From Bacteroidota bacterium (GTDB lineage: Bacteria > Bacteroidota > Bacteroidia > Chitinophagales > Chitinophagaceae), in NCBI GenBank assembly GCA_028876495.1, contig JAGWRO010000091.1, positions 62,001-126,000 on the forward strand: DNA of 64,000 nt, written 5' to 3'. The notes under the pieces were generated by a model. That model ran no database searches. It was not told the DNA's origin and saw only the letters and a list, made by a program, of their open reading frames with translations. A program made the translations under genes and the position numbers. Positions 1-64,000 of the stretch are shown in pieces. Position 1 is the first letter of the stretch. The number at the start of each line of letters is the position of its first letter.

Positions 1-1252
1 TGGTGATCTGCCTGGCCTGAACAATTTCGCGTTTCCTGGTTTTTTGAAGCAATTTTTCGTAAGGCACATCAAAATAATCACACACCATTTTTTGAATGGT
101 ATCGATGGTAATCTCTTTTGAAGAAGATTTGATGAAATTCCTTAGAACTTTTTTAGCCAACTCGAGGTCAATTTCTCTCTTATTCAGCGAAGATTGTGCC
201 AAGAGGGAAATTAATGCACCTTCAAGTTCTCGTATATTATTTTGAATATTATAAGCAATATATTTTACTACCTCTTTGGGCATCTCAAGGCCATCATTCT
301 TCATTTTCCTCTCAAGAATTTCAATCTTGGTCTCATAATCAGGTACTTGCAGGTCTGCACTTAATCCCCAACGAAAACGACTAAGCAATCTTTCTTGAAC
401 ACCTTCCAGGTCTTTTGGTGGCTTATCGGTAGTTAATATTAATTGTTTGCCGCTTTGATGAAGATGATTAAAGATGGCAAAAAATGCATCCTGTGATTTT
501 TCTGCCCGGTTAAAAAACTGAACATCATCAATAATAAGAACATCAATGAGCTGGTAAAAATGAATAAAATCATTGATCGCATTATTTCTTCCATGATCCA
601 CAAACTGGTTAATGAATTTTTCGGAGCTCACATACAATACCACTTTATTGTTGTGCAAGTTCTTTACCTCGTTTCCAATCGCTTGTGCCAAATGAGTTTT
701 TCCCAAACCAACGCCACCATAAATTACCAAAGGATTAAAAGAAGTAGAACCGGGTTTTTCAGCCACTGTTTTCCCGGCACGACGGGCAACGCGGTTGCAA
801 TTGCCTTCTATGTATGAATCGAATGTATAAGATGGATTTAGCTGCGGATCAATCTGCATCTTTTTAAGTCCCGGTATTACGAAAGGGTTCTTAACTGGAT
901 TGGTTATAACTAAAGGAAAATCCATTTCATTGTTTGAATACGATTTGTAACCATGCCCCGGCACATCCATCGTTACCGGTTTATTTTCACTATTTCCACT
1001 ATCCATCATTATCCGGTATTCCAGCCTTGCATTTTTTCCCAATTCTCTTTTAAGTGTCTTCGCAAGCAGGTTTACATAATGCTCCTCAATATACTCATAA
1101 AAAAATTGACTGGGAACCTGGATGGTCAAAATATTTTCCTTAAGCTGCACTGGCTTGATAGGCTCAAACCAAGTCTTGTAATGCTGCCACTCAACTATAT
1201 CTTTTATAATATTGAGACAATTACTCCAAACTGTTTCGCAAGCATTATCCAT
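1..1252 (-). CDS. dnaA: Chromosomal replication initiator DnaA (3' truncated by window edge)
   Basis: DnaA is the AAA+ ATPase that binds DnaA boxes and opens the replication origin. I translated the minus strand from the ATG at 1252, giving about 417 residues (MDNACETVWSNCL...) that run off the window. Domain I is N-terminal (WQHYKTWFEPIKP). The Walker A motif is GGVGLGKTHL, Walker B is LIIDDVQFF, and the sensor/arginine region reads RLLSRFRWG. The last visible residues (KRKREIVQARQ-type stretch) begin the domain IV DNA-binding helix, so about 50 C-terminal residues, including most of the DnaA-box-binding motif, lie outside. Domain II is short. The gene is divergent from the DUF3127 gene across a 418-bp AT-rich gap. 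Identity is clear. Confidence 0.96.
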   Translation of the reverse strand, partial: MDNACETVWSNCLNIIKDIVEWQHYKTWFEPIKPVQLKENILTIQVPSQFFYEYIEEHYVNLLAKTLKRELGKNARLEYRIMMDSGNSENKPVTMDVPGHGYKSYSNNEMDFPLVITNPVKNPFVIPGLKKMQIDPQLNPSYTFDSYIEGNCNRVARRAGKTVAEKPGSTSFNPLVIYGGVGLGKTHLAQAIGNEVKNLHNNKVVLYVSSEKFINQFVDHGRNNAINDFIHFYQLIDVLIIDDVQFFNRAEKSQDAFFAIFNHLHQSGKQLILTTDKPPKDLEGVQERLLSRFRWGLSADLQVPDYETKIEILERKMKNDGLEMPKEVVKYIAYNIQNNIRELEGALISLLAQSSLNKREIDLELAKKVLRNFIKSSSKEITIDTIQKMVCDYFDVPYEKLLQKTRKREIVQARQIT

Positions 1253-1670
1253 TATTTTATCTTAAGCCGTTTATATGTTTTAGAAAAGTTCTTCTGTGGG
1301 ATGGTTAAAAATTAATACAAAAAGAATTTGTAAAAATTTTCATCAACAACAAAGCGAATATCAAAAGAATTTGTTGAAAAAAAAATTTTTTATTCTATGT
1401 TTTTTTACAGTGAAAATTAATTTCCTTTTTAAAAAAATGAAATAATATTCATTTCAAAATGATGCCGGATTTTAAAAGGCACAACTGCATTGATTCGAAA
1501 CACAAACCGCCATTTTTTTGAGGATTTAAAAAATGATTTTAATCATGTGGTACAACTCAAAAAATAATTTTAAAATTTTTATTTAAATGTGCAAAACATT
1601 TTTTGATATTCTGCCTCAATACATCATCTTTACCGCGAATGGATTTACCTTTAAAAAAAATTGAATTACT
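1253..1670. other. AT-rich intergenic region between dnaA and the DUF3127 gene
   Basis: This 418-bp spacer between divergent genes is strongly A+T-rich, with runs of A and T. It must hold the dnaA promoter and probably that of the DUF3127 gene. I looked for DnaA boxes: no perfect TTATCCACA was seen on either strand, only one degenerate match (TGTGCAAAA at 1588-1596). It cannot therefore be called oriC. No ORF, tRNA or hairpin with a T-tract stands out. Confidence 0.5.
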
Positions 1671-2060
1671 ATGAGCTATGAATTAACAGGAAAACTACTA
1701 ATAAAATTTGATACTACCCAACGAACTGAATCTTTTAAAACACGCGAGTTTGTGGTAGAAAAATCTGAAGACATAAATGGCAAGCTAATTACCAACTATA
1801 TTAAGTTCCAATGTGTGCAAGACCGCACCAATATTATCGATCGCGTAAATGAGGGCGATGAAATAAAAGTTCATTTCAACATCCGTGGCAGCAAATGGGA
1901 AAAAGACGGGCGCGTATCCTATTTCAACAACCTGGATGCATGGCGTATTGAACAAATATTAAAACCAGGTAAAGAACCCGATTCTGATAACGAGTATTTT
2001 GAACCTTTGGATACCTTTACTTCTTCTTCTGAAGATACCATCGACGATCTTCCTTTTTAG
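1671..2060 (+). CDS. DUF3127 protein with SSB-like acidic C-terminal tip
   Basis: This is a 129-residue soluble protein. The first ~95 residues form an all-beta, OB-fold-like domain (YELTGKLLIKFDT at the start, FVVEK, NYIKFQCVQDRT, VHFNIRGSKW). That pattern is typical of the DUF3127 family, which is common in Bacteroidota and of unproven function. The tail is low-complexity and acidic and ends exactly in DDLPF. This mirrors the DDDIPF-type tip that single-stranded DNA-binding proteins use to recruit partner proteins. OB-like fold plus SSB-type tip suggests a nucleic-acid binding role; this is inference. It lies beside dnaA, pointing the other way, and 39 bp upstream of the FAD dehydrogenase. 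Confidence 0.85.
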   Translation: MSYELTGKLLIKFDTTQRTESFKTREFVVEKSEDINGKLITNYIKFQCVQDRTNIIDRVNEGDEIKVHFNIRGSKWEKDGRVSYFNNLDAWRIEQILKPGKEPDSDNEYFEPLDTFTSSSEDTIDDLPF

Positions 2061-2099
2061 TTTATAAAGTTTTCAGGATAACCACCTGGCACTATAATT

Positions 2100-3698
2100 A
2101 TGCAACAAAAAATCACACTCCGACTTCTGCCTTCTGAAGCAGAAAATGAACCTTTTATACTTTACCAGATTGCCAGGGTTTTGGGAAGAAAACCTACATC
2201 TGTTTCGGGATACTATCTTCTGAAAAAATCTATTGACGCAAGAGGAAAAATGGTGCGGATCAACCTCACCGTAAATGCATTTATTGATGAACCTTTTCAG
2301 CAGAGACCTTCACAAAAATTTGATTTTAAAGAGGTAACCCATTCAGAAAAAAAAGTGGTAATCATCGGCGGTGGGCCTGCCGGAATTTTTGCGGCTTTAC
2401 AACTTCTTGAAAAAGGAATAAAACCCATCATTGTTGAAAGAGGAAAAGAAGTAAGAGCAAGGCGAAGAGACCTTGCGGTTTTAAACAAAGAAGGCATTAT
2501 TAACCCTGAAAGCAATTATTGTTTTGGCGAAGGTGGTGCCGGCACTTACAGCGATGGCAAGTTGTATACCCGAAGCACCAAGCGTGGAGATATCAACCGG
2601 ATTCTCAATCTTTTTGTTCATTTTGGCGCGGGCGAAAACATTTTATATGATACACACCCTCATATCGGAACCAATAAGCTTCCCGCTATTATAACGGAGA
2701 TGCGTAAACGAATTTTAGATTGCGGCGGGGAATTTCATTTTCAAAAAAAAGTAATTGATTTCGTTATCGAAAAAGATGAAATAAAAGGAGTGAGAACTGC
2801 TGACGGCGATATACTGAATGGCGATTCTTTTATCCTTGCAACCGGGCATTCTGCAAGGGATATTTTTGTTTTATTAGATAAGAAAAAAATAGAAATTACT
2901 GCTAAACCTTTTGCATTAGGTGTAAGAATTGAACATCCACAGGAACTGATCGATTCCATTCAATATGGGAAAGATAATCCGCAGCAACCTTTTCTTCCTC
3001 CAGCCTCTTACAGCCTTGTAGAACAAGTTGAAGGAAGAGGAGTATTTTCATTTTGCATGTGTCCCGGTGGCATTATTGCACCCGCTTCTACCAATGAAAA
3101 TGAACTGGTAGTAAATGGCTGGAGTCCTTCCAAAAGAAACAATCCGTTTGCGAACAGCGGCATGGTGGTCCAGTTAGAGATTGAAGATGTAAAAAATCTT
3201 TTTTTTAAGCACAAAAAGAACTTCGATTTTTCTTCGCCATTGCTGATGATGGAATTTCAAAGAGAAATTGAACAAAAAGCTTTTGCCATAGGCGGCGGAA
3301 AATTTGTCGCACCAGCACAGAGAATGGTAGATTTTACAGAAGATAAATTTTCATCTTCGCTGCCTAAATGTTCTTATCTGCCGGGAATAGAATCTGCTTA
3401 CTTAAAAGAAGTTTTGCCTGACTTTATAAATCATAGGCTAAAAACAGCTTTGCGCTTGTTTGCAAAAAAAATGCCTGCAAAAAATAAACAACATGGCTAT
3501 TTTACGAATGAAGCAGTACTCGTTGCTACAGAAAGCCGCACTTCATCGCCGATAAGAATTCCGCGCGATGAAAATTTGTTGCATCATCCTCAAATAAAAA
3601 ATTTATTTCCCTGCGGCGAAGGTGCTGGTTATGCAGGCGGAATTGTGAGTGCAGCAATGGATGGTGAGAGAGTAGCGCTGGTGATTGCCAACAGCTAA
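2100..3698 (+). CDS. FAD-dependent dehydrogenase (COG2509-type)
   Basis: A 532-residue cytosolic flavoprotein. The N-terminal ~85 residues form the small ferredoxin-like domain usual in this family. A classic Rossmann dinucleotide-binding motif follows (VVIIGGGPAGIFAALQLL, about residues 86-105). GEGGAGTYSDGKLYTR lies near residue 145, an ATGHS segment marks the second FAD contact, and the C-terminal FAD-binding motif is FPCGEGAGYAGGIVSAAMDG. The family is widely annotated as an uncharacterised NAD(P)/FAD-dependent oxidoreductase; the substrate is unknown. It follows the DUF3127 gene closely on the same strand and may be co-transcribed. Its stop codon is immediately followed by an interspersed repeat copy. 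Confidence 0.9.
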   Translation: MQQKITLRLLPSEAENEPFILYQIARVLGRKPTSVSGYYLLKKSIDARGKMVRINLTVNAFIDEPFQQRPSQKFDFKEVTHSEKKVVIIGGGPAGIFAALQLLEKGIKPIIVERGKEVRARRRDLAVLNKEGIINPESNYCFGEGGAGTYSDGKLYTRSTKRGDINRILNLFVHFGAGENILYDTHPHIGTNKLPAIITEMRKRILDCGGEFHFQKKVIDFVIEKDEIKGVRTADGDILNGDSFILATGHSARDIFVLLDKKKIEITAKPFALGVRIEHPQELIDSIQYGKDNPQQPFLPPASYSLVEQVEGRGVFSFCMCPGGIIAPASTNENELVVNGWSPSKRNNPFANSGMVVQLEIEDVKNLFFKHKKNFDFSSPLLMMEFQREIEQKAFAIGGGKFVAPAQRMVDFTEDKFSSSLPKCSYLPGIESAYLKEVLPDFINHRLKTALRLFAKKMPAKNKQHGYFTNEAVLVATESRTSSPIRIPRDENLLHHPQIKNLFPCGEGAGYAGGIVSAAMDGERVALVIANS

Positions 3699-3757
3699 AA
3701 TAAAAATCCGCATTATTCCTGCCCGACTATATCATTCAGGCGGGTATTGCTTTACCG
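3699..3757 (+). repeat. Interspersed repeat, hairpin-containing form
   Basis: The left half AATAAAAATCC starts right after the upstream stop codon and the right half TATTGCTTTACCG ends the unit. Between them sits a stem-loop, CCTGCCCGA paired with TTCAGGCGGG (one G-U wobble, one C-A mismatch). The 13-mer ATCATTCAGGCGG recurs exactly in the copy at 6282-6340. Confidence 0.6.
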
Positions 3758-3886
3758 TAAGAATAATAAAGTCGTTTTGCCGCTTATAAAAGATTATACA
3801 AAAAATTACCGGTCTTTCCTGCTCTTTAATATCTTCGTTGCAATACATTTTAGATTACTAAGATCCTTTCATTTCAAAAATTAGTG

Positions 3887-4816
3887 ATGGCCATACTGGA
3901 ATTACAAAATCTGAAAAAATATTATGCTACTCAAAAAGCGGTAGATGATATTAGTTTTTCAATACCCGAAGGAAGCATTTTTGGTTTGCTTGGCCCGAAT
4001 GGCGCCGGCAAAACCACCTTGCTGAGGATGATTACCGGAATTTTTTATCCCGACAGCGGACATATCTTTTTTGACGGGAAAAAATTTAATCCTGTTGATG
4101 ATATTCCCAAAATCGGCTACATGCCCGAGGAAAGAGGTTTGTATAAAAAAATGAAGATCGGCGAACAAGCTTTGTATCTCGCACAGTTAAAAGGAATGAG
4201 CCGGCACGATGCCATGAAAAAAATAAAAGAATGGTTTGTGAAATTTGAAATGGAAAGTTGGTGGAACAAAAAAGTGAATGATTTGAGTAAAGGCATGGGC
4301 CAAAAACTGCAATTTGTTACCACCGTTCTTCATAATCCTAAACTCTTAATTCTTGATGAACCTTTCAGTGGTCTCGATCCTGTGAACAGCAATTTAATAA
4401 AAGACGAAATTTTTAAACTCGCGCAAAACGGCACCACCATTATCTTCAGTACGCACCGGATGGAACAGGTAGAAGAAATTTGTGGTCATATCGTTTTGGT
4501 AAATAAAGGTAAAAAGATTCTTGATGGAACAGTTAGCCAGGTTAAGAACGATTTTAAAGAACACATTTTCAAAGTAGGTTTTGATGAATTGCCTGAAAAA
4601 TTTATGAGCCATTCTTTTGAAGTGGTTGGCTCAAAAGATACTTTTTTAAATGTAAAAATTAAGGATGGAAATAAACCTGTAAATGTTTTAGAGGAATTTT
4701 TAAATCACAAGGCTTCCATCGTTTCTTTCAACGAAGTCCTGCCGTCGCTTAATGATATTTTCATAAGACAAGTGCAGGAGTTAAAGCAGGAGCCCCATAC
4801 AGAATTAACGAATTAA
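3887..4816 (+). CDS. ABC transporter ATP-binding protein (NatA/DUF4162 type)
   Basis: A 309-residue ATPase of an ABC-2 type exporter. Walker A is GLLGPNGAGKTT (about residue 35). The signature is unusual (DLSKGMGQKLQ instead of LSGGQ), Walker B is LLILDEPFSGLDP and the switch His is in STHRMEQ. The C-terminal ~85 residues match the DUF4162 extension of NatA-like ATPases. The frame opens with GTG at 3884, but the ATG one codon later gives the standard MAILELQNLKK start, so I chose 3887. The gene is followed 28 bp later by its membrane partner. Its last codons share a 17-bp word with the repeat near 21.8 kb. The exported substrate (Na+, drug or lipid) cannot be told. Confidence 0.93.
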   Translation: MAILELQNLKKYYATQKAVDDISFSIPEGSIFGLLGPNGAGKTTLLRMITGIFYPDSGHIFFDGKKFNPVDDIPKIGYMPEERGLYKKMKIGEQALYLAQLKGMSRHDAMKKIKEWFVKFEMESWWNKKVNDLSKGMGQKLQFVTTVLHNPKLLILDEPFSGLDPVNSNLIKDEIFKLAQNGTTIIFSTHRMEQVEEICGHIVLVNKGKKILDGTVSQVKNDFKEHIFKVGFDELPEKFMSHSFEVVGSKDTFLNVKIKDGNKPVNVLEEFLNHKASIVSFNEVLPSLNDIFIRQVQELKQEPHTELTN

Positions 4817-4844
4817 CCAATAAACTAATTAACAACGATTCACA

Positions 4845-6158
4845 ATGAATAAAATCTGGCTGGTAATTAAAAGAGAATATTCAACGAGAGTAAGAAACAG
4901 GACTTTTATTCTCTCCACCATTTTACTTCCTTTATTTTTTATAGGATTTATTTTCGCATCCGCCTATTTTTCAGCCACCAGTACTGAAAAGCAAAAGGTA
5001 GCTGTATCTGACAGCAACGGTATTTTTAGAAATAGTTTTCAAAGCAGCGATTTAATCACGTATGAATTTCCGCCTGATGTAAATGCTGATAATTTCAAAG
5101 AGAAAGGGTATTCTGCTTTTTTAAAAATTCCGGATGATTACTCTTCAGGCAAAGATTCCATCGCTTTAATTTCAACCAAACAGTTAGGCTTAGACGCAGA
5201 AGGTAAAATTAAAGATCAAATTAATGCCGCCATCAGAAACCAGGCTTTTTTAAGAAATAATATTGACCGAAAAATTCTCGATTCGATCAATAATATTGAT
5301 GAAGACAGGATGTATAATTTTAGAACGATCGTAAAACAAGGAACTAAAACAGAAAAATCTAACGCAGCGCTTTCTTATGGAATAGGCTACGGAAGCGGGT
5401 TTCTGATATATATCACTTTATTTATTTACGGAGCCGCGGTAATGCGTGGCGTAATGGAAGAAAAAATGAACCGCATTGCAGAAGTGATCATCAGTTCAGT
5501 AAGGCCATTTCAATTAATGGTAGGAAAAATTCTGGGAATTGCTGCAGTCGGGCTTACACAACTATTGATCTGGATTGTATTAATCGTTCTTTTATCTTCT
5601 GTTTCTACTTCGTTTTTTTCTGCTGATGCATTGCATCATGCACAAACAATGAACTCTACCATGGGAGCTGCGGGTAACAGTTCGGCAGCAGCTAATTTTT
5701 TAAATGCCCGCGACACTTTTTTATCCGCTAACTGGGGATTAATCATTCCATGTTTCCTGTTTTATTTTATCGGCGGATATTTATTTTATGCCGCATTATT
5801 TGCGGCGGTAGGAAGTGTGGTAAATGAAGATCCGCAGGAAGCGCAAGCATTAATGTTACCGATAACGATGCCGATAATCCTGTCGTTTGTTATTATGGCA
5901 ACTGCTGTCGGAAAACCCGATGCCCCCATTTCTGTTTGGGGAAGTATGATTCCATTTTCGTCGCCTATCGTAATGATGGCGCGCATTCCATCAGGAAATG
6001 TTCCGGGTTGGCAGATAATTGTTTCGATGTTATCGCTTGTCGCGGGCTTTATTCTAACCACCATGCTTGCGGCGAAAATTTATCGGACGGGCATTTTGTT
6101 GTATGGCAAAAAAGTAACTTTAAAAGAGATGGGGAAATGGCTTTTCAGAAAATCCTGA
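4845..6158 (+). CDS. ABC-2 type transporter permease (NatB-like)
   Basis: A 437-residue inner-membrane protein encoded right after its ATPase. One N-terminal transmembrane helix (about residues 22-44, FILSTILLPLFFIGFIFASAY) is followed by a ~150-residue extracytoplasmic domain. A cluster of about five C-terminal helices starts near residue 180 (GFLIYITLFIYGAAVMRGVMEEK). The motif VMEEKMNRIAEVIISSVRPFQLMVGK is characteristic of the NatB/YhaP permease family, which exports Na+ or other substrates. The gene ends near a hairpin-type repeat and is convergent with the histidine kinase. ATPase and permease together make a complete half-transporter pair. Confidence 0.92.
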   Translation: MNKIWLVIKREYSTRVRNRTFILSTILLPLFFIGFIFASAYFSATSTEKQKVAVSDSNGIFRNSFQSSDLITYEFPPDVNADNFKEKGYSAFLKIPDDYSSGKDSIALISTKQLGLDAEGKIKDQINAAIRNQAFLRNNIDRKILDSINNIDEDRMYNFRTIVKQGTKTEKSNAALSYGIGYGSGFLIYITLFIYGAAVMRGVMEEKMNRIAEVIISSVRPFQLMVGKILGIAAVGLTQLLIWIVLIVLLSSVSTSFFSADALHHAQTMNSTMGAAGNSSAAANFLNARDTFLSANWGLIIPCFLFYFIGGYLFYAALFAAVGSVVNEDPQEAQALMLPITMPIILSFVIMATAVGKPDAPISVWGSMIPFSSPIVMMARIPSGNVPGWQIIVSMLSLVAGFILTTMLAAKIYRTGILLYGKKVTLKEMGKWLFRKS

Positions 6159-6281
6159 TTGAATAAGATCAAAATTAAAAAATTGCTATTGACATTGGGA
6201 TTTTTTATACACTGCTCATTCCTTCCAATAGAAACAAAATAGAAGGTTCCGATCAAATTTGGTTTCATCAATAAAAAGATA

Positions 6282-6340
6282 AAAGAAAAATCTTAATTAA
6301 TCCGGCCCAAATGATCATTCAGGCGGATGTTTGTTTACTG
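6282..6340 (+). repeat. Interspersed repeat, hairpin-containing form overlapping a gene end
   Basis: The left half (AAAGAAAAATC) and right half (GATGTTTGTTTACTG) flank an imperfect stem TCCGGCC / GGCGGA that includes the exact 13-mer ATCATTCAGGCGG seen at 3731-3743. On the minus strand bases 6319-6340 encode the final seven residues and the TGA stop of the histidine kinase, so the repeat is partly coding. Confidence 0.6.
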
Positions 6341-7416
6341 GAAGGGAATATCGGTTTACTGCTCACAGCCGCTTTTGCAGAAGGCAATAAAAATCCAAAA
6401 GTTGTTCCTACATCAATTTTACTTCTTACATGAATCGTTTCACCATGCGCTTCAATTATATGTTTTACAATCGATAACCCAAGTCCGCTTCCACCGGCTT
6501 TTCGCGCGCGGGCAAGATCGGTTCGGTAAAATCTTTCAAAAATCCTTGATAAATGTTCTTCGGCAATACCATAACCGTCGTCAGTAATTTCCACCAATAT
6601 TTTTTTGCCGTCAACTTTATAAGCGCTGGCTTCAATGCTGCCATTTTGTTTTCCATATTTTATCGCATTATCAACCAGGTTGATGATCACCATTCGAATT
6701 TTTTCTTTATCGGCATAAACGGTAAGCGGCAATTCGCAACCATCTTTTATAAAACACTTGATATTATTTTCTGCGGTTTTTATCGAAAGGGATTCAAAAA
6801 CTTCCTTGATCAAATCCTGGATCACAAAATTTTCTTTCAGCAACAATAGCTCTCCGCTTTCCAGTTTCGTGATCTGGTCGAGATCTGCTAACAAATTTAC
6901 CAGCCGGTCTACATTTTTAGAAGCATTTTCCAAAAACCGGGTGTTCACTTCATTGTTGAATAAAGCACCGTTCAATAAGGTATCTACATACCCCTGAATC
7001 GCAAAAATCGGCGTCTTCAATTCATGGGAAAGATTCAGCAAAAATTCCTTGCGAAACACTTCATTTTTTCGCAATACTTCCAGTTCTTCTTTATGGTGAA
7101 CCGCCCATTGTTCAACATCTTCGCTTACTTCATCAATTGAACTTTGCGGCAAAATATTTTTGTAATAAAACTCTTCTTTTTTACTGGCTTTGGTTTGATA
7201 AATGAGTTTATAGATCAGTTTGATTTTTCGATAAACAAATCTTTTAACCGTATTTAAAATAATTAAATAACTGATAATAAAAAAGCCAAAAAAAAGCAAC
7301 AACGAAAGTTCCCACTTTTCCGAATAAAGGTAAAAGCATACAGCCGCCAAACCACTAATGGGCAAAGACGTAACAACACCAACCTGTTGCGGAGAAAAAT
7401 TTTTTTTTGCAAACAT
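6319..7416 (-). CDS. Sensor histidine kinase (PhoR-like), orphan
   Basis: A 365-residue membrane histidine kinase. Two adjacent transmembrane helices (about residues 12-31 and 36-56) lead into a linker. The dimerisation/phosphoacceptor domain has H131 in LSHELKTP, and the HATPase domain shows the N box (NLVDNAIKYG), G1 (DDGYGI), F box (FERFYR) and G2 (GGSGLGLSIVKHI). The order and the absence of a large periplasmic sensor resemble PhoR-type kinases. No response regulator is adjacent on either side, so the partner must be elsewhere. It lies 37 bp downstream of the deoxyhypusine-synthase-like gene and may be read through from it. The last codons come from an interspersed repeat. Confidence 0.92.
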   Translation of the reverse strand: MFAKKNFSPQQVGVVTSLPISGLAAVCFYLYSEKWELSLLLFFGFFIISYLIILNTVKRFVYRKIKLIYKLIYQTKASKKEEFYYKNILPQSSIDEVSEDVEQWAVHHKEELEVLRKNEVFRKEFLLNLSHELKTPIFAIQGYVDTLLNGALFNNEVNTRFLENASKNVDRLVNLLADLDQITKLESGELLLLKENFVIQDLIKEVFESLSIKTAENNIKCFIKDGCELPLTVYADKEKIRMVIINLVDNAIKYGKQNGSIEASAYKVDGKKILVEITDDGYGIAEEHLSRIFERFYRTDLARARKAGGSGLGLSIVKHIIEAHGETIHVRSKIDVGTTFGFLLPSAKAAVSSKPIFPSSKQTSA

Positions 7417-7419
7417 ATT

Positions 7420-7456
7420 AATTAGCTGATTAGCTAATTAGCCAATTGGCTAATTA
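7420..7456. repeat. Nested palindromes between deoxyhypusine-synthase-like gene and histidine kinase
   Basis: The short spacer is built of TTAGC/GCTAA words. A perfect 20-bp palindrome, AATTAGCCAATTGGCTAATT, spans 7436-7455 and overlaps the upstream stop codon. A second palindrome, GCTAATTAGC, lies at 7433-7442. There is no long T-tract, so it is not an obvious terminator. Confidence 0.55.
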
Positions 7457-8428
7457 AAGTCCCAAAACCCATGCAAATATCAGTGGTGCTACAATAGTTG
7501 CATCACTTTCTACGATAAATTTCGGCGTATTAATATCCAGTTTACCCCAGGTAATTTTTTCGTTGGGAACCGCGCCGGAATAAGAACCGTAAGAAGTAGT
7601 TGAATCAGAGATCTGGCAAAAATAACTCCAGAAAGGAACATCTTTCCATTCCAGATCCTGGTACATCATCGGCACTACACAAATAGGAAAATCACCCGCA
7701 ATACCGCCCCCAATCTGGAAAAAACCAAGCCCTTTGCCGGTTGATAATTCACGATACCATTCAGTAAGTTGTGCCATATATTCTATGCCACTTTTCATGG
7801 TATTGGCTTTCAGTTCTCCTTTAATTACATAAGAAGCAAAAATATTTCCCATGGTACTGTCTTCCCATCCCGGCACTACGATTGGAATATTTTTTTGAGC
7901 CGCAGCCAGCATCCAACTGTTTTTCGGATCAATTTCGTAATACTGTTCCAGCACACCGCTCAGCAACATTTTGTACATGTATTCGTGTGGAAAATATCTT
8001 TCACCTGCCGCCTCTGCGTCTTTCCAAATTTTGTGAATATGCTTTTGCAATCTCCTGAAAGCTTCTTCTTCCGGAATACAGGTATCGGTAACACGGTTGT
8101 AATGATTTTCTAAAAGATCCCATTCTTCCTTCGGTGTTAAATGGCGATATTCAGGAACTCTTTTATAATGCGAATGCGCCACCAGGTTCATAATATCTTC
8201 TTCTAAATTAGCCCCGGTGCAACTGATGATTGCAACTTTATCCTGCCTTATCATTTCTGCAAAAGAAATTCCTAATTCTGCCGTACTCATGGCACCTGCG
8301 AGCGAGACCAACATTTTTCCCCCTTCATCTAAATGTGCTTCATAGCCTTTGGCAGCGTCCATCAAAGAAGCTGCATTAAAATGCCTGTAATTATGTTCTA
8401 TAAATTGCGAAACCGGTCCTTTACTCAT
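7454..8428 (-). CDS. Deoxyhypusine synthase family protein
   Basis: A 324-residue protein of the deoxyhypusine synthase fold. Eukaryotic and archaeal members transfer aminobutyl from spermidine to (e/a)IF5A. Bacteria lack hypusinated IF5A, so bacterial homologues are thought to act in polyamine metabolism, such as homospermidine synthesis. NAD-binding segments VSLAGAMSTAELG and ISCTGANLEEDIMNL are present, as is the glycine-rich FQIGGGIAGDFPI. The segment PNEKITWGKLD carries the lysine equivalent to the catalytic Lys of DHS. The frame could open at TTG 8446, but ATG 8428 (MSKGPVSQFIEHNYRHFNA) matches the usual family start. Substrate uncertain. Confidence 0.88.
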   Translation of the reverse strand: MSKGPVSQFIEHNYRHFNAASLMDAAKGYEAHLDEGGKMLVSLAGAMSTAELGISFAEMIRQDKVAIISCTGANLEEDIMNLVAHSHYKRVPEYRHLTPKEEWDLLENHYNRVTDTCIPEEEAFRRLQKHIHKIWKDAEAAGERYFPHEYMYKMLLSGVLEQYYEIDPKNSWMLAAAQKNIPIVVPGWEDSTMGNIFASYVIKGELKANTMKSGIEYMAQLTEWYRELSTGKGLGFFQIGGGIAGDFPICVVPMMYQDLEWKDVPFWSYFCQISDSTTSYGSYSGAVPNEKITWGKLDINTPKFIVESDATIVAPLIFAWVLGL

Positions 8429-8629
8429 CTTTAAATTTTTGTGCAAAATTAATTTTTTTTAGACAGATCATTTTTCAAAGCATCCCCAGTCTCCATTAAG
8501 AAAATAAGAATTAGCTTAATTTGTTGGTTTGCTATCCAAAGCCTTCTTAAAAATTCTGGTTCATTATTTTAAAGTTGATAGCTAACTTTCCAAAATAATT
8601 ATTCATTGAATTTTATTTAAAAAAAGAAA

Positions 8630-9976
8630 ATGAAAAAATATTTACTCTTTTTAACTTTATTTACGACCACCTCAGTTTTTTCTCAAATCATCAGTAACCG
8701 CGATCCGGAAATTGAAAATATGGTAAAAGAAGTTTCTGCAGATTCTCTTCAATCCTACATCAACACGTTAGTTTCTTTCGGAACAAGAAGCACTCTAAGT
8801 ACACAAACCGATTCAAAAAGAGGGATCGGCGCTGCAAGAAACTGGGTTTTGCAAAAGTTTAATGAGTTTGCAAAAAATGCCGATGGAAGATTAACTGCAA
8901 TGATTGACACAACAACCATTCACCCTTCAACAAGAATAAATGAACCAATACTTTTGGGAAACGTAATGGCCACTTTAAAAGGTACCGATCCGAATGATCA
9001 TCGTATTTTTATAATCAGTGGCCATCTTGATTCACGCCGATCTGATGTGATGAATAAAACCGGCGATGCGCCCGGTGCTAACGATGACGGAAGTGGCACT
9101 GCGGCTGTTATAGAATGTGCAAGAATCATGAGTAAACATTCTTTTCCGGCTACCATCATTTTTGTGGCCGTAAGTGGCGAGGAACAAAGATTATATGGAT
9201 CTACATTTATGGCCAATAAAGCAAAAAAAGAAAATTGGGATATTACTGCGGTACTTAATAACGATATTATCGGAAGCAACAACAGCAACCAAACCAATAT
9301 TATCAACAATACCGAAGTGCGCGTATTCAGTGAAGGAATTCCGGCTACTGCTACAGAAAAAGACATAACAAAAATCAGGGCGCTCGGTTTGGAAAATGAC
9401 AGTAAATCAAGAGAACTGGCAAGATATATTAAAGAAGTGGCTGAACGATATGTTGATAATCTTGAAGTAAAATTGATATATCGAACCGATCGTTTTCTGC
9501 GAGGCGGCGATCACCTGCCTTATTTACAAAATGGATTTACCGCAGTAAGAATTACAGAAATGAATGAAAACTTCAATCACCAACACCAGGATGTACGAAA
9601 AGAAAATGGCATTCAGTATGGCGACTTACCTCAATTTATGGATTATGAATACCTGCGGAAAAACACGGCGCTTAATCTGGCTAATCTTGCCAATCTTGCC
9701 AAAGCGCCTTCTGTTCCCCGTGATGTAAAAATTGATGTAAAAAATTTGTCGAACAATTCATCACTTTCGTGGCAAACGCCTGAAAATGGGAAAGTGAAAG
9801 GATTTTATATTTTGATAAGAGAATCCCAAAGCCCAATGTGGCAAAAGAAAATTTTTACTTCGAAAAATTCGATTACGCTCCCTTATTCAAAAGACAATTT
9901 CTTTTTTGGAGTTCAGTCTGTCAATAAAAGCGGAAATGAAAGTTTACCGGTTATTCCGGCTATAAAAAGGAATTAA
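8630..9976 (+). CDS. Secreted M28-family zinc metallopeptidase
   Basis: A 448-residue exported protein with a Sec signal peptide (residues 1-18, ending FSQ). The M28 aminopeptidase metal site is visible: H132 in SGHLDSR, D152/D153 in GANDDGSG, E184-E185 in VSGEEQRLYG and D212 in NNDIIG. A final His ligand lies in the FNHQHQD segment (H317/H319). A ~90-residue C-terminal region after residue 355 looks like a fibronectin type III domain (VPRDVKIDV... LSWQTPENG...). Related enzymes release N-terminal residues from peptides in the periplasm or outside the cell. It is monocistronic, with no functional link visible to its neighbours. Confidence 0.9.
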   Translation: MKKYLLFLTLFTTTSVFSQIISNRDPEIENMVKEVSADSLQSYINTLVSFGTRSTLSTQTDSKRGIGAARNWVLQKFNEFAKNADGRLTAMIDTTTIHPSTRINEPILLGNVMATLKGTDPNDHRIFIISGHLDSRRSDVMNKTGDAPGANDDGSGTAAVIECARIMSKHSFPATIIFVAVSGEEQRLYGSTFMANKAKKENWDITAVLNNDIIGSNNSNQTNIINNTEVRVFSEGIPATATEKDITKIRALGLENDSKSRELARYIKEVAERYVDNLEVKLIYRTDRFLRGGDHLPYLQNGFTAVRITEMNENFNHQHQDVRKENGIQYGDLPQFMDYEYLRKNTALNLANLANLAKAPSVPRDVKIDVKNLSNNSSLSWQTPENGKVKGFYILIRESQSPMWQKKIFTSKNSITLPYSKDNFFFGVQSVNKSGNESLPVIPAIKRN

Positions 9977-10300
9977 ACCCTGGCTTTCAACAAATTATTT
10001 TTAATTGTGTTTTGTTGGATAAAAATTTTAAATTCGTTAGAGAATTAAAAAATAATACCTTCTATTCCACAAGTAAATTTTTAATACGAGGGGATAGTAC
10101 GATTGCTTGATTTTGATTTCTTTTTAAAACTGTCCGGTTTAATTGTTTCCCTCCCTTTAAAAAACTAAAATCAAACTGCTTAAGAAAGTTACCGGATTGG
10201 GTATTCCCTGATCATAGCTACACTATTGAAATCAGCCACATTATTTTGCTGGTCATACTATAAATTTAAAACCAATTTTCTCACCTTTAATAATACAATT
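9977..10300. other. Intergenic region with no gene seen
   Basis: About 320 bp separate the M28 peptidase from the Tat-exported DsrE-like gene. I found no ORF of credible composition, no tRNA and no strong hairpin. The frame of the downstream gene can be extended back to a TTG at 10226, but those residues precede a textbook twin-arginine signal and are probably leader. Confidence 0.5.
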
Positions 10301-11002
10301 ATGAATTCAAAAGATCACCAATCAACCACCAACCGTCGCGATTTCCTGGGAACATTGGCGATGGGCGCCGGCGCTTTAACTATGGCTTCGCTGGCTTTTC
10401 CTGCAAAACTTGCCGCTCATTCTCCTAATTTTAACTTGCCCGGAGAAGATCCTGAAGAATGGCTAAATAAGATCAAAGGCAAGCACCGCGTTGTTTTCGA
10501 TGTAACAGAACCGAACGGTATAATGCCCCTGGCATGGCCAAGAGTTTTTTTGATGACCAACCGGCAGACAGGTGCGGATCTTAATGAATGCACTGCTGTT
10601 GTTATCTTAAGGCACGAAGCCATTCCTTATGCTTTCAACGATAGCGTTTGGAAAAAATACAAACTTGGTGATGCAACCAAGATTAACGATCCTAAAACCG
10701 GCGCACCCGCAGCACGTAATATTTTCTCGAAACCCGCAGAAGGCGATTTTGCTATTCCCGGAATCGGAAATGTAAAGGTCGGCATCAATGAACTGATGGC
10801 TGACGGTGTAATGTTTGGAGTTTGCTCCGTTGCCATTTTAGTCAATAGTCATGTCATTGCTCAAAAGATGAACATGGATGCCGACACAGTGCATAAGGAC
10901 ATATTAGCAGGCGTTCTGCCGGGAATACAATTGTTGCCATCAGGCGTATGGGGCGTAGGAAGAGCCCAGGAACATAATTGCAATTATTGTATTGGCGGAT
11001 AG
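10301..11002 (+). CDS. Tat-exported DsrE/DsrF-like protein
   Basis: A 233-residue periplasmic protein. The twin-arginine signal is clear (TTNRRDFLGTLAMGAGALTM, residues 9-28). The body has a DsrE-like alpha/beta pattern: VVILRHEAIPYAF, then GVMFGVCSVAI with C175, then VLPGIQLLPSGVWGVGRAQEH, which resembles the LLPGVxxVPSGV segment of DsrE proteins that carry persulfide sulfur. It ends in CNYCIGG, a CxxC pair (C227, C230) that could bind metal or cycle redox. The start was set at ATG 10301 because the Tat motif follows directly. It lies 21 bp before a TsdA-like cytochrome. I infer a periplasmic sulfur-handling pair; the DsrE assignment is moderately sure. Confidence 0.78.
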   Translation: MNSKDHQSTTNRRDFLGTLAMGAGALTMASLAFPAKLAAHSPNFNLPGEDPEEWLNKIKGKHRVVFDVTEPNGIMPLAWPRVFLMTNRQTGADLNECTAVVILRHEAIPYAFNDSVWKKYKLGDATKINDPKTGAPAARNIFSKPAEGDFAIPGIGNVKVGINELMADGVMFGVCSVAILVNSHVIAQKMNMDADTVHKDILAGVLPGIQLLPSGVWGVGRAQEHNCNYCIGG

Positions 11003-11023
11003 GATTTAATTTTGAAACCAGAA

Positions 11024-12019
11024 ATGAGCAGAAAAACCATTTGGACAATCACGGCGGTGTTTATTGTTTGCATTCTTTTGGCTTTTTTATTTTTGCCTCA
11101 AAAGAATAAAATAAAAAATACCGCCAAAACTTCTTTTACTGCGTCAACATTATGGAATGCTCCCGATACCAACAGCCTTCCGCATGATTCATCAGGGAAT
11201 CTGATCAGGTATGGAAGAGAATTAATAGTTCATACTGCTCGATATTTAGGTCCCAAAGGCACTGTTGCCCAAATCACAAACGGCATGAATTGTGACAATT
11301 GCCATATTGATGGTGGCACGAGAATCTTCGCCAATAATTTTTCAGTAGCGGCTGTGGGTTATCCCAATTTCACGAAAAGAAGTAACTCAATTGTAACCCT
11401 TGTGATGCGTATCAATGGTTGCTTTAAGAGGAGTTTGAACGGACAAGTGCTGGGAGATTCCGGCAGGGAAATGAAAGCAATGATCGCTTACATCAAATGG
11501 GTAGGTCAGGAAGTAAAAAAGAATACAAATATTTTTGGAACTTTCACTGAAAAAATTCCTTATTTAAACAGGGCAGCAGATACAGCCAAAGGTAAAAATA
11601 TCTTTCTGGCCCAATGCTCTACCTGCCATGGAGAAAATGGCGAGGGAAAATTTCTTGAAGGAGGCAAGGAATATTTGTATCCACCACTATGGGGAAAACA
11701 CAGCTTTAATGTTGGTGCAGGCCTTTACCAGCTTTCAAAATTTGCAGGCTTTATAAAAAATAACATGCCTTATGGCACCAGTTATAAAAAACCCTATTTA
11801 AGTGATGAACAGGCGTGGGATGTAGCTGCTTATATAAATTCCAGGCCAAGACCAAATTTTAAAGATTTACAGAAAGATTGGCCGGATATTTCAGGTAAAC
11901 CTGTAGATTACCCGTTCGGGCCCTACATTGATAGTTTTTCAGAAAGCCAGCACAAGTATGGGCCCTACAACCCAATTGTATCAGCCGATAAAAAACTAAG
12001 GAAATCCAATAATGAATAG
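11024..12019 (+). CDS. tsdA: TsdA-like dihaem cytochrome c (thiosulfate dehydrogenase family)
   Basis: A 331-residue protein with an N-terminal membrane anchor (residues 4-25) and two cytochrome c domains: CDNCH (residues 90-94) and CSTCH (198-202). The sequence between and after them follows TsdA closely: RINGCFKRSLNG contains the Cys (C133) that in characterised TsdA proteins is an axial haem ligand, then REMKAMIAYIKWVG, YPPLWG, GAGLYQLSKFAGFIK and the C-terminal FSESQHKYGPY. TsdA enzymes interconvert thiosulfate and tetrathionate in the periplasm. The frame opens at TTG 11012; ATG 11024 was preferred. It is probably co-transcribed with the Tat-exported DsrE-like gene. The direction of the reaction cannot be read from sequence. 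Confidence 0.87.
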   Translation: MSRKTIWTITAVFIVCILLAFLFLPQKNKIKNTAKTSFTASTLWNAPDTNSLPHDSSGNLIRYGRELIVHTARYLGPKGTVAQITNGMNCDNCHIDGGTRIFANNFSVAAVGYPNFTKRSNSIVTLVMRINGCFKRSLNGQVLGDSGREMKAMIAYIKWVGQEVKKNTNIFGTFTEKIPYLNRAADTAKGKNIFLAQCSTCHGENGEGKFLEGGKEYLYPPLWGKHSFNVGAGLYQLSKFAGFIKNNMPYGTSYKKPYLSDEQAWDVAAYINSRPRPNFKDLQKDWPDISGKPVDYPFGPYIDSFSESQHKYGPYNPIVSADKKLRKSNNE

Positions 12020-12058
12020 CGTAACATATAAAAAGTAAAACTTTCTGCAACACACCTA

Positions 12059-12511
12059 TTAACAACAGGCAATTTTATTAACCCTGTTTTCGTGGCGACC
12101 GCCTTCAAAATCAGTATGAATAAAGATCTCAAGCATTTTTTCTACCTCACTCTCTCTTATAAAACGTGCGGGGATACAAATAATATTGGCGTCATTATGT
12201 TTGCGTGAAAGTTCAGCCAATTCCTCTCCCCAGCAAATTGCGGCTCTTATATTCTGGTGCTTGTTGGCAGTTATAGCAACTCCGTTTCCGCTTCCGCAAA
12301 TCAATATACCGAAAGCCGCTTCTTTATTTTCAACCGCTTCAGCAACAGGATGAGCAAAGTCCGGATAATCAACAGAATCAGTTGAGAATGTTCCAAAATC
12401 TTTCCAGGTTACATTTTTCCCGTCAAGAAAAGAGATGATGGCTTCTTTATAATCGAAGCCTGCATGATCGCAGCCAATGGCTACCGGAAGTGATAAATTG
12501 AAGGGAGACAT
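12059..12511 (-). CDS. rpiB: Ribose 5-phosphate isomerase B
   Basis: A 150-residue cytosolic RpiB/LacAB family enzyme that interconverts ribose 5-phosphate and ribulose 5-phosphate in the non-oxidative pentose phosphate pathway. Recognisable segments are IGCDHAGFDYKE (substrate His and phosphate site), ILICGSGNGVAI with the catalytic Cys, the ring-opening HNDANIICIPAR segment, and GGRHENRVNKI near the C-terminus. The length is normal. It is convergent with the TsdA-like gene (39 bp) and divergent from fabG, and has no operon partner. Confidence 0.95.
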   Translation of the reverse strand: MSPFNLSLPVAIGCDHAGFDYKEAIISFLDGKNVTWKDFGTFSTDSVDYPDFAHPVAEAVENKEAAFGILICGSGNGVAITANKHQNIRAAICWGEELAELSRKHNDANIICIPARFIRESEVEKMLEIFIHTDFEGGRHENRVNKIACC

Positions 12512-12663
12512 AGCATATCATTTTATGCCGTAAAGATAAAACATTGATGCCTTATAAGGTCGTACATTAACAGTTTTTGGGTTGAAAAAGATAAAAAGAT
12601 TAATAAAAAATGGTAGTATAAAAAATAACGAAAGCCTACTTTCGTGAAAATAAAAAATACCGG

Positions 12664-12696
12664 TTTGGTTCAATTAAATTCTAAACCTTAATTTTA
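12664..12696 (+). promoter_or_regulatory. Possible fabG promoter
   Basis: TTTG at 12664-12667 and TAATTTTA at 12689-12696 are separated by 21 bp. This is close to the Bacteroidota consensus TTTG-N19-21-TAnnTTTG, with one mismatch in the -7 box. The predicted start would leave only a short leader before the ATG at 12713. Confidence 0.35.
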
Positions 12697-12712
12697 GCCC
12701 CTAAAATTGAAT

Positions 12713-13462
12713 ATGAAAATGCTTGAAAATAAAGTGGCAATCGTTACAGGCGGCAGCCGTGGAATAGGCGAAGCTATTGTTTTAAAACTGGCAGAAAGCG
12801 GCGCTAACATTGCTTTTACGTATGTAAGCAGCGATGAAAAAGCAAAAGCCCTGGAAGAAAAAGTGAAATCAATGGGTGTAAAGGCAAAAGCTTACAAGAG
12901 CAATGCTGCCGATTTTACAGATTGTGAAAAAGTAGTAAATGAGGTAATAAACGAATTTGGAACCATTGACATTTTGGTTAACAACGCAGGTATTTCAAAA
13001 GACAATTTATTGTTGCGCATGTCGCCCGAACAATGGGATGAAGTGATGGCTACTAATTTGAAAAGCGTTTTTAATATGACCAAACAGGTGATTCGGCCGA
13101 TGATGAAAGCGAGGAACGGAAGTATTATCAACATGAGCTCGATCATCGGCATGAGAGGAAACGCCGGGCAAAGCAGCTATGCAGCCAGTAAAGCCGGAAT
13201 TATCGGTTTTACCAAATCAGTAGCCGCAGAATTGGGAAGCCGAAACATCAGGTGTAATGCGATCGCTCCGGGTTTTGTAGAAACAGACATGACCCATTAT
13301 TTAAAAGAAGGTGAAGCCGCAAAATCTTTTTTAGAAAAAATACCTTTGGGAAGATTTGGCAGTGCCGAAGAAATTGCCAACGTAACTCTTTTCCTTGCAA
13401 GCGATATGAGTTCTTACATCACAGGACAAGTGATCAGCACATGCGGAGGCCTGAATATGTAA
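12713..13462 (+). CDS. fabG: 3-oxoacyl-[acyl-carrier-protein] reductase
   Basis: A 249-residue short-chain dehydrogenase that reduces 3-oxoacyl-ACP with NADPH in fatty acid elongation. It has the cofactor motif VTGGSRGIGEA, the structural NNAG motif, and the catalytic triad S143 - Y156 - K160 (SSIIG... SSYAASK) with the 13-residue Ser-Tyr spacing of FabG. The end is typical (SSYITGQVISTCGGLNM). The frame opens at TTG 12707; I chose ATG 12713, which gives MKMLENKVAIVTGG. It is a stand-alone gene, not in a fab cluster, so another SDR substrate is possible, but the fit to FabG is close. Confidence 0.92.
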   Translation: MKMLENKVAIVTGGSRGIGEAIVLKLAESGANIAFTYVSSDEKAKALEEKVKSMGVKAKAYKSNAADFTDCEKVVNEVINEFGTIDILVNNAGISKDNLLLRMSPEQWDEVMATNLKSVFNMTKQVIRPMMKARNGSIINMSSIIGMRGNAGQSSYAASKAGIIGFTKSVAAELGSRNIRCNAIAPGFVETDMTHYLKEGEAAKSFLEKIPLGRFGSAEEIANVTLFLASDMSSYITGQVISTCGGLNM

Positions 13463-13555
13463 AACAGGGAAAAGACAAAAAGCAAAAAGGCAACACGCAA
13501 TAGTGATAACGCTGAATTTTCAAAGCCAACATGTTGTTCTTTCTAACTTAACTTA

Positions 13556-13583
13556 ATTCGTAATTGAAAATTCGTAATTGAAA
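13556..13583 (+). repeat. Perfect 2 x 14-bp tandem repeat in the leader of the carbonic anhydrase gene
   Basis: The unit ATTCGTAATTGAAA occurs twice head-to-tail and ends two bases before the start codon at 13586. It occupies the ribosome-binding region. No Shine-Dalgarno sequence is present. Confidence 0.8.
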
Positions 13584-13585
13584 AA

Positions 13586-14218
13586 ATGGAAGCATACAAA
13601 AAACTTTTAAACAACAACAAAGAATGGGCTTCTGCACAAATAAAAGAAGATCCCGAATATTTTGCACGCCTGGCCAAATTGCAGTCACCTGAAATTTTGT
13701 GGATCGGTTGCAGCGACAGCCGCGTTCCTGCCGACAGAATTACAGGTACTCATCCAGGCGAAATATTTGTTCATCGAAATATTTCGAACATGGTGGTTCC
13801 TACCGATCTCAATTTATTAAGTGTTCTGCAATTTGCCGTAGAGATTTTAAAAGTAAGGCATGTAATTGTTTGCGGGCATCAAAATTGCGGCGGAATTGCG
13901 GCGGCAATGTCAAACAAAAGCTTTGGCCTGATGGACCAATGGGTTTGGAACATTAAAAATGTTTACCGCATTCATCGTGATGAAATTGACGCCTGCACAT
14001 CAGAAGAAGAAAAACGAAGCCTGCTTACAAAATTGAATGTAAAAGAACAGGTGATGAATCTTGCAAAAACTTCCATCATCCAAAAAGCGTGGAAACAAAG
14101 ACAGTTGCCACATTTGCATGGTTGGGTTTATGACGTGCGTGATGGAATTATCAATCCTGTTTTTGAAATGACCGCCGGCACTGAGGTAGATCCGATCTTT
14201 GAGATCAGCAATATTTAA
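13586..14218 (+). CDS. can: Beta-class carbonic anhydrase
   Basis: A 210-residue cytosolic zinc enzyme that hydrates CO2 to bicarbonate. The zinc ligands and Asp-Arg dyad are all in place: C42, D44 and R46 in IGCSDSRVPAD, H98 and C101 in CGHQNCGG. The protein has the length and the C-terminal GWVYDVRDGIINPV strand of Can-type bacterial enzymes. The start codon directly follows a tandem 14-bp repeat. It supplies bicarbonate for carboxylases; no carboxylase is adjacent. Confidence 0.96.
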   Translation: MEAYKKLLNNNKEWASAQIKEDPEYFARLAKLQSPEILWIGCSDSRVPADRITGTHPGEIFVHRNISNMVVPTDLNLLSVLQFAVEILKVRHVIVCGHQNCGGIAAAMSNKSFGLMDQWVWNIKNVYRIHRDEIDACTSEEEKRSLLTKLNVKEQVMNLAKTSIIQKAWKQRQLPHLHGWVYDVRDGIINPVFEMTAGTEVDPIFEISNI

Positions 14219-14473
14219 AAGAGTTTTAAGAGTGTAAATGAGGTAAAAGGAAGATGAAAGACTAATTTTAAACAAACCTAAAATTTATTAAATGACTTTT
14301 CTTCACAACATAGGCACCTTCTTCTGGAAAATATTCAAATCCATTTTTGTGAGAGAAAAAGATTGCTGCAAATAAAATTTGTTTTTTACAGTAAAACAAT
14401 AAATAAACGAATTTCTTGCTTTAAGCATTGCACTTATCCGTTTTTTTATTTGATTCTGAGAATACGCTACATT

Positions 14474-14695
14474 TTAATTTACCTCAATAAATGTAATCCT
14501 GATGAAGCTTTCCACTTTTAAATTCAGTCCTTTTTCTAAAGCATTATTGATAATATCCTCCAAATGGCCTCTCGCTTCCTTCAGCTCGGCGATTCTTTGT
14601 TCAGAAAAAGAAACATCTACATTAAATCTTTCCTTAATGCTGAACGCCTCCATGGTATGATAATTTATCTTGCTACCGATAAGATCTGAGATCAC
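14474..14695 (-). CDS. Small hypothetical protein, paralogue of the next gene upstream; start displaced by one base
   Basis: The called ORF has 73 residues from GTG 14695, but homology to the upstream small protein begins earlier. In the same frame, bases up to 14761 encode WIKYTIFKLIDGQFAPLEA, which aligns with NIQLIQGNFNAKDALAI of its neighbour. No start codon exists in that extension: the ATG at 14759-14757 is one base out of frame (ATG-G-ATC-AAA). Removing one G gives M-I-K-Y-T-I-F, a natural start. Either a one-base indel has shortened the protein or the base is a sequencing error. The body is helical and charged (EQRIAELKEARGHLEDIINNAL). Function unknown. Confidence 0.6.
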   Translation of the reverse strand: MISDLIGSKINYHTMEAFSIKERFNVDVSFSEQRIAELKEARGHLEDIINNALEKGLNLKVESFIRITFIEVN

Positions 14696-14761
14696 TTTTC
14701 GGGCTTCTAATGGAGCAAACTGCCCATCTATTAATTTGAAGATTGTGTATTTGATCCATAA

Positions 14762-15007
14762 TTATTGAGATAAGTGTATTTCACTTTGAATATTGATTTT
14801 ACCTCCGCTGTCCAAAATAAAATTCCTGATATCAAATAAATCTTTTTGCAACCTTTTAATTTTTGCTTCACGAAATTTTATATCCTCTTCATTATTGTTA
14901 CTGCTGATTTTGCTTTCATGGTATTTTATTTTTACGTGAATCATTTGAGTGATGATTGCTAATGCATCCTTTGCATTGAAATTCCCTTGTATAAGTTGTA
15001 TATTCAT
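14762..15007 (-). CDS. Small hypothetical helical protein downstream of icd
   Basis: An 81-residue protein starting at ATG 15007, 11 bp after the icd stop, so very likely co-transcribed with icd. It shows an N-terminal beta segment (MNIQLIQGNF), an amphipathic helix (AKDALAIITQMIHVKIKYHESKI), a charged coiled-coil-like helix (REAKIKRLQKDLFDIRNFIL) and a C-terminal strand. There is no signal peptide. The next ORF is a diverged tandem copy in the same frame, separated by this gene's TAA. I do not recognise a characterised family. Position after icd suggests a link to TCA-cycle or NADPH control, which is inference only. Confidence 0.7.
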   Translation of the reverse strand: MNIQLIQGNFNAKDALAIITQMIHVKIKYHESKISSNNNEEDIKFREAKIKRLQKDLFDIRNFILDSGGKINIQSEIHLSQ

Positions 15008-15018
15008 TTTATATTTTT

Positions 15019-16455
15019 TTATTGTCCTTGTCCTAATGAAAAAGCAAGCTTGCCATCAAATGCATAGAGATTTTCTGTTTTAATGGTATCAATATTTTCT
15101 GTTGAAGCATTGGACAGTAATTGAATGATATCTGCTTTAGAAATATTAATTCCATCGTTTGATTCAAACCGGCATCTCCAGTGATCAGTGCAAAAAGTTT
15201 CCGGAAAGCCATCAGGATATACTTTAATTCCCCGGTTAGTAATCATAGTGAGTTTAAGTTGCTCCGGCTCTATTTTTTTTAATAAAGACGCCAGTTCATC
15301 CGGGCTTGTTCCTTTCCAGTCAACAAACACATCCACACCCATCAATTCTTTTTTTGCAGCAGCTTTGCGTATATACTTTGGAAGATTCAATGCTGCGCCT
15401 TTTGCATACGAAACTGCATTCAATGTTTCGGGCCTATTCCCCAAATTGTTAATTACGGCCTGGGCAAATTCCATTGTTCCAACTTTTTGTTTACTAATCC
15501 CTTCTTTAAAAATATCGTAGGTATGAACGCCATCTTCAATGGTTTTCAACCAGGCATTCTGTACTTTTTCTGCTACGTCTGTTTGCCCGATGTGATTGAG
15601 CATCATTATAGCGCCCTGCAATAAGCCGGATGGGTTTGCCGAATTTTGACCGGCTCTTCTTGGGGCTGAACCATGTATCGCTTCGAACATAGCGCATTCT
15701 TCACCAATATTGGCTGATCCGGCGAGTCCTACTGATCCGGTAATTTGTGCAGCTACATCTGATAAAATATCTCCGTACAAGTTCGGCATCACAAGCACAT
15801 CAAATGCTTCAGGCGTATCCGCCATTTTTGCGGCCCCTATATCAATGATCCAATGTTCGTTTTCTATCTGCGGATATTCTTTTGCAATCTCATCGAACAC
15901 CCGGTGAAACAATCCATCGGTCTGTTTCATGATATTATCTTTTGTAAAACAGGTAACTTTTTTTCTGTTGTACTGCTTTGCATATTCAAATGCATAACGA
16001 ACAATTTTTTCGCATCCGGGCCTGCTTATTAACTTAAGACACTGAACCACTTCGTCGGTTTGCTGGTGTTCAATTCCTCCATACAGATCTTCCTCGTTTT
16101 CCCGTATGATAACAATATCCATAACAGGATGTTTGGTATTCACAAAGGGATCAAGGCTTTTACAAGGCCGTACATTAGAATATAAGCCAAGAAATTTCCG
16201 GGTAGTAACATTTAAACTCTTATATCCACCGCCCTGTGGCGTTGTAATCGGAGCTTTTAGAAATATTTTATTCTTACGGATAATATCCCAGGATTCTTTG
16301 GAAATGCCCGCCGTATTACCGGCTAAGTAAACTTTTTCACCAACTTCAATTTCTTCAATTTCTATTTTAGCTCCTGCTGCCAAAATAATCTTAAGGGTTG
16401 CTTCCATAATTTCGGGGCCTATACCATCCCCTTTTGCTACTGTAATTTTTGTCAT
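15019..16455 (-). CDS. icd: NADP-dependent isocitrate dehydrogenase (Thermus-type, long form)
   Basis: A 478-residue TCA-cycle enzyme that oxidatively decarboxylates isocitrate to 2-oxoglutarate. It shows the isocitrate/isopropylmalate dehydrogenase core: GDGIGPEIMEATLKI at the start, substrate-binding RENEEDLYGG, the catalytic Lys-Asp region (CFTKDNIMKQTDG) and NLYGDILSDVAAQITGS. The cofactor loop is EAIHGSAPRRAGQNSANPSG. A ~130-residue C-terminal extension matches the Thermus thermophilus-type enzyme rather than E. coli Icd. The frame extends to 16509, but ATG 16455 (MTKITVAKGDGIG) fits the family. Two small paralogues follow; a LysR regulator is divergent. Confidence 0.92.
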   Translation of the reverse strand: MTKITVAKGDGIGPEIMEATLKIILAAGAKIEIEEIEVGEKVYLAGNTAGISKESWDIIRKNKIFLKAPITTPQGGGYKSLNVTTRKFLGLYSNVRPCKSLDPFVNTKHPVMDIVIIRENEEDLYGGIEHQQTDEVVQCLKLISRPGCEKIVRYAFEYAKQYNRKKVTCFTKDNIMKQTDGLFHRVFDEIAKEYPQIENEHWIIDIGAAKMADTPEAFDVLVMPNLYGDILSDVAAQITGSVGLAGSANIGEECAMFEAIHGSAPRRAGQNSANPSGLLQGAIMMLNHIGQTDVAEKVQNAWLKTIEDGVHTYDIFKEGISKQKVGTMEFAQAVINNLGNRPETLNAVSYAKGAALNLPKYIRKAAAKKELMGVDVFVDWKGTSPDELASLLKKIEPEQLKLTMITNRGIKVYPDGFPETFCTDHWRCRFESNDGINISKADIIQLLSNASTENIDTIKTENLYAFDGKLAFSLGQGQ

Positions 16456-16510
16456 ATACTTTTGTTTTTGATGACGCAAAAGTGTATAATATTGATCATA
16501 AGTTTTCATT

Positions 16511-16518
16511 TATATTTG
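16511..16518 (+). promoter_or_regulatory. -7 element of the LysR-type regulator promoter
   Basis: TATATTTG is an exact TAnnTTTG Bacteroidota -7 box, 24 bp before the ATG at 16543. A TTG at 16492-16494 could serve as the -33 element, at a short 16-bp spacing. The intergenic region is shared with the icd promoter, so the LysR protein may control both genes. Confidence 0.5.
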
Positions 16519-16542
16519 TAATAATATGCATAAATAAAATTT

Positions 16543-17466
16543 ATGAATTACACAATTAACCAACTGCGTATATTTTTAAAAATCACGGAAACACAAAGCA
16601 TAACCAAGGCTTCAGAAGAATTGCATTTGACGCAACCCGCGGTTTCTATTCAGTTAAAAAATTTGCAAGACCAGTTTGATATTCCATTAACAGAAATAGT
16701 GGGCAGAAAAATATTTATTACAGATTTTGGGAAAGAAATTGCCATTGCAGCAGAGAATATCCTGAACCAGGTTCATGCTATTAATTACAAGACCTTATCT
16801 CATAAAGGTAAACTGGCAGGACGTTTAAGAATTTCTATCGTATCCACCGGTAAATATGTGATGCCTTACTTTTTAACTGGTTTTTTAAAACAACACCAAG
16901 GGGTTGAATTGCTGCTTGATGTGACCAACAAATTAAAGGTACTGGAGAGTTTGGAAAGAAATGAGGTTGATTTTTCATTGGTATCTGTACTGCCAACAAG
17001 TTTACAAATTGAGAAAACTGAACTTATGCAAAACAAATTGTTTGTTGTGAGTGACAACAAGCAAAAATTTAAAAGCAACCGGTATGATAAAAGCATTTTC
17101 GAAAAAATTCATTTGATCTATCGCGAACAGGGGTCCGGCACACGTCAAACAATGGAAAAATTTATTCAAAAAAACAATTTACCGGTACGAAAAAAAATGG
17201 AGCTTACTTCTAATGAGGCAGTAAAGCAGGCTGTGATTGCAGGTCTTGGATGCTCTATCATGCCATTAATTGGAATTAAAAACGAATTGCAGAATGGAGA
17301 ATTGCAAATAATCCCGGTTAAAGGGTTTCCCATTAAATCAGTTTGGAATCTGATTTGGCTAAAAGGAAAAAATCATTCCCCTGTTGCAACAGCTTTTTTG
17401 AATTATATAAAGAAAGAAAAAGAAAACATCATTAAAGAAAAATTTGAGTGGTTTGAGAAATATTGA
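16543..17466 (+). CDS. LysR-family transcriptional regulator
   Basis: A 307-residue DNA-binding regulator. The winged helix-turn-helix occupies residues 1-60 (INQLRIFLKITETQSITKASEELHLTQPAVSIQLKNLQ), with the typical LysR recognition helix. The C-terminal ~220 residues form the periplasmic-binding-like effector domain (STGKYVMPYFL, EVDFSLVSVLP, REQGSGTRQTMEKF, AGLGCSIMPLIGI). The GSGTR loop resembles CysB/CbbR-like effector pockets. It is divergent from icd with 87 bp between start codons, a standard LysR arrangement, so it probably regulates icd and the two small genes behind it. The effector is not predictable. Confidence 0.92.
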   Translation: MNYTINQLRIFLKITETQSITKASEELHLTQPAVSIQLKNLQDQFDIPLTEIVGRKIFITDFGKEIAIAAENILNQVHAINYKTLSHKGKLAGRLRISIVSTGKYVMPYFLTGFLKQHQGVELLLDVTNKLKVLESLERNEVDFSLVSVLPTSLQIEKTELMQNKLFVVSDNKQKFKSNRYDKSIFEKIHLIYREQGSGTRQTMEKFIQKNNLPVRKKMELTSNEAVKQAVIAGLGCSIMPLIGIKNELQNGELQIIPVKGFPIKSVWNLIWLKGKNHSPVATAFLNYIKKEKENIIKEKFEWFEKY

Positions 17467-17706
17467 CAGCAAATTTTTTTATTCAAATCATTTATAATTG
17501 TAAGATAGTTTTGCGTAAGCCGTTACTATTTCAGGGTCTTCATTTCGTACAAATATGCTTCATTTCTAAATTTTGTAGGTATATAATAGAAATTATAGGG
17601 AAGACGTTTACTATGAGTTATTCAAAACAGTTACATTAGTGTAGTGAAAACACCAAAGCAGGAATAACGATTAATAATTTTCTTTAACTGTTTAAACAAT
17701 CATCAT

Positions 17707-18180
17707 ATGAAATTAACTAACGGCATTTTACTTATTGCTTTTGTGATGACAGGTTGTGCTACAAAAGATAACACAGCAAATATTGCTACATCGCAACCCG
17801 TATTACCCATTTCCGGTACATGGAAACTCATTTCCGGAACACTTATAGAAAAAGGAGATACCACGGTAACTGATTACACAAAAGACATTTCTTTTATAAA
17901 AATTATCAACAAGGATCATTTTGCTTTTCTAAGCCACGATACAAAAAGTTCTTCTGATTCTGCAAAACAATTTGATGCCGGTGGTGGTCCTTACACACTC
18001 AAAGACAGCACCTACACCGAGCATCTCGAATATTGCCAGGAACGCGAATGGGAAGGCCATGATTTTACTTTTACCGTCAATATAAAAAACGATACTCTTA
18101 CCCAAAGCGGAATTGAAAAAGTACCCAACACAGGTACCAGCAGGTTGAATATTGAAAGATATGTTCGATTGAAGAATTGA
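17707..18180 (+). CDS. Lipocalin-like lipoprotein
   Basis: A 157-residue exported lipoprotein: the signal peptide ends in a lipobox (FVMTGC, Cys at residue 17). The mature part begins with a spacer, then ISGTWKLISGTL..., the opening strand of small lipocalin-like proteins that are frequent in Bacteroidota. Later strands (KIINKDHFAFLSHD, GGGPYTLKDSTYTEHLEY, NDTLTQSGIEK, ERYVRLKN) continue that pattern. No catalytic residues are evident; ligand and role are unknown. It is convergent with the GH-A glycosidase gene. Confidence 0.8.
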   Translation: MKLTNGILLIAFVMTGCATKDNTANIATSQPVLPISGTWKLISGTLIEKGDTTVTDYTKDISFIKIINKDHFAFLSHDTKSSSDSAKQFDAGGGPYTLKDSTYTEHLEYCQEREWEGHDFTFTVNIKNDTLTQSGIEKVPNTGTSRLNIERYVRLKN

Positions 18181-18275
18181 ACCGGGTTTGATAGCATTGA
18201 TAATTACAACAACAAAGAAAGAAAAAAATCTTTCAAGTTTGTTTGCGCTTTTGTATCAATGCTACCATAATTCAA

Positions 18276-18307
18276 AATAAAAATACCTGGTAAAAGTTTA
18301 TTCACTG
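18276..18307 (+). repeat. Interspersed repeat copy
   Basis: AATAAAAATACCTGG followed by GTTTATTCACTG; both ends match the family consensus with small differences in the right half. It lies between convergent genes. Confidence 0.55.
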
Positions 18308-18367
18308 TGTCCGGTACCTTGCACAAGGAATATATCCAAAGCAAGATTTAATAATATCTTCTCAGAA

Positions 18368-19432
18368 TTATTTTTTGCCTGTAAGCGATTTAATAAATTC
18401 GATTTCTTTTTCACTGAAAGGGGTTCCGTCTTTACGGAATATATCATGGAACCATATCTTCGGCTCTGCACCATCTGGCATAGGATTATCCCACGCATAA
18501 ATAGTATTTGTTTTACCCGAAACAAGGCCCCAGTTAATGGCGCCTACATCATTCTTTTTTAGCAAAGGCATAATATTAAAAAACAGGCTACCTCTTGTTC
18601 TTGCCATATATTCTGTACATATCAGCGGGCGGCCGTAAGTTTTCAGGCTGTCTATAGCTTTGACATGTTCCGGCTCTTTATCGTAATTATGGTAGGTTAT
18701 CACATCCGAATTGGCTAATTGATACGTATTCAAATTACTTAACTTTTCATTCCAAACTCCTGCGGATAAAGGCTGATCCGGATTAACTTCCCTGCCCCAC
18801 TTAAATACATGCTGCAAAAGATCAAGGCTTTGATTTCCGTAACCGGAATTACCCGGTTCGTTATACAAGTCCCAAAGCAATATTCTTTTGTCATGTTTGA
18901 ATGTTGTAAGAATATCTTTCACATATTTTTCAAGCGTGTCTTTTAACAGAGGTTCCGTGTGATATAAAGTGCCAGGATCTCTTAACCAGCGAGAATTGTG
19001 AATACCGGTTTTAGGCTCCGGTTGTTTACCTGCATGGTAGTGGTCATTCCAGCAATCATCAAATATTACGAAGATGGTTCCAATGTGGTGTTTATCTGCG
19101 ATGGAAAGATAAGTTTTCATTCGATCTTTAAACCCTTTCGGATCTTCCTGCCAGGCAACATGATGCAGAAAAACCCGCATGGCATTAAAACCAATTGACT
19201 GCGCATAGCCCAATTCGCGATCAATGGTTTTAGGATCAAATGTAGCAGCCTGCCACATCTCTAACTGGTTAACAGCGGAACTGGGAATAAAATTGCTTCC
19301 CCGCAGCCAACCTTTTTTCGCATACCATTCGTTAGCTTTTTGTTTGCTCCATATAGCCCTTTCTTTTTGTGCGAATACATTATTGCTGCTTAAAAGAATT
19401 GCGGCAACAAGTATAAAAATTAATTTTTTCAT
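18368..19432 (-). CDS. Secreted clan GH-A glycoside hydrolase (GH5-like)
   Basis: A 354-residue exported enzyme with a Sec signal peptide (residues 1-22, ending VFAQ). It has a TIM-barrel glycosidase signature: WLRGSNFIPSSAVNQLEMW near the start, GFNAMRVFLHHVAW, then the acid/base Glu E192 in WDLYNEPGN and the likely nucleophile E274 in ICTEYMAR. These are the positions expected for clan GH-A retaining enzymes. Related proteins are often labelled 1,4-beta-xylanase or cellulase; the true substrate is not known. DUF2147 and GH76-like genes follow in the same orientation upstream, suggesting a small glycan-degrading group. Confidence 0.82.
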   Translation of the reverse strand: MKKLIFILVAAILLSSNNVFAQKERAIWSKQKANEWYAKKGWLRGSNFIPSSAVNQLEMWQAATFDPKTIDRELGYAQSIGFNAMRVFLHHVAWQEDPKGFKDRMKTYLSIADKHHIGTIFVIFDDCWNDHYHAGKQPEPKTGIHNSRWLRDPGTLYHTEPLLKDTLEKYVKDILTTFKHDKRILLWDLYNEPGNSGYGNQSLDLLQHVFKWGREVNPDQPLSAGVWNEKLSNLNTYQLANSDVITYHNYDKEPEHVKAIDSLKTYGRPLICTEYMARTRGSLFFNIMPLLKKNDVGAINWGLVSGKTNTIYAWDNPMPDGAEPKIWFHDIFRKDGTPFSEKEIEFIKSLTGKK

Positions 19433-19529
19433 GTTTATTTAATTTTTTATTGAATGTCTTATCTCCAACTACAGGTCAACTGATAGGGCTAAGACAAAGG
19501 CTAACTGCAGTAAAGTAATTTTAATGTAA

Positions 19530-19561
19530 AATAAAAATACCAAATAAAAGTTGGTTTACTG
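19530..19561 (+). repeat. Interspersed repeat copy
   Basis: AATAAAAATACC joined to AAAAGTTGGTTTACTG. The right half matches the consensus fully. It lies in the 216-bp gap between the GH-A gene start and the DUF2147 stop. Confidence 0.7.
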
Positions 19562-19648
19562 CCTCTTAATATCACGCGGAATGCTCTATACCAAAAAAGT
19601 TCGGGGGAACTAAAATTATTATTAGCCTCTATTCTCATTTTAAATTTA

Positions 19649-20002
19649 TTACGGCACCCTTAGCCATTCTAAATTTTTAGTAAAAAAGCCAACCGAAACT
19701 TTAACCAGCAACTTGTTTTGAGTTGGTGTAATAACGGCATTTACCAATTTATCTTTCTTAATAGCGTACAATTGCCCTTCCCACGAATCCCCGTTTTTCT
19801 TAAAATTTCTAAGAATATCTGTTCCTGTTTTTGCCTTGGGATTGTCTGAAGAAATAATTTTTCCAAACCAGGCTCCATCTTTTCGATAGGTTTCAATCTT
19901 CGTATTATCTACTCCCGTTTGCCATACGCCATCTAAAGATTGTTGTGCGAACAGGGAAGATGATGACAGCATTATCAAAAGTATAAAACAGGTCATTCTC
20001 AT
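19649..20002 (-). CDS. DUF2147-type secreted protein
   Basis: A 117-residue exported protein with a cleavable signal peptide (residues 1-19, ending LFAQ). The mature part reads LDGVWQTGVDNTKIETYRKDGAWFGKIISSDN, then TGTDILRNFKKNGDSWEGQLYAIKKDK. This is the DUF2147 pattern: a small beta-barrel domain with conserved Trp and a K-G-D-SWE-G signature. Function is unknown; homologues are periplasmic. It sits between two glycosidase genes on the same strand. Confidence 0.85.
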   Translation of the reverse strand: MRMTCFILLIMLSSSSLFAQQSLDGVWQTGVDNTKIETYRKDGAWFGKIISSDNPKAKTGTDILRNFKKNGDSWEGQLYAIKKDKLVNAVITPTQNKLLVKVSVGFFTKNLEWLRVP

Positions 20003-20104
20003 TTAAATTGTTTTTCTGATTATTATTTCTTTGATTAATGGAACTTGTTGATGAATCGTGAAGCAAAACAACCTACAACAATAATTTTGAGCATAAAAAA
20101 GCTA

Positions 20105-20150
20105 AATAAAAATTCCTGCCCGAAGCGATGCTTGGCGGACTTTTGCTGTA
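20105..20150 (+). repeat. Interspersed repeat, hairpin-containing variant (degenerate)
   Basis: AATAAAAATTCCTGCCCGA is followed by GATGCTTGGCGGA and a diverged right half (CTTTTGCTGTAGC). It shares CCTGCCCGA with the copy at 3699-3757. Confidence 0.45.
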
Positions 20151-20166
20151 GCATTCATAATTTTGT

Positions 20167-21555
20167 TTAAAGACTATTAATTACAGCTCCCAATGCATCG
20201 AGGCCAATAGATTGACAAACACCAAACTTTTGCTGTTCATTCATAGCTTCAATGCTCCATTTATAAACATCATCTGCAACACCTGTTAGTTTCCTATACT
20301 GATTTACATACAATTTATCATTATCAACCTTTGTAAATTCAGGTTGAAACTGGTTGGTTGTCATATCCCGCGTCTGCCATATCGCATTAGCTGTTGTTCT
20401 ACTGGTTTTGTGGAAATCAATATTATTAATTTGCTTGTCTAACTTTCCCAGGTAACGCATCATAATTCCACGACCTGCAAGGTAATCGTTACCAAACTCC
20501 GGTCCGAAATTAGCGTTGAAAGGCGCTTCCCTTATTATGCCATCTGCGTTTCCGATCAATGCAGTTTTTATGCCTTTGCTTAAAAGGTTGATATAATTGT
20601 TTAGTGTATTTTCAAAATCGGCAACTTTAAAATCAGGGGCAATTTTATTTTTTATCACCCAGGCTGCAATATTATTTATAATGGCTAACAAATCTGTAAG
20701 CGCCGCTAATAACATACCCTGGTCGCCGGTCCACACCCAACCTTTTTCCCAGGTTGGATGGCTTGTTTCTTTATAATCAGATCCTTCAAAAAAAGAGATA
20801 GGCCTTTCGTGCACCAAGGCACCACCCGGATCTATTTGTTGGAGATAGCCATATTTATCAAGCTTAAACCAGCTATCAAACCAAACCCATTGGCGGTAAG
20901 CCATCTCAAGGTATTTTTCATTATCAGCTATATTTTCTTCTAAGGTTAAACGATAAATCCGGACTGATAATAAAAAAAACAACACATTTGTTACGGTGTT
21001 TTTTACACCCTTGCTTTGCCCATTGGCATCTCCGTTTCTGCAGCCATGCGGCACCGGTTTTGCTGTTTCAGAAAAATCGTAAGCATGATCTCTTTCCTGT
21101 TGCCAGCATAAATGAATACTCAGGTTAGTATATTTATCTGCAAGTGTTTTATTGCCTAACCTCAATAAATGCTTTCTTGCATTAATACCCATCAAACCCC
21201 ACCAGCCAAAATCATCCGCCCATAATGTACCCGGATCAATAGACATGAAATATTGGTAATTCTCTTCGAGCATTTCGCCAATTCTTTTTTGCATGGCAAT
21301 TACTTCAGCATCGCCGGGCCACCGATGGTTCATGGCATCTGCAAATGTGAGACAGGCATCAAAAGTGTTTCCGCGCTTCCAGAAATCATTAAAATTCCAT
21401 ACCGTTTCAAACCTCTTAAATGCGGCGATTGATTGTTTTTTAAGACTATCATCATTTTGAAATTTATCAACGCCAACCATACCGCCATGTATTTTGTTAT
21501 AAGGCAGCAATAAGGCAGCAAATGAACTTAATCTCACAAATTCCCTTCTTTTCAT
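20167..21555 (-). CDS. GH76-like glycoside hydrolase (alpha-1,6-mannanase family)
   Basis: A 462-residue predicted secreted protein. The N-terminus MKRREFVRLSSFAALLL resembles a twin-arginine signal. The body is an alpha/alpha-barrel: WADDFGWWGLMGINARKH supplies the consecutive Asp pair that is catalytic in GH76 alpha-1,6-mannanases. Further matches are KYLEMAYRQWVWFDSW, WVWTGDQGMLLAALTDL and the C-terminal QSIGLDALGAV. GH76 enzymes cut fungal-type mannan backbones; here the substrate is inferred. It lies next to DUF2147 and GH-A genes on the same strand, each separated by an interspersed repeat. Confidence 0.72.
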   Translation of the reverse strand: MKRREFVRLSSFAALLLPYNKIHGGMVGVDKFQNDDSLKKQSIAAFKRFETVWNFNDFWKRGNTFDACLTFADAMNHRWPGDAEVIAMQKRIGEMLEENYQYFMSIDPGTLWADDFGWWGLMGINARKHLLRLGNKTLADKYTNLSIHLCWQQERDHAYDFSETAKPVPHGCRNGDANGQSKGVKNTVTNVLFFLLSVRIYRLTLEENIADNEKYLEMAYRQWVWFDSWFKLDKYGYLQQIDPGGALVHERPISFFEGSDYKETSHPTWEKGWVWTGDQGMLLAALTDLLAIINNIAAWVIKNKIAPDFKVADFENTLNNYINLLSKGIKTALIGNADGIIREAPFNANFGPEFGNDYLAGRGIMMRYLGKLDKQINNIDFHKTSRTTANAIWQTRDMTTNQFQPEFTKVDNDKLYVNQYRKLTGVADDVYKWSIEAMNEQQKFGVCQSIGLDALGAVINSL

Positions 21556-21691
21556 CCTATATATTTAAAATTATTGTCTGATACATCCTATTGTATTGCT
21601 ACTCTATTTCTAAGAAATGAAATACAGTTTCGCCACTAAAGATGCGCCTTTTTTCAGTTGTCCTCAAATTAGATAATGTACAATCAAAATA

Positions 21692-21723
21692 AATAAAAAT
21701 CCTGGAAATTAGTTGGTTTACTG
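21692..21723 (+). repeat. Interspersed repeat copy (close to consensus)
   Basis: AATAAAAATCCTGG - AAATTA - GTTGGTTTACTG. It lies between the GH76-like gene start and tRNA-Arg and, with the copy at 63490, best represents the family. Confidence 0.75.
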
Positions 21724-21739
21724 TTGCGGAGAATTATTG

Positions 21740-21811
21740 TGGCCTCGACAGGAATCGAACCTGTATCTGGAGCTTCGGAAACTCTTATACTATCCATTGT
21801 ACTACGAGGCC
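21740..21811 (-). tRNA. tRNA-Arg (anticodon CCG)
   Basis: A 72-nt cloverleaf on the minus strand. Acceptor stem GGCCTCG (21811-21805) pairs with CGAGGCC (21747-21741), with discriminator A. The anticodon stem AGAGT/GCTCC holds the loop TTCCGAA, anticodon CCG, with one A-C mismatch at the stem base. The T arm is ACAGG-TTCGATT-CCTGT. No CCA is encoded. A repeat copy lies on each side. Confidence 0.93.
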
Positions 21812-21841
21812 AATAAAATTTATTGGTTAATTCGTTTACTG
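21812..21841 (+). repeat. Interspersed repeat copy next to tRNA-Arg
   Basis: AATAAAATTTATTGG - TTAATTC - GTTTACTG. Its middle (21819-21835) is the exact reverse complement of a 17-bp word at 4808-4824 that spans the ABC ATPase stop codon. Confidence 0.5.
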
Positions 21842-21871
21842 GTTTATTGAATGACTTTTTTAACCAATTAA

Positions 21872-22465
21872 CTATCTTCCAAACGATGCAATATTACTGG
21901 CAAAAATCTTAACAGCAATGGCCAGCAAAATTACGCCGAAAAATTTGCGGATGACTATTAGTCCGCTGGGGCCTAAAGCCTTTTCCACCCAATTCAGCGA
22001 TTTTAAAACTACAAATATTACCACCAGGTTGATGAGGATGCCGATAAGGATGTTTATATCGTGGTAATTGGCTTTTAACGACATGATAGTTGTAAGCGTA
22101 CCGGAACCGGCGATTAAAGGAAATGCAATAGGCACCATGCTTCCGCTCTTTGGATTGCTATCCTGCTTAAAAAAATCAACGCCCAAGATCATTTCAAAAC
22201 CAATCAGAAAGATCACCAAACTTCCCGCCACCGCAAACGACTGAACATCTACTCCCAGTAGATTTAAAAACTGCTGACCCAAAAACAAAAACAAAATCAT
22301 TAATGCACCGGAAGCAATAGTAGCCTGCAAAGATTGTATCTGTCCTCCCATTTTATCTTTAAGGGAAATTAAAACCGGGATAGAGCCGAGAATATCAATA
22401 ACAGCAAATAAAGTGAAACTGATGGTGAGCAACTCCTTTTCCGAAATGTTGGCAAACTGTGCCAT
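21872..22465 (-). CDS. MarC family integral membrane protein
   Basis: A 197-residue protein with six predicted transmembrane helices, for example ISFTLFAVIDILGSIPVLISL, AGSLVIFLIGFEMILGV and ILIGILINLVVIFVVLKSL. Family hallmarks are the IDILGSIPVL segment in helix 1, the loop PIAFPLIAGSGTLTTIMSL and the final helix FFGVILLAIAVKIFASNI. MarC/UPF0056 proteins were once linked to antibiotic resistance; their role is unproven. The frame opens at TTG 22480; I chose ATG 22465. Its 3' end lies 30 bp past the repeat copy beside tRNA-Arg. Confidence 0.93.
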   Translation of the reverse strand: MAQFANISEKELLTISFTLFAVIDILGSIPVLISLKDKMGGQIQSLQATIASGALMILFLFLGQQFLNLLGVDVQSFAVAGSLVIFLIGFEMILGVDFFKQDSNPKSGSMVPIAFPLIAGSGTLTTIMSLKANYHDINILIGILINLVVIFVVLKSLNWVEKALGPSGLIVIRKFFGVILLAIAVKIFASNIASFGR

Positions 22466-22537
22466 TGATTTTTTTTTCAAATGTAATAAACCTCGTGCTG
22501 AGGCTGCAAATTATATTTCGAAATAATTATTCATATT

Positions 22538-24475
22538 TTAAAAACTTGCTTTTATACCTCCGTTGAAATTAAAACCTTTGGTGGTAAAACCCCTTGTAAC
22601 AAAATATTTTTGGTCAGTTATATTTTCAAAGTCAGCAAAAATTTTAAATGCCTTATTAAAATTGTATTGTCCGTAAAATCCTAAAGTATAATATCCCTTC
22701 AATTCATAAGCCGGCCCCATGTATTTTGGTTCAAAAGCTTTGCTTGCCGACTTGAGGTTGGCAGAAAGAAAAATATCTTTCGTTGCCTGGTAATTCAAAA
22801 AAATATTCAGCACATTTTTAGGCCTTTTATACAAATTAAAATAGGAAGTATCTTTTGCACCTCCGTTTGTAGTAACAATTTTTCCATCAGTGTAAGTGTA
22901 ATTAGCTGATGCAGAAAATTTTGGAGAAAAACGGTATGATGCTTCGGTTTCAATCCCATAATCATGCTGTTTATCAGCGTTTATATATTTGCCTGCATAA
23001 GTAACAGGATCAGTGTAAAAATAAAAAACGTCTTTCCCATCCCTGATAAATCCCGTAATCCTTGCTTTTATTTTTTTGAAAGATAATTGAGTGCCGGTTT
23101 CGAAACTTGTAGTTATTTCGGGTTTTAAATTCTTATTTCCATATTCCGAATACAACTGGTAAATGGAAGGAACGCGGTAACCGGACGAAAGATTAGCATA
23201 CACCTTATAATGCTTATTGATCAGGTAAAAAGGATTCAGGGAATAAGTAAAATTATTTCCGTAAATATTGTGATGATTCCATCTGCCACCGGTTTCAACA
23301 TTAAAACCTTTTTTATTTTTAAACATCAGCGACGCATAATAACTGAACTGTTTGGTTATGGCGCTGTCTGCAGAAATAGGCAACGCTGGAAATCCATAAT
23401 CAGGATAAAAAATATACAATTGGCTGCTTGAATTTCTTCTGTAATCGGCACCTGTTAAAAATTCAAGATGATCTGTAAAATTAAGGCTGGTATAAAATTC
23501 TGCAAAATGCGAAGTGCCGTTGTACTTGCCACTTTGAAATTTCGTGTAGCCGCCTACATCGGTTGAATCATCCAAAAAGTTCCTGTTGAAACGATTGTAA
23601 GCATATTGAAACCTGATAAAACCCTTCTTTACTTTTTTATCAATCACCATTCCTGTAATCAAATTGTTGTTATGGTTGGTATAATCTTTATCATCCTGGA
23701 ACGCGCCTGCATCAAGGTCTGCATGATTGTTATTGTATTTACCAAATAACCTTACCGAAGTTTTCTTAAAAGGTGTAAATGTATAATTCAAGTGAAACAC
23801 ATCCTGGCTGAAGCCGTCCTTTTCAAAATTATTTTTCCCTGTAGAATCCCAGGCAGATGAAAAGCCTTTGCTTTTTATTTTATTGTAAGAAATAAAAAAC
23901 GTTTGTCCTTTTCCGTTGGTTCCGCTTAAAGCAACTGCTCCTTTGTACGTGCTATAACTTCCGGCAGAAAGATCAACATTTACATTAAGCGGTTTCTTGC
24001 CTGATTTTTTGGTAATGATATTTATAACACCTGCTACCGCATCAGAACCGTACAAAGTGGATTGAGCGCCTTTTAAAATTTCGATTCGTTCAATATTATC
24101 CAAAGCAAAATTATTGAGATCAAATTCGCTGCTAATGCCCGATGCATCATACAACGGAACGCCATCCATCAAAATTAAGGTATTGCCTGCCACCGCGCCG
24201 CGCAGGTAAACTGTTTGGTTGGTTCCCAGGTTATTATCGGCTCCGTTGATGGTTAATCCCGGTTGTTCATTCAATACTTCGCCCAACGATTTCCCGAAGC
24301 TTTTTTGCAATTGCGCTTGTGTAATTACATCAACTACTTTTCCTGTCTCGCTTTGCTTGATTGGCGCTTTTGTTGCCGTAACAATTACTTCATTAAGGGT
24401 TTTGGCGGAGTCCTGCTGCGCCTGCGCATAACTGCTGAAAATGACAGCAGCCGCAATAAAAATTTCTTTTTTCAT
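22538..24475 (-). CDS. btuB: TonB-dependent receptor, BtuB-like vitamin B12 transporter
   Basis: A 645-residue outer-membrane receptor. A signal peptide (residues 1-19) is followed by a TonB box region (LNEVIVTATKAP). The plug domain contains GKSLGEVLNEQPGLTINGADN, VYLRGAVAGNTLILMDGVPLYD and RIEILKGAQSTLYGSDAVAGVINIITKK. A 22-strand barrel ends in FNFNGGIKASF with a terminal aromatic. The plug resembles BtuB, and the assignment is strongly supported because the transcript starts with a cobalamin riboswitch and a consensus promoter. It imports B12 or other corrinoids in a TonB-dependent way. No btuF or BtuCD genes are adjacent. Confidence 0.9.
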   Translation of the reverse strand: MKKEIFIAAAVIFSSYAQAQQDSAKTLNEVIVTATKAPIKQSETGKVVDVITQAQLQKSFGKSLGEVLNEQPGLTINGADNNLGTNQTVYLRGAVAGNTLILMDGVPLYDASGISSEFDLNNFALDNIERIEILKGAQSTLYGSDAVAGVINIITKKSGKKPLNVNVDLSAGSYSTYKGAVALSGTNGKGQTFFISYNKIKSKGFSSAWDSTGKNNFEKDGFSQDVFHLNYTFTPFKKTSVRLFGKYNNNHADLDAGAFQDDKDYTNHNNNLITGMVIDKKVKKGFIRFQYAYNRFNRNFLDDSTDVGGYTKFQSGKYNGTSHFAEFYTSLNFTDHLEFLTGADYRRNSSSQLYIFYPDYGFPALPISADSAITKQFSYYASLMFKNKKGFNVETGGRWNHHNIYGNNFTYSLNPFYLINKHYKVYANLSSGYRVPSIYQLYSEYGNKNLKPEITTSFETGTQLSFKKIKARITGFIRDGKDVFYFYTDPVTYAGKYINADKQHDYGIETEASYRFSPKFSASANYTYTDGKIVTTNGGAKDTSYFNLYKRPKNVLNIFLNYQATKDIFLSANLKSASKAFEPKYMGPAYELKGYYTLGFYGQYNFNKAFKIFADFENITDQKYFVTRGFTTKGFNFNGGIKASF

Positions 24476-24591
24476 TTTACAAAAATTTTTTTGTGACTGC
24501 TTCCGAAATAAAAAAAAGAGAAATATAAATGCTTTTCAGCTTTTACACTCCACGCTTTTCTCCCGAAAGCTTTGAATTGTTTTTATGTAAA

Positions 24592-24795
24592 TGGCAGGTC
24601 TTCTGGCTTAAGGTTTACTTCAACGCCTTCCCGTTGTATAAAAAACAGTGGCGAAGATTGAAGCTTCTCGAAAGTCTCCCGATTTTTTTCGGGAGGTTTG
24701 GGGAGGCCTTTTACAGCTACGGGGATAGCTCCGGATTTGAACCGGATTCCCATTTTAATCCCGTCCTGATAATTATCAGGACTGAAACCAATTAC
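24592..24795 (-). promoter_or_regulatory. Cobalamin riboswitch
   Basis: Read on the minus strand the leader contains, in order, GGTTTCAGTCCTG, an ATCAGGAC hairpin (perfect palindrome at 24763-24782), ATGGGAATCCGG, GAGCTATCCCCGTAGCTGT, a variable CTCCCGA/TCGGGAG stem (24676-24695), and the invariant B12 box GCCACTG (24652-24646). It ends in GGGAAGGCG and GCCAGAAGACCTGCC. These are the core elements of the AdoCbl riboswitch. It sits ~115 nt before the ATG of the BtuB-like receptor and should switch the gene off when cobalamin is plentiful. Confidence 0.95.
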
Positions 24796-24799
24796 GCTG

Positions 24800-24831
24800 C
24801 AAATGTAAAAGCAATAAAATATGAATTCAAA
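24800..24831 (-). promoter_or_regulatory. Promoter of the B12 receptor transcript
   Basis: On the minus strand TTTG (24831-24828) and TACATTTG (24807-24800) are separated by 20 bp, an exact match to the Bacteroidota consensus. The predicted start point falls just upstream of the first conserved riboswitch nucleotides. Confidence 0.75.
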
Positions 24832-24837
24832 AATGAT

Positions 24838-24857
24838 TTATACACAATGTTGTATAA
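24838..24857. promoter_or_regulatory. Palindrome upstream of the B12 receptor promoter
   Basis: TTATACA - CAATGT - TGTATAA, seven-base perfect arms, lies 7 bp upstream of the -33 box and 43 bp before the divergent lipoprotein gene. It could be an operator for either gene or a chance AT-rich palindrome; no regulator is adjacent. Confidence 0.35.
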
Positions 24858-24899
24858 TTAAAGTTTATAGGATATTTTTGTTTTATCAAAAACTAATCA

Positions 24900-25316
24900 A
24901 TGAGAAAATTCCATTTAATTTTAATCCTCACGTTTTTGTTATTTAATTCCTGTAAAAAAGATTCAACGGCGAGCTCAATTGTTGGAAACTGGAACTGGGC
25001 CGTTCAATATTTTGATTATCCACCTTTTTCTGCAACTCCTCAAAGTACAGGCACGCAGGAAATACTTGTTTTTAAATCAGACAACACCTACTCACTCGCG
25101 CAAAACAGTGTAATTATAAATGCCGGAACTTATAAGATATCATCTGCAACAAATAGTCTCGGGATAAGGGTTTCGAGTGTTTTATTTTCGAATAGCAGGG
25201 TTAAAGACTCAATTGCATATTTCAATATAATAGCACATAGTGATAGCTTGTATTTTTCAAACGGTCTCATGGGAACTGTTGGCTCAGGCGCCAGATATTA
25301 TGTAAGACACAAGTAA
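24900..25316 (+). CDS. Small lipocalin-like lipoprotein
   Basis: A 138-residue lipoprotein: signal peptide with lipobox LLFNSC (Cys 18) followed by KKDST. The mature part starts with SSIVGNWNWAVQYFDY and continues with strands QEILVFKSDNTYSLAQN, NAGTYKISS and DSLYFSNGLMG, the layout of short lipocalin-like domains in Bacteroidota lipoproteins. No function is known. Two repeat copies follow its stop codon, and it is convergent with the next TonB receptor gene. Confidence 0.8.
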   Translation: MRKFHLILILTFLLFNSCKKDSTASSIVGNWNWAVQYFDYPPFSATPQSTGTQEILVFKSDNTYSLAQNSVIINAGTYKISSATNSLGIRVSSVLFSNSRVKDSIAYFNIIAHSDSLYFSNGLMGTVGSGARYYVRHK

Positions 25317-25323
25317 GAATTCT

Positions 25324-25354
25324 AATAAGATTCTGGATTATTTATTTGTTTACT
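25324..25354 (+). repeat. Interspersed repeat copy
   Basis: AATAAGATTCTGG - ATTATTTATTTG - TTTACTG. It begins eight bases after a stop codon; a second copy follows 57 bp later. Confidence 0.6.
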
Positions 25355-25380
25355 GCACCTGGTAAATGAAGACTTTGCAA

Positions 25381-25411
25381 AATAAGATTCTTCAAAATTT
25401 ATCGGTTCACT
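25381..25411 (+). repeat. Interspersed repeat copy
   Basis: AATAAGATTCTTC - AAAATTTATCG - GTTCACTG, in the same orientation as the copy at 25324, making a tandem pair between convergent genes. Confidence 0.5.
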
Positions 25412-25423
25412 GCAACACAATCT

Positions 25424-27487
25424 CTACTTTTTATCAAATCGAAATGCAATTCCTACATAATAATTTCTTCCGGCGGCCGCATTGTAATAGCGGCCACCAA
25501 AAGCATTGATGTCATTGCCCAAACTGTACTTTGCATCAAATAGATTATCAGCACCGGCAAAAATTTCAGCACCGATTTTTTTATTAAAATCCTTATTATA
25601 TCCCATCCTTGCACCCAAAAGATTGTAAGAAGGCGCATAAGCAGTGTTGGCATCATTGAGCGCGATCTTATCTGTATAATTATAAGTAATGTTTATGTAA
25701 AGGCCGTCTTTTGATGACATGTCAAGTCCTGCTACCACCGTGTTTGGTGAAGCACCAGGCAATTCATTTTTTGAAAAATCATTATTCACCTGTTTAAAAT
25801 CTCCATAATGAAAATCGTGCCATGCATAGCTGGTAAATACTTTCGCTGAATTAATAAAATGTTTCGGTGCATCAACCAACTGGTAAGAAGCATATGTTTC
25901 AATGCCTTTTTGTTTGGTAGAACCGGCATTCACATAATAATAAATGTTATTAGCATCAATGCGTTGTACGATGGTATTTTTCAGATCGAAGAAAAATCCA
26001 CTGATATCAAAAAAGAGTTTGTTCTGCAAAACAGTCCCTTTAATTCCTACTTCATAATCTATTCCATTTTCGGGTTGCAGATTGGTTCCGAATAAACCAT
26101 CGGAACGAAGTACCTCAGAAACCGTGGGTGTAGAAAATCCGCCGGAAAAACTTCCATATACCGATACATTTTTATCAAGCTGTTTAAGCACTGCAATGTG
26201 GGGAGGAAACTTATTTTTGAAAACTCTTCTCTGCGTAGTTGATGGTTTTGCAGCAAGGTTAATATCCTGGATAGATGATTTATTCAAACTTGCGCCGGCT
26301 GTAATCGTCCACCCATGGGGCAATTCAAAATCAGCCTGCGCAAAGAACATGTATTGCCAATTATTTAAATTATCATCCGATTGCATTGAGTCGGCAACTC
26401 CAAGGTTGTTTCCATAATCCCTTGTATTAAAAAAGCCTTTTTGCGCTTCTGTTCCAAAATCAAGCTGGAAGTTGGTTTTACCGATTTGCTTTTTATATTC
26501 AAAAACACTTCTGCCGCCAAAATGTGGTTCTTGCCGATATTCATACACTCTTATGTTAGGATTAATAAAATCAGTGTAGGATCCGTATAAAGAAGTGGTG
26601 TTGTGCCAATGATCATTAAATTGATAATCGTTTGAGAACCCCGTAAGAAAAGTTTTTTGATAAATAGCGGCTTTCGTTCCCACAGCTCCGGGTTGTGAAC
26701 CGAAACCTGGCCTTGCCTGTTTTGGATCAGCGTTATATTGCGCCAGTGTTAAGCCACCGGGCGTTTGATAATAAAGATCGCTGTAAGACATGTAAGCATG
26801 CAACCTTTGTTTGTCGCTTACTTTCAACACGCTTTCCCATGTCGCAATATCTCTATGCATTTTTGCCTGTTGGCGATATCCATCGCTTGTTTGATGAGAG
26901 TAACTGAAGCTATTTTCATGATCGGCATTTCCGGTTTTTATGTTTGCATTAATGCTATTGGTATTAAAACTGCCGGTTGTATAATCAAGCGAAACTCCAG
27001 GGTGCCAGTTTGCAGGCAAAGTATGTATCAGCATTGCGCCACCAATACCCGCGCCGTATAAACTACTTGCCGGCCCTTTAATTATTTCAATAGAATTAAA
27101 ATTATAAAAACTCAATTGATTCAAATATGTGTTACCTGTCGGATCTGTAAGCGGTATATCATTGAGGTAAATCTTCACATCACGCACACCAAAAGGAGAA
27201 CGTAAAGAACTGCCACGAATATTGAGCCGGTAACTTCCGGGTGAGCGTTCTTCCATGCTTACTCCCGGCGTGATATTTAATGCAGGCAAAATGCTTAAAG
27301 AACTGAAGCGGTTTAACTGCGCCTGCCCGGTAACGCTTACGGGAGCTGCCACGTCAATCAGGCTACGGTTTTGATCGTATGCTTTTACGATTATATTTTC
27401 AAGTGTTTTCGCAGAATCAACAGTTGTGACCGTTTGAGCATTGACAGAGTACGCAAAAAATAAAAGTATCACGACACAATTCTTCAT
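25424..27487 (-). CDS. TonB-dependent outer-membrane receptor
   Basis: A 687-residue receptor with a signal peptide (residues 1-17, ending VNAQ). The TonB box region is TLENIIVKAY and the plug contains LPALNITPGVSMEERSPGSYRLNIRGSSLRSPFGVRDVKIYLND and the FNSIEIIKGPASSLYGAGIGG segment. A long beta-barrel ends in RNYYVGIAFRFDKK. The plug resembles ferric-siderophore or haem receptors (FecA/PhuR-like), but ligand prediction is not safe. No iron regulator or siderophore genes are nearby. A TACATTTG -7-like box on the minus strand (27513-27506) lies 19 bp before the start codon, without a clear -33 element. Confidence 0.9.
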   Translation of the reverse strand: MKNCVVILLFFAYSVNAQTVTTVDSAKTLENIIVKAYDQNRSLIDVAAPVSVTGQAQLNRFSSLSILPALNITPGVSMEERSPGSYRLNIRGSSLRSPFGVRDVKIYLNDIPLTDPTGNTYLNQLSFYNFNSIEIIKGPASSLYGAGIGGAMLIHTLPANWHPGVSLDYTTGSFNTNSINANIKTGNADHENSFSYSHQTSDGYRQQAKMHRDIATWESVLKVSDKQRLHAYMSYSDLYYQTPGGLTLAQYNADPKQARPGFGSQPGAVGTKAAIYQKTFLTGFSNDYQFNDHWHNTTSLYGSYTDFINPNIRVYEYRQEPHFGGRSVFEYKKQIGKTNFQLDFGTEAQKGFFNTRDYGNNLGVADSMQSDDNLNNWQYMFFAQADFELPHGWTITAGASLNKSSIQDINLAAKPSTTQRRVFKNKFPPHIAVLKQLDKNVSVYGSFSGGFSTPTVSEVLRSDGLFGTNLQPENGIDYEVGIKGTVLQNKLFFDISGFFFDLKNTIVQRIDANNIYYYVNAGSTKQKGIETYASYQLVDAPKHFINSAKVFTSYAWHDFHYGDFKQVNNDFSKNELPGASPNTVVAGLDMSSKDGLYINITYNYTDKIALNDANTAYAPSYNLLGARMGYNKDFNKKIGAEIFAGADNLFDAKYSLGNDINAFGGRYYNAAAGRNYYVGIAFRFDKK

Positions 27488-27632
27488 TGGTAAAAATTAG
27501 AAGCACAAATGTAACTCACAATTATTTTCTATCTTTCTGATTTAATTCAGAATCTTTGTCATTTTTTTTGCTCTTACTAAAAATTACGATTCTTCACGCT
27601 ATTCCTTGATACCAGTATAAACAAACTATTTT

Positions 27633-28808
27633 ATGGATGCAAAAACCGTTAGTCAAATTTTAAACGAACTTGGTGAAAACAGGGAAGATTATTTTAATGC
27701 CGTTGCACCTCCGATCATTCAGGCAAGCAATTTTGCTTTTAAAAAAGTGGATGAAATGCGGAAAGCGTTTGAGGACGAATTTTCCACATTTTTATATAGC
27801 CGGGGACTAAACCCTACAGTGAAAATTTTATCCCAAAAATTGGCAGCTCTTGATGGTGCGGAAGATTGCCTTGTTTTCAATAGCGGAGCCGGCGCTATTT
27901 TCGCAGCCGTATTTTCCAATGTAAAAAGTGGTGATCACATTATTTCTGTAGATAAGCCTTATACATGGGCGCAAAAATTATTCGACAATATTTTGCCGAG
28001 GTTTAATGTATCGGTTACTTATGTGGATGGAAGAAAGATAGAAAATTTTGAAAAAGCCATTCAGGAAAACACCAGCATTATTTACCTGGAGACGCCCAAC
28101 AGTTGGAGCTTTTATTTGCAGGACCTGGAAGCTGTCGGGAAATTGGCAAGGTCAAAAAAAATAGTTACTATTTGTGATAACAGCTATTGTACCCCTTTAT
28201 ACCAAAGGCCGATTGACTATGGCATTGACCTGGCTTTGCAAAGCGCTACCAAATATATTAACGGCCACAGCGATGTAATAGCAGGCGTTTTAAGCGGTAG
28301 TAAAGCCTTGATTAAAAAAATATTTAACAGTGAATTTTTAAACATGGGTATTGGCACTACACCTTTTAATGCATGGCTTATGTTGCGTGGTTTAAGAACT
28401 TTGGATGTAAGGCTTGCACGCATTTCTGAGACAACTAAAAAGGTAGTGGATTTTTTGAAAAGCCACGAAAAAGTGGAAAAAGTAGTTTTCCCTTTTGACG
28501 AGGATTTCCCTCAATATGAACTGGCCAAAAAGCAGATGAAGGAAGCTTGTGGATTGTTCTCTTTTTATATAAAAACGGATTCAATAAAAGAGATAGAAAC
28601 TTTCTGCGAAAGCCTTCAACATATTTTGATGGCAGTAAGCTGGGGCGGATATGAATCGCTGATAATTCCTGGATGCGCCTCTGTAAAGGAAGAAGATTTT
28701 AATTCAAACGACCCGGATCAGCGAAGATTAAGAATGTATGTTGGTCTTGAAGATCCACAATATATTATCGATGATTTGGAAAGAGGTTTTTTAAACATGC
28801 AAAACTAA
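27633..28808 (+). CDS. Cys/Met metabolism PLP-dependent (trans-sulfuration family) enzyme
   Basis: A 391-residue cytosolic enzyme of the cystathionine gamma-synthase/lyase family. Conserved points: YSRGLNPT (active-site Tyr and Arg that grip the PLP phosphate of the neighbouring subunit), GAEDCLVFNSGAGAI, ICDNSYCTPLYQRPIDYG, the PLP lysine in LQSATKYINGHSDV, and GGYESLIIPG plus RLRMYVGLED near the C-terminus. The sequence cannot distinguish cystathionine beta/gamma-lyase, methionine gamma-lyase and O-acyl-homoserine sulfhydrylase. It is divergent from the TonB receptor and followed by the efflux genes; no functional link is clear. Confidence 0.9.
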   Translation: MDAKTVSQILNELGENREDYFNAVAPPIIQASNFAFKKVDEMRKAFEDEFSTFLYSRGLNPTVKILSQKLAALDGAEDCLVFNSGAGAIFAAVFSNVKSGDHIISVDKPYTWAQKLFDNILPRFNVSVTYVDGRKIENFEKAIQENTSIIYLETPNSWSFYLQDLEAVGKLARSKKIVTICDNSYCTPLYQRPIDYGIDLALQSATKYINGHSDVIAGVLSGSKALIKKIFNSEFLNMGIGTTPFNAWLMLRGLRTLDVRLARISETTKKVVDFLKSHEKVEKVVFPFDEDFPQYELAKKQMKEACGLFSFYIKTDSIKEIETFCESLQHILMAVSWGGYESLIIPGCASVKEEDFNSNDPDQRRLRMYVGLEDPQYIIDDLERGFLNMQN

Positions 28809-28925
28809 TGGTAACTTTCACAATAATTTTACCCAAAAAAGTATGACCATAATTGTTTATTTGTTTTTATTTACCACTTATCCAACTCTTATTCCCTGAT
28901 ACATTCAAATGATTATTTTTGTTTT

Positions 28926-30374
28926 ATGTCTATCAAAATTAAATTACTGTTCATTTTCGTTTTCATCTCCACATTCGCCTTTTCCCAAAAGAAATGGACT
29001 TTGCTGGAATGTGTTCAATATGCGATGGATCATAATATTTCTATCCAGCAAAGCGCTTTGCAGGAAGATATTGCTACAATTATTTATAAGCAAAGTAAGC
29101 TTTCGCAGATACCCTCAGCAAATATTTCAAACAATGAAGGCTTAAGATATGGAAAATCACAAAATCCTTCAACGGGTATTTTGGAAAATCAAAACTATTT
29201 TTCTGTTGGATTAAATCTGCAGTCGAGTGCCGTTATCTTCAATTGGTTCTCCAAAAAGAATACGATACTTGCCAATGAATGGTCTGCCGAAGCAGCAAAA
29301 GCAGCAACAGATAAATTAAAAAATGATATTTCTTTAACGGTGGCCAATTCCTATCTTCAAATATTGCTTTCGCGCGAACAGGAAAAGATTGCGACAGTAC
29401 AGGTACAACAATCAAGAACACAATTGGAAATTGTTCAAAAGCAAGTTGCAGCCGGGGCTTTGGCTGAATACAATGCAACTGAACTGGAATCTCAACTGGC
29501 CAACGATACCGCTAACCTTATAACGGCTACCGGAAATGTTGCCCAGGCAAAATATGTGTTGAAAGCTTACATGAATCTTGATGCCGCTGATTCTTTTGAT
29601 ATTGCAGAACCTCCCCTGGAGCAAATACCTATAATGCCGATTGGTGAATTACAACCAGAGAGCGTTTATACATCAGCATTACAAAATCAACCGCAGCAAA
29701 AAGAAAATGAGTACAACCTGAAGGCGGCTGAGAAAAACAGTTTAGCTGCAAAGGGAGCACTCTATCCTACTATTTCCGCTTATGGAAACCTCGGATCTAA
29801 TTATGGATATTTTCGTACACCCAAGTATACACAAGTATTTAATGGTTATGTTCCCAGTGGATTAGTAGTAAGTGATAACTCCGGTGGCTACGTTGATGTA
29901 CAAAAACCACTGTATACGAATGGGGGGAAGAATGGATATATCACTTCAGATAAATTCGGAACCCAGTTCAGCAACAACTTTGGCCAATCCGTAGGTATCA
30001 GCCTTTCTATCCCGATATTTAACGGCTGGCAGTCGAAAGCAAATTACCAAAGATCAAAAATCAATATTAAAACACTTCAGTTCCAGCAGGATCTTGATAA
30101 TAAAACTTTGAAACAAAATATTTACCAGGCTTATAATGCGGCTGTTGTAGCCATGCAAAAATTATCTTCTACAAAAAGAGCAGTGGAAGCCGCCCAAAAA
30201 ACCTACGACTACGCTTTAAAAAGATACCAGGCCGGGATGTTACGAACGCTGGACTTAATCACCAATGAAAATAGTTTATTTACTGCAAAACTTCAATATA
30301 CTTTAAATCGGTTTGATTATGTTTTTAAAATGAAAGTGTTGGAATATTATAAAGGGCAGGGAATAAAATTCTGA
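28926..30374 (+). CDS. TolC-family outer-membrane efflux protein
   Basis: A 482-residue protein with a signal peptide (residues 1-20, ending FAFSQ). It has the two-fold repeat of TolC-type channels: alternating beta-barrel strands and long alpha-helical hairpins rich in Gln and Ala (NSYLQILLSREQEKIATVQVQQSRTQLE in the first half, KLSSTKRAVEAAQKTYDYALKRYQAGML in the second). It ends in FKMKVLEYYKGQGIKF. It provides the outer-membrane exit duct for the periplasmic adaptor encoded 45 bp downstream. Confidence 0.93.
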   Translation: MSIKIKLLFIFVFISTFAFSQKKWTLLECVQYAMDHNISIQQSALQEDIATIIYKQSKLSQIPSANISNNEGLRYGKSQNPSTGILENQNYFSVGLNLQSSAVIFNWFSKKNTILANEWSAEAAKAATDKLKNDISLTVANSYLQILLSREQEKIATVQVQQSRTQLEIVQKQVAAGALAEYNATELESQLANDTANLITATGNVAQAKYVLKAYMNLDAADSFDIAEPPLEQIPIMPIGELQPESVYTSALQNQPQQKENEYNLKAAEKNSLAAKGALYPTISAYGNLGSNYGYFRTPKYTQVFNGYVPSGLVVSDNSGGYVDVQKPLYTNGGKNGYITSDKFGTQFSNNFGQSVGISLSIPIFNGWQSKANYQRSKINIKTLQFQQDLDNKTLKQNIYQAYNAAVVAMQKLSSTKRAVEAAQKTYDYALKRYQAGMLRTLDLITNENSLFTAKLQYTLNRFDYVFKMKVLEYYKGQGIKF

Positions 30375-30419
30375 TAATAAAAGAATTCAAAGAATTAATA
30401 AAATCGCAAACAAGAAATT

Positions 30420-31787
30420 ATGAATAAAAGGCTTAAATGGATAATAATTAGTTTAGTACTTCTGATTGTAGTCCTGATCATTTTGAAAAAAACAGGTGTA
30501 CTTGGAAAAGACGAAGGAATAAAAGTTACTACGGAGAAAGTAGAGAAAAGAACAATTGTTGAGACAGTAAACGCAAGTGGAAAGGTATACCCTGAAGTGG
30601 AAGTAAAATTAAGCCCTGACATTTCTGGTGAAATTGTAGCGCTGGATGTAGCAGAGGGTGATAGTGTGAAAAAAGGGCAAGTACTTGCCAAAATTTATGG
30701 TGACATTTATAATACACAAAGAGACCAGGCTGCCGCTATTGTTACCCAACAAAAAGCACAACTTGCAGATGCACAGGCAGGATTAGGCGCATTGGAAGCG
30801 CAACTGGACCAAGCCAAAAAGACATATGTCATGCAAAAGCAGTTGTATGACGAAAAAGTGATTTCCAGCAATGAATTCAATACTGCGGATGCCGCTTATA
30901 AAACAGCAATAGCCAATCTCAACGCAGCAAAACAAGGTGTAAAAGGAAGCCAGGCAGGTGTTCAAAGTGCTGAAGCAGCTTTACAAAAAGCCGATAAAGA
31001 TATCAGCCTTGCAACCTTGAAATCACCAATGAATGGCGTGGTGTCTTTATTAAGTGTAAAAAAAGGCGAAAGAGTGGTTGGAAGTTCAATGATGGCCGGC
31101 ACCGAAATGATGCGCATTGCCGATATGAACAAAATTGAAGTGAGAGTGGATGTGGGAGAAAACGATATTCCAAAGGTTCGCCTTGGAGATAGCGCAACCA
31201 TTGAAGTAGATGCCTTCAATGATAGAAAATTTACCGGTGTAGTAACCCAAATTGCAAGCAGCAATAATGGCGCTTCCACACAAAGTGATCTCGCCAATAC
31301 GAGCACTGATGTTACCAACTACAAGGTATATATTCGTTTAAATCCGGCATCATACCAGGATCTTATAAATGCATCAAAGACACATAGATTTCCTTTCAGA
31401 CCGGGAATGAGCGCGAGCGCAGATATTCAAACCAAAACGCACGTAAATGTTTTATCCATTCCTATCAACGCGGTTACAACAAGAGAAAAAAATGATTCAA
31501 CTTTAAATAGTTCAATGAATAACCCGGCGGCTAATGATGCGATGGACATAAGTAACCAGGGAGATAATGATCTTGATATTGTTGTTTTTGTAGTGCAGCC
31601 TGATGGAAAAGTGAAAAAGCAAAAGGTAAAAACCGACATACAGGATATCAACTACATCGAAATAACTGATGGTTTAAAAGAAGGCCAGGAAGTAGTCACA
31701 GGCCCTTATGATGTGGTTTCAAAAACTTTGAAGGATGGCGATAAAGTAAAAGTGGTTTCCAAAAGTCAGCTTTTTAGTGCTAAATAA
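30420..31787 (+). CDS. Periplasmic adaptor (membrane fusion) subunit, MacA/HlyD type
   Basis: A 455-residue adaptor anchored by an N-terminal helix (residues 6-25, WIIISLVLLIVVLIILKKTG). A lipoyl half-motif (VKLSPDISGEIVALDVAEGDSVKKGQVLAKI) is followed by a long coiled-coil hairpin (about residues 100-185, AQLADAQAGLGALEAQLDQAKK and beyond). The second lipoyl half contains LKSPMNGVVSLLSVKKGERVVG, then come the beta-barrel and membrane-proximal domains (GDSATIEVDAFNDRKFTG, FRPGMSASADI). The order is MacA-like. The MacB-type ABC permease that usually follows is absent: a terminator comes next. The partner pump must be encoded elsewhere. Confidence 0.92.
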   Translation: MNKRLKWIIISLVLLIVVLIILKKTGVLGKDEGIKVTTEKVEKRTIVETVNASGKVYPEVEVKLSPDISGEIVALDVAEGDSVKKGQVLAKIYGDIYNTQRDQAAAIVTQQKAQLADAQAGLGALEAQLDQAKKTYVMQKQLYDEKVISSNEFNTADAAYKTAIANLNAAKQGVKGSQAGVQSAEAALQKADKDISLATLKSPMNGVVSLLSVKKGERVVGSSMMAGTEMMRIADMNKIEVRVDVGENDIPKVRLGDSATIEVDAFNDRKFTGVVTQIASSNNGASTQSDLANTSTDVTNYKVYIRLNPASYQDLINASKTHRFPFRPGMSASADIQTKTHVNVLSIPINAVTTREKNDSTLNSSMNNPAANDAMDISNQGDNDLDIVVFVVQPDGKVKKQKVKTDIQDINYIEITDGLKEGQEVVTGPYDVVSKTLKDGDKVKVVSKSQLFSAK

Positions 31788-31802
31788 GATTTACTTGCTT
31801 TG

Positions 31803-31835
31803 CAGTGAACCAATAAATTTAAATGATTTTTTATT
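31803..31835 (-). repeat. Interspersed repeat copy (reverse orientation)
   Basis: On the minus strand: AATAAAAAATC - ATTTAAATTTATTG - GTTCACTG. It starts 15 bp after the adaptor stop codon and before the terminator. Confidence 0.55.
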
Positions 31836-31852
31836 CTAACAGAATTATAAAG

Positions 31853-31877
31853 CGCGCCGATGAAAACGGCGCGTTTT
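31853..31877. terminator. Rho-independent terminator, bidirectional
   Basis: The perfect 7-bp GC stem CGCGCCG / CGGCGCG has a 7-nt loop. TTTT follows on the plus strand and CTTTAT on the minus strand. It lies between the convergent efflux adaptor and nucleotidyltransferase genes, and the T-run overlaps the stop codon of the latter. Confidence 0.85.
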
Positions 31878-32595
31878 ATTTAAACATTTCTTCTGCCTTC
31901 AGAATATTCTCCGGTTTGCCCACATCAATGAATTTTGAATTGCTGTGGTCAAAAGAAGCAATAGTATTGCTTTTGCAGAGATCCAAATAAACATCAACCA
32001 TTGAAAATTTTCCGTGCATTTTTATTAATGGAAAAATACCCGGTGAAATAATATGAATACCACTAAACGCTTTTTCAATATATTTTTCAGCGTTGCGACT
32101 GATCTTTTCTTCACCGGTTTTTACATTTCTCCAGCCGCATAACTCGCCTGAATCATTGAATAAAAAATATCGTGAAGTTTGTCGTGCAGTAACAGCCAGC
32201 GTGGCCAACGGCGCATTTTGCTTATGTTGCAAAATCATTTTATTGAGATCTAAATCGGTTAAAATATCAACATTCATCACAACAAATGATTGGTCATTTT
32301 TTTCAAAAAACCACGATGCTTTTTTAATTCCACCACCGGTTTCCAAAACTTCATTAGTTTCATCCGAAAATGAAATCTCACTTCCAAAACCTTTTTTCCT
32401 TTTTACCAGGTCAATAACCTGTTCTGCAAAATGATGTACATTAATAATCACTTCCTTTATTCCAAATAAAGCGAGATATTCAATGTTTCGTTGCAGAATC
32501 GTTTTGTTATTTACAACAGCCAAAGCTTTAGGATGCTTGTCAGTAAAAGGTTTCAATCGTGTTCCCAAACCTGCAGCCAATATCATTGCTTTCAT
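31876..32595 (-). CDS. Nucleotidyltransferase, MurU-like (N-acetylmuramate 1-phosphate uridylyltransferase family)
   Basis: A 239-residue sugar-phosphate nucleotidyltransferase. The N-terminal signature MKAMILAAGLGTRLKPFTDKHPKAL is the nucleotide-binding loop. The metal-binding Asp is in VVMNVDILTDLD, and ETGGGIKKASWFF and FIDVGKPENILKAEEMF complete the family pattern. The size matches the short MurU type. It lies 5 bp downstream of a gene whose N-terminal half is an AmgK-like sugar kinase. In Pseudomonas AmgK and MurU act in sequence to recycle MurNAc to UDP-MurNAc, which makes that the best guess here. A GDP-mannose or glucose-1-P transferase is the alternative. Confidence 0.85.
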   Translation of the reverse strand: MKAMILAAGLGTRLKPFTDKHPKALAVVNNKTILQRNIEYLALFGIKEVIINVHHFAEQVIDLVKRKKGFGSEISFSDETNEVLETGGGIKKASWFFEKNDQSFVVMNVDILTDLDLNKMILQHKQNAPLATLAVTARQTSRYFLFNDSGELCGWRNVKTGEEKISRNAEKYIEKAFSGIHIISPGIFPLIKMHGKFSMVDVYLDLCKSNTIASFDHSNSKFIDVGKPENILKAEEMFK

Positions 32596-32600
32596 AGAAA

Positions 32601-34058
32601 TTAATTTTCAAAACCTTTTAATTCATGAATTCCCTGTTCAATATGATTCAATTCAATTTTTACCTTGTATTTATTTCGTAAATATCGTGCCAGTGCATCT
32701 GCAGCATAAACACTTCGATGCTGGCCTCCGGTGCAACCAAAACTGATAGTTAACGAACTGAAATTTCGTTGAATATAATTCTCAACAGAAATATCAACAA
32801 TATTATAAACGCCATTCATAAATTCAGGCATGGACGTTTGTTGTTCCAAAAAATCAATCACCGGTTTGTCGCGGCCGGTTATCATTTTATATTCTTCAAA
32901 ACGTCCCGGGTTCATCAGGCCGCGGCAATCGAAAACAAAACCTCCACCATTTTCACTCTCCTCTTTTGGATAACCGGATTTTAAATAAGAAAAACTATTG
33001 ATGGTAACCACCAAAGGTGTTGATTCATTTGCCTGCAAAGGACGAAACCTGTTGATCACCTCATCCTGAACGATGAGGTTCAAAATACGATCATATTCCG
33101 GTAAGGCAATCCCTATATTTTTATTACCCAAAAACCATTTAATATTAGTGAGCGCTAAAGGAATACTTGTTAAAAACTGGGCTTTTCTTTCAAACAAACC
33201 ACGAAAGCCATAAGCCCCCAAAACCTGCATCAGCCTTATTAAGACATAACCATTATATTGGTTAACAAATTGCTCACGGCCTACAGGTTTTTTCAGAATA
33301 TCATCAACACAATCCATGTAATATGCGAGCAACGAGTTTTTCCATTCATCAGAAAGATTGGCCCTTGCCTGCCACAAAAGAGAAGCTACATCATATTGCA
33401 ACGCGCCTTTCATTCCGCCCTGGTAATCTATAAAATGAACTTCATCATTTTGAACATAAATGTTCCTGCTTTGGAAATCGCGGAACATAAAATATTTGTG
33501 CTCCACTTTGGTGAGATAGGTACTTAAATTTTCAAAATCCTTTACCAGTTTTTCTTTATCGTAAGGAATTTTAAGTGTGTCCAAAAAATAGTATTTAAAA
33601 TATAAAAGATCGCTTAAGATTGCCTGTTTTCCGAATTCTTTCGAGGTAAGGCAATATGAATAATCAAGTTTTTTGAAGCCCTTGATCTGCAACGTCGCGA
33701 GTGCTTTTAAACTTTTTTGAAACAAAGAATATACGTATTCATTTTCACCATATTTTTCCAATTCATTTAACAGCGAAACCGGCCCAAAATCCTGCTGAAT
33801 GTACATTCTCTTATCTTCTGAAGTAAAATATATTTCAGGAACAGGCGCATTTATTTTTGAAAAATGTTCAGTAAAATATAAAAAGGTTTCACTCTCACGA
33901 ATATTTTCATCGTAGGTGGCTATGTAAGAATTTTTATCAGTTACGATGCGAAAATAAATTCGGTCGCCGCCGGATTTAGGTAGTTTTTGAAATTCGGTTA
34001 TGTTTTCTGAATTGTACTTTTTAAAAAAAATTACAATTTCTTCTGCGATTGGGGCCAT
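32601..34058 (-). CDS. Fusion of AmgK-like sugar kinase with RapZ C-terminal domain
   Basis: A 485-residue two-domain protein. Residues 1-335 form an aminoglycoside-phosphotransferase/AmgK-type kinase: a P-loop-like start (LPKSGGDRIYFRI), the catalytic loop MFRDFQSRNIYV (about 191-202) and the metal-binding IDYQGG (210-215). Residues ~345-485 match the RapZ C-terminal domain: VFDCRGLMNPGRFEEY (375-390) and the glycine loop SFGCTGGQHRSVYAAD (439-454). The RapZ N-terminal P-loop NTPase is absent. In E. coli the RapZ C-terminal domain binds glucosamine-6-phosphate and small RNA. Fused to a cell-wall sugar kinase beside a MurU-like gene, it suggests sugar-sensing control of peptidoglycan recycling; that is inference. 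Confidence 0.86.
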   Translation of the reverse strand: MAPIAEEIVIFFKKYNSENITEFQKLPKSGGDRIYFRIVTDKNSYIATYDENIRESETFLYFTEHFSKINAPVPEIYFTSEDKRMYIQQDFGPVSLLNELEKYGENEYVYSLFQKSLKALATLQIKGFKKLDYSYCLTSKEFGKQAILSDLLYFKYYFLDTLKIPYDKEKLVKDFENLSTYLTKVEHKYFMFRDFQSRNIYVQNDEVHFIDYQGGMKGALQYDVASLLWQARANLSDEWKNSLLAYYMDCVDDILKKPVGREQFVNQYNGYVLIRLMQVLGAYGFRGLFERKAQFLTSIPLALTNIKWFLGNKNIGIALPEYDRILNLIVQDEVINRFRPLQANESTPLVVTINSFSYLKSGYPKEESENGGGFVFDCRGLMNPGRFEEYKMITGRDKPVIDFLEQQTSMPEFMNGVYNIVDISVENYIQRNFSSLTISFGCTGGQHRSVYAADALARYLRNKYKVKIELNHIEQGIHELKGFEN

Positions 34059-34286
34059 ATAATACGATTAGTGGTAAAACTAATTGATTTTGAAAAAATC
34101 ATGAAAACCTAAATGCATTTGAAAGAAATTCAAAATCAAAATGAAAAGATTTAAAGAATTAATTACATTTGAAAATAATTTATTAAAAATGAATAATTAA
34201 CACCCCTGTTTTTTATTTTTCCTTTTATAAATTATATCCCCGCCTCCTTGATTACTTATGAAAAAATTTTAAACGAAATTTCAAGA

Positions 34287-34637
34287 ATGAAGACGATTCC
34301 TCATTTTAACAAAACGCTAAAACCGCTTTACCTTTTCATTTTATTGGCCCTGGGTTTTGTCGCTTGTGAAAACCATCGTTTCGACCGTGATAAAAGACAA
34401 ATCATGGCGAAAGACGAGATCCGAAGCAAACTTGTTAAAGCCCGCGAATACGATATTACAGGCTTTAAAGAAGATACAATTGAAGTATCCGATGACCCCG
34501 ATTTTAAAAAAGAAATCAGGTACCAACTTGACTTTGAATACATCGACTCGAGCAATGTTTTACAAAAGAAAACCGGTGATGTATTTTTTACTCCCGACGG
34601 GTCATCCATTATCAATTCTAAAATCACCGACAGGTAA
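34287..34637 (+). CDS. Small lipoprotein of unknown function
   Basis: A 116-residue protein when started at ATG 34287: a signal peptide with a hydrophobic core (LKPLYLFILLALGF) and lipobox GFVAC. The 13 residues before this ATG (frame open from 34248) would spoil the signal, so the inner start is chosen. The mature part is charged, with strands KEIRYQLDFEYIDSSNV and TGDVFFTPDGSSIINSKI. I recognise no domain. It precedes the acyltransferase-like membrane gene by 25 bp and may form an operon with it. Confidence 0.7.
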   Translation: MKTIPHFNKTLKPLYLFILLALGFVACENHRFDRDKRQIMAKDEIRSKLVKAREYDITGFKEDTIEVSDDPDFKKEIRYQLDFEYIDSSNVLQKKTGDVFFTPDGSSIINSKITDR

Positions 34638-34662
34638 ATCTGTTACAAATTAATCCTTCATC

Positions 34663-35796
34663 ATGAAGTCAATAAAAGAACGCTTTTTAGCATTAGACGT
34701 TTTCAGGGGAATGACCATTTGTTTTATGATCATTGTAAATACGCCGGGAAGCGGAGCCAATCCTTATCCTCCGCTGGAACACGCCACCTGGTTTGGTTTT
34801 ACGCCAACCGACCTTGTTTTTCCATCTTTCTTATTTGCCGTAGGTAACGCGATGAGTTTTTCGCAGGAAAAATATAAACTGATCAGCAATTCCGCTTTTC
34901 TTACCAAAGTTATTAAGCGCACGATTTTGATTTTTTTGATTGGGTACCTGATGTATTGGTTTCCGTTTTTTCGTTTGGATGCTGCAGGCCACATTACCGG
35001 TGCGCCGATAAGTCATACAAGAATTATGGGTGTTTTGCAGAGAATCGCCTTGTGTTATTTCTTCGGATCGCTGCTGGTACAATATTTTTCAACCAACAAA
35101 GTGATCATCATCAGCATCATTCTTTTGTTGGGCTACTGGTTTATTTTATTGGCATTTGGTAATTCCACACAACCTTTTAGCATGATGGGAAATGCCGGAA
35201 TCTATCTGGATAAATTTTTAATGGGCGACAATCATATGTATCATGGCGAAGGAATTCCGTTTGATCCGGAAGGCTGGCTGAGTACGATTCCTTCAATAGT
35301 GAATGTAGTGATTGGATTCCTTGCAGGAAGGTTTATTCAGAAAAAAGGAAAAAGTTTTGAATGCCTTTCAAAATTAATGCTTGTTGGCGCATTGCTGATT
35401 TTTATCGCACTTTGCTGGAACCTTGTCTTCCCGATCGGTAAAAAATTATGGACAAGTCCGTTTGTACTTCTTACCTGCGGCATCGATTTGCTATTGATAT
35501 CGGCGCTGATTTATATACTGGAGATGAAAAACTGGAACACCTTTAAATGGTCCGATTTCTTTATGATCTTCGGAAGAAATCCGCTATTTATTTATATCCT
35601 TTCCGAACTTTTTGTGGTAATTCTTTTTATGATTCCTGTTGGTAAAGAAAGTTTGTTTGATTTTGTAAACCGAACTTTTTTCCAGGCAATAGTGCCTGGT
35701 CCGTTCGGGTCGTTTTTGTTCGCAATCTGCTACATGCTCTTTTGCTGGAGCGTAGGCTGGTGGCTTAATAAAAGGAAAATTTATGTGAAGGTGTAA
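34663..35796 (+). CDS. Heparan-alpha-glucosaminide N-acetyltransferase-like membrane protein (DUF5009/NagX type)
   Basis: A 377-residue inner-membrane protein with about ten predicted helices. The opening RFLALDVFRGMTICFMIIVNTPG is the conserved start of the HGSNAT/DUF1624-DUF5009 family. The next loop carries HATWFGFTPTDLVFPSFLFAVGNAMSFS, which holds the conserved FxxxDLVFPxFLFxVG motif. Related lysosomal HGSNAT moves acetyl groups from cytosolic acetyl-CoA onto glucosamine across the membrane; bacterial members are thought to act on amino sugars. It is convergent with the polysaccharide utilisation locus, and a role in glycan processing is possible. Confidence 0.88.
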   Translation: MKSIKERFLALDVFRGMTICFMIIVNTPGSGANPYPPLEHATWFGFTPTDLVFPSFLFAVGNAMSFSQEKYKLISNSAFLTKVIKRTILIFLIGYLMYWFPFFRLDAAGHITGAPISHTRIMGVLQRIALCYFFGSLLVQYFSTNKVIIISIILLLGYWFILLAFGNSTQPFSMMGNAGIYLDKFLMGDNHMYHGEGIPFDPEGWLSTIPSIVNVVIGFLAGRFIQKKGKSFECLSKLMLVGALLIFIALCWNLVFPIGKKLWTSPFVLLTCGIDLLLISALIYILEMKNWNTFKWSDFFMIFGRNPLFIYILSELFVVILFMIPVGKESLFDFVNRTFFQAIVPGPFGSFLFAICYMLFCWSVGWWLNKRKIYVKV

Positions 35797-35810
35797 ATAA
35801 TGGAATCTTA

Positions 35811-35841
35811 AGTAAACCAACAAATATTTCACATTTTTATT
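35811..35841 (-). repeat. Interspersed repeat copy (reverse orientation)
   Basis: On the minus strand: AATAAAAATGTGAAATATTTG - TTGGTTTACT. This is a near-consensus copy, 15 bp after the acyltransferase stop codon between convergent genes. Confidence 0.7.
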
Positions 35842-35857
35842 TTCGCTTTAGCTATCT

Positions 35858-36055
35858 CTACAACTCATCCTCCGGCTTTTTATCAAAAGACATTATAATC
35901 ATTATGATTGCAAAGGCCATAAAAAAAATGCCGCTCCATCGGTTTACTTCCGGATGTGCCATACTGGGGTTTGTAAAACTGTAAATCAGTAATAAAATTC
36001 CCACGACCAGGAAAAAAACACCAATCACAAACCGGAGATCAAAGAATTTTTTCAT
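35858..36055 (-). CDS. Small two-helix membrane protein
   Basis: A 65-residue protein with two predicted transmembrane helices: VIGVFFLVVGILLLIYSF and GIFFMAFAIIMIIMSF. They are joined by a short loop containing HPEVNRWSG and end in a charged DKKPEDEL tail. Its ATG lies 10 bp after the stop of the sodium/sugar symporter, so it is the last gene of that operon. It may be an accessory subunit of the symporter, since small two-helix partners occur with some SSS transporters. The family is not identified. Confidence 0.75.
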   Translation of the reverse strand: MKKFFDLRFVIGVFFLVVGILLLIYSFTNPSMAHPEVNRWSGIFFMAFAIIMIIMSFDKKPEDEL

Positions 36056-36065
36056 TATTATTTTT

Positions 36066-37718
36066 TTAATAAAAGATGATGTTTAAAATGATGGTAATAG
36101 TTGCAACGATTACGGTAAGCCAAACAGGATTTTTGTACCAGATGCGGTTTTTATCCTGTTGCCGTGGCGTAAGACTATAAACGAGCCCGACCAATTCATT
36201 TTCAGGTTTTCTTTCCGTAAACAAACTGGTGATGTAGGTAACTAAAAAGCAAACCGTGAATGAAATCCACGCAATATTAAAAGCCTGGCTTGTACCTGAA
36301 TAAAACGTATGCAGGTTGGCAATTGAACCGCCTTTCCCTTCAGCCATAGTTAGTGAATAAGTAAGCGCTGCTGCTGCAGTGCCGGATAACAACCCCCAAA
36401 ATGCGCCATTGGGCGTGGATTTTTTCCAAAACATTCCCAAAAGAAAAGTCGCAAAAAGAGGTGCGTTTACAAAGCTAAAAACCAGTTGCAACAGATCCAT
36501 AATACTGTTAAATCCGCGGGCCACATAGGCCGTCAGAATCGATAACAATATTCCAACGATTGTGGTTGCCCTACCAACATTTAAATAATGGTTTTCACTC
36601 GCATGGGGCTTGATATGGCTTTGATAAATATCATAAGTAAACACAGTATTAAATGCAGTTACATTACCCGCCATACCCGACATAAAAGAAGCGATCAATG
36701 CAGTAATGCCGACACCTAAAATTCCACTTGGATACAACTTAGATAACAACAACGGCAGCGTCATGTTATAATCCGTTTGACCGTTAATATTTTTGGGAAG
36801 ATCAAATCCGGTAAACTGGTGTTGCAGAGCAAGCAATATAATTCCCGGAACAATTACGATCAGCGGCATAAAAATTTTAGGCAATGCAGCAATGATCGGT
36901 GTACGCCTCGCATCGTTCAGGTTGTGAGAGATCATCGCTCTTTGCACCACCAAAAAATCGGTACACCAATATCCAAATGCCAGCACAAAACCTAATCCAA
37001 ATATCATACTGAATGCATCGGTTCCCATCGGGTTGGTTGTGGGGCTCGCCATTCCTTTCCACAAATGCAATTTTGCATTTTCAACATTGGCAATAATTCC
37101 ATGAAGACCGCCGGCTTGTTGCACGCCGATAAAAACCAATGGCGCTATTCCCAAAACGATCAGGAAAAACTGCAACACTTCATTGTAAACCGCACTGGTT
37201 AAACCTCCCAAAAAAGTGTAGGCCAAAACAATTCCTGCAGCAATCCAAATGGAAACATTAAAATCCCAACCCAAAACTGTTTGCATCAGCATGGCCAAAG
37301 CATATAAAGAAATACCCGAAGAAAAGATCGTCATCGCGGCAAAAGTGAAGGCATTAAAAGTCCTTGTCTTTTCATCGAAACGAAGTTTTAAATATTCGGG
37401 AACACTTCGCGCTTTACTTCCGTAATAGAACGGCATCATAAAAAGCCCGAGAAACAGCATGGCGAAAACCGCACCCAGCCAATAAAAGTGTGCTGTGTAT
37501 AATCCATATTTCGCACCATTTGCAGCCATTCCCAACACTTCCTGCGCCCCCAAATTCGCAGATATAAAAGCAAGACTTGTGATCCACAACGGAATGTTTC
37601 TGCCACTCATTAAAAAATCGTTGGCCGTTTTAATTTTCTTCTTTAATAAAAATCCAATACCCAATACAAAAAGGAAATAAAGGCCGATGATGCTGTAATC
37701 AATAAGGTGAAGCTTCAT
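36066..37718 (-). CDS. Sodium/sugar symporter (SSS/SGLT family)
   Basis: A 550-residue inner-membrane transporter with about 14 predicted helices. Family landmarks are DYSIIGLYFLFVLGIGF at the start, the FLMSGRNIPLWITSLAFISANLGAQEVLG segment (helix TM2 with the sodium site), GGLTSAVYNEVLQFFLIV and the GYWCTDFLVVQRAM motif typical of SGLT-like sugar symporters. The gene sits 18 bp downstream of the GH2-GH53 enzyme, so it probably imports the released galactose or a short oligosaccharide with Na+. Specificity is inferred from context. Confidence 0.92.
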   Translation of the reverse strand: MKLHLIDYSIIGLYFLFVLGIGFLLKKKIKTANDFLMSGRNIPLWITSLAFISANLGAQEVLGMAANGAKYGLYTAHFYWLGAVFAMLFLGLFMMPFYYGSKARSVPEYLKLRFDEKTRTFNAFTFAAMTIFSSGISLYALAMLMQTVLGWDFNVSIWIAAGIVLAYTFLGGLTSAVYNEVLQFFLIVLGIAPLVFIGVQQAGGLHGIIANVENAKLHLWKGMASPTTNPMGTDAFSMIFGLGFVLAFGYWCTDFLVVQRAMISHNLNDARRTPIIAALPKIFMPLIVIVPGIILLALQHQFTGFDLPKNINGQTDYNMTLPLLLSKLYPSGILGVGITALIASFMSGMAGNVTAFNTVFTYDIYQSHIKPHASENHYLNVGRATTIVGILLSILTAYVARGFNSIMDLLQLVFSFVNAPLFATFLLGMFWKKSTPNGAFWGLLSGTAAAALTYSLTMAEGKGGSIANLHTFYSGTSQAFNIAWISFTVCFLVTYITSLFTERKPENELVGLVYSLTPRQQDKNRIWYKNPVWLTVIVATITIILNIIFY

Positions 37719-37735
37719 TTAGAAAGTTTTAGTTT

Positions 37736-40700
37736 TTAATGTTGATCTTTTAAAAATTCGTGCGTGATATCATCGTACTCATACAAGTACTTGTTGGCTT
37801 TTCCGTCTTTGTCAAAAAAAGATTCCCATGTGCTTAATGGTTCCCAGATAAAAGTGCCTTTCATTTGATTTCCCGGAAGTGAAAATGCAATCCGGTTCAC
37901 CTGCCTTTTCAGTTGAGAATATTCAGCAACGATCACCGGCTTGTTATATTTTTTTTGCAACAACCTCAGGTTAGTATCTAGATCATTTAAAGTACCATGC
38001 CATTTTGGATAATAAGATTCGCCGATAGCATCAAAAGAAACACCACGGTTGATCATGTTGTCGAGAAAAAATTCAGATTCAGAATTTTGTCCGCCCAAAG
38101 CAACGTGTATCAAAGTAATAATTGAAGGATTTACTTCTTTCACTGCTGAAAGAGCCGAATTCAGAAGCGTTGCAAGGCTGTCAAGATGCTGTACATTTCC
38201 ATCAGGCCAAAGAATTCCATGATTGATCTCATTGCCTGTTTGAACCATTTCTGGTAAAGTCCCTTGTGCTTTTAAAGATGCTAAAACGCTTTTGGTATAG
38301 TCATGAACTTTTTTTGCCAGATCTTTAAAATCAAGACTTTTCCATTCTTCAGGAATGAATTGTTTTCCCGGGTCAGCCCAGGTATCACTGTAATGGAAAT
38401 CAAGTAAAAATTTCATACCGGCATTTTTAATTCGCTTTGCCATTTGCAATGTTTGTTGCAAATCACAAAAACCTTTTCCGGGTGAATAGCCACTATCGTC
38501 GGAAGGATTTACAAATAACCTGAGGCGGATGTAATTAAAGCCATGATCTTTTAAAATCTGAAGTACATCTTTTTGTTCGCCTTTGTCAGAAAATTTAATG
38601 CCTCTTGCTTCCAGTTGTGGCAAAAAAGAAATATCTGCGCCTAATATTTTTCCGGCAGGTTTTGCAGTAGAATGAATACCCAATTTTGAGAAAAGATAAG
38701 GATCATCCGCAATGCCCAAAGGTTGATCAGGCTTAACGGTTATGATGTCGGTACTTCCGTCCCACAAACCTTTTGAACTGGCCACAAACTTAATATGGCC
38801 GGGCGTTTTTCCGGCTTGTAAGATCACCTGGCACTTGCCATTAAACAAAGATCTTTGCCACTGTCCTTCCAGAATTTTATCCGGTTCATGGCTGCTTGGG
38901 TCACCATTACCTACACCTATTATTTTGGCGTCTCCTGTTATAGAAAACTGAATTAAATTATCAGCAGTCGGCACTTCGCGCCCTTGCTTATCAACCACAC
39001 TTACATTAATCACGGTCGCGTCTTTTCCATCAGCCAACATAGTAGTTTTATAAGGAGTAATTACTACTTCGGCGGGATCGCCTGTTGTTTCAACAGAAGA
39101 GACAAGCTTACGGCCATGCTTATACGCAATTGCTTCCAGTTTGCCCGGCTCATATGGAACGGTCCATTGCAAATGGCTGTTGCGCGGCATATCTTTTTTA
39201 CCAAAACTTTTACCATTCAAAAACAACTCAACATTATCTGCATTTGAATTTACCCAAACATCGATTGGCTTTCCTTCTTCTCCTTTCCAGTTCCAGTGCG
39301 GAGAAATTTGCAACACGTCTTTATCCGACCACCATGCCTGGTAATAGTAATAAACGTTTTTAGGAAAACCGCAAACATCCATCACACCAAAATGAGAACT
39401 GATGTTGGGCCATTTATAAGGAGTAGGTTCTCCTCTATAATCAAATCCTGTCCAAACAAATCCGCCCAAAAACCAGCTTTCTTCAGCAGCAGGTTTCCAC
39501 CATTGTTCAGCAGTATTTCCCCACGGTGGAGCAGTAATATCATGATCGGGTAAATAATCATGAACGGTATCTACTTTATAAATTCCTCTTGTAGTTAAAG
39601 TGCTTGCCATTTCAGTTCCCATTATAGGTTGATCCGGATGATCTTCATGATAAGGCTCAATTCCTTTGATCCTGTAATTAAATCCGCGAACAGGAATCAC
39701 CTGGTTAATTCCTTTGTAAACATTTCCCTCATCAGCAGCGTAGGTGCTGGTTCTGTAGGGATCTAATTCTTTTTGTTTATGCAATAACGAAAGAGCGATT
39801 CTCTGGCCGGTTGGTGTCGCCTGAATCCACCCTTCTTCATTGCCGATCGACCACATAAAAACAGAAGCATGATTACGATCGCGAAGTATGAGTCGTTCAA
39901 ATTGGTCCATGTATTCGGGGCTGCTGTTGAGCAACCGATTTTCATCCAGAACAATCATTCCCAAACTATCGCATGCATCCAACAACTCAGGAGTAGGGGG
40001 ATTGTGGCTGGTTCGATAGGCATTCGCGCCCATTTGTTTTAATAAACCGATGCGGTAATATTGCAGATAATCCGGCAGTGCACTTCCTACACCTGCATGA
40101 TCCTGGTGATTGCAAAAGCCTTTTATCTTTACATATTTACCATTAATGAAAAGCCCTTTCGCAGTAACATTTACATCACGAATTCCAAAACGGGTATTTA
40201 CGCTGTCAATCACTTTATTTCCTGATTTTAAAAGAGTAACCACGCGATATAAATAGGGATCTTCTATTGACCACAAATGAGGATTTGCAACATTGATACT
40301 TTGTTTCAGTACGTTTTTGCCAAAAGAGGAAATAGCAAAATTTGTTGGTTTACTGCCAGCAACTTTCTTTCCGTCTCTTGTGGTTATATACGTATAAACA
40401 TAACCGTTAGCTATGTTTGATTCTTGATTCACAACAGGAATTTCTACTGAAACAATTGCATTTTTAGCCGATTGCTTTGAATGAATGAAAAGCTTATTGG
40501 AATTGATATGAAAATTATTTGTTTTATTGAGCCATACATGCCGGTATATTCCTGCACCTTCATAAAACCAGCCTTCATATTGAGTAGCATCTACTCTTAC
40601 TACCAAAGTATTTTCCTCTCCGTATTTTATAAAATCAGAAACATCATATTCTGCACCGATATAGCCGCTTTTATTATTTCCTATAAAAAAACCATTGAGC

Positions 40701-41137
40701 CAGATATTTGCATCCCGGTATATTCCATCAAACTGTATAGAAATTCTTTTAGCTGAATCTTTTTTGTCAATAAAAAATCGCTTCCGATACCAGCCGATGC
40801 TTGTTGCAGGAAACAAACCACCTACAGGTTTATAGCCGTGTGCCATCACATCAAAATTGGGTGAATTTACAAAAGGTAATTCTACAACCCAGTCGTGTGG
40901 CAGGTTTATGGTTCGCCATGAACTATCATTAAACCTTGGATTGATCGCTGTATTTCCTGCATCGCCGCTTTTTTTAAAAATATCAGCAATTCCATAATTA
41001 AAATCCTTTAAAGGATCAGCAGCGTTGCCCAAATGAAACTTCCAGTTTTCATCAATATTTATATGTGCTCTGTCTTGAGATTTTATTGCAGAAAAAAAGA
41101 GTAAGAGAAATAAAAAAAGAGCAGGTTTTTTAAACAT
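37736..41137 (-). CDS. GH2 beta-galactosidase fused to GH53 endo-beta-1,4-galactanase
   Basis: A 1133-residue secreted enzyme with two catalytic modules. After a signal peptide (residues 1-20) comes a GH2 unit: jelly-roll domain (HINIDENWKFHLG onward), TIM barrel with acid/base E434 in WSIGNEEG and nucleophile E509 in IMGTEMAST, then Ig-like domains to about residue 805 (EVVITPYKTTMLADGKDATV). The final ~300 residues are a GH53 domain (ILGADISFLPQLEARGIKF, GFNYIRLRLFVNPSD) with acid/base E970 in VQTGNEINHG and nucleophile E1072 in VAEYSQ. All four catalytic Glu are present. The pair suits complete breakdown of beta-1,4-galactan. In known galactan loci the two enzymes are separate genes. Confidence 0.93.
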   Translation of the reverse strand: MFKKPALFLFLLLFFSAIKSQDRAHINIDENWKFHLGNAADPLKDFNYGIADIFKKSGDAGNTAINPRFNDSSWRTINLPHDWVVELPFVNSPNFDVMAHGYKPVGGLFPATSIGWYRKRFFIDKKDSAKRISIQFDGIYRDANIWLNGFFIGNNKSGYIGAEYDVSDFIKYGEENTLVVRVDATQYEGWFYEGAGIYRHVWLNKTNNFHINSNKLFIHSKQSAKNAIVSVEIPVVNQESNIANGYVYTYITTRDGKKVAGSKPTNFAISSFGKNVLKQSINVANPHLWSIEDPYLYRVVTLLKSGNKVIDSVNTRFGIRDVNVTAKGLFINGKYVKIKGFCNHQDHAGVGSALPDYLQYYRIGLLKQMGANAYRTSHNPPTPELLDACDSLGMIVLDENRLLNSSPEYMDQFERLILRDRNHASVFMWSIGNEEGWIQATPTGQRIALSLLHKQKELDPYRTSTYAADEGNVYKGINQVIPVRGFNYRIKGIEPYHEDHPDQPIMGTEMASTLTTRGIYKVDTVHDYLPDHDITAPPWGNTAEQWWKPAAEESWFLGGFVWTGFDYRGEPTPYKWPNISSHFGVMDVCGFPKNVYYYYQAWWSDKDVLQISPHWNWKGEEGKPIDVWVNSNADNVELFLNGKSFGKKDMPRNSHLQWTVPYEPGKLEAIAYKHGRKLVSSVETTGDPAEVVITPYKTTMLADGKDATVINVSVVDKQGREVPTADNLIQFSITGDAKIIGVGNGDPSSHEPDKILEGQWQRSLFNGKCQVILQAGKTPGHIKFVASSKGLWDGSTDIITVKPDQPLGIADDPYLFSKLGIHSTAKPAGKILGADISFLPQLEARGIKFSDKGEQKDVLQILKDHGFNYIRLRLFVNPSDDSGYSPGKGFCDLQQTLQMAKRIKNAGMKFLLDFHYSDTWADPGKQFIPEEWKSLDFKDLAKKVHDYTKSVLASLKAQGTLPEMVQTGNEINHGILWPDGNVQHLDSLATLLNSALSAVKEVNPSIITLIHVALGGQNSESEFFLDNMINRGVSFDAIGESYYPKWHGTLNDLDTNLRLLQKKYNKPVIVAEYSQLKRQVNRIAFSLPGNQMKGTFIWEPLSTWESFFDKDGKANKYLYEYDDITHEFLKDQH

Positions 41138-41320
41138 TATCGTGGGTAGTTTTTAAATCAGAAAAGAGGCAGAACAAAAGTTTGAAATTATCAACATTGC
41201 AAATACGAAGAAGTATTAAAGTAAAATAGTTTATAAATATAATGAGAAAATAGTAATAAGGCATTGTAGCTTAAAATACTTTATTAAATGGTCAATAATA
41301 ATTTACTTTTTCTAAACAAT

Positions 41321-41351
41321 AGTAAACCGACAAATAAAGCTGATTCTTATT
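41321..41351 (-). repeat. Interspersed repeat copy (reverse orientation)
   Basis: On the minus strand: AATAAGAATCAGCTTTATTTG - TCGGTTTACT. It lies in the gap between the second SusE-like gene and the GH2-GH53 gene, just past the terminator. Confidence 0.65.
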
Positions 41352-41360
41352 CTTACATTT

Positions 41361-41394
41361 TCAAAAAAAAACTGCGTCAGAAATTGACGCAGTT
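41361..41394 (-). terminator. Intrinsic terminator inside the polysaccharide locus
   Basis: The perfect 10-bp stem AACTGCGTCA / TGACGCAGTT has a 5-nt loop. On the minus strand it is followed by a run of eight T. It comes 23 bp after the stop of the last SusE-like gene and before the GH2-GH53 gene, so it should end or attenuate the susCDE transcript. Confidence 0.88.
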
Positions 41395-41416
41395 TCATAT
41401 AAAAATAAATATTTAT

Positions 41417-42571
41417 TTATTGTTTCTCCAGCGAAAATTGACCTGTATCACCAAGTGCAAAATTCACTGTCAGTTTGTAAGTTCCATCTGCATCAGGTCC
41501 CGGAAAATTAGAGGAAAGATCATAACCAAAATCACCACCTGCTGATAAACCTGTTATAGTATTATCGGCAACGGCATATTTATTATCCCAACTACCGTTC
41601 ACCGGTAATAGCAAATATTGTTTCCCACCGTTTAAATGCAAGGTAACAGTAAATTCAGACGAGTTTAACCTGGTAAGTTGCTGCGAAGGAACAGGAACCG
41701 GATTGTTCCAGCCACCATCGGTTGCATCTCCTACTATAAATAAGCTATCAGGCAAAGTTCCTGTCCATGGAGTAACGGCAAAAGTTCCTGATTGAAAATC
41801 CAAAACAATTTTATACCAGCCTGTAGTGGCAGGGCCGGGGAAATTATCGCTTAAATTGTACCCAAAAGCACCACCATTTGAAAGGCCGCTCACCGAATTA
41901 TCAGCAACAGAATATTTATTATCCCAATTACCATTTAAAGGCAAAACAAGATACTGAGCGCCACCGTTTAATTTAAAAATACCTGCATAGGTGACGGAGT
42001 CAATCATTGAAAATTGCTGCCTTGGAACAGGAACAGGATTATTCCAACCGCCTTGTGTGGCATCCCCTACCAAAAACAACTCTTTAGTAGATGGCGGAGT
42101 AACTTTTGGCGGAGTAACATAAGGAGTCATATTTACCGTTACAACATTTGAGCTCAATCTTTCATTATTGTTGGCATAAGAAGAAATCAAAAGTATATCC
42201 ACATTATAAGCCTGGTTATACTTAAATCCGAAGCCTAATAATATATTATTCAGTTCTTTTGCAGTAAAAGAAGTATGCAAAGAATCGGTAACAACATAAG
42301 TAACGGCATTTGAAAAATTTCTCCCTGAAGAATCAATTTCAATTGTATACTTCACGTTGGAAGAATCGGTAGCATATTTTGGATAAGTCCAGTTAAGGGT
42401 TAAAGCTACATTATCAGAGTCTGAGGCTGTTGGTGCAACGGTATTGACAGATGCAGTTAAAACAGGGGCTGTACCGTTTCCATAAAAAGAGAGACTGGGC
42501 ACTTTTTTCACACAGGCAAAAAATCCCAGAACCACCACCAATCCTAAAAATAATTTTGATAAATATTTCAT
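41417..42571 (-). CDS. SusE/SusF-like surface glycan-binding lipoprotein with two tandem C-terminal domains
   Basis: A 384-residue lipoprotein: lipobox GFFAC (Cys 20). Residues 30-160 form the SusE N-terminal Ig-like domain (PVLTASVNTVAPTASDSDNVALTLNW, TAKELNNILLGFGF). Two homologous ~105-residue domains follow: residues 163-268 (LFLVGDATQGGWNNPVPVP) and 273-384 (LFIVGDATDGGWNNPVPVP). Each ends in a GYxLSxNFPGP strand. These look like the C-terminal carbohydrate-binding domains of SusE/SusF. The protein should sit on the cell surface and hold polysaccharide near the SusCD pore. It lies 34 bp downstream of a shorter SusE-like gene. Confidence 0.88.
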   Translation of the reverse strand: MKYLSKLFLGLVVVLGFFACVKKVPSLSFYGNGTAPVLTASVNTVAPTASDSDNVALTLNWTYPKYATDSSNVKYTIEIDSSGRNFSNAVTYVVTDSLHTSFTAKELNNILLGFGFKYNQAYNVDILLISSYANNNERLSSNVVTVNMTPYVTPPKVTPPSTKELFLVGDATQGGWNNPVPVPRQQFSMIDSVTYAGIFKLNGGAQYLVLPLNGNWDNKYSVADNSVSGLSNGGAFGYNLSDNFPGPATTGWYKIVLDFQSGTFAVTPWTGTLPDSLFIVGDATDGGWNNPVPVPSQQLTRLNSSEFTVTLHLNGGKQYLLLPVNGSWDNKYAVADNTITGLSAGGDFGYDLSSNFPGPDADGTYKLTVNFALGDTGQFSLEKQ

Positions 42572-42605
42572 GAGTTATTTTTTATTGCTTTTTTTCAAAA
42601 TGAAT

Positions 42606-43424
42606 TTATTGAGGCGTTACAGTGAATTTTCCACGTTGAAAATCCAGTGTTATTTTATAAGTACCACTAGCTGTTGGTCCTGGAAAATTGTCTGACCAAT
42701 CGTAGCCAAAATCACCGCCTGTAGGAAGAGGCCCGTTTTTAACTGCATATTTATGACTCCAATCGCCATTTACCGGGATTGCCAAATATTGTTGGCCTCC
42801 AATAAGATTAATGGTTAGCTCGTAAAGAGTAGGTGTTACCTGTGTAAATTGCTGGCTTGGTACAGGAACCGGGTTATTCCATCCGCCGGCAGTTGCACTT
42901 CCTACCAAATACAAAGTACCATTCACAGGTAATTTAACTTTTGGAGGAATAGCATAAGGAGTCGCATTCACCGAAAAAACATTTGAAGATAATTGAGCAG
43001 CGCCTGTTCCTAAAAAAGCATTCACTTTAATATTAATTTTGTGACTTACTCCTGGCGCTAACTGAAGCTGATTCAACAGAATGTCATTAAATTCTGTTTG
43101 CGTAAAAGTTTTAGAAAGATCAGAACCTACGGAAACTGTTTTGAGATCAGGATTACTGAAATCATCAGTTGTATCGATCAAAATATTATAGCTTACATCA
43201 AGCGAACTGATTCCTGTATTAAATTGATATTCAGGATTCGTCCAGGTAAGCTTAAATGCATTGTCATTTTGTGTATCGTATGACAGCGGAACCGTTCCTG
43301 CAACGGAGGAGGTGAGTACGGGTGATGTGCCACCTTTTAAGATCACTTTATTTTCATCTTTTTTGCATGACCATAAACCAAAAATCAGAAAGCCAGCAAG
43401 AAGAGTTTTAAATATATGTTTCAT
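42606..43424 (-). CDS. SusE-like surface glycan-binding lipoprotein with one C-terminal domain
   Basis: A 272-residue lipoprotein (lipobox GLWSC, Cys 20, followed by KKDEN). The N-terminal ~150 residues form a SusE domain (SPVLTSSVAGTVPLSYDTQNDNAFKLTWTNPEY, TQTEFNDILLNQLQL). A single C-terminal domain (LYLVGSATAGGWNNPVPVP to the end) is homologous to the two repeats of the downstream SusE-like protein. It is encoded 19 bp after SusD, the usual place for surface glycan-binding proteins. It probably binds the same glycan as SusD. Confidence 0.88.
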   Translation of the reverse strand: MKHIFKTLLAGFLIFGLWSCKKDENKVILKGGTSPVLTSSVAGTVPLSYDTQNDNAFKLTWTNPEYQFNTGISSLDVSYNILIDTTDDFSNPDLKTVSVGSDLSKTFTQTEFNDILLNQLQLAPGVSHKINIKVNAFLGTGAAQLSSNVFSVNATPYAIPPKVKLPVNGTLYLVGSATAGGWNNPVPVPSQQFTQVTPTLYELTINLIGGQQYLAIPVNGDWSHKYAVKNGPLPTGGDFGYDWSDNFPGPTASGTYKITLDFQRGKFTVTPQ

Positions 43425-43443
43425 AATAATTTATTTTTTAAAA

Positions 43444-45036
43444 TTAATAGCCGGGATTTTGAACCAAATTCGGATTAGCCTGAACATCGGTAAGAGGTAA
43501 TGGATAAAGGTTGCGGTAAGATTGAACGCCTGTACCTGATTTTACACCGCCTTTCCAAGGCCATAAATAACTTGAAGACGTAAATTCGCCATATCGGATC
43601 AGGTCGGTCCTCCTGTAACCTTCCCAATACAATTCTCTTGCTCTTTCATCCAGAATAAAATTAAGAGTAAGATCGTTGGCGGTAATATCACCTGAAGTAT
43701 TGCCATAAGCTCTTTCACGAATGTTATTTATATATTTAACTGCTTGCGCTATATCTCCACTTCCACCAAGAGCTATATTTCTAAGCGTTGCTTCAGCATA
43801 ATTAAGATACATTTCAGGCAACCGGAAAATAGGCATGTCAATATCAGAAAAATCAAGACTGCTTCCATTAGCACCATCACGTGTTACATTTTTGAACTTG
43901 GTAACAGCAAAGCCATCAGTAAACGAAGTAATATCATTGATATCTATATTCTGGCCACTCGTATAAAAATCAGACCTTGAGTCTACATTTCCGGTATAAT
44001 CAGGAAAAAGATCCGGCAAATTTTTTGTAGTTCTGGCTCCGGACCATCCACCATTGATACCAAATTTGGATGGATTCATACTTCCCCCAACAGGAGCGTG
44101 AGTAAGAAATGTTGTTCCACCATAACCCTGCGTTTTCAGTCCATCATAATTAATGGTTAAAATAAATTCATTGGTGTTCAAATTATTATCTGCCAAAAAC
44201 AGCCAGTTATAATTAGATGTCAAGGTGTATCCAGCGTCGATCACCTTTTTAGAATAAGCAATTGCATCATTATAATCAGTAGTATCAGCATAAACCGGGG
44301 CATTAAGGTAAATCCTTGAAAGCAAAGCCCAATCAGCCGCCTGGTCTGCACGACCGTATTCGTTGGTCATTGGCGCTTTTAAATCAGGTTCTATTGCTTT
44401 CAGCTCAGATATTACATAGTCAAAAAGATCTTTCCGGCTAATTTGTTTTGGAATATTACCTATCTGATCTTTATCGGTTACAAATGGAGGATTACCAAAA
44501 AGGTCCATTAAAACCCAATATTGATACGCCCTTAAAAACCGGGCTTCCGCGCGATAAGTTTTGATATTATCGGCGTCACTTCCTGTTATGCCGCGCGCAG
44601 CAAGATTGGCATCTGAAGATTGCCTGATAAAGTCATTGGCAAGCGTAATTTGGTACATACTTCTATAATACAATCCTTGTGTGAACGGATTGCTGGATGA
44701 CCAGTTCATGAAATGAAAATCCTGGATACCGGCATCTCCCCAACTTATTACTGCTTCATCTGTTGATAATTCCTGAGCACACCAGTACAATCTGAAAAAA
44801 TCAGAAGTTCCGGGGTCGATACCCTGGATGTCGCCGCTTCCGGGCCCGTTATTTCCTGTTTGGGCAAAACTGCCGTAAACTTTTGCAAAAGCAAGTTTAT
44901 AACCATTGGGCGTAGAATACACTTCAGCCGCAGTAAATCCATTCGTAGGCAGGCGGTCAAGGTTTTTAGTACAGGAAACAAAAACTACCGAACTCAAAAG
45001 CGCAATGATTATTAAAAATGAGATTTTATTTTTCAT
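43444..45036 (-). CDS. susD: SusD/RagB family nutrient-binding outer-membrane lipoprotein
   Basis: A 530-residue lipoprotein with lipobox VFVSC (Cys 22). It has the SusD layout: N-terminal TKNLDRLPTNGFTAAEVYSTPNGY, tetratricopeptide-like helices (YRAEARFLRAYQYWVLMDLFGNPPFV is the signature), a variable glycan-binding middle, and a C-terminal SusD-like region (FRLPEMYLNYAEATLRN, ERARELYWEGYRRTDLIRYGEF). It forms the lid of the SusC pore and captures oligosaccharides. It is located 18 bp after susC. Confidence 0.95.
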   Translation of the reverse strand: MKNKISFLIIIALLSSVVFVSCTKNLDRLPTNGFTAAEVYSTPNGYKLAFAKVYGSFAQTGNNGPGSGDIQGIDPGTSDFFRLYWCAQELSTDEAVISWGDAGIQDFHFMNWSSSNPFTQGLYYRSMYQITLANDFIRQSSDANLAARGITGSDADNIKTYRAEARFLRAYQYWVLMDLFGNPPFVTDKDQIGNIPKQISRKDLFDYVISELKAIEPDLKAPMTNEYGRADQAADWALLSRIYLNAPVYADTTDYNDAIAYSKKVIDAGYTLTSNYNWLFLADNNLNTNEFILTINYDGLKTQGYGGTTFLTHAPVGGSMNPSKFGINGGWSGARTTKNLPDLFPDYTGNVDSRSDFYTSGQNIDINDITSFTDGFAVTKFKNVTRDGANGSSLDFSDIDMPIFRLPEMYLNYAEATLRNIALGGSGDIAQAVKYINNIRERAYGNTSGDITANDLTLNFILDERARELYWEGYRRTDLIRYGEFTSSSYLWPWKGGVKSGTGVQSYRNLYPLPLTDVQANPNLVQNPGY

Positions 45037-45054
45037 TATAATTGATTTAATATT

Positions 45055-48045
45055 TTAAAACCTAAGATTTAATCCTAAACTATAGATACGTGGACGAGGA
45101 TAAAAGTTATTATCTACCCCACTTGAAATTTCAGGATCAAGTCCGGTGTATTTAGTAATGACAAATACATTCTGAACGTTTGCGTTGATAGTTAATGTAG
45201 CAGAATTGTTGATCACTTTTCCTACATTATAACTTACGTATGCATTGTCCATTCTCAGGAAAGAAGCGTTTTGAATGTAATAATCAGACAAGAAAAATTT
45301 ATCGCCGCTTCCACTAAATCCAGACTGTAATAAATTGGTTGAACCATTGTTGAGGTACCCGATCGGATTAAGAATGTTTCTTAAAGTGCCTGTGCTTGAG
45401 AATGTGTTGTTATATACATAGTTTCCAAGGCTGGCGCGCATTACAAAGCCAACATTAAATTTGTCAATTTTTACATTGGTACTTGCTCCAAAAAGATAAT
45501 CGGGATTTACATTTTTATATTGATACAGATCTTTTTGATTGATCACTCCATCCCTGTTCAGATCAGCAAATAATCCATCAATTGGTTTTCCGTTTTGATC
45601 GTACACTTGTTTGTACACATAAAATGAACCCTGAGGCAAGCCAACCGTGTTGATCAAAATGGTATTACCGGTTCCTCCGCTGATTCCATAATATTGATTA
45701 CCCGGATAATTAGGGTTAGGAACAGAAGTTAAGTTGGTAATTTTATTTTCATTGTAAGTAGCATTAAAATTCAGATCCCAAACTACTTTATTGTTTTTTA
45801 TGGGTTGAAGATTAATACTAAATTCAACACCTTTATTCTCCATGCTTCCCACGTTGGCAACAATCTGGTTGGAGAAGTTACTTCCTGCAGGCTGGGCAAT
45901 ATTGTTCAAAAGATCGGTTGTCTTTTTGTAGTATACATCTATGCTACCGTTAATCCTGTTGTTGGCAAAACCATAATCAACACCGGCATTATAAGTCGCT
46001 GTTTTTTCCCAGGTTCTTTGAGGATAAAAACCGCCGGGTGCATACATGTGATAAAAGGTATTACCAAACTGGTATTGCGAAGTAGCATCACTATACCCGT
46101 AAAAGGAATTATAATCATAATAGCCAATACCACTCTGTTGACCGGTAAGACCATATCCCAATCTTAATTTAAGCGCAGAAACCGCTTTTGAATTTTCAAG
46201 GAATTTTTCATTTTTTACATTCCATGCAAAAGCACCTGCAGGAAACACACCCCAGCGTTGGTTCTTTGCAAACCTCGATGAACCATCTGTACGAACAGAT
46301 CCGGTTAAAAGGTAACGGTCTTTAAAAGAAAAGTTAGCCCTTCCATAGTAAGAGATCAAAGTGTATTCGGGTTTATCGAATTTGAAACTTGGAGAAGTGA
46401 TCACCGTACCATCAGTGGTAAGATCAGGGTAACTAAAGTTGGTGGTGAGGTAATCATAATATCCATAACCACCTACTACATCAATTCTTGACCCACCTAA
46501 AAAATCTTTGGTATAATCTAAATAAGCTTCGAGGGTTTTGTTATTTCTTTTTTGAAGATACTTGTCGCTAACTCCACCATGCAAACCATCCGGTGACCTT
46601 TTATAAGCCTGGGCTGCAGTAGAATCTACCGTGATGGTGCCCGGGCTTGTTGATACATCATAGGCCAGGTTTACAAAAGCATGAAGATCCGGTAAAAAAT
46701 GAACCTTATAATCAATTAATGCACTTCCGATACTACGTCGCACCTCACCAATGTCGTGTCTGTCCATTAAAAGCCCTAACGGGTTTCTTGGAGCCAACGC
46801 TACCAGGCCGGTTGCGGTGGAAGGATCTGTCCATTCCCAATAACCGTTATAAGCACTTTTGCCGGAATAAACGGGAGCAGTAGGATTAAAAGAAACTGCT
46901 GCGCCGATAGCACCCTGGTTAGCAAATCGCACTTCCTCAATAGAATTATTTACATTGATATTGATTTTTAAATGATCATCAAAAAACCGGGGATTGACAT
47001 TAAATCCGAGCGTGTAACGATCCAATTTATCAGTCTTCAAAATTCCCTGCTGGTTTAAATAACCAACTGACAAACGATAAGGCATTTTTTTAAATCCGCC
47101 GCTTACACTTAAATTATTATCAGAGGTTAATGCAGTTTGATAAATTTCTTTTTGCCAGTCAGTATTTGCAGTTCCCAATAAGCTTTTAAAGGCATCGCTT
47201 CCCTTTTGATTTACAAAGTTCCTGTACTGAGAAGGACTCAAAACAGATACTTCTTTAATGATCTTCGAAAGAGAAAAAGTAGTGTTGAAATCAAAAGAAG
47301 GTTTTGCACCAAGACGACCTTTTTTGGTAGTAATAATAATAACCCCGTTAGAAGCGCGCGAACCATAGATAGCAGTGGCTGATGCATCTTTCAAAATACT
47401 GAACGACTCAATATCATTCGGGTTGATCATACTCAGCTGATTAGCTGATCCGGCTACTCCATTGTTATCCAATGGCACACCATCAATTACAATTAAAGGA
47501 TCATTGCTGGCGCTTAATGAAGCACCTCCTCTAATCCTGATAGTGGTTCCTGCTCCTGGAGAACCACCTCCTGAAATCACAGAAACTCCGGCAACTTTTC
47601 CTGCAATTAATTGTTCAGGAGAAGTAATTTGGCCGGATTGAAAATCTTTAGCGTTTACCTGCGCCACAGAACCAGTCAGATCCTTCTTCTGTGAAGTTCC
47701 ATAACCGATAACTACCACTTCACCTAATTGTTGGGCATTAGCAATTAATGATACGTTAATGATTGTTTGATTGTTTACTGCTACTTCCTGTGGTGCGTAA
47801 CTTGCGGAAGTAAACATTAAAGTAGCAGCGGGAGCGACGGAAATAGAATATTTCCCACTGTTGTCTGTCGCTGTTCCCTTATTGGTTCCTATCACAGTAA
47901 CAGAAACTCCCGGTATCCCGCTACCGGTTTTTGAATCAGTCACCGTTCCTGTAATTACACTTTGTGCATTGGCACCAAAAGCAACAATTATAAAAAATAT
48001 CAAAACACTTACTTGTTTTGATATTTCAGCTATGCTTTTTCTCAT
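45055..48045 (-). CDS. susC: SusC/RagA family TonB-linked outer-membrane transporter
   Basis: A 996-residue receptor and first gene of the locus. The signal peptide is followed by a carboxypeptidase-regulatory-like (CNA-B) domain (ITGTVTDSKTGSGIPGVSVTVIGTN) and the linker VVVIGYGTSQKKDLTGSVAQV that defines SusC proteins. The plug contains RIRGGASLSASNDPLIVIDGVPLD and IESFSILKDASATAIYGSRASNGVIIITTKKG. The barrel ends with PRPRIYSLGLNLRF. It imports bound oligosaccharides with TonB-ExbBD energy. A palindromic candidate operator lies ~75 bp upstream of its start. Confidence 0.96.
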   Translation of the reverse strand: MRKSIAEISKQVSVLIFFIIVAFGANAQSVITGTVTDSKTGSGIPGVSVTVIGTNKGTATDNSGKYSISVAPAATLMFTSASYAPQEVAVNNQTIINVSLIANAQQLGEVVVIGYGTSQKKDLTGSVAQVNAKDFQSGQITSPEQLIAGKVAGVSVISGGGSPGAGTTIRIRGGASLSASNDPLIVIDGVPLDNNGVAGSANQLSMINPNDIESFSILKDASATAIYGSRASNGVIIITTKKGRLGAKPSFDFNTTFSLSKIIKEVSVLSPSQYRNFVNQKGSDAFKSLLGTANTDWQKEIYQTALTSDNNLSVSGGFKKMPYRLSVGYLNQQGILKTDKLDRYTLGFNVNPRFFDDHLKININVNNSIEEVRFANQGAIGAAVSFNPTAPVYSGKSAYNGYWEWTDPSTATGLVALAPRNPLGLLMDRHDIGEVRRSIGSALIDYKVHFLPDLHAFVNLAYDVSTSPGTITVDSTAAQAYKRSPDGLHGGVSDKYLQKRNNKTLEAYLDYTKDFLGGSRIDVVGGYGYYDYLTTNFSYPDLTTDGTVITSPSFKFDKPEYTLISYYGRANFSFKDRYLLTGSVRTDGSSRFAKNQRWGVFPAGAFAWNVKNEKFLENSKAVSALKLRLGYGLTGQQSGIGYYDYNSFYGYSDATSQYQFGNTFYHMYAPGGFYPQRTWEKTATYNAGVDYGFANNRINGSIDVYYKKTTDLLNNIAQPAGSNFSNQIVANVGSMENKGVEFSINLQPIKNNKVVWDLNFNATYNENKITNLTSVPNPNYPGNQYYGISGGTGNTILINTVGLPQGSFYVYKQVYDQNGKPIDGLFADLNRDGVINQKDLYQYKNVNPDYLFGASTNVKIDKFNVGFVMRASLGNYVYNNTFSSTGTLRNILNPIGYLNNGSTNLLQSGFSGSGDKFFLSDYYIQNASFLRMDNAYVSYNVGKVINNSATLTINANVQNVFVITKYTGLDPEISSGVDNNFYPRPRIYSLGLNLRF

Positions 48046-48120
48046 GAGCGAAATTTAAATTTTAATGTGTGTGTTTACTGTTTATTAATTAATACGTTAT
48101 TCAAGCAATAAAAAAATTAA

Positions 48121-48137
48121 TGTGTATTTCGTACACA
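48121..48137. promoter_or_regulatory. Candidate operator of the NUDIX-type regulator
   Basis: TGTGTA - TTTCG - TACACA is an inverted repeat with perfect six-base arms and a 5-bp spacer, 76 bp upstream of the susC start codon. It abuts a TTTTTG that could be the -33 box. A repressor there would block the susC promoter. The regulator gene lies 292 bp away. Confidence 0.5.
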
Positions 48138-48386
48138 ATTTATAACAAAAACTATTATCCCAAAAAAAAATTTCATCTTTATTCTCACAATTTGTCGGAA
48201 TCAAATGAAGTAAATCCGGATGGCCGTTATCACAATCTAAATTCTACACCAAGCTTTATTCGCATCTAAAGACAATCAATTTTTATAAATTGCTGCACTT
48301 AAAAAAAATAGTTTTCTTTTTTACTTTCCATGTGCATATAATCTTATATCCTATTTTTACTTGTCTCTTATATTTAGCTTTTTCAA

Positions 48387-48417
48387 AATAAAAATCTTTT
48401 TTATTTGTTTGTTTACT
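48387..48417 (+). repeat. Interspersed repeat copy
   Basis: AATAAAAATC - TTTTTTATTTGTTTG - TTTACT. It lies 12 bp from the 3' end of the minus-strand regulator gene. Confidence 0.6.
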
Positions 48418-48428
48418 CTAACAACTTT

Positions 48429-49175
48429 TTAAAAATCAATCCCTGACCACGTTTTTTTATTCTTCTCGTATTTTTCATAGTCAAATTTGTATAAGCGGCC
48501 CGGCCTGTGCGGAACATTCTGTTCATGTTCTCCCGTATCTACTAAAAAATTCATCGAAAAGAATTTTTTCCTGAAGTTTCTCCTGTCTAGTTTTTTATTG
48601 AGAATAGCTTCATAAAGATTCTGTAATTCACGTAGCGAAAATTTATTGGGCAACAAACTAAAACCCAACGGATGCTCTTGTACTCTTTTTTGAAGCCATT
48701 TATAGCAGGCATCAAATATTTTTTTATGGTCGAAGAGCAATTCTTTTATACTATCCACATCGTGCCAGTGAAGATCATTGTCAAGTGTTTTTAAACGGTG
48801 ATGCTGTACATTTATTAAAGAACAATACGCAACTGAAACTACTCTTCCTGCAGGATGGCGGCTCACTTCTCCAAAAGTATGCACCTGTTCAAGATACAGG
48901 TCATTCATACCGGTACGTTGCTTTAAAATGCGGTAAGCACTTGCTTCCAGGTCTTCTTCTGGTTTTACCAGGTCACCCAGCAGAGAAAACTTTTTTTGGT
49001 ATTTTTTAAGGTCAGAGCGGATAAGCAATACTTTCAATTTATTTTCATCAAAACCAAAAATGACACAATCGACGGATAAGGCAACGCGGTTAATACTTTG
49101 CACTTCCGATTGCAACCCTTTCAAGGTTTTTGAATGCAAATGCTTTGAATTAATGTCTGTTTTAACTTCTGTCAT
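48429..49175 (-). CDS. NrtR-type transcriptional regulator with degenerate NUDIX domain
   Basis: A 248-residue regulator. Residues ~28-165 form a NUDIX-fold domain (RVALSVDCVIFGFDENKLKVLLIRSD). The NUDIX box position reads LVKPEEDLEASAYRILKQRTG, so the glutamates of the REUxEE core are lost and hydrolysis is unlikely. Residues ~170-248 form a winged helix (FSLRELQNLYEAILNKKLDRRNFRKKF, then RPGRLYKFD), as in NrtR-like sugar-catabolic repressors of Bacteroidota. Its place between susC and a GH13 gene makes it the likely local regulator, sensing a sugar derivative. A palindrome lies ~12 bp upstream of its own start. Confidence 0.88.
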   Translation of the reverse strand: MTEVKTDINSKHLHSKTLKGLQSEVQSINRVALSVDCVIFGFDENKLKVLLIRSDLKKYQKKFSLLGDLVKPEEDLEASAYRILKQRTGMNDLYLEQVHTFGEVSRHPAGRVVSVAYCSLINVQHHRLKTLDNDLHWHDVDSIKELLFDHKKIFDACYKWLQKRVQEHPLGFSLLPNKFSLRELQNLYEAILNKKLDRRNFRKKFFSMNFLVDTGEHEQNVPHRPGRLYKFDYEKYEKNKKTWSGIDF

Positions 49176-49186
49176 ACAATTCTTTC

Positions 49187-49204
49187 TTTATTTATGTAAA
49201 TAAA
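49187..49204. promoter_or_regulatory. AT-rich palindrome before the NUDIX-type regulator gene
   Basis: TTTATTTA - TG - TAAATAAA, perfect eight-base arms, lies 12 bp upstream of the regulator's start codon. It could be an autoregulatory site or a leader hairpin. It does not share sequence with the palindrome at 48121, which weakens the operator reading. Confidence 0.35.
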
Positions 49205-49225
49205 TAACTAAATGCAAAATTTACC

Positions 49226-52200
49226 TTATTTATTCTTAACCAACTTAATATTTTGTGTTTTCTGCAATGAAAATATGGAAATAAAATAAGTTCCATTTGC
49301 AAAATTTTCACTTTCAACCACAGGAAACAAATTGACCCCTGCGGCAATTGAAATTTGCTTTTTCACCAATTGCCTTCCACTTATATCAGTAATTATTATG
49401 GTTGCCTTATCATCCGCCGGTGATTCTATTTTTAAATTCAATACGTTTTGCATCGGGTTCGGCATTACCAAAGCACGCCATGTGTTGATATCGCTTTTTA
49501 TAATCACGATATTACTATAGACAACGCTACTATCAGAATTTAAAGTTTTCAGGCGATAATATTCGGTAGCAGAACCGCCGCCGGTATCATTATCTGTATA
49601 ACTATAATTTAAACTTCCTGTTACCGGCACATCAGAAAGAAGCGTAAAATTTTGTCCATCCACACTTCGCTGTAATTCAAAATGAACGAGATTGACCTGG
49701 CTGCTTATCTGCCAGTTCAATACGTTTTCATTGTTCTGCTTACTTCCTGAAAAATTAATTACTGTTCCGGACGCAGGCGTTTCTGTTTTTGCAAAAACAT
49801 GAAATTCTCCCGGTTGGAGAGTAAAGTTTTGTGAAGCATTCGTAACACTTATGGTTGTATCGTTGAGGTAATCTTTCCAGGTGCCTGTTGATGGAAAAGT
49901 TACCGTTCCTGTTTGTGGTACCACATCAAAGTTGCCAACTACCACAATTTTACTCATGGTAATCCACTTGAAATTTCCATTTAAGCTTTGAGAAGAGAAG
50001 TTGGAAATAAACTGATCAGAAAATGAAGGATTGAACCGAAGCTTTATTAAAGCGCTGTAAACGTCAAATAATTTTTTACGGTTGGGCTGCTCATAATAAT
50101 CCCAGCGAAGGGGTTTCGGATCTGTACGGCATGAATTATTTACCGATCCGTCGCCACAATAATTGATTGGATAATCATATCCTAATTCACCAAATTCCCA
50201 TAACATTTTAGGCCCGGGGAGCATAAACAAAAATGCAGCTGTTAATTGTTGCCTTTTTAAAGCAGTAGCAGTGTCTTTAATATTATAAGAACCGGAAGAA
50301 TTTCCATAGGTGATGTCTTTATACATCACCCTTTCTTCATCATGGCTTTCCATATAGGTTACCTTATATGGATGTGACCAACCGGCAACACTTGCAATAC
50401 CGCTGCTAAAATCTGATCCGCCGTTATAACCCATTGACGCTTGTTCATAAGGATAAGCCATGTTTGACCAAAGCAACATTCCATAGTTTGACAAATCTTT
50501 TTCTTCAGAATTATCGGCAAAATGCTCAAGAATGGCGTATGAGCCTGGGGATTTTAATTGCAATGTATCATAATAACCTTTCCAGATTTTCACTCGACTT
50601 GAATCATAATTTCCCCACGCGCTTACATTACAATTGTTTCCATTGGTATCGCACGTTTGCGTTTGCGTAAACCCTTTAGAAAGATCAAAACGAAAACCAT
50701 CTATTTTATAATCATTCAACCAATGATTTACCACACGGCTTACAAAGTAATGAGTGGCTGCACTTTCATGGTTCATATCATAACCTACATTATAAGCATG
50801 TTTAGCAACAGGGTTAAACCATGGATTATTGACTGCCGGCCTGTTATTGGTAGAATCCCAATACAATTGAACCATTGGTGAAGAACCAAAGGAATGATTA
50901 AGGACCATATCCATTATTACGGCAATTCCATTTTGATGACATTCATCTATAAATTGTTTTAACGAATTTTCAGTTCCGTAGTACTTATCCGGAGCAAAAT
51001 AAAAATCAGGATTATACCCCCAGCTAATATTTCCTTCAAATTCATTGAATGGCATTACCTCTATTGCATTAATTCCAAGTTTTTTAAAATAATTCAAACT
51101 ATCGGCCAGTGTTGTCCAATCATGATTGGCTACAAAATCTGTTAACCATAATTCATAAATTACAAGATTGCGTTTATCGGGCCGTGAGAAATTAGTAACC
51201 TGCCAGTTATAGGGCGTTTGCGCGGTTTGTAAAACACTTACAATACCTGTTGTTGAATCTGTCGGATATGGTTTAAGGCCAGGATAGGTGGAAGAAGAAA
51301 TGTAAGGATCATTAACAGGATCCAATATTTTTTCAGCATAAGGATCAGCGATTTTTAATTGCCCGTCAACTAAAAACTGGTAACTATATTCCTTTGCGGG
51401 CGTTAAACCGGTAATCGTGATCCACCAATAGTTTCCATCAGGAGTTTTATTGAGTTCATATTGACTTTGCTCTTTCCAGTTACTTCCTGCAAAATCTCCA
51501 ATAACCGCTACCCTACTTTTACCGGGTGCAAACAAAACAAGTGTAACCGATTTATTGTCTGCTCCATAATTAATTCCTGTTTGAACTCCCGCAGGAAGTG
51601 CTGCCACGTTTACAGAAGAATTTACATAAAAGTTTAACGTATCACTTAACGTTATACTTCCATTGTCAGCTTTTGCAATTATCTGCTGACTTCCTGTAGT
51701 AGTTAATGTAGGTGCGGCCGTAATGTTTTGGGTATTGGTAGCTGTTTGAATAACTGTTCCATTCAATAATAAAGTGAGTGTTGCATTCGAATTACTTTTT
51801 GCTGTAATGGTTATATTGTCATTTAAACTTTTATTTATTGACTCAGGTATAGGAGTATAAGTTGGTTGAAAGAACGGATCAGTAACCCTCAACGCCAAGG
51901 CCGAATTATAAACGGGGATAAACATATCGCTCCCGTCAGCGTTTGCCTGCTTTGTATTTCCATCACCACTTCTGAAAAGAATAGCAATCTTTTCAATTTT
52001 TTCATTCGGATCTGTGAGTCCGAAATATGTCCTCAATCCACCTGAAATAGTAAATGACCATTTATTATTTCCGAGCGAGGTTGCTTGTGCAGAGGCACTT
52101 GTAGTTCCCCAGGTAGTTTGCACATGCAACCAGTTGGAAGAACTTGTACTATAATTTGTAATTAATCCAATATGAACATATACATCTGAAGCCGTATGAT

Positions 52201-52351
52201 TTAATAAACCTTTATTGCCATAATTGGCATCCATTGTAATGGTAAACGGATTGGTGCTTTCAGTCGCAAAATCAGGTGTCCACGATAATAATTGTGCAAA
52301 TCCCTGGAAAGAAAAAAACAAAACAAAAGAAAATAAAAGCAGCTTCTTCAT
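49226..52351 (-). CDS. Secreted GH13 alpha-amylase family enzyme with type IX secretion domain
   Basis: A 1041-residue protein when started at ATG 52351 (frame open to 52387; the inner start gives a clean signal peptide ending GFAQ). N-terminal Ig-like and CBM48-like domains (PFTITMDANYGNKG; VTLVLFAPGKSRVAVIGDF) precede the GH13 barrel: DMVLNH (region I), nucleophile D556 in GFRFDLSKG, acid/base E609 in AILEHF, and D671 in MESHDEE. The last ~80 residues (MPNPMQNVLNLKIES... GTYFISIFS) are a type A T9SS sorting domain, so it is exported through type IX secretion. Substrate is an alpha-glucan, differing from the galactan enzymes downstream. Confidence 0.92.
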   Translation of the reverse strand: MKKLLLFSFVLFFSFQGFAQLLSWTPDFATESTNPFTITMDANYGNKGLLNHTASDVYVHIGLITNYSTSSSNWLHVQTTWGTTSASAQATSLGNNKWSFTISGGLRTYFGLTDPNEKIEKIAILFRSGDGNTKQANADGSDMFIPVYNSALALRVTDPFFQPTYTPIPESINKSLNDNITITAKSNSNATLTLLLNGTVIQTATNTQNITAAPTLTTTGSQQIIAKADNGSITLSDTLNFYVNSSVNVAALPAGVQTGINYGADNKSVTLVLFAPGKSRVAVIGDFAGSNWKEQSQYELNKTPDGNYWWITITGLTPAKEYSYQFLVDGQLKIADPYAEKILDPVNDPYISSSTYPGLKPYPTDSTTGIVSVLQTAQTPYNWQVTNFSRPDKRNLVIYELWLTDFVANHDWTTLADSLNYFKKLGINAIEVMPFNEFEGNISWGYNPDFYFAPDKYYGTENSLKQFIDECHQNGIAVIMDMVLNHSFGSSPMVQLYWDSTNNRPAVNNPWFNPVAKHAYNVGYDMNHESAATHYFVSRVVNHWLNDYKIDGFRFDLSKGFTQTQTCDTNGNNCNVSAWGNYDSSRVKIWKGYYDTLQLKSPGSYAILEHFADNSEEKDLSNYGMLLWSNMAYPYEQASMGYNGGSDFSSGIASVAGWSHPYKVTYMESHDEERVMYKDITYGNSSGSYNIKDTATALKRQQLTAAFLFMLPGPKMLWEFGELGYDYPINYCGDGSVNNSCRTDPKPLRWDYYEQPNRKKLFDVYSALIKLRFNPSFSDQFISNFSSQSLNGNFKWITMSKIVVVGNFDVVPQTGTVTFPSTGTWKDYLNDTTISVTNASQNFTLQPGEFHVFAKTETPASGTVINFSGSKQNNENVLNWQISSQVNLVHFELQRSVDGQNFTLLSDVPVTGSLNYSYTDNDTGGGSATEYYRLKTLNSDSSVVYSNIVIIKSDINTWRALVMPNPMQNVLNLKIESPADDKATIIITDISGRQLVKKQISIAAGVNLFPVVESENFANGTYFISIFSLQKTQNIKLVKNK

Positions 52352-52447
52352 ACCCTGGCAATAAATTATTGTGTAAAATAAACACATTATTTTTAAACCC
52401 TCCTCCCTTTTTAAAAATATTTAAAAAAAAAGAAACAGATTGTTGAA

Positions 52448-52479
52448 AATAAAAACCTGAACTAATTGTTAGTTTACTG
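52448..52479 (+). repeat. Interspersed repeat copy in a divergent promoter region
   Basis: AATAAAAACCTGAACTAATTG - TTAGTTTACTG. It lies between the starts of the divergent GH13 and ligA genes, so the family is not confined to gene 3' ends. Confidence 0.65.
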
Positions 52480-52573
52480 GCCACAGCCTTTTATTCAATC
52501 CGATTAAAAGTCACAAAAATTTATTCACAGAAATTGTTGAAATTCGTGGCAGAAGTTAATTTTAAATTCGATT

Positions 52574-54655
52574 ATGTATACAACAGAAGAGGCAAAGGAA
52601 TTACAAAAAGATACCGAACGCCTTCTCAAATCCACCGGGAACGAAGATGAACTGAGGAAGGTTTTACGCTTTCACGAATACCGTTATTACATTTTAAATG
52701 ATCCCTTAATATCCGATTCTGAATACGACCAGTTGTACAAAAAACTGGAAAAACTAGAAAAAGAAAACCCTTCTACCATTACGCCTGATTCTCCAACGCA
52801 AAGAGTGGGAAGTAGCCTTAATACTGATTTTGTTACCGTTCCGCATTTGATTTCGATGTTAAGTCTTGAAAACAGTTATAATGCGGAAGATCTTATTGAC
52901 TGGCATAACCGCTTGAATAACTTAACCGATAATCAAAAGATCACTTTTAGTGCAGAACCAAAATATGATGGCGCAAGTATTTCGCTCATCTACGAAGATG
53001 ATTTATTGGATCGAGGAGCCACACGCGGGGATGGAACAGCGGGCGATGATATTACTACCAACATCAGGCAGATTGGTTCGATTCCCTTATCTGCAAAATT
53101 TTCTGATCACGGAATTAAAAAAATAGAGATCCGTGGTGAAGTATTGTTGAATAAAGAAAATTTTAAAAAGTATAATGAATCTCTTGCCGAAGAAGGGCTG
53201 CCACCCCTGGCCAATCCACGAAATGCAGCTGCCGGATCGTTAAGAATGAAAGACCCTGCTGCAGTAAGAAAACGTAAGTTGGAAGCGATACTTTATCACG
53301 TAAGTTTTATAGAATTGAACGAAAAAGGGTTGAAAAAATATCCTGACTTATTAAACACACATTCAGGTATTCTTCAGATGCTTTCTGAATGCGGCTTCAG
53401 AACGCCGGTAAATGAAAAAAAAGTTTTTAATAACATTGCAGACGTACTGAAATTTTGCCACGAATTTGAAAACAAAAGAGATGAACTTCCTTATGAAATA
53501 GACGGAATTGTAGTAAAGGTGAACGAGATCGAAATCCAGCAACAGGTTGGAAGCACCACACATCATCCCCGCTGGGCTATTGCTTATAAATTTAAAGCAA
53601 GACAGGCAACTTCTAAATTGCTGAATGTAGAATTCCAGGTGGGGCGAACAGGCTCCATTACGCCGGTGGCAAAAATTGAACCGGTGCCTATTGGTGGTGT
53701 TACCGTTGGCTCTGTTTCTCTTTTTAATGAAGGCATTATCGAAGAAAAAGATTTGCGTTTAGGCGATACTGTTATTGTTGAAAGAGCAGGTGATGTGATT
53801 CCATATATAGTAAAACCACTGACTGAATTAAGAACAGGAGATGAAAAAAAAATCATCTTTCCAACCCATTGCCCGGTTTGTGGCGATGCACTGGTAAAAC
53901 CTGAAGGTGAAGCGGTTTGGCGCTGCGTAAATATTAATTGCCCGGCACAGGTAGTGGAACGGATCATTCATTTTGTAAGTAAAGACGCGATGGACATTAA
54001 AACGTTTGGAGAAGCAAGCGTTACAAAATTTTATGAGCTTGGTTTGATCAGCGATATCCCTTCGGTATATTCTATTGATTTTGAAAAAGTGTCTTCACTG
54101 GAAGGCTTTAAACAAAAATCAGTCGAAAACCTGAGATCAGCAATTGAGAATTCCAAGAAACAAAGTTTAAACAGGCTGATCTATGGTTTAGGAATTCGAT
54201 ATGTTGGAGAAACGACTGCCAAAACTTTATCAAAAAACGTGGATACCATTTTTGATCTGCCGAAATATTCTCTTGAAGATTTGCAACAACTCCAGGATAT
54301 CGGCACTAAAGTAGCCGAAAGTGTTTTTGATTTTTTTCATAATGAAGATAACATAAAAATGCTTGAAGAGCTTTCCGGAAAAGGATTGAACATAAGAGGA
54401 GACAAATCAGAACCTGTGAGTGGTAAGCTCTCGGGTTACACTTTTCTTTTCACAGGAACTTTACCCACATTAAAAAGAAATGCCGCTGAAAAAATGGCTG
54501 AAGAGAACGGAGGAAAATTACTTTCATCAGTAAGCGCTAATCTTAATTATCTGGTAGCAGGAGAATCAGCAGGAAGCAAACTTGCGAAAGCTCAAAAAAT
54601 AAAATCAATAAAAATAATCAACGAAGAAGATTTTTTGAATATGATACAAAGTTAG
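52574..54655 (+). CDS. ligA: NAD-dependent DNA ligase
   Basis: A 693-residue replicative ligase that seals nicks using NAD+. Domain Ia (HEYRYYILNDPLISDSEYDQLYKKL) is followed by the adenylation domain with the nucleophilic Lys130 in AEPKYDGASI and the GEVLL / EIDGIVVKV motifs. An OB fold (VGRTGSITPVAKIEPV) and the four-Cys zinc finger (CPVCGDAL... CVNINC) follow, then helix-hairpin-helix repeats (LGIRYVGETTAKTL) and a C-terminal BRCT domain (LSGYTFLFTGTLPTLKR... SANLNYLVAG). All parts are intact and length is normal. It is followed 29 bp later by the NUMOD4/HNH gene. Confidence 0.97.
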   Translation: MYTTEEAKELQKDTERLLKSTGNEDELRKVLRFHEYRYYILNDPLISDSEYDQLYKKLEKLEKENPSTITPDSPTQRVGSSLNTDFVTVPHLISMLSLENSYNAEDLIDWHNRLNNLTDNQKITFSAEPKYDGASISLIYEDDLLDRGATRGDGTAGDDITTNIRQIGSIPLSAKFSDHGIKKIEIRGEVLLNKENFKKYNESLAEEGLPPLANPRNAAAGSLRMKDPAAVRKRKLEAILYHVSFIELNEKGLKKYPDLLNTHSGILQMLSECGFRTPVNEKKVFNNIADVLKFCHEFENKRDELPYEIDGIVVKVNEIEIQQQVGSTTHHPRWAIAYKFKARQATSKLLNVEFQVGRTGSITPVAKIEPVPIGGVTVGSVSLFNEGIIEEKDLRLGDTVIVERAGDVIPYIVKPLTELRTGDEKKIIFPTHCPVCGDALVKPEGEAVWRCVNINCPAQVVERIIHFVSKDAMDIKTFGEASVTKFYELGLISDIPSVYSIDFEKVSSLEGFKQKSVENLRSAIENSKKQSLNRLIYGLGIRYVGETTAKTLSKNVDTIFDLPKYSLEDLQQLQDIGTKVAESVFDFFHNEDNIKMLEELSGKGLNIRGDKSEPVSGKLSGYTFLFTGTLPTLKRNAAEKMAEENGGKLLSSVSANLNYLVAGESAGSKLAKAQKIKSIKIINEEDFLNMIQS

Positions 54656-54684
54656 TTTTGTAACTTCATCCATAAAAATTAGCC

Positions 54685-55248
54685 ATGATCAAAAAACTTA
54701 ACGGTGAAATTTGGAAGCCACTTAAATTTAAAGGGTGGCAATCTATGAGAAATAAATATGCCGTCTCATCTAATGGGCGGGCAGCAAGTTATAAAGAAGA
54801 TATTTTTGCAGACGGGAAACTTCTTACGGGGTCTCTCACCAGCGGCTACCGAACTTTAAACCTGCATCTTAACGGAAACAATGGAACACTTTATTTACAT
54901 AGGGAAGTGGCTAAACTTTTCAATAAAAAAACTTCTTCCAAACAGAAATATGTGATTCACCTGAATCATGCAAAAACAGATAACCGTAAAAAAAATTTAA
55001 AATGGGCTTCACAAAAAGAAGTGAATGATCATCAGCAAAAAAGCCCACAAAAACTGGAATATAAAAAAGTTCAAAGCAACAGGAAAAAAGGCCTAAAACT
55101 AAATGCAACGCAGGTAAAAACTATCAAAGGCATATTGGCCAATCCAAGACGTAAATTAACTCATCAACAAATTGCTGATAAATACAAAGTAAGCCCGATG
55201 ACCATTTACAGGATAAAGAGTGGTGAAAATTGGGCTGGTGTTTCATAA
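54685..55248 (+). CDS. NUMOD4 / HNH-type endonuclease-like protein with C-terminal HTH
   Basis: A 187-residue basic protein. Residues 7-37 (GEIWKPLKFKG... YAVSSNGRAASYK) form a NUMOD4 motif, which binds DNA in homing endonucleases. Residues 70-113 give an HNH-like unit: LHREVAKLF, then YVIHLNHAKTDNRKKNLKWAS. The catalytic-position His (H92) is kept, but the usual HH-D is HL-N. Residues 135-187 contain a helix-turn-helix (LTHQQIADKYKVSPMTIYRIKSGENW) like those that follow NUMOD domains. It could be a free-standing homing-type endonuclease or a domesticated DNA-binding protein. No intron or intein is visible beside it. Confidence 0.8.
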   Translation: MIKKLNGEIWKPLKFKGWQSMRNKYAVSSNGRAASYKEDIFADGKLLTGSLTSGYRTLNLHLNGNNGTLYLHREVAKLFNKKTSSKQKYVIHLNHAKTDNRKKNLKWASQKEVNDHQQKSPQKLEYKKVQSNRKKGLKLNATQVKTIKGILANPRRKLTHQQIADKYKVSPMTIYRIKSGENWAGVS

Positions 55249-55278
55249 ATAATTAGCATAATAAAATTTTACCCAAAC

Positions 55279-55947
55279 TTGATTTCGCCTTCAACAATTT
55301 CTTTTCTAAAATCATTAAAAAAGAATAACAACAAACCTTGGTTTGATAATAACAGGGAAAAATATCTTGGCGCAAAAAATAATTTTGAAGAATTTGTTGA
55401 AGAACTTTTGCAAAAAATGGTTTTGATTGATGAGGACATTAAAGGCCTCTCCGCAAAAAATTGCTGCTTCCGGATTAACCGCGATATCCGTTTTTCTAAA
55501 AACAAAACCCCTTACAAAATCAACCTGAGCGCCTATTTCAGCAAGGGAGGGAAAAAATCTATTTATGCAGGCTATTACTTTCATCTTCAGCCAGGAGGAA
55601 ACAGCTTTGTGGGCGGTGGTTTATGGCATCCTGAAGCAGCTGAGTTGAAAAAACTTAGACAGGAACTTGATTATTGTTTTCCTGAATTTAAAAAGATACT
55701 CAACGCGCCATCTTTTAAAAAAAATTATGGCGAACTTCAAAAAGACGAAAGTCAAATGCTGGTGAATGTACCTAAAGGATACGATAAAGAAAATCCCGCA
55801 ACTGATTTTTTAAAAATGAAAAGTTTTGTAGCCACAAAAAATATTCCCGATGCTGATCTGCTGAGTCCAAAACTGGGTAATGAAATCATTCAATCATTCA
55901 AAGCCTTACTGCCTTTGGTAAAGTTTATAAATCGTTCTTTTGAATAA
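55279..55947 (+). CDS. DUF2461 family protein
   Basis: A 222-residue cytosolic protein. The start is a TTG (MISPSTISFLKSLKKNNNKPWFDNNREKYLGAKNNF); no ATG fits, and this opening is the conserved N-terminus of DUF2461 (TIGR02453). The middle carries the invariant FRINRDIRFSKNKTPYKINLSAYFS motif and the PGGNSFVGGGLWHPE segment with its conserved Gly and His. Function is unknown across the family. It is probably transcribed with the NUMOD4/HNH gene 30 bp upstream and is convergent with the PDZ gene. Confidence 0.9.
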   Translation: MISPSTISFLKSLKKNNNKPWFDNNREKYLGAKNNFEEFVEELLQKMVLIDEDIKGLSAKNCCFRINRDIRFSKNKTPYKINLSAYFSKGGKKSIYAGYYFHLQPGGNSFVGGGLWHPEAAELKKLRQELDYCFPEFKKILNAPSFKKNYGELQKDESQMLVNVPKGYDKENPATDFLKMKSFVATKNIPDADLLSPKLGNEIIQSFKALLPLVKFINRSFE

Positions 55948-55976
55948 CCAAATTTCTTAAGCACAGCAAACAAACA

Positions 55977-56013
55977 AAAAAACCATTTTTTTATTTGTCA
56001 AAATGGGGTTTTT
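55977..56013. terminator. Possible terminator between convergent genes
   Basis: AAAACCATTTT and AAAATGGGGTTTTT can pair with a small bulge around an AT-rich loop, and T/A-runs lie on both sides. It lies 30 bp after the DUF2461 stop and before the 3' end of the PDZ gene. Confidence 0.35.
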
Positions 56014-56029
56014 AAATCAAATATTTTTT

Positions 56030-56992
56030 TTAAATATTCGTACTTTTTAAGGGACGTGGAAGATGTACCTCAAAATTCATTTCCTTCTTATCACGCAAAA
56101 CTTTGATTTTAAAATCTCTTCCATGATCTGCACTATGAATTTTTGACATTACGTTATCTACGTCATTTATCTTTTCGCCATTCATTTCTGTAATGATATC
56201 ACCTTCTTTCAATCCTGCTTTGTCCGCCGGTGAACCCGGAAGAACATTTTGCACTTTAACGCCGTTACTATCCTCTGTATCCTGAATTTGCAAACCAATA
56301 CGAGGGCGATTATTATTAAAATTGAAATTAAAATCCTGAGGTGGCATCGGCATCATCCGGAAATGGTAATTGTTTCCATTTCCAAAACCATTCATTAAAT
56401 CCTGGTTGGGCTCCATGTTTAAATCGTTAGACATCGCGGGCGTTTTACTCAATTCAACTTTTACTGATTTTTTCTTCCCATCACGCAGGTAATTGATCGT
56501 TACTTTATCACCCGGTTTATAAGCCTGAATTGCATTTCTTAATTCTTCAGGAGTCTTTATTTCTTTATCACCGACTTTTGTTATAATATCGCCTTTTTGC
56601 AAACCTGCTTTTTTTGCGCTGCTGCTATCAAGAACGCTATTAACAACCACACCTTTTTCTGTTTTTGCTGTATACACTCCAAGGAAAGCAGCATCAGGAT
56701 TATTATTCAACATAAATGCGCGTGGTTGTCTGAAAAAATTTCTCCCATCTGCACCACCCATAAAATTTCTTTTCATAATAGTAACATCCCCATTATAATC
56801 GGAAAGAGGTTGCCCGTTTACCGTTACTACATTACTATCAATTTCGATTATTGTTTTTCCAGAATCGGAAGGGGTTTTGCGAATAATGATCTCTTCGTTC
56901 TTTCTGATCTGTGGCTTTTGTTGTGAAAAACCATTGAAGGCAATCATTGCACAACAAACGGTAAAAATTGCCGGTAAAAAATTTGTTTTCAT
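56030..56992 (-). CDS. Exported protein with two PDZ domains, no protease domain
   Basis: A 320-residue protein with signal peptide (residues 1-23, NGFSQ). The frame extends to 57070, but ATG 56992 gives the clean signal. PDZ1 covers ~101-182 (FLGVYTAKTEKGVVVNSVLDSSSAKKAGLQKGDIITKVGDKEI). PDZ2 covers ~231-312 (IGLQIQDTEDSNGVKVQNVLPGSPADKAGLKEGDIITEMNGEKI). Both have the HtrA/DegP-type carboxylate loop region. The 50 residues between them are Asn-, Met- and Phe-rich. No trypsin-like domain is present, so it is likely a periplasmic adaptor or chaperone. Confidence 0.88.
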   Translation of the reverse strand: MKTNFLPAIFTVCCAMIAFNGFSQQKPQIRKNEEIIIRKTPSDSGKTIIEIDSNVVTVNGQPLSDYNGDVTIMKRNFMGGADGRNFFRQPRAFMLNNNPDAAFLGVYTAKTEKGVVVNSVLDSSSAKKAGLQKGDIITKVGDKEIKTPEELRNAIQAYKPGDKVTINYLRDGKKKSVKVELSKTPAMSNDLNMEPNQDLMNGFGNGNNYHFRMMPMPPQDFNFNFNNNRPRIGLQIQDTEDSNGVKVQNVLPGSPADKAGLKEGDIITEMNGEKINDVDNVMSKIHSADHGRDFKIKVLRDKKEMNFEVHLPRPLKSTNI

Positions 56993-57116
56993 TTTATTGC
57001 GTTTTAAAATAATAAATTTTTGTAGGCTCAAATTAAAACGCACAAAATAAAAAACAAGATTTTTATGCAATTAATAATTTAACGTTAACATAAAATTGCT
57101 TCCCAGGTTATAATCC

Positions 57117-60050
57117 TTACAAAAGTGACTTTACACTTTCAATCACTTGATTCAATTTGTATATATCCTGTCCGCCTGCTGAAGCTAATGTTTTTTGACC
57201 GCCACCACCGCCTTTTATCAGCGGGGCAACCAGCTCTTTAATTATTTTAACTGCATCTGTTTTTTTGGAAGAAATAAAATTTTCATCCGCTGCCACCACC
57301 ACATTTGCCTTGTCATCTATAGTTGCACACAAGACAATTAAATAGTTTTCCAGATCTTCTTTTAAAAGGGGAATTAATTTTTTTAAAGCATCTGCATTTG
57401 TAACCGGCACCATCGCTCCTATAAATTGTATTCCATTTATTAAAACAGAATTCTTCCTTAATTGTTCGTTTACTGTGCCAAGGATTTGAAGTTCCAGTTG
57501 ATCTACCTGCTTATTTAATTTTTCTTTTTCCAGCAACAAATTTTCCAATGCTTTCCGGCTGTCTTTAGGATTTTTTAATTGCTCTTTTAAAGAATTCAAT
57601 TCTTCCAATTCTTGATTGATAAAATCTTCAGCAGCTTTTCCGCTAACCGCTTCAACACGACGCAAACCTGCACCAACCGCAGTTTCTGTAGTTATTTTGA
57701 AGATTCCTAACTCGCCGGTATTTCCTACATGCGTGCCGCCACAAAGTTCAATTGAATAATTTGAATCCATCGTAACCAATCTAACCATATCTCCATACTT
57801 TTCTCCAAAAAGCGCCATGGCTCCGGTTTTCATTGCTTCTTCCTTTGGCATTTGCCTGATCACCACAGGAATATTTTCTCTTATTTTTTCATTGACGATT
57901 GCTTCTACTTTTTCGATTTCTTCTTTTGTCATTTTGCTGAAATGAGAAAAATCAAAACGCAGGTAATCTTCATTTACCAAACTTCCCTTTTGCTGAACGT
58001 GTGTTCCCAAAACTTTCCTTAATGCAGCGTGCATTAAATGTGTGGCACTGTGATGCACTGCCGTTTTATTTCGTTTTTCCACATCAACTTTTGCAACAAC
58101 TTTCGACGAAATATCTGAAGGAAGTTTTTCGGTAAAATGTAAAATCAGTTCGTTTTCTTTTTTGGTATTTATAACCGGAATTCTTTCCTCTTCAAAAATC
58201 AATTCTCCTGTATCCCCCACCTGGCCGCCACTTTCAGCATAAAAAGGCGTTGTATTTAAAACCAGTTGAAATACCTCTTTCCCTTTGGTTTTGGTTTTCC
58301 GGTATCTTACAACTTTACTTTCCGTCTCAAGTAGTTGATATCCAACAAAACCAGATCCAGCATTTTCATTAATTATAATCCAATCTTCGGTATCAACAAT
58401 TGATGCTGAACGAGAACGCTTTTTTTGTTGCTGAAGTTCTATGTTAAATCCTTCTTCATCAACCTTTGCGTATAATTCCTTAGCCATTAATTTGGTTAAA
58501 TCAATAGGAAAGCCATAAGTATCCTGCAATTTAAAAGCTAGTGGACCACTTATTAATTTTGAAAATTTAGCTTCATTAGCGAGAAGTTCATATATTTTTT
58601 CAACCTGTGGATTATTAGCATAGATATCCCTTATATTTTGAAATGATTCTAGAGCTTTCTGAATAGCATCGAAGCTCTTTTTAAATTCAAGGGTTTTATT
58701 AAGATGCTTTTGGTACTGCTCAAATCTTTTATGAATTTCCAAAATCGGCTGAAAACTATTTTGTAAATCAATTATTTGTTGTAATGAACTTTTTGATTCA
58801 ATTATAGGGCTTATTGCATTTTTATAAGTTTCAGCTAAACTTCCCGTAGCTCGAAGGATATTGTTTTCTAATACTTCATCAAAAAGTTTAGTACCACTAC
58901 CAAGAGTCTTTAAAAAAGATTCTTCTTCCTCTTTTATCACTTTTGCAACAAAATCCTTTTGCTTTTCCAAATCAGGAAAAACATTTTTAAATTGATTGGC
59001 GATCAATGGAACCAATTTATAAAGCAATGGCTCTTTTACATCAAGATAAGAAAAATAATATCTAACTGCTCTTCTTAAAATTCTTCTTATAACATAGCCT
59101 GCGCCAGTGTTTGAAGGCAACTGGCCATCAGCGATAGGAAAAGCAATTGCACGGATGTGATCAGCTATTACACGAAAAGCAATCGCCTCTTTTGAATCAG
59201 AGTAATCATAATTTTTTCCGGCTATTTTTTCAATTTCAGCAATTGTTCCCGTAAAAATATCGGTATCGTAATTGCTTTTTTTATTTTGTAAAACGCGTAC
59301 CAATCTTTCAAAACCCATTCCAGTGTCAACATGTTTTGCCGGCAACAATTCTAATGATCCGTCTTTTTTGCGATTGTATTGAATGAAAACCACATTCCAT
59401 ATTTCAATTACCTGCGGATTGTCTTTATTGATCAGTTCTTTACCTGGAATCATTTTTTTTTCTTCTTCACTTCTGCAATCCACATGAATTTCAGTAGAAG
59501 GGCCACATGGACCGGTATCGCCCATTTCCCAAAAATTATCTTTTTTATTTCCAAAAATAATTTTGTCTTCAGCAACCCACTTTTTCCAAAAGTTCAATGA
59601 TTCATCATCGCGTGGTAAACCTTCCTTTTCATCACCTTCAAAAACAGAAACATATAAATTGCTTTCGTTAATCTTATAAATTTTGGTAAGTAATTCCCAT
59701 GCCCAGGCAATAGCATTTTCTTTAAAATAGGGTGGCGGATCACCTACGGCATTTCCAAAACTCCAGTTGCCCAGCATTTCAAACATCGTGTGATGATACG
59801 TATCAACACCCACTTCTTCAAGGTCATTATGTTTACCACTTACGCGCAAACATTTTTGGGTATCGGCAACACGCGAATAAGGCGCCGGTTTGTTACCCAA
59901 AAAAAATTCTTTAAACTGGTTCATTCCGGCATTGGTAAAAAGCAATGTCGGGTCGTTTTTAATTACGATAGGCGCAGATGGAACAATTTGGTGCCCTTTG
60001 TTTTTAAAAAAATCAAGAAAATGTTGTCTTATTTCTGCACTGTTCATCAT
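57117..60050 (-). CDS. alaS: Alanyl-tRNA synthetase with a ~100-residue insertion
   Basis: A 977-residue class II synthetase that charges tRNA-Ala and edits Ser/Gly errors. The catalytic domain starts EIRQHFLDFFKNKGHQIVPSAP and includes TNAGMNQFKEFFLG, GDTGPCGPSTEIH and GAGYVIRRILRRAVR. The editing domain has the zinc ligands HHSATHLMHAALR and CGGTH; the C-Ala domain ends GGGGGQKTLASAGGQDIYKL. Most bacterial AlaRS are ~870-880 residues. The extra length is a helical insertion at residues ~397-499 (bases 58554-58862) between KLFDEVLEN and ISGPLAFKLQDTYGFP, the hinge just before the middle domain. The frame is intact, so the enzyme should be functional. Confidence 0.96.
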   Translation of the reverse strand: MMNSAEIRQHFLDFFKNKGHQIVPSAPIVIKNDPTLLFTNAGMNQFKEFFLGNKPAPYSRVADTQKCLRVSGKHNDLEEVGVDTYHHTMFEMLGNWSFGNAVGDPPPYFKENAIAWAWELLTKIYKINESNLYVSVFEGDEKEGLPRDDESLNFWKKWVAEDKIIFGNKKDNFWEMGDTGPCGPSTEIHVDCRSEEEKKMIPGKELINKDNPQVIEIWNVVFIQYNRKKDGSLELLPAKHVDTGMGFERLVRVLQNKKSNYDTDIFTGTIAEIEKIAGKNYDYSDSKEAIAFRVIADHIRAIAFPIADGQLPSNTGAGYVIRRILRRAVRYYFSYLDVKEPLLYKLVPLIANQFKNVFPDLEKQKDFVAKVIKEEEESFLKTLGSGTKLFDEVLENNILRATGSLAETYKNAISPIIESKSSLQQIIDLQNSFQPILEIHKRFEQYQKHLNKTLEFKKSFDAIQKALESFQNIRDIYANNPQVEKIYELLANEAKFSKLISGPLAFKLQDTYGFPIDLTKLMAKELYAKVDEEGFNIELQQQKKRSRSASIVDTEDWIIINENAGSGFVGYQLLETESKVVRYRKTKTKGKEVFQLVLNTTPFYAESGGQVGDTGELIFEEERIPVINTKKENELILHFTEKLPSDISSKVVAKVDVEKRNKTAVHHSATHLMHAALRKVLGTHVQQKGSLVNEDYLRFDFSHFSKMTKEEIEKVEAIVNEKIRENIPVVIRQMPKEEAMKTGAMALFGEKYGDMVRLVTMDSNYSIELCGGTHVGNTGELGIFKITTETAVGAGLRRVEAVSGKAAEDFINQELEELNSLKEQLKNPKDSRKALENLLLEKEKLNKQVDQLELQILGTVNEQLRKNSVLINGIQFIGAMVPVTNADALKKLIPLLKEDLENYLIVLCATIDDKANVVVAADENFISSKKTDAVKIIKELVAPLIKGGGGGQKTLASAGGQDIYKLNQVIESVKSLL

Positions 60051-60126
60051 AAAGCTTTCTGAATTTTAAGATCAGTTTGTCTCTTAAGAAGTTATCTTTG
60101 TTTAGATAAAAAATTATTTAACGGGG

Positions 60127-60157
60127 CAAAGGTATTTGCTTTAAAGGCATTTACAAA
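60127..60157 (-). promoter_or_regulatory. alaS promoter
   Basis: On the minus strand TTTG (60157-60154) and TACCTTTG (60134-60127) are separated by 19 bp, matching the Bacteroidota TTTG-N19-TAnnTTTG consensus exactly. The start codon is ~75 bp downstream. Confidence 0.7.
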
Positions 60158-60186
60158 CAGAACGTTTTTTAAATACAGTATGTATT

Positions 60187-60711
60187 ATGGCACTTAGTCA
60201 AATCAATTTTTCTTTTGATGATGATTCAACCCCAAAAAATGAATCGAAAGAATCAGTAAAGCAAACCCCGCCTGCCGGTAAAAACACTTTAGCCGAAATT
60301 CGGGCAGGAATTAAGCCAAAATCAAAACGGGGACGAAAAAGTTTGAAAGAATACAATGCAGAGCCGGATGTCATCACTGTTCCGGCTGATGATATTCTTT
60401 TTCAAAAACAATACTATTCTATCGGCAATGTTGCTCTGATGTTTAAAGAAAATACTTCCCTGATAAGATACTGGGAAAAGGAATTTTCTATTTTAAAGCC
60501 GAAAAAAAACAAAAAAGGCGACCGGTTTTTCAGGCCTGAGGATATAAAAAATCTAAAAATGATCTATCATTTATTGCGCGAAAGAAAGTATACAATCGAA
60601 GGCGCAAAGGAATTTATCAGGAATAATAGGGCAGCAGGAGAAAAACATGAAATGATAGAATCATTGGAAAAAGTAAAATTGTTTTTACTTGAATTAAAAA
60701 ATAACTTGTGA
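60187..60711 (+). CDS. MerR-family transcriptional regulator with basic N-terminal extension
   Basis: A 174-residue DNA-binding protein. The first ~70 residues form a low-complexity extension with a basic patch (KPKSKRGRKSLKEY) that resembles an AT-hook, though lacking the exact RGRP core. Residues ~78-150 form a MerR winged helix: YYSIGNVALMFKENTSLIRYWEKEFSILKPKKNKKGDRFFRPEDIKNLKMI. The C-terminal helix is short, with no Cys metal site, so it is not a metal sensor of the classic type. It is divergent from alaS with 136 bp between start codons and precedes the oxidoreductase beta subunit gene. This MerR type is common in Bacteroidota; targets are unknown. Confidence 0.88.
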   Translation: MALSQINFSFDDDSTPKNESKESVKQTPPAGKNTLAEIRAGIKPKSKRGRKSLKEYNAEPDVITVPADDILFQKQYYSIGNVALMFKENTSLIRYWEKEFSILKPKKNKKGDRFFRPEDIKNLKMIYHLLRERKYTIEGAKEFIRNNRAAGEKHEMIESLEKVKLFLLELKNNL

Positions 60712-60784
60712 TCGAAAACCGTTATTGAATTGAAAAAATTTCCTATTTCACAATTCTTATATTTTCAGAAAGACTTCTATGCAC

Positions 60785-60792
60785 TAACTTTG
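60785..60792 (+). promoter_or_regulatory. -7 promoter element before the 2-oxoacid:ferredoxin oxidoreductase gene
   Basis: TAACTTTG is an exact TAnnTTTG box, 18 bp before the ATG at 60811. The -33 position holds TTTT/TTTC rather than TTTG. It suggests the gene has its own transcript rather than reading through from the MerR gene. Confidence 0.45.
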
Positions 60793-60810
60793 TTATTCTA
60801 ATTTATCAAA

Positions 60811-61848
60811 ATGACCGACATTGCTATTGCTCCTCAGAAACTAACTTCAAAAGATTTTATTACCGACCAGGAAGTTCGGTGGTGCCCCGGGTGTGGAGAT
60901 TATTCCATTTTGGCCCAGGTGCAAAAAGTATTTCCAACGTTAGGAATTCCGAAGGAAAATTTTGTAATTATTTCCGGAATAGGCTGTAGCAGCCGTTTTC
61001 CTTATTACATGAATACGTATGGAATGCACAGTATTCACGGGCGTGCCACTGCCATTGCCAGTGGGCTAAAGGCAAGCCGCCCGGAACTGAGTGTATGGAT
61101 CGTAACAGGTGACGGTGATTCATTAAGCATCGGCGGAAACCATACCATACATTTACTTCGCCGCAATTTTGATGTAAATGTGTTGCTCTTTAATAACGAA
61201 ATTTACGGATTAACAAAAGGGCAATATTCTCCTACCAGTGAACAAAGAAAAATCACTAAAAGTTCTCCTCTTGGAAGCATTGATCATCCTTTTAACCCGG
61301 CAGCTTTAGCCTTAGGCGCCGATGCAACTTTTGTTGCAAGAACGATGGACAGAGACCCGAAACATTTACAGGAAATGTTGTTACGCTCTGCTCATCACAA
61401 AGGATCTTCTTTTCTCGAAATCTATCAAAACTGTAACATTTTTAATGACGGTACATTTGAACTTTACACCGATAAAAAAACAAAACCGGAAGAAACAATT
61501 TTTCTTCTACAAGGCGAACCTTTGGTTTTTGGTGCAGAAAGAAATAAAGGAATAAGATTAAATGGATTGAGGCCTGAGGTGGTAGAATTGAATGGAGCTA
61601 TAAGTGAAAACGATCTTTGGATCCATGATGAAAAAGATTTTTACAAAGCGCAAATACTTACAAGAATTTTTGAAAATCCAAGATCTTCAGAACATCATTT
61701 CCCAAGGCCATTTGGTGTTTTTTATGAAACAGAAAGGCCATGCTATGAAGAAGTATTATCAAAACAAGTTGACAACGCTAAAGCGAAAACTACAGCTGAT
61801 TTAGATAAATTATTGCGCGGCAAAGAAGTGTGGACGATACAGGAATAA
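60811..61848 (+). CDS. korB: 2-oxoacid:ferredoxin oxidoreductase, beta subunit
   Basis: A 345-residue thiamine-diphosphate-binding subunit. The Cys pair in VRWCPGCGDYSILAQV is the start of the cluster/TPP region. GIGCSSRFPYYMNTYGMHSIHGRATAIASGLKASRP and the TPP-Mg motif TGDGDSLSIGGNH ... NNEIYGLTKGQYSPTS follow. The family oxidises 2-oxoglutarate or pyruvate to acyl-CoA, reducing ferredoxin. The 2-oxoglutarate type (KorB) is the likelier reading from the GLTKGQ-SPTS motif. The alpha subunit gene, normally directly upstream, is not in this window, so it must be elsewhere. Confidence 0.92.
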   Translation: MTDIAIAPQKLTSKDFITDQEVRWCPGCGDYSILAQVQKVFPTLGIPKENFVIISGIGCSSRFPYYMNTYGMHSIHGRATAIASGLKASRPELSVWIVTGDGDSLSIGGNHTIHLLRRNFDVNVLLFNNEIYGLTKGQYSPTSEQRKITKSSPLGSIDHPFNPAALALGADATFVARTMDRDPKHLQEMLLRSAHHKGSSFLEIYQNCNIFNDGTFELYTDKKTKPEETIFLLQGEPLVFGAERNKGIRLNGLRPEVVELNGAISENDLWIHDEKDFYKAQILTRIFENPRSSEHHFPRPFGVFYETERPCYEEVLSKQVDNAKAKTTADLDKLLRGKEVWTIQE

Positions 61849-61854
61849 TCAGTC

Positions 61855-62100
61855 TTAATTTTTGTTATTCAAAAAAACAAAAGGCTTTAAGATTTTATTC
61901 CCTAAAGTTTCACGTACTAATTTTTTGTTCGAAGAAATTTTATATTTATTTATATTAATAACCTCGTAAACTGTTACCAGGTTATCAATTTTTTCAACAT
62001 AAAAAAGAAGTTCATGAAGTAGTTCTACTTCATGCTCAATTGCTTGGGGATTAGATTTTTCTTTGAACAATACCAAAAGATCTCTATTGAATTTGTCCAT
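61855..62100 (-). CDS. Small hypothetical protein
   Basis: An 81-residue soluble protein starting at ATG 62100 (MDKFNRDLLVLFKEKSNPQAIEHEVELLHELLFYVEKI). It is helical, with an acidic first half and a basic second half (INKYKISSNKKLVRETLGNKILKPFVFLNNKN). There is no signal peptide, no transmembrane segment and no recognised domain. Its 3' end lies 6 bp from the stop codon of the oxidoreductase gene on the other strand, and it is 12 bp downstream of the tiny lipoprotein gene. Confidence 0.55.
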   Translation of the reverse strand: MDKFNRDLLVLFKEKSNPQAIEHEVELLHELLFYVEKIDNLVTVYEVININKYKISSNKKLVRETLGNKILKPFVFLNNKN

Positions 62101-62112
62101 TTTGATTGGTTT

Positions 62113-62238
62113 TTAATAGCCTACCATGTTACTATTACATTCACATCCTGTTTTGCTCTTGCGTGAAGCACTGCAACTCATTGCAACAACGGAGAGAATA
62201 ACTAATAATATTAACAAGGCGCGGTTTACGTTTTTCAT
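62113..62238 (-). CDS. Tiny 41-residue lipoprotein
   Basis: A short ORF from ATG 62238. The signal peptide is MKNVNRALLILLVILSVVAM and the lipobox ends at Cys22 (AMSC). The mature part is only about 20 residues: SASRKSK, then the Cys-rich TGCECNS, ending in NMVGY. The two Cys in GCEC plus the lipidated Cys make it unusual. Small lipoproteins with a basic spacer, a GC-rich Cys pair and a VGY-type end occur in Bacteroidota genomes, so this looks real. Function is unknown. It is co-directional with the 81-residue gene. Confidence 0.65.
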   Translation of the reverse strand: MKNVNRALLILLVILSVVAMSCSASRKSKTGCECNSNMVGY

Positions 62239-62361
62239 TAAAATATTTCGATTATTAATTATTAATAAATGCCAATGAGGTATTAGCAATAATAACTCAA
62301 TCCATTTAAAAATTCATAACACCAAATTAAACTATTTTCACCAATAAATATTGTAATTTTT

Positions 62362-63486
62362 TTGAAAAAAAGTAAAAAATTTACTATTAAAAAGCAAAAT
62401 CCGCGTGTTTTGGTGGCACCGCTCGATTGGGGTTTAGGGCACTCAACCCGTTGTATTCCAATTATTAAAGAGCTGATTTTACTGGGTTGCGACGTCTATA
62501 TTGTAGCTGATAAAAAAACTTTTTCTCTCCTAAAAAAAGAGTTCCCTGGCACAGTATTTTTACGGTACAAAGGTTATGAAATTGAGTACAGTCGTCAAAA
62601 AAGCTTCTTTTCGCTTAAACTAATTTTGCAAGCCCCAAAAATTATTCTTAGAATTATTCAGGAAAAAAGATGGTTAAAAAAGGTGATTAAAAGATATTCA
62701 ATTGACGCAGTAATATCTGATAACCGCTTTGGAATGTATCATAAAAATTTTCCTTCAATTTACATAACGCACCAACTTTTTATTAAGACAGGCAATAAAT
62801 TTAGTGAAGGAATTGCACAAAAAATCCATTATCATTTTATAAAAAAATATTCTTGCTGCTGGGTGCCCGATGAGGGCAAAGATGGACTCGCCGGTGAACT
62901 TTCTCATCCCAAAAAAATGCCCGGAAATGTTATTTATATAGGGCCCGTTTCACGGTTTGACAAAATCCCCGATATGGAAAAGGTTTATGATTTGCTCATT
63001 ATCATTTCAGGACCTGAACCTCAGCGAACTATTTTTGAAAACAACATTCTTGAGCAATTAAAAACCGTTGACGGAAATATTTATTTGATTCGCGGTCTTC
63101 CTGAAGAAAGTGAGCCACCGGAAAATTTTAAAAACATAACCATAAAAAATCACCTGCCGGCAAATGAATTAAATGAAGTTTTTGCCATGTCGAAAGTGGT
63201 GATATGCAGAAGTGGTTACACTTCGGTTATGGATTTGACAGCTTTACAAAAAAAAGCCATTTTAATTCCAACTCCCGGTCAAACCGAACAGGAATATCTT
63301 GCAAAATACTTGATGGAGAAGGGATTCTTCTTTTCAGAAAAACAAAACAATTTCTCAATTAAACAATCCTTGAAAAAGGCAGCCACTTTTCATTTTAAAA
63401 AATTAGATTTTCCGAAAGGGGAATATAAAAAAACAGTGGCTGAGTTTGTAAACTCCTTAAAATTCAAGAATGATCCAACTCATTGA
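62362..63486 (+). CDS. GT28/MurG-like glycosyltransferase
   Basis: A 374-residue cytosolic or membrane-associated glycosyltransferase of GT-B fold. N-terminal acceptor domain: RVLVAPLDWGLGHSTRCIPIIKEL (the glycine-rich loop), AVISDNRFGMYHKNFPSIYITHQLF. C-terminal nucleotide-sugar domain: LIIISGPEPQRTIFE, FAMSKVVICRSGYTSVMDLTALQKKAILIPTPGQTEQEYLAKYL, which matches the UDP-GlcNAc site of MurG-like enzymes. No upstream ATG exists; the start is TTG 62362, giving a Lys-rich N-terminus. The acceptor is unknown. Similar proteins are annotated as UDP-N-acetylglucosamine transferase-like. Confidence 0.85.
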   Translation: MKKSKKFTIKKQNPRVLVAPLDWGLGHSTRCIPIIKELILLGCDVYIVADKKTFSLLKKEFPGTVFLRYKGYEIEYSRQKSFFSLKLILQAPKIILRIIQEKRWLKKVIKRYSIDAVISDNRFGMYHKNFPSIYITHQLFIKTGNKFSEGIAQKIHYHFIKKYSCCWVPDEGKDGLAGELSHPKKMPGNVIYIGPVSRFDKIPDMEKVYDLLIIISGPEPQRTIFENNILEQLKTVDGNIYLIRGLPEESEPPENFKNITIKNHLPANELNEVFAMSKVVICRSGYTSVMDLTALQKKAILIPTPGQTEQEYLAKYLMEKGFFFSEKQNNFSIKQSLKKAATFHFKKLDFPKGEYKKTVAEFVNSLKFKNDPTH

Positions 63487-63489
63487 GGA

Positions 63490-63520
63490 AATAAAAATCC
63501 GGGATATTAGTTGGTTTACT
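63490..63520 (+). repeat. Interspersed repeat copy (close to consensus)
   Basis: AATAAAAATCCGGG - ATATTAG - TTGGTTTACT. It begins three bases after the glycosyltransferase stop codon and, with the copy at 21692, best represents the family. Confidence 0.75.
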
Positions 63521-63588
63521 ACCGCCTTATTATCTTCTAAAACAAAATCCTTTTAGTTGTTTCTTCACTGTAAGTGTTTGGTATCTTG

Positions 63589-64000
63589 TCAGTCATCTTC
63601 TTCGCTTACGCGTACACTTCTGTTGAAACTTTCAGAAAGAGAAATCAATGTTTCTGTGCGTTCAATTCCTTTAATTTTTTGTAAATTATCATGAAGTACC
63701 CGACGCAGTTGGCTAATATCTTTACAAACAATTTCAAGATACATGCTATAGTTGCCGGTAGTGTAATTAAGCCTTATAATTTCAGGAATTTTTTCCAGCT
63801 CAGTGGCTACTACATCATAAAGCGAGCTTTTTTCAAGAAAAATTCCAACAAATGCAGTAATATCATAGCCAAGAAGGCCTAAGTTTACTTTTAATTTTTT
63901 ACCTTTAACAATACCAAGTTCTTCCAACTTTTTTATTCGAACATGAATGGTGCCACCACTTACAAAAAGTTTTTTACCTAATTCAGCATAAGGCATTTCT
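63589..64000 (-). CDS. Lrp/AsnC-family transcriptional regulator (5' end outside window)
   Basis: The last ~136 residues of a feast/famine regulator; the ORF stays open at the window edge, so the N-terminal ~15-20 residues are missing. What is visible is the second half of the HTH (PYAELGKKLFVSGGTIHVRIKKLEELGIVKGKKLKVN), then the RAM effector domain (ITAFVGIFLEKSSLYDVVATELEKIPEIIRLNYTTGNYSMYLEIVCKDI... GIERTETLISLSE). The core of the ligand site is present. It should bind an amino acid and act as a multimeric global or local regulator. Confidence 0.92.
   Translation of the reverse strand, partial: EMPYAELGKKLFVSGGTIHVRIKKLEELGIVKGKKLKVNLGLLGYDITAFVGIFLEKSSLYDVVATELEKIPEIIRLNYTTGNYSMYLEIVCKDISQLRRVLHDNLQKIKGIERTETLISLSESFNRSVRVSEEDD

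Follow-up and report, generated by a model that had tools for sequence, protein, structure and literature searches.

The 64-kb stretch of Chitinophagaceae DNA analysed here (the window) carries a short interspersed sequence in many copies, which raises the question of what this sequence is and how its copies arose and are maintained.

A fixed 33-bp motif dispersed through the genome

A motif model was trained on 455 kb of the genome, the window included. The model describes a non-palindromic motif of fixed length (33 bp, AAWTARAAATC-N5-TATTTRTTNGTTTACTG) carrying approximately 27 bits per site. The dispersed motif with left and right halves that had been reported in a preliminary description of the window proved to be real: 505 matches with up to three mismatches were found genome-wide (269 forward and 236 reverse) vs none for the reversed pattern, and 118 sites of at least 15 bits were found in 454.7 kb vs none in the reversed control. 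The gap of 5-10 bases proposed there between the halves was incorrect, since the variable-sequence spacer is fixed at 5 bp. Read from the core end, the motif is CAGTAAAC-N-AAYAAATA-N5-GATTTYTAWTT, a layout made of a core (GTTTACTG) and two AT tracts with centres about one helical turn apart. Its three conserved blocks contribute 8.9, 7.0, and 10.5 bits, with weak positions between them. The middle tract flips blockwise, being TTT in 72 and AAA in 23 of the 118 sites vs expected values of 42 and 2.4, as if the shape of the tract mattered.

The density of the motif, about one per 3.9 kb (0.26 per kb), is close to the earlier estimate of one per ~4 kb and extrapolates to approximately 1,200 copies per genome. 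Marking 1,200 sites would take about 13 bits; the excess of information in the motif suggests a process that keeps driving sites to consensus, not binding alone. In total, 124 matches were listed, and the six with scores of 13-15 bits were excluded from later counts as probable chance matches (1378, 21516, 38113, and 63538 in the window; C24:219134 and C24:252616). At position 21516 the motif is absent in the related genome G018, and at 38113 it is absent in G003, G019, and G009.

The window contains 18 sites of at least 15 bits (Table 1). Eleven of them, with scores of 26.7-39.3 bits, were among the 15 copies located previously; the remaining four of those 15 do not belong to the family, the best scores within 40 bp being −0.8, −0.7, and −6.7 for the supposed hairpin-bearing forms at 3699, 6282, and 20105, and 3.5 for the supposed plus-strand copy at 21812. 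Seven sites had been overlooked (8502, 11109, 14389, 40323, 43917, 55964, and 57443), and four of these (11109, 40323, 43917, and 57443) are inside genes.

Table 1. Motif sites of at least 15 bits in the window, with their counterparts in related genomes
Position	Strand	Location	Bits	Related genomes
8502..8534	+	Divergent intergenic	33.0	
11109..11141	+	Inside gene with cytochrome c domains	21.2	Same 33-mer in G018
14389..14421	-	Convergent intergenic	25.8	G018 counterpart, 23.0 bits
18275..18307	+	Convergent intergenic; TAAAA-type AT tract	28.7	
19529..19561	+	Tandem intergenic; TAAAA type	35.1	
21691..21723	+	Adjoining tRNA gene	39.3	G018 counterpart, 41.6 bits
25323..25355	+	Convergent intergenic	32.0	No aligned G018 counterpart
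25380..25412	+	Convergent intergenic	29.0	Aligned G018 motif copy
31803..31835	-	Convergent intergenic	26.7	G018 motif, one indel; not seen in G001, G016, G007, G012 (poor alignments)
35810..35842	-	Convergent intergenic	32.1	
40323..40355	+	Inside GH2/GH53 glycosidase gene, antisense	31.4	G003, G019, G009, G015 (48-70% protein identity) motif-free, ungapped
41320..41352	-	Tandem intergenic	32.5	
43917..43949	-	Inside SusD-family gene	25.8	No homologue among genomes compared
48386..48418	+	Tandem intergenic	34.3	
52447..52479	+	Divergent region, alpha-amylase-family gene / NAD-dependent DNA ligase gene	30.9	
55964..55996	-	Convergent intergenic	31.4	G018 motif-like, one indel
57443..57475	+	Inside alanyl-tRNA synthetase gene, antisense, codons 859-870	35.5	Identical in G018; 31.8 bits in G011; 14 aligned motif-poor relatives all ungapped, motif-free
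63489..63521	+	Convergent intergenic	38.6	

Placement of the motif relative to genes

The sites cluster in intergenic space near stop codons. The earlier statement that nearly all copies are intergenic was correct for 89 of the 118 sites (~75%), and the other 29 lie in coding sequence, several of them mid-gene. Intergenic density was highest between convergent genes (3.31 per kb) and lowest in divergent, promoter-containing regions (0.96 per kb), and 36 of the 48 sites between tandem genes were nearer the stop codon. Orientation in tandem pairs showed no bias, with 21 sites along the genes and 27 opposed, counts that include the six matches of 13-15 bits because they were tallied on all 124. 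Spacing along 331 kb was random (CV 0.93 vs 0.98), which rules out evenly spaced sites. Measured against local GC skew, the sites were unevenly divided between the strands (45 vs 73, p 0.013), a result that varied with the length over which skew was averaged. At the 15-bit threshold, the 455 kb contained three close pairs (within 150 bp), all same-strand; the looser pattern gave a few overlapping inverted matches, such as C24:86912/86921. The 14-kb neighbourhood of the ComEC gene holds four motif copies of 24-32 bits. Viral contigs contained no exact match to the motif pattern, and the only RNA families detected in the window at gathering cut-offs were a cobalamin riboswitch and tRNA.

Origin of the coding sites and conservation among related genomes

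Eleven of the 29 coding sites were examined, those on C24 and on C80:1-20000 being excluded from the comparison; the site at 43917 had no homologue, that at 11109 had one in G018 only, and nine had homologues in motif-poor genus mates. For these nine sites, neither a gap nor a motif of at least 15 bits was found in the relative in any of 38 comparisons. A single site supplies 14 of these comparisons, which thus lack full independence, and one comparison probably involves a paralogue (40323 in G016, 23.7% protein identity). In motif-rich mates, the motif was kept in 10 of 13 comparisons; the site C80:37874 was not kept in two of these mates. Lower scores in relatives are partly built in because the scoring matrix was trained on this genome, whereas the absence of gaps is not. 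These data therefore indicate that the tested coding sites originated by base substitution and not by insertion. Intergenic alignments with the motif-poor mates were of too low quality to reveal empty sites. Furthermore, target-site duplication was at chance level and the flanks of the copies were unrelated, with 3 and 3 alike pairs vs 2 in the control, of 6,903 pairs. Common flanks were shared by one pair (C24:194032 and 203088), and for one small subgroup of the TAAAA type, nearly identical copies are present in G018.

Comparison with G018 revealed that the contact blocks are conserved between the two species. At ten intergenic sites, the blocks were 90.5% identical, the spacer 70%, and the flanks 83% (Fisher p 0.005 for blocks vs flanks and 0.0003 for blocks vs spacer), and at nine coding sites the values were 94.7% for blocks and 84% for flanks (Fisher p 2e-5). 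The earlier suggestion that a host factor binds these sites survives this analysis: the tested coding sites arose by substitution, and the blocks are retained as the intergenic spacer drifts.

All five genomes with a high copy number group in a single clade, with the low-copy G001 as its sister (FastTree support 0.999), in a tree of a single gene (AlaS) with partial sequences for some genomes. Outside this clade, the motif is near absent in close genus mates. When samples of 28-200 kb from seven motif-poor mates were scanned for over-represented 10-mers, no comparable alternative dialect was evident by eye in these small samples. Low-copy matches in non-clade genomes, with a common GAAT...TCAAC...GTTTACTG pattern, were set aside, as they sit within a separate attC-like element. 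Two pattern-perfect copies were found in G374, from a different genus, and may mark transferred DNA. On one G001 contig, two genes resembling Y1 transposases lie close to two copies of the motif, one with a full score and the other partial (12.5 bits).

Alternative explanations of the motif

A remnant of a REP- or MITE-type mobile repeat, one of the classes suggested in the preliminary description, would account for copies that are numerous, dispersed, and patchy within the genus, and the TAAAA-type subgroup, the C24 pair with alike flanks, and the window copy at 25323, missing from G018, would also fit. On the contrary, no insertion was seen at the nine coding sites, target-site duplication was absent, flanks were no more alike than in the control, and the blocks are constant while the spacer is randomised. 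A MITE was rejected on this lack of an insertion footprint at the coding sites tested, and a REP/RAYT element on the lack of a palindrome or hairpin in the motif model. A RAYT parent, whose search had been recommended, was not supported either, as Y1 (RAYT-type) transposase matches occur in 20 of 20 genus genomes whatever the copy number; the genome itself has two weak ones, one broken by stops. We consider this explanation the least probable of all. A terminator or RNA-level 3′-end element has a very low probability, somewhat above that of a mobile remnant: enrichment directly downstream of stop codons favours it, but the sites are randomly oriented to the upstream gene in tandem pairs and 29 of them are in coding DNA. 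The lack of a fixed orientation rejects an intrinsic terminator, in agreement with the earlier view that the copies are not simple terminators. The specific, non-palindromic, AT-rich, and mainly intergenic motif might also suggest a transcription-factor or promoter-type regulatory site. This is disfavoured because of the positions of the sites, which are sparsest in divergent and densest in convergent regions, lie mostly nearer the stop codon in tandem pairs, and fall in several cases mid-gene; we regard it as highly improbable.

An intracellular site for a chromosome-organising or nucleoid protein, present genome-wide and kept by per-site selection, would be consistent with dispersed, conserved, substitution-derived sites, with three helically phased blocks, and with the weak strand imbalance measured against GC skew. 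Against it stand the random spacing, an information content far above the 13 bits required, a skew bias that shifts with the averaging length, and a high copy number limited to one clade, close genus mates being almost free of the motif. Chromosome-organising sites such as MatP/matS, Noc, and FtsK/KOPS are shorter or regional, and this explanation is judged unlikely. A different DNA-transfer or packaging signal (conjugation, gene-transfer agent, or vesicle/nanotube loading), favouring export or packaging over import, would leave an evolutionary trace identical to that of uptake tags, and the G374 copies might mark transferred DNA. We know of no such signal with ~1,000 chromosomal copies, and this possibility is considered improbable.

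Possible role in DNA uptake

With belief and doubt about equally weighted, we propose that the motif is a putative recognition tag in double-stranded DNA, working like the DNA uptake sequences (DUS) and uptake signal sequences (USS). We further propose, with doubt slightly the heavier, that Bacteroidota have here a first tag for DNA self-recognition (uptake): it would have evolved independently in one Chitinophagaceae clade and would consist of three modules in 33 bp, read across three turns of the helix. A cell-surface receptor would favour DNA carrying the motif, so that tagged kin DNA would enter the cell and recombine more frequently; chance near-matches would in this way be pushed to consensus over time, and the tag would build up genome-wide. 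The motif would thus be read by a protein, the process would be uptake and transformation, and its abundance would stem from uptake bias and not from selection at individual sites.

Several features of DUS and USS are shared by the motif: over-representation on both strands, sites gained and kept by substitution in homologous DNA (at the nine coding sites), and a lineage-specific sequence matching phylogeny, according to the single-gene AlaS tree. The permissive positions of the sites near stop codons, their neutral orientation, the conservation of the blocks, and the absence of exact matches from viral contigs also count for an uptake tag. On the other hand, the motif exceeds known tags in length and is more sparsely distributed, the GC-skew strand excess is not expected of such a tag, and the absence of C80:37874 from two motif-rich mates, together with the copy at 25323 that has no G018 counterpart, counts against it.

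ComEC, the inner-membrane DNA channel, was found in 18 of 20 genus genomes, this one included. Its presence does not track the motif: it occurs in motif-poor mates, and no match was found in the motif-rich, 72%-complete G014. By eye, the protein list of its 14-kb neighbourhood showed no obvious competence gene. The Riemerella-type receptor domain DUF5689, part of a protein without which Riemerella is not transformed according to the available text, was not found in this genome and was found in only one of 20 genus genomes; no candidate receptor emerged. A literature search, judged by titles and abstract openings, gave no report of natural transformation in Chitinophagaceae.

If the uptake reading is true, the motif would be a third, unrelated occurrence of uptake tags, in another phylum, implying that the strategy evolves repeatedly, and its receptor would lie outside both families now known. 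The motif-rich clade and its near-motif-free sister G001 would offer a natural 'before and after' pair for studying the origin of the tag and for identifying the receptor gene. It would also suggest that natural transformation shapes Bacteroidota genomes, a phylum to which a different machinery for uptake, not yet fully characterised, has been ascribed as a proposal (PMC8459023, available text). Should the tag serve a nucleoid protein instead, the motif would remain a genome-wide site unusually rich in information and of no recognised kind.

Comparison with known systems

REP/RAYT elements and MITEs resemble the motif in being short, dispersed, and mostly extragenic; unlike them, the motif lacks a palindrome, an insertion footprint at coding sites, a target duplication, and a co-varying transposase. 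The putative k-mer tags of Riemerella (Flavobacteriaceae) come from the same phylum as the motif host. R. columbina reportedly prefers its own DNA, and its over-represented k-mers have been tabulated (PMC7965970); those shown in the available text of that source are simple and A-rich, their function is left open there, and no structured 33-bp motif appears in that text.

The DUS dialects of Neisseriaceae are, like the motif, clade-specific, congruent with phylogeny, and located at permissive intergenic positions, and foreign ('peregrine') copies have been reported for them (PMC3630211, available text). The motif differs from DUS in sequence and length. According to the same text, DUS often form inverted pairs at terminators, whereas the three close pairs of the motif are same-strand. 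The letters of the core are present in Neisseria oligonucleotides, and one core-letter string occurs once in a Staphylococcus paper (PMC3486894).

The USS of Pasteurellaceae, such as Haemophilus influenzae, share with the motif a core with AT tracts and a copy number in excess of 1,000; the AT tracts of the H. influenzae USS are rigid, with a narrow minor groove, and their shape has been linked to uptake (PMC7811141, available text). The same source gives USS a density of ~1 per kb, vs 0.26 per kb for the motif, and known uptake tags measure 9-12 nt (PMC12616744). In comparison with USS, the motif has an unrelated core, spans 33 bp with its ~27 bits, and belongs to a host in Bacteroidota.

Definition and abundance of the dispersed motif

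Iteration of a weight matrix from aligned copies over 454,732 bases of the Chitinophagaceae (Bacteroidota) genome to which the window belongs (contig C24 complete, positions 1-60000 of contig C80, and the window) resolved one non-palindromic 33-bp motif, AAWTARAAATC-N5-TATTTRTTNGTTTACTG, which reads CAGTAAACNAAYAAATA-N5-GATTTYTAWTT on the reverse strand. The information content of the motif is about 27.4 bits, three blocks contributing 8.9, 7.0, and 10.5 bits and the 5-bp spacer next to nothing (0.5 bits), and every position beyond motif positions 0-32 carries at most 0.5 bit in 52 copies. At a threshold of at least 15 bits, 118 sites were found in these bases and none in a control read backwards; a cut at 10 bits added 15 sites (133 in all) while the control climbed to 13, indicating that the family is cleanly apart from the background. 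Extrapolation to the 4.70-Mb genome gives about 1,200 sites.

Direct genome-wide counts gave 505 matches to a strict pattern (at most three mismatches) and 455 to a looser one (at most two), against zero in the control of each search. Eleven of the 15 two-part copies listed in the preliminary description belong to the motif family, and those at positions 3699, 6282, 20105, and 21812 of the window do not; 7 of the 18 sites of at least 15 bits in the window were missing from the list.

Placement of the sites in the genome

With genes called by a simple custom hexamer caller (coding fraction 0.87-0.89), 89 of the 118 sites were intergenic, and site density per kb was highest in convergent regions (3.31), followed by tandem (1.38) and divergent ones (0.96), and lowest in coding DNA (0.073). 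The upstream stop was nearer than the downstream start for 36 of 48 sites in tandem regions (p 0.0007). As to orientation relative to genes, a question raised in the preliminary description, the motif showed no preference: in tandem regions 21 sites ran with the genes and 27 against them, within genes the numbers were 14 and 19, and plus and minus sites numbered 15 and 15 in convergent and 9 and 4 in divergent regions, these counts taking in six hits of 13-15 bits besides the sites of at least 15 bits. Spacing along C24 was random (CV 0.93, random mean 0.98). A weak excess of sites on the C-rich strand (73 vs 45, p 0.013; C24, C80:1-60000, and the window, with 5-kb half windows) changed with other window sizes.

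Origin of the sites

The decisive evidence came from coding sites in the window and in C80:20001-60000, for which proteins were aligned to those of genus mates and the underlying DNA was read at the site. For nine sites, motif-poor mates supplied homologues; this allowed 38 comparisons, of which a single site accounted for 14. The relative was gapped within 10 residues of the site in none of the 38, which argues that no insertion took place in the genome under study at these nine coding sites; its protein was the shorter partner in four comparisons. None of the 38 stretches reached 15 bits in the motif-poor relatives, and of 13 comparisons with motif-rich mates, covering 9 sites, 10 showed a retained motif of at least 15 bits. 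The clearest case is site 57443, within the alanyl-tRNA synthetase gene: the same 33-mer occurs in the motif-rich mate G018 and a 31.8-bit copy in another (G011), and 14 motif-poor mates align there without gaps and lack the motif. The ungapped, motif-free state of the relatives, together with retention in motif-rich mates, indicates that the tested coding sites arose through base substitutions in pre-existing sequence and were then retained.

Insertion as the origin of the coding sites tested is contradicted by the ungapped relatives, and two other tests agree: when site flanks were compared with each other, 3 and 3 of 6,903 pairs were at least 70% identical (2 in a control 200 bp away), and short duplications flanking the sites were at chance level. 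Among the aligned window and C80 sites, identity to G018 was 0.905 in the blocks, 0.832 in the flanks, and 0.70 in the spacer at 10 intergenic sites; at 9 coding sites it was 0.947 in the blocks and 0.844 in the flanks, with the spacer equally conserved (0.93).

Several observations run against substitution followed by retention. The motif at C80:37874 (21.5 bits) is retained neither in G018 nor in G011; at C80:31418, G011 is unaligned under the site owing to a 7-residue gap in the protein of the genome under study; the counterpart of window site 25323 was not found in G018; and several intergenic G018 alignments have gaps of 1-4 bp within the site. Unlike the rest of the family, one small TAAAA-type subgroup (AAATAAAAATACCAAATAAAAGTTGG...) has a conserved spacer and near-identical copies in G018, some sharing the left flank, so that some local copying may occur.

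Distribution among genomes

Any motif match was found in 11 of 59 genomes, that of the window counted, against 3 hits overall in the reversed control. Counts were high in five, namely that genome (505) and its mates G018 (429), G011 (358), G005 (175), and G014 (121), these four mates being 72-87% complete. Low counts were obtained for G001 (11), G003 (10), G013 (5), G017 (2), G007 (1), and G016 (1), and neither the remaining 9 genus mates nor any of the 39 genomes from outside the genus had a match. Sequence samples of 28-200 kb from each of seven mates with low or zero counts yielded 1 site of at least 15 bits in total, vs 1 in the control. Of 394 genomes drawn from the family, a set without the four high-copy mates, 19 contained a match; apart from the genome under study (455), none exceeded 9, and the control total was 2 hits. 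No exact match was found in viral contigs.

In a FastTree phylogeny of AlaS, for which G005 contributed 177 residues only and several others were partial, the five high-copy genomes grouped as a single clade (support 0.999) whose sister was G001. Only 9-11 matches to the pattern occur in this sister genome, and several score high (up to 38.6 bits; loci L376-L383 and L323); they may mark either the beginning or the end of motif accumulation.

Among the matches listed in a scan of named genomes, those outside the motif-rich clade comprised a single stretch in Flavobacterium frigidimaris, one in a record as long as a G001 contig, and two in a record as long as a contig of G374, a genome of another genus. 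G374 itself carries two pattern-perfect copies 1.08 kb apart with a right flank in common, and had no further match in the looser-pattern family search; they possibly reflect DNA transfer from the motif-rich clade. Three copies of 25-35 bits lie on a 7.7-kb contig (C252; locus L385) of G269, from a different genus, and would represent either transfer or bin contamination.

Associated and neighboring elements

Low-copy hits with a common fixed center in several motif-poor genomes sit within a separate element of about 170-190 bp whose inverted ends read TTGGCRATRGCTGGG; in the one copy that was folded, the bottom strand formed a single long hairpin. On contig C29 of G013, three copies are repeated in the same orientation, in the manner of integron attC sites, and this region looks like an integron cassette array. 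A motif match of 30-35 bits is present in 9 of 10 attC-like copies examined, at loci picked for that match, and in 2 of the 3 copies of the G013 array, either by coincidence or as a putative uptake tag carried on cassettes.

Two further features were observed. Short, mainly intergenic arrays of the palindromes ATTAGCTAAT / GCTAATTAGC are strongly over-represented, with a count of 22 over both strands vs 0.8 expected, and a cobalamin riboswitch adjoins a gene with TonB-dependent receptor domains.

Coordinates of the features described in the text
Feature	Location	Strand	Remarks
TAAAA-type motif copies	window:19529; L329:10902; L338:2429; L339:1904 and 2600		
Motif copy, G374:C13	L375:7352-7384		41.2 bits
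Motif copy, G374:C13	L375:8432-8464		38.9 bits
attC-like copies, G013:C29	L388:15730-15910, 16747-16930, 19013-19195		same orientation, ~1 and 2.3 kb apart
attC-like element, further loci	L390, L391, L392, L393, L394, L395, L396		
Palindrome arrays	window:7429-7442; C24:19423, 21416, 90524, 304961, 327870		L066-L082
Cobalamin riboswitch	window:24576-24807	-	92.8 bits
Gene with TonB-dependent receptor domains	window:22538-24475		

Architecture and proposed mechanism

About 13 bits are enough to mark 1,200 places in this genome. In the theory of uptake sequences, biased uptake and recombination continually drive sites to the consensus. The approximately 27 bits of the motif, set against the 13 needed, point to such a drive by biased uptake rather than to a binding site maintained by selection only. 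The core, the AT tract, and a second AT tract have their centers about 10.5-11.5 bp apart, and the middle tract switches blockwise between TTT (72 of 118 sites) and AAA (23 of 118), where independence expects 42 and 2.4, as if groove shape, not bases, were being read.

Under the proposed mechanism, about 1,000 copies would have arisen by substitution, on both strands and blind to gene orientation, within one clade, and biased uptake of tagged DNA followed by recombination would have pushed the sites toward the consensus. On the basis of this architecture, the excess information, the substitution origin, and the clade restriction, we give about an even chance to the motif being a tag similar to the DNA uptake sequences of Neisseriaceae (DUS) and Pasteurellaceae (USS); it appears to behave like an uptake tag, with putative membership of that class. 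No uptake sequence was reported for Chitinophagaceae in the titles and abstract openings searched, which covered few subscription papers.

Comparison with known systems

ComEC was present in 18 of 20 genus genomes, and its presence does not track the motif. In Riemerella, also of the Bacteroidota, transformation depends on ComEC, DprA, ComF, and RecA together with four unfamiliar proteins, and pilus homologues were not found (PMC8459023); DUF5689, a domain of one of these proteins, was not found in the genome under study. For R. columbina, a preference for own DNA was reported, along with candidate k-mers as putative tags (PMC7965970). The AT tracts of the motif, with their block-switching middle tract, may be comparable to those of the Haemophilus influenzae USS, whose rigidity and narrow minor groove have been described and whose shape is tied to uptake (PMC7811141). 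With the DUS of Neisseriaceae, for which permissive intergenic placement and dialects by clade are described (PMC3630211), the motif shares its intergenic placement and its restriction to one clade.
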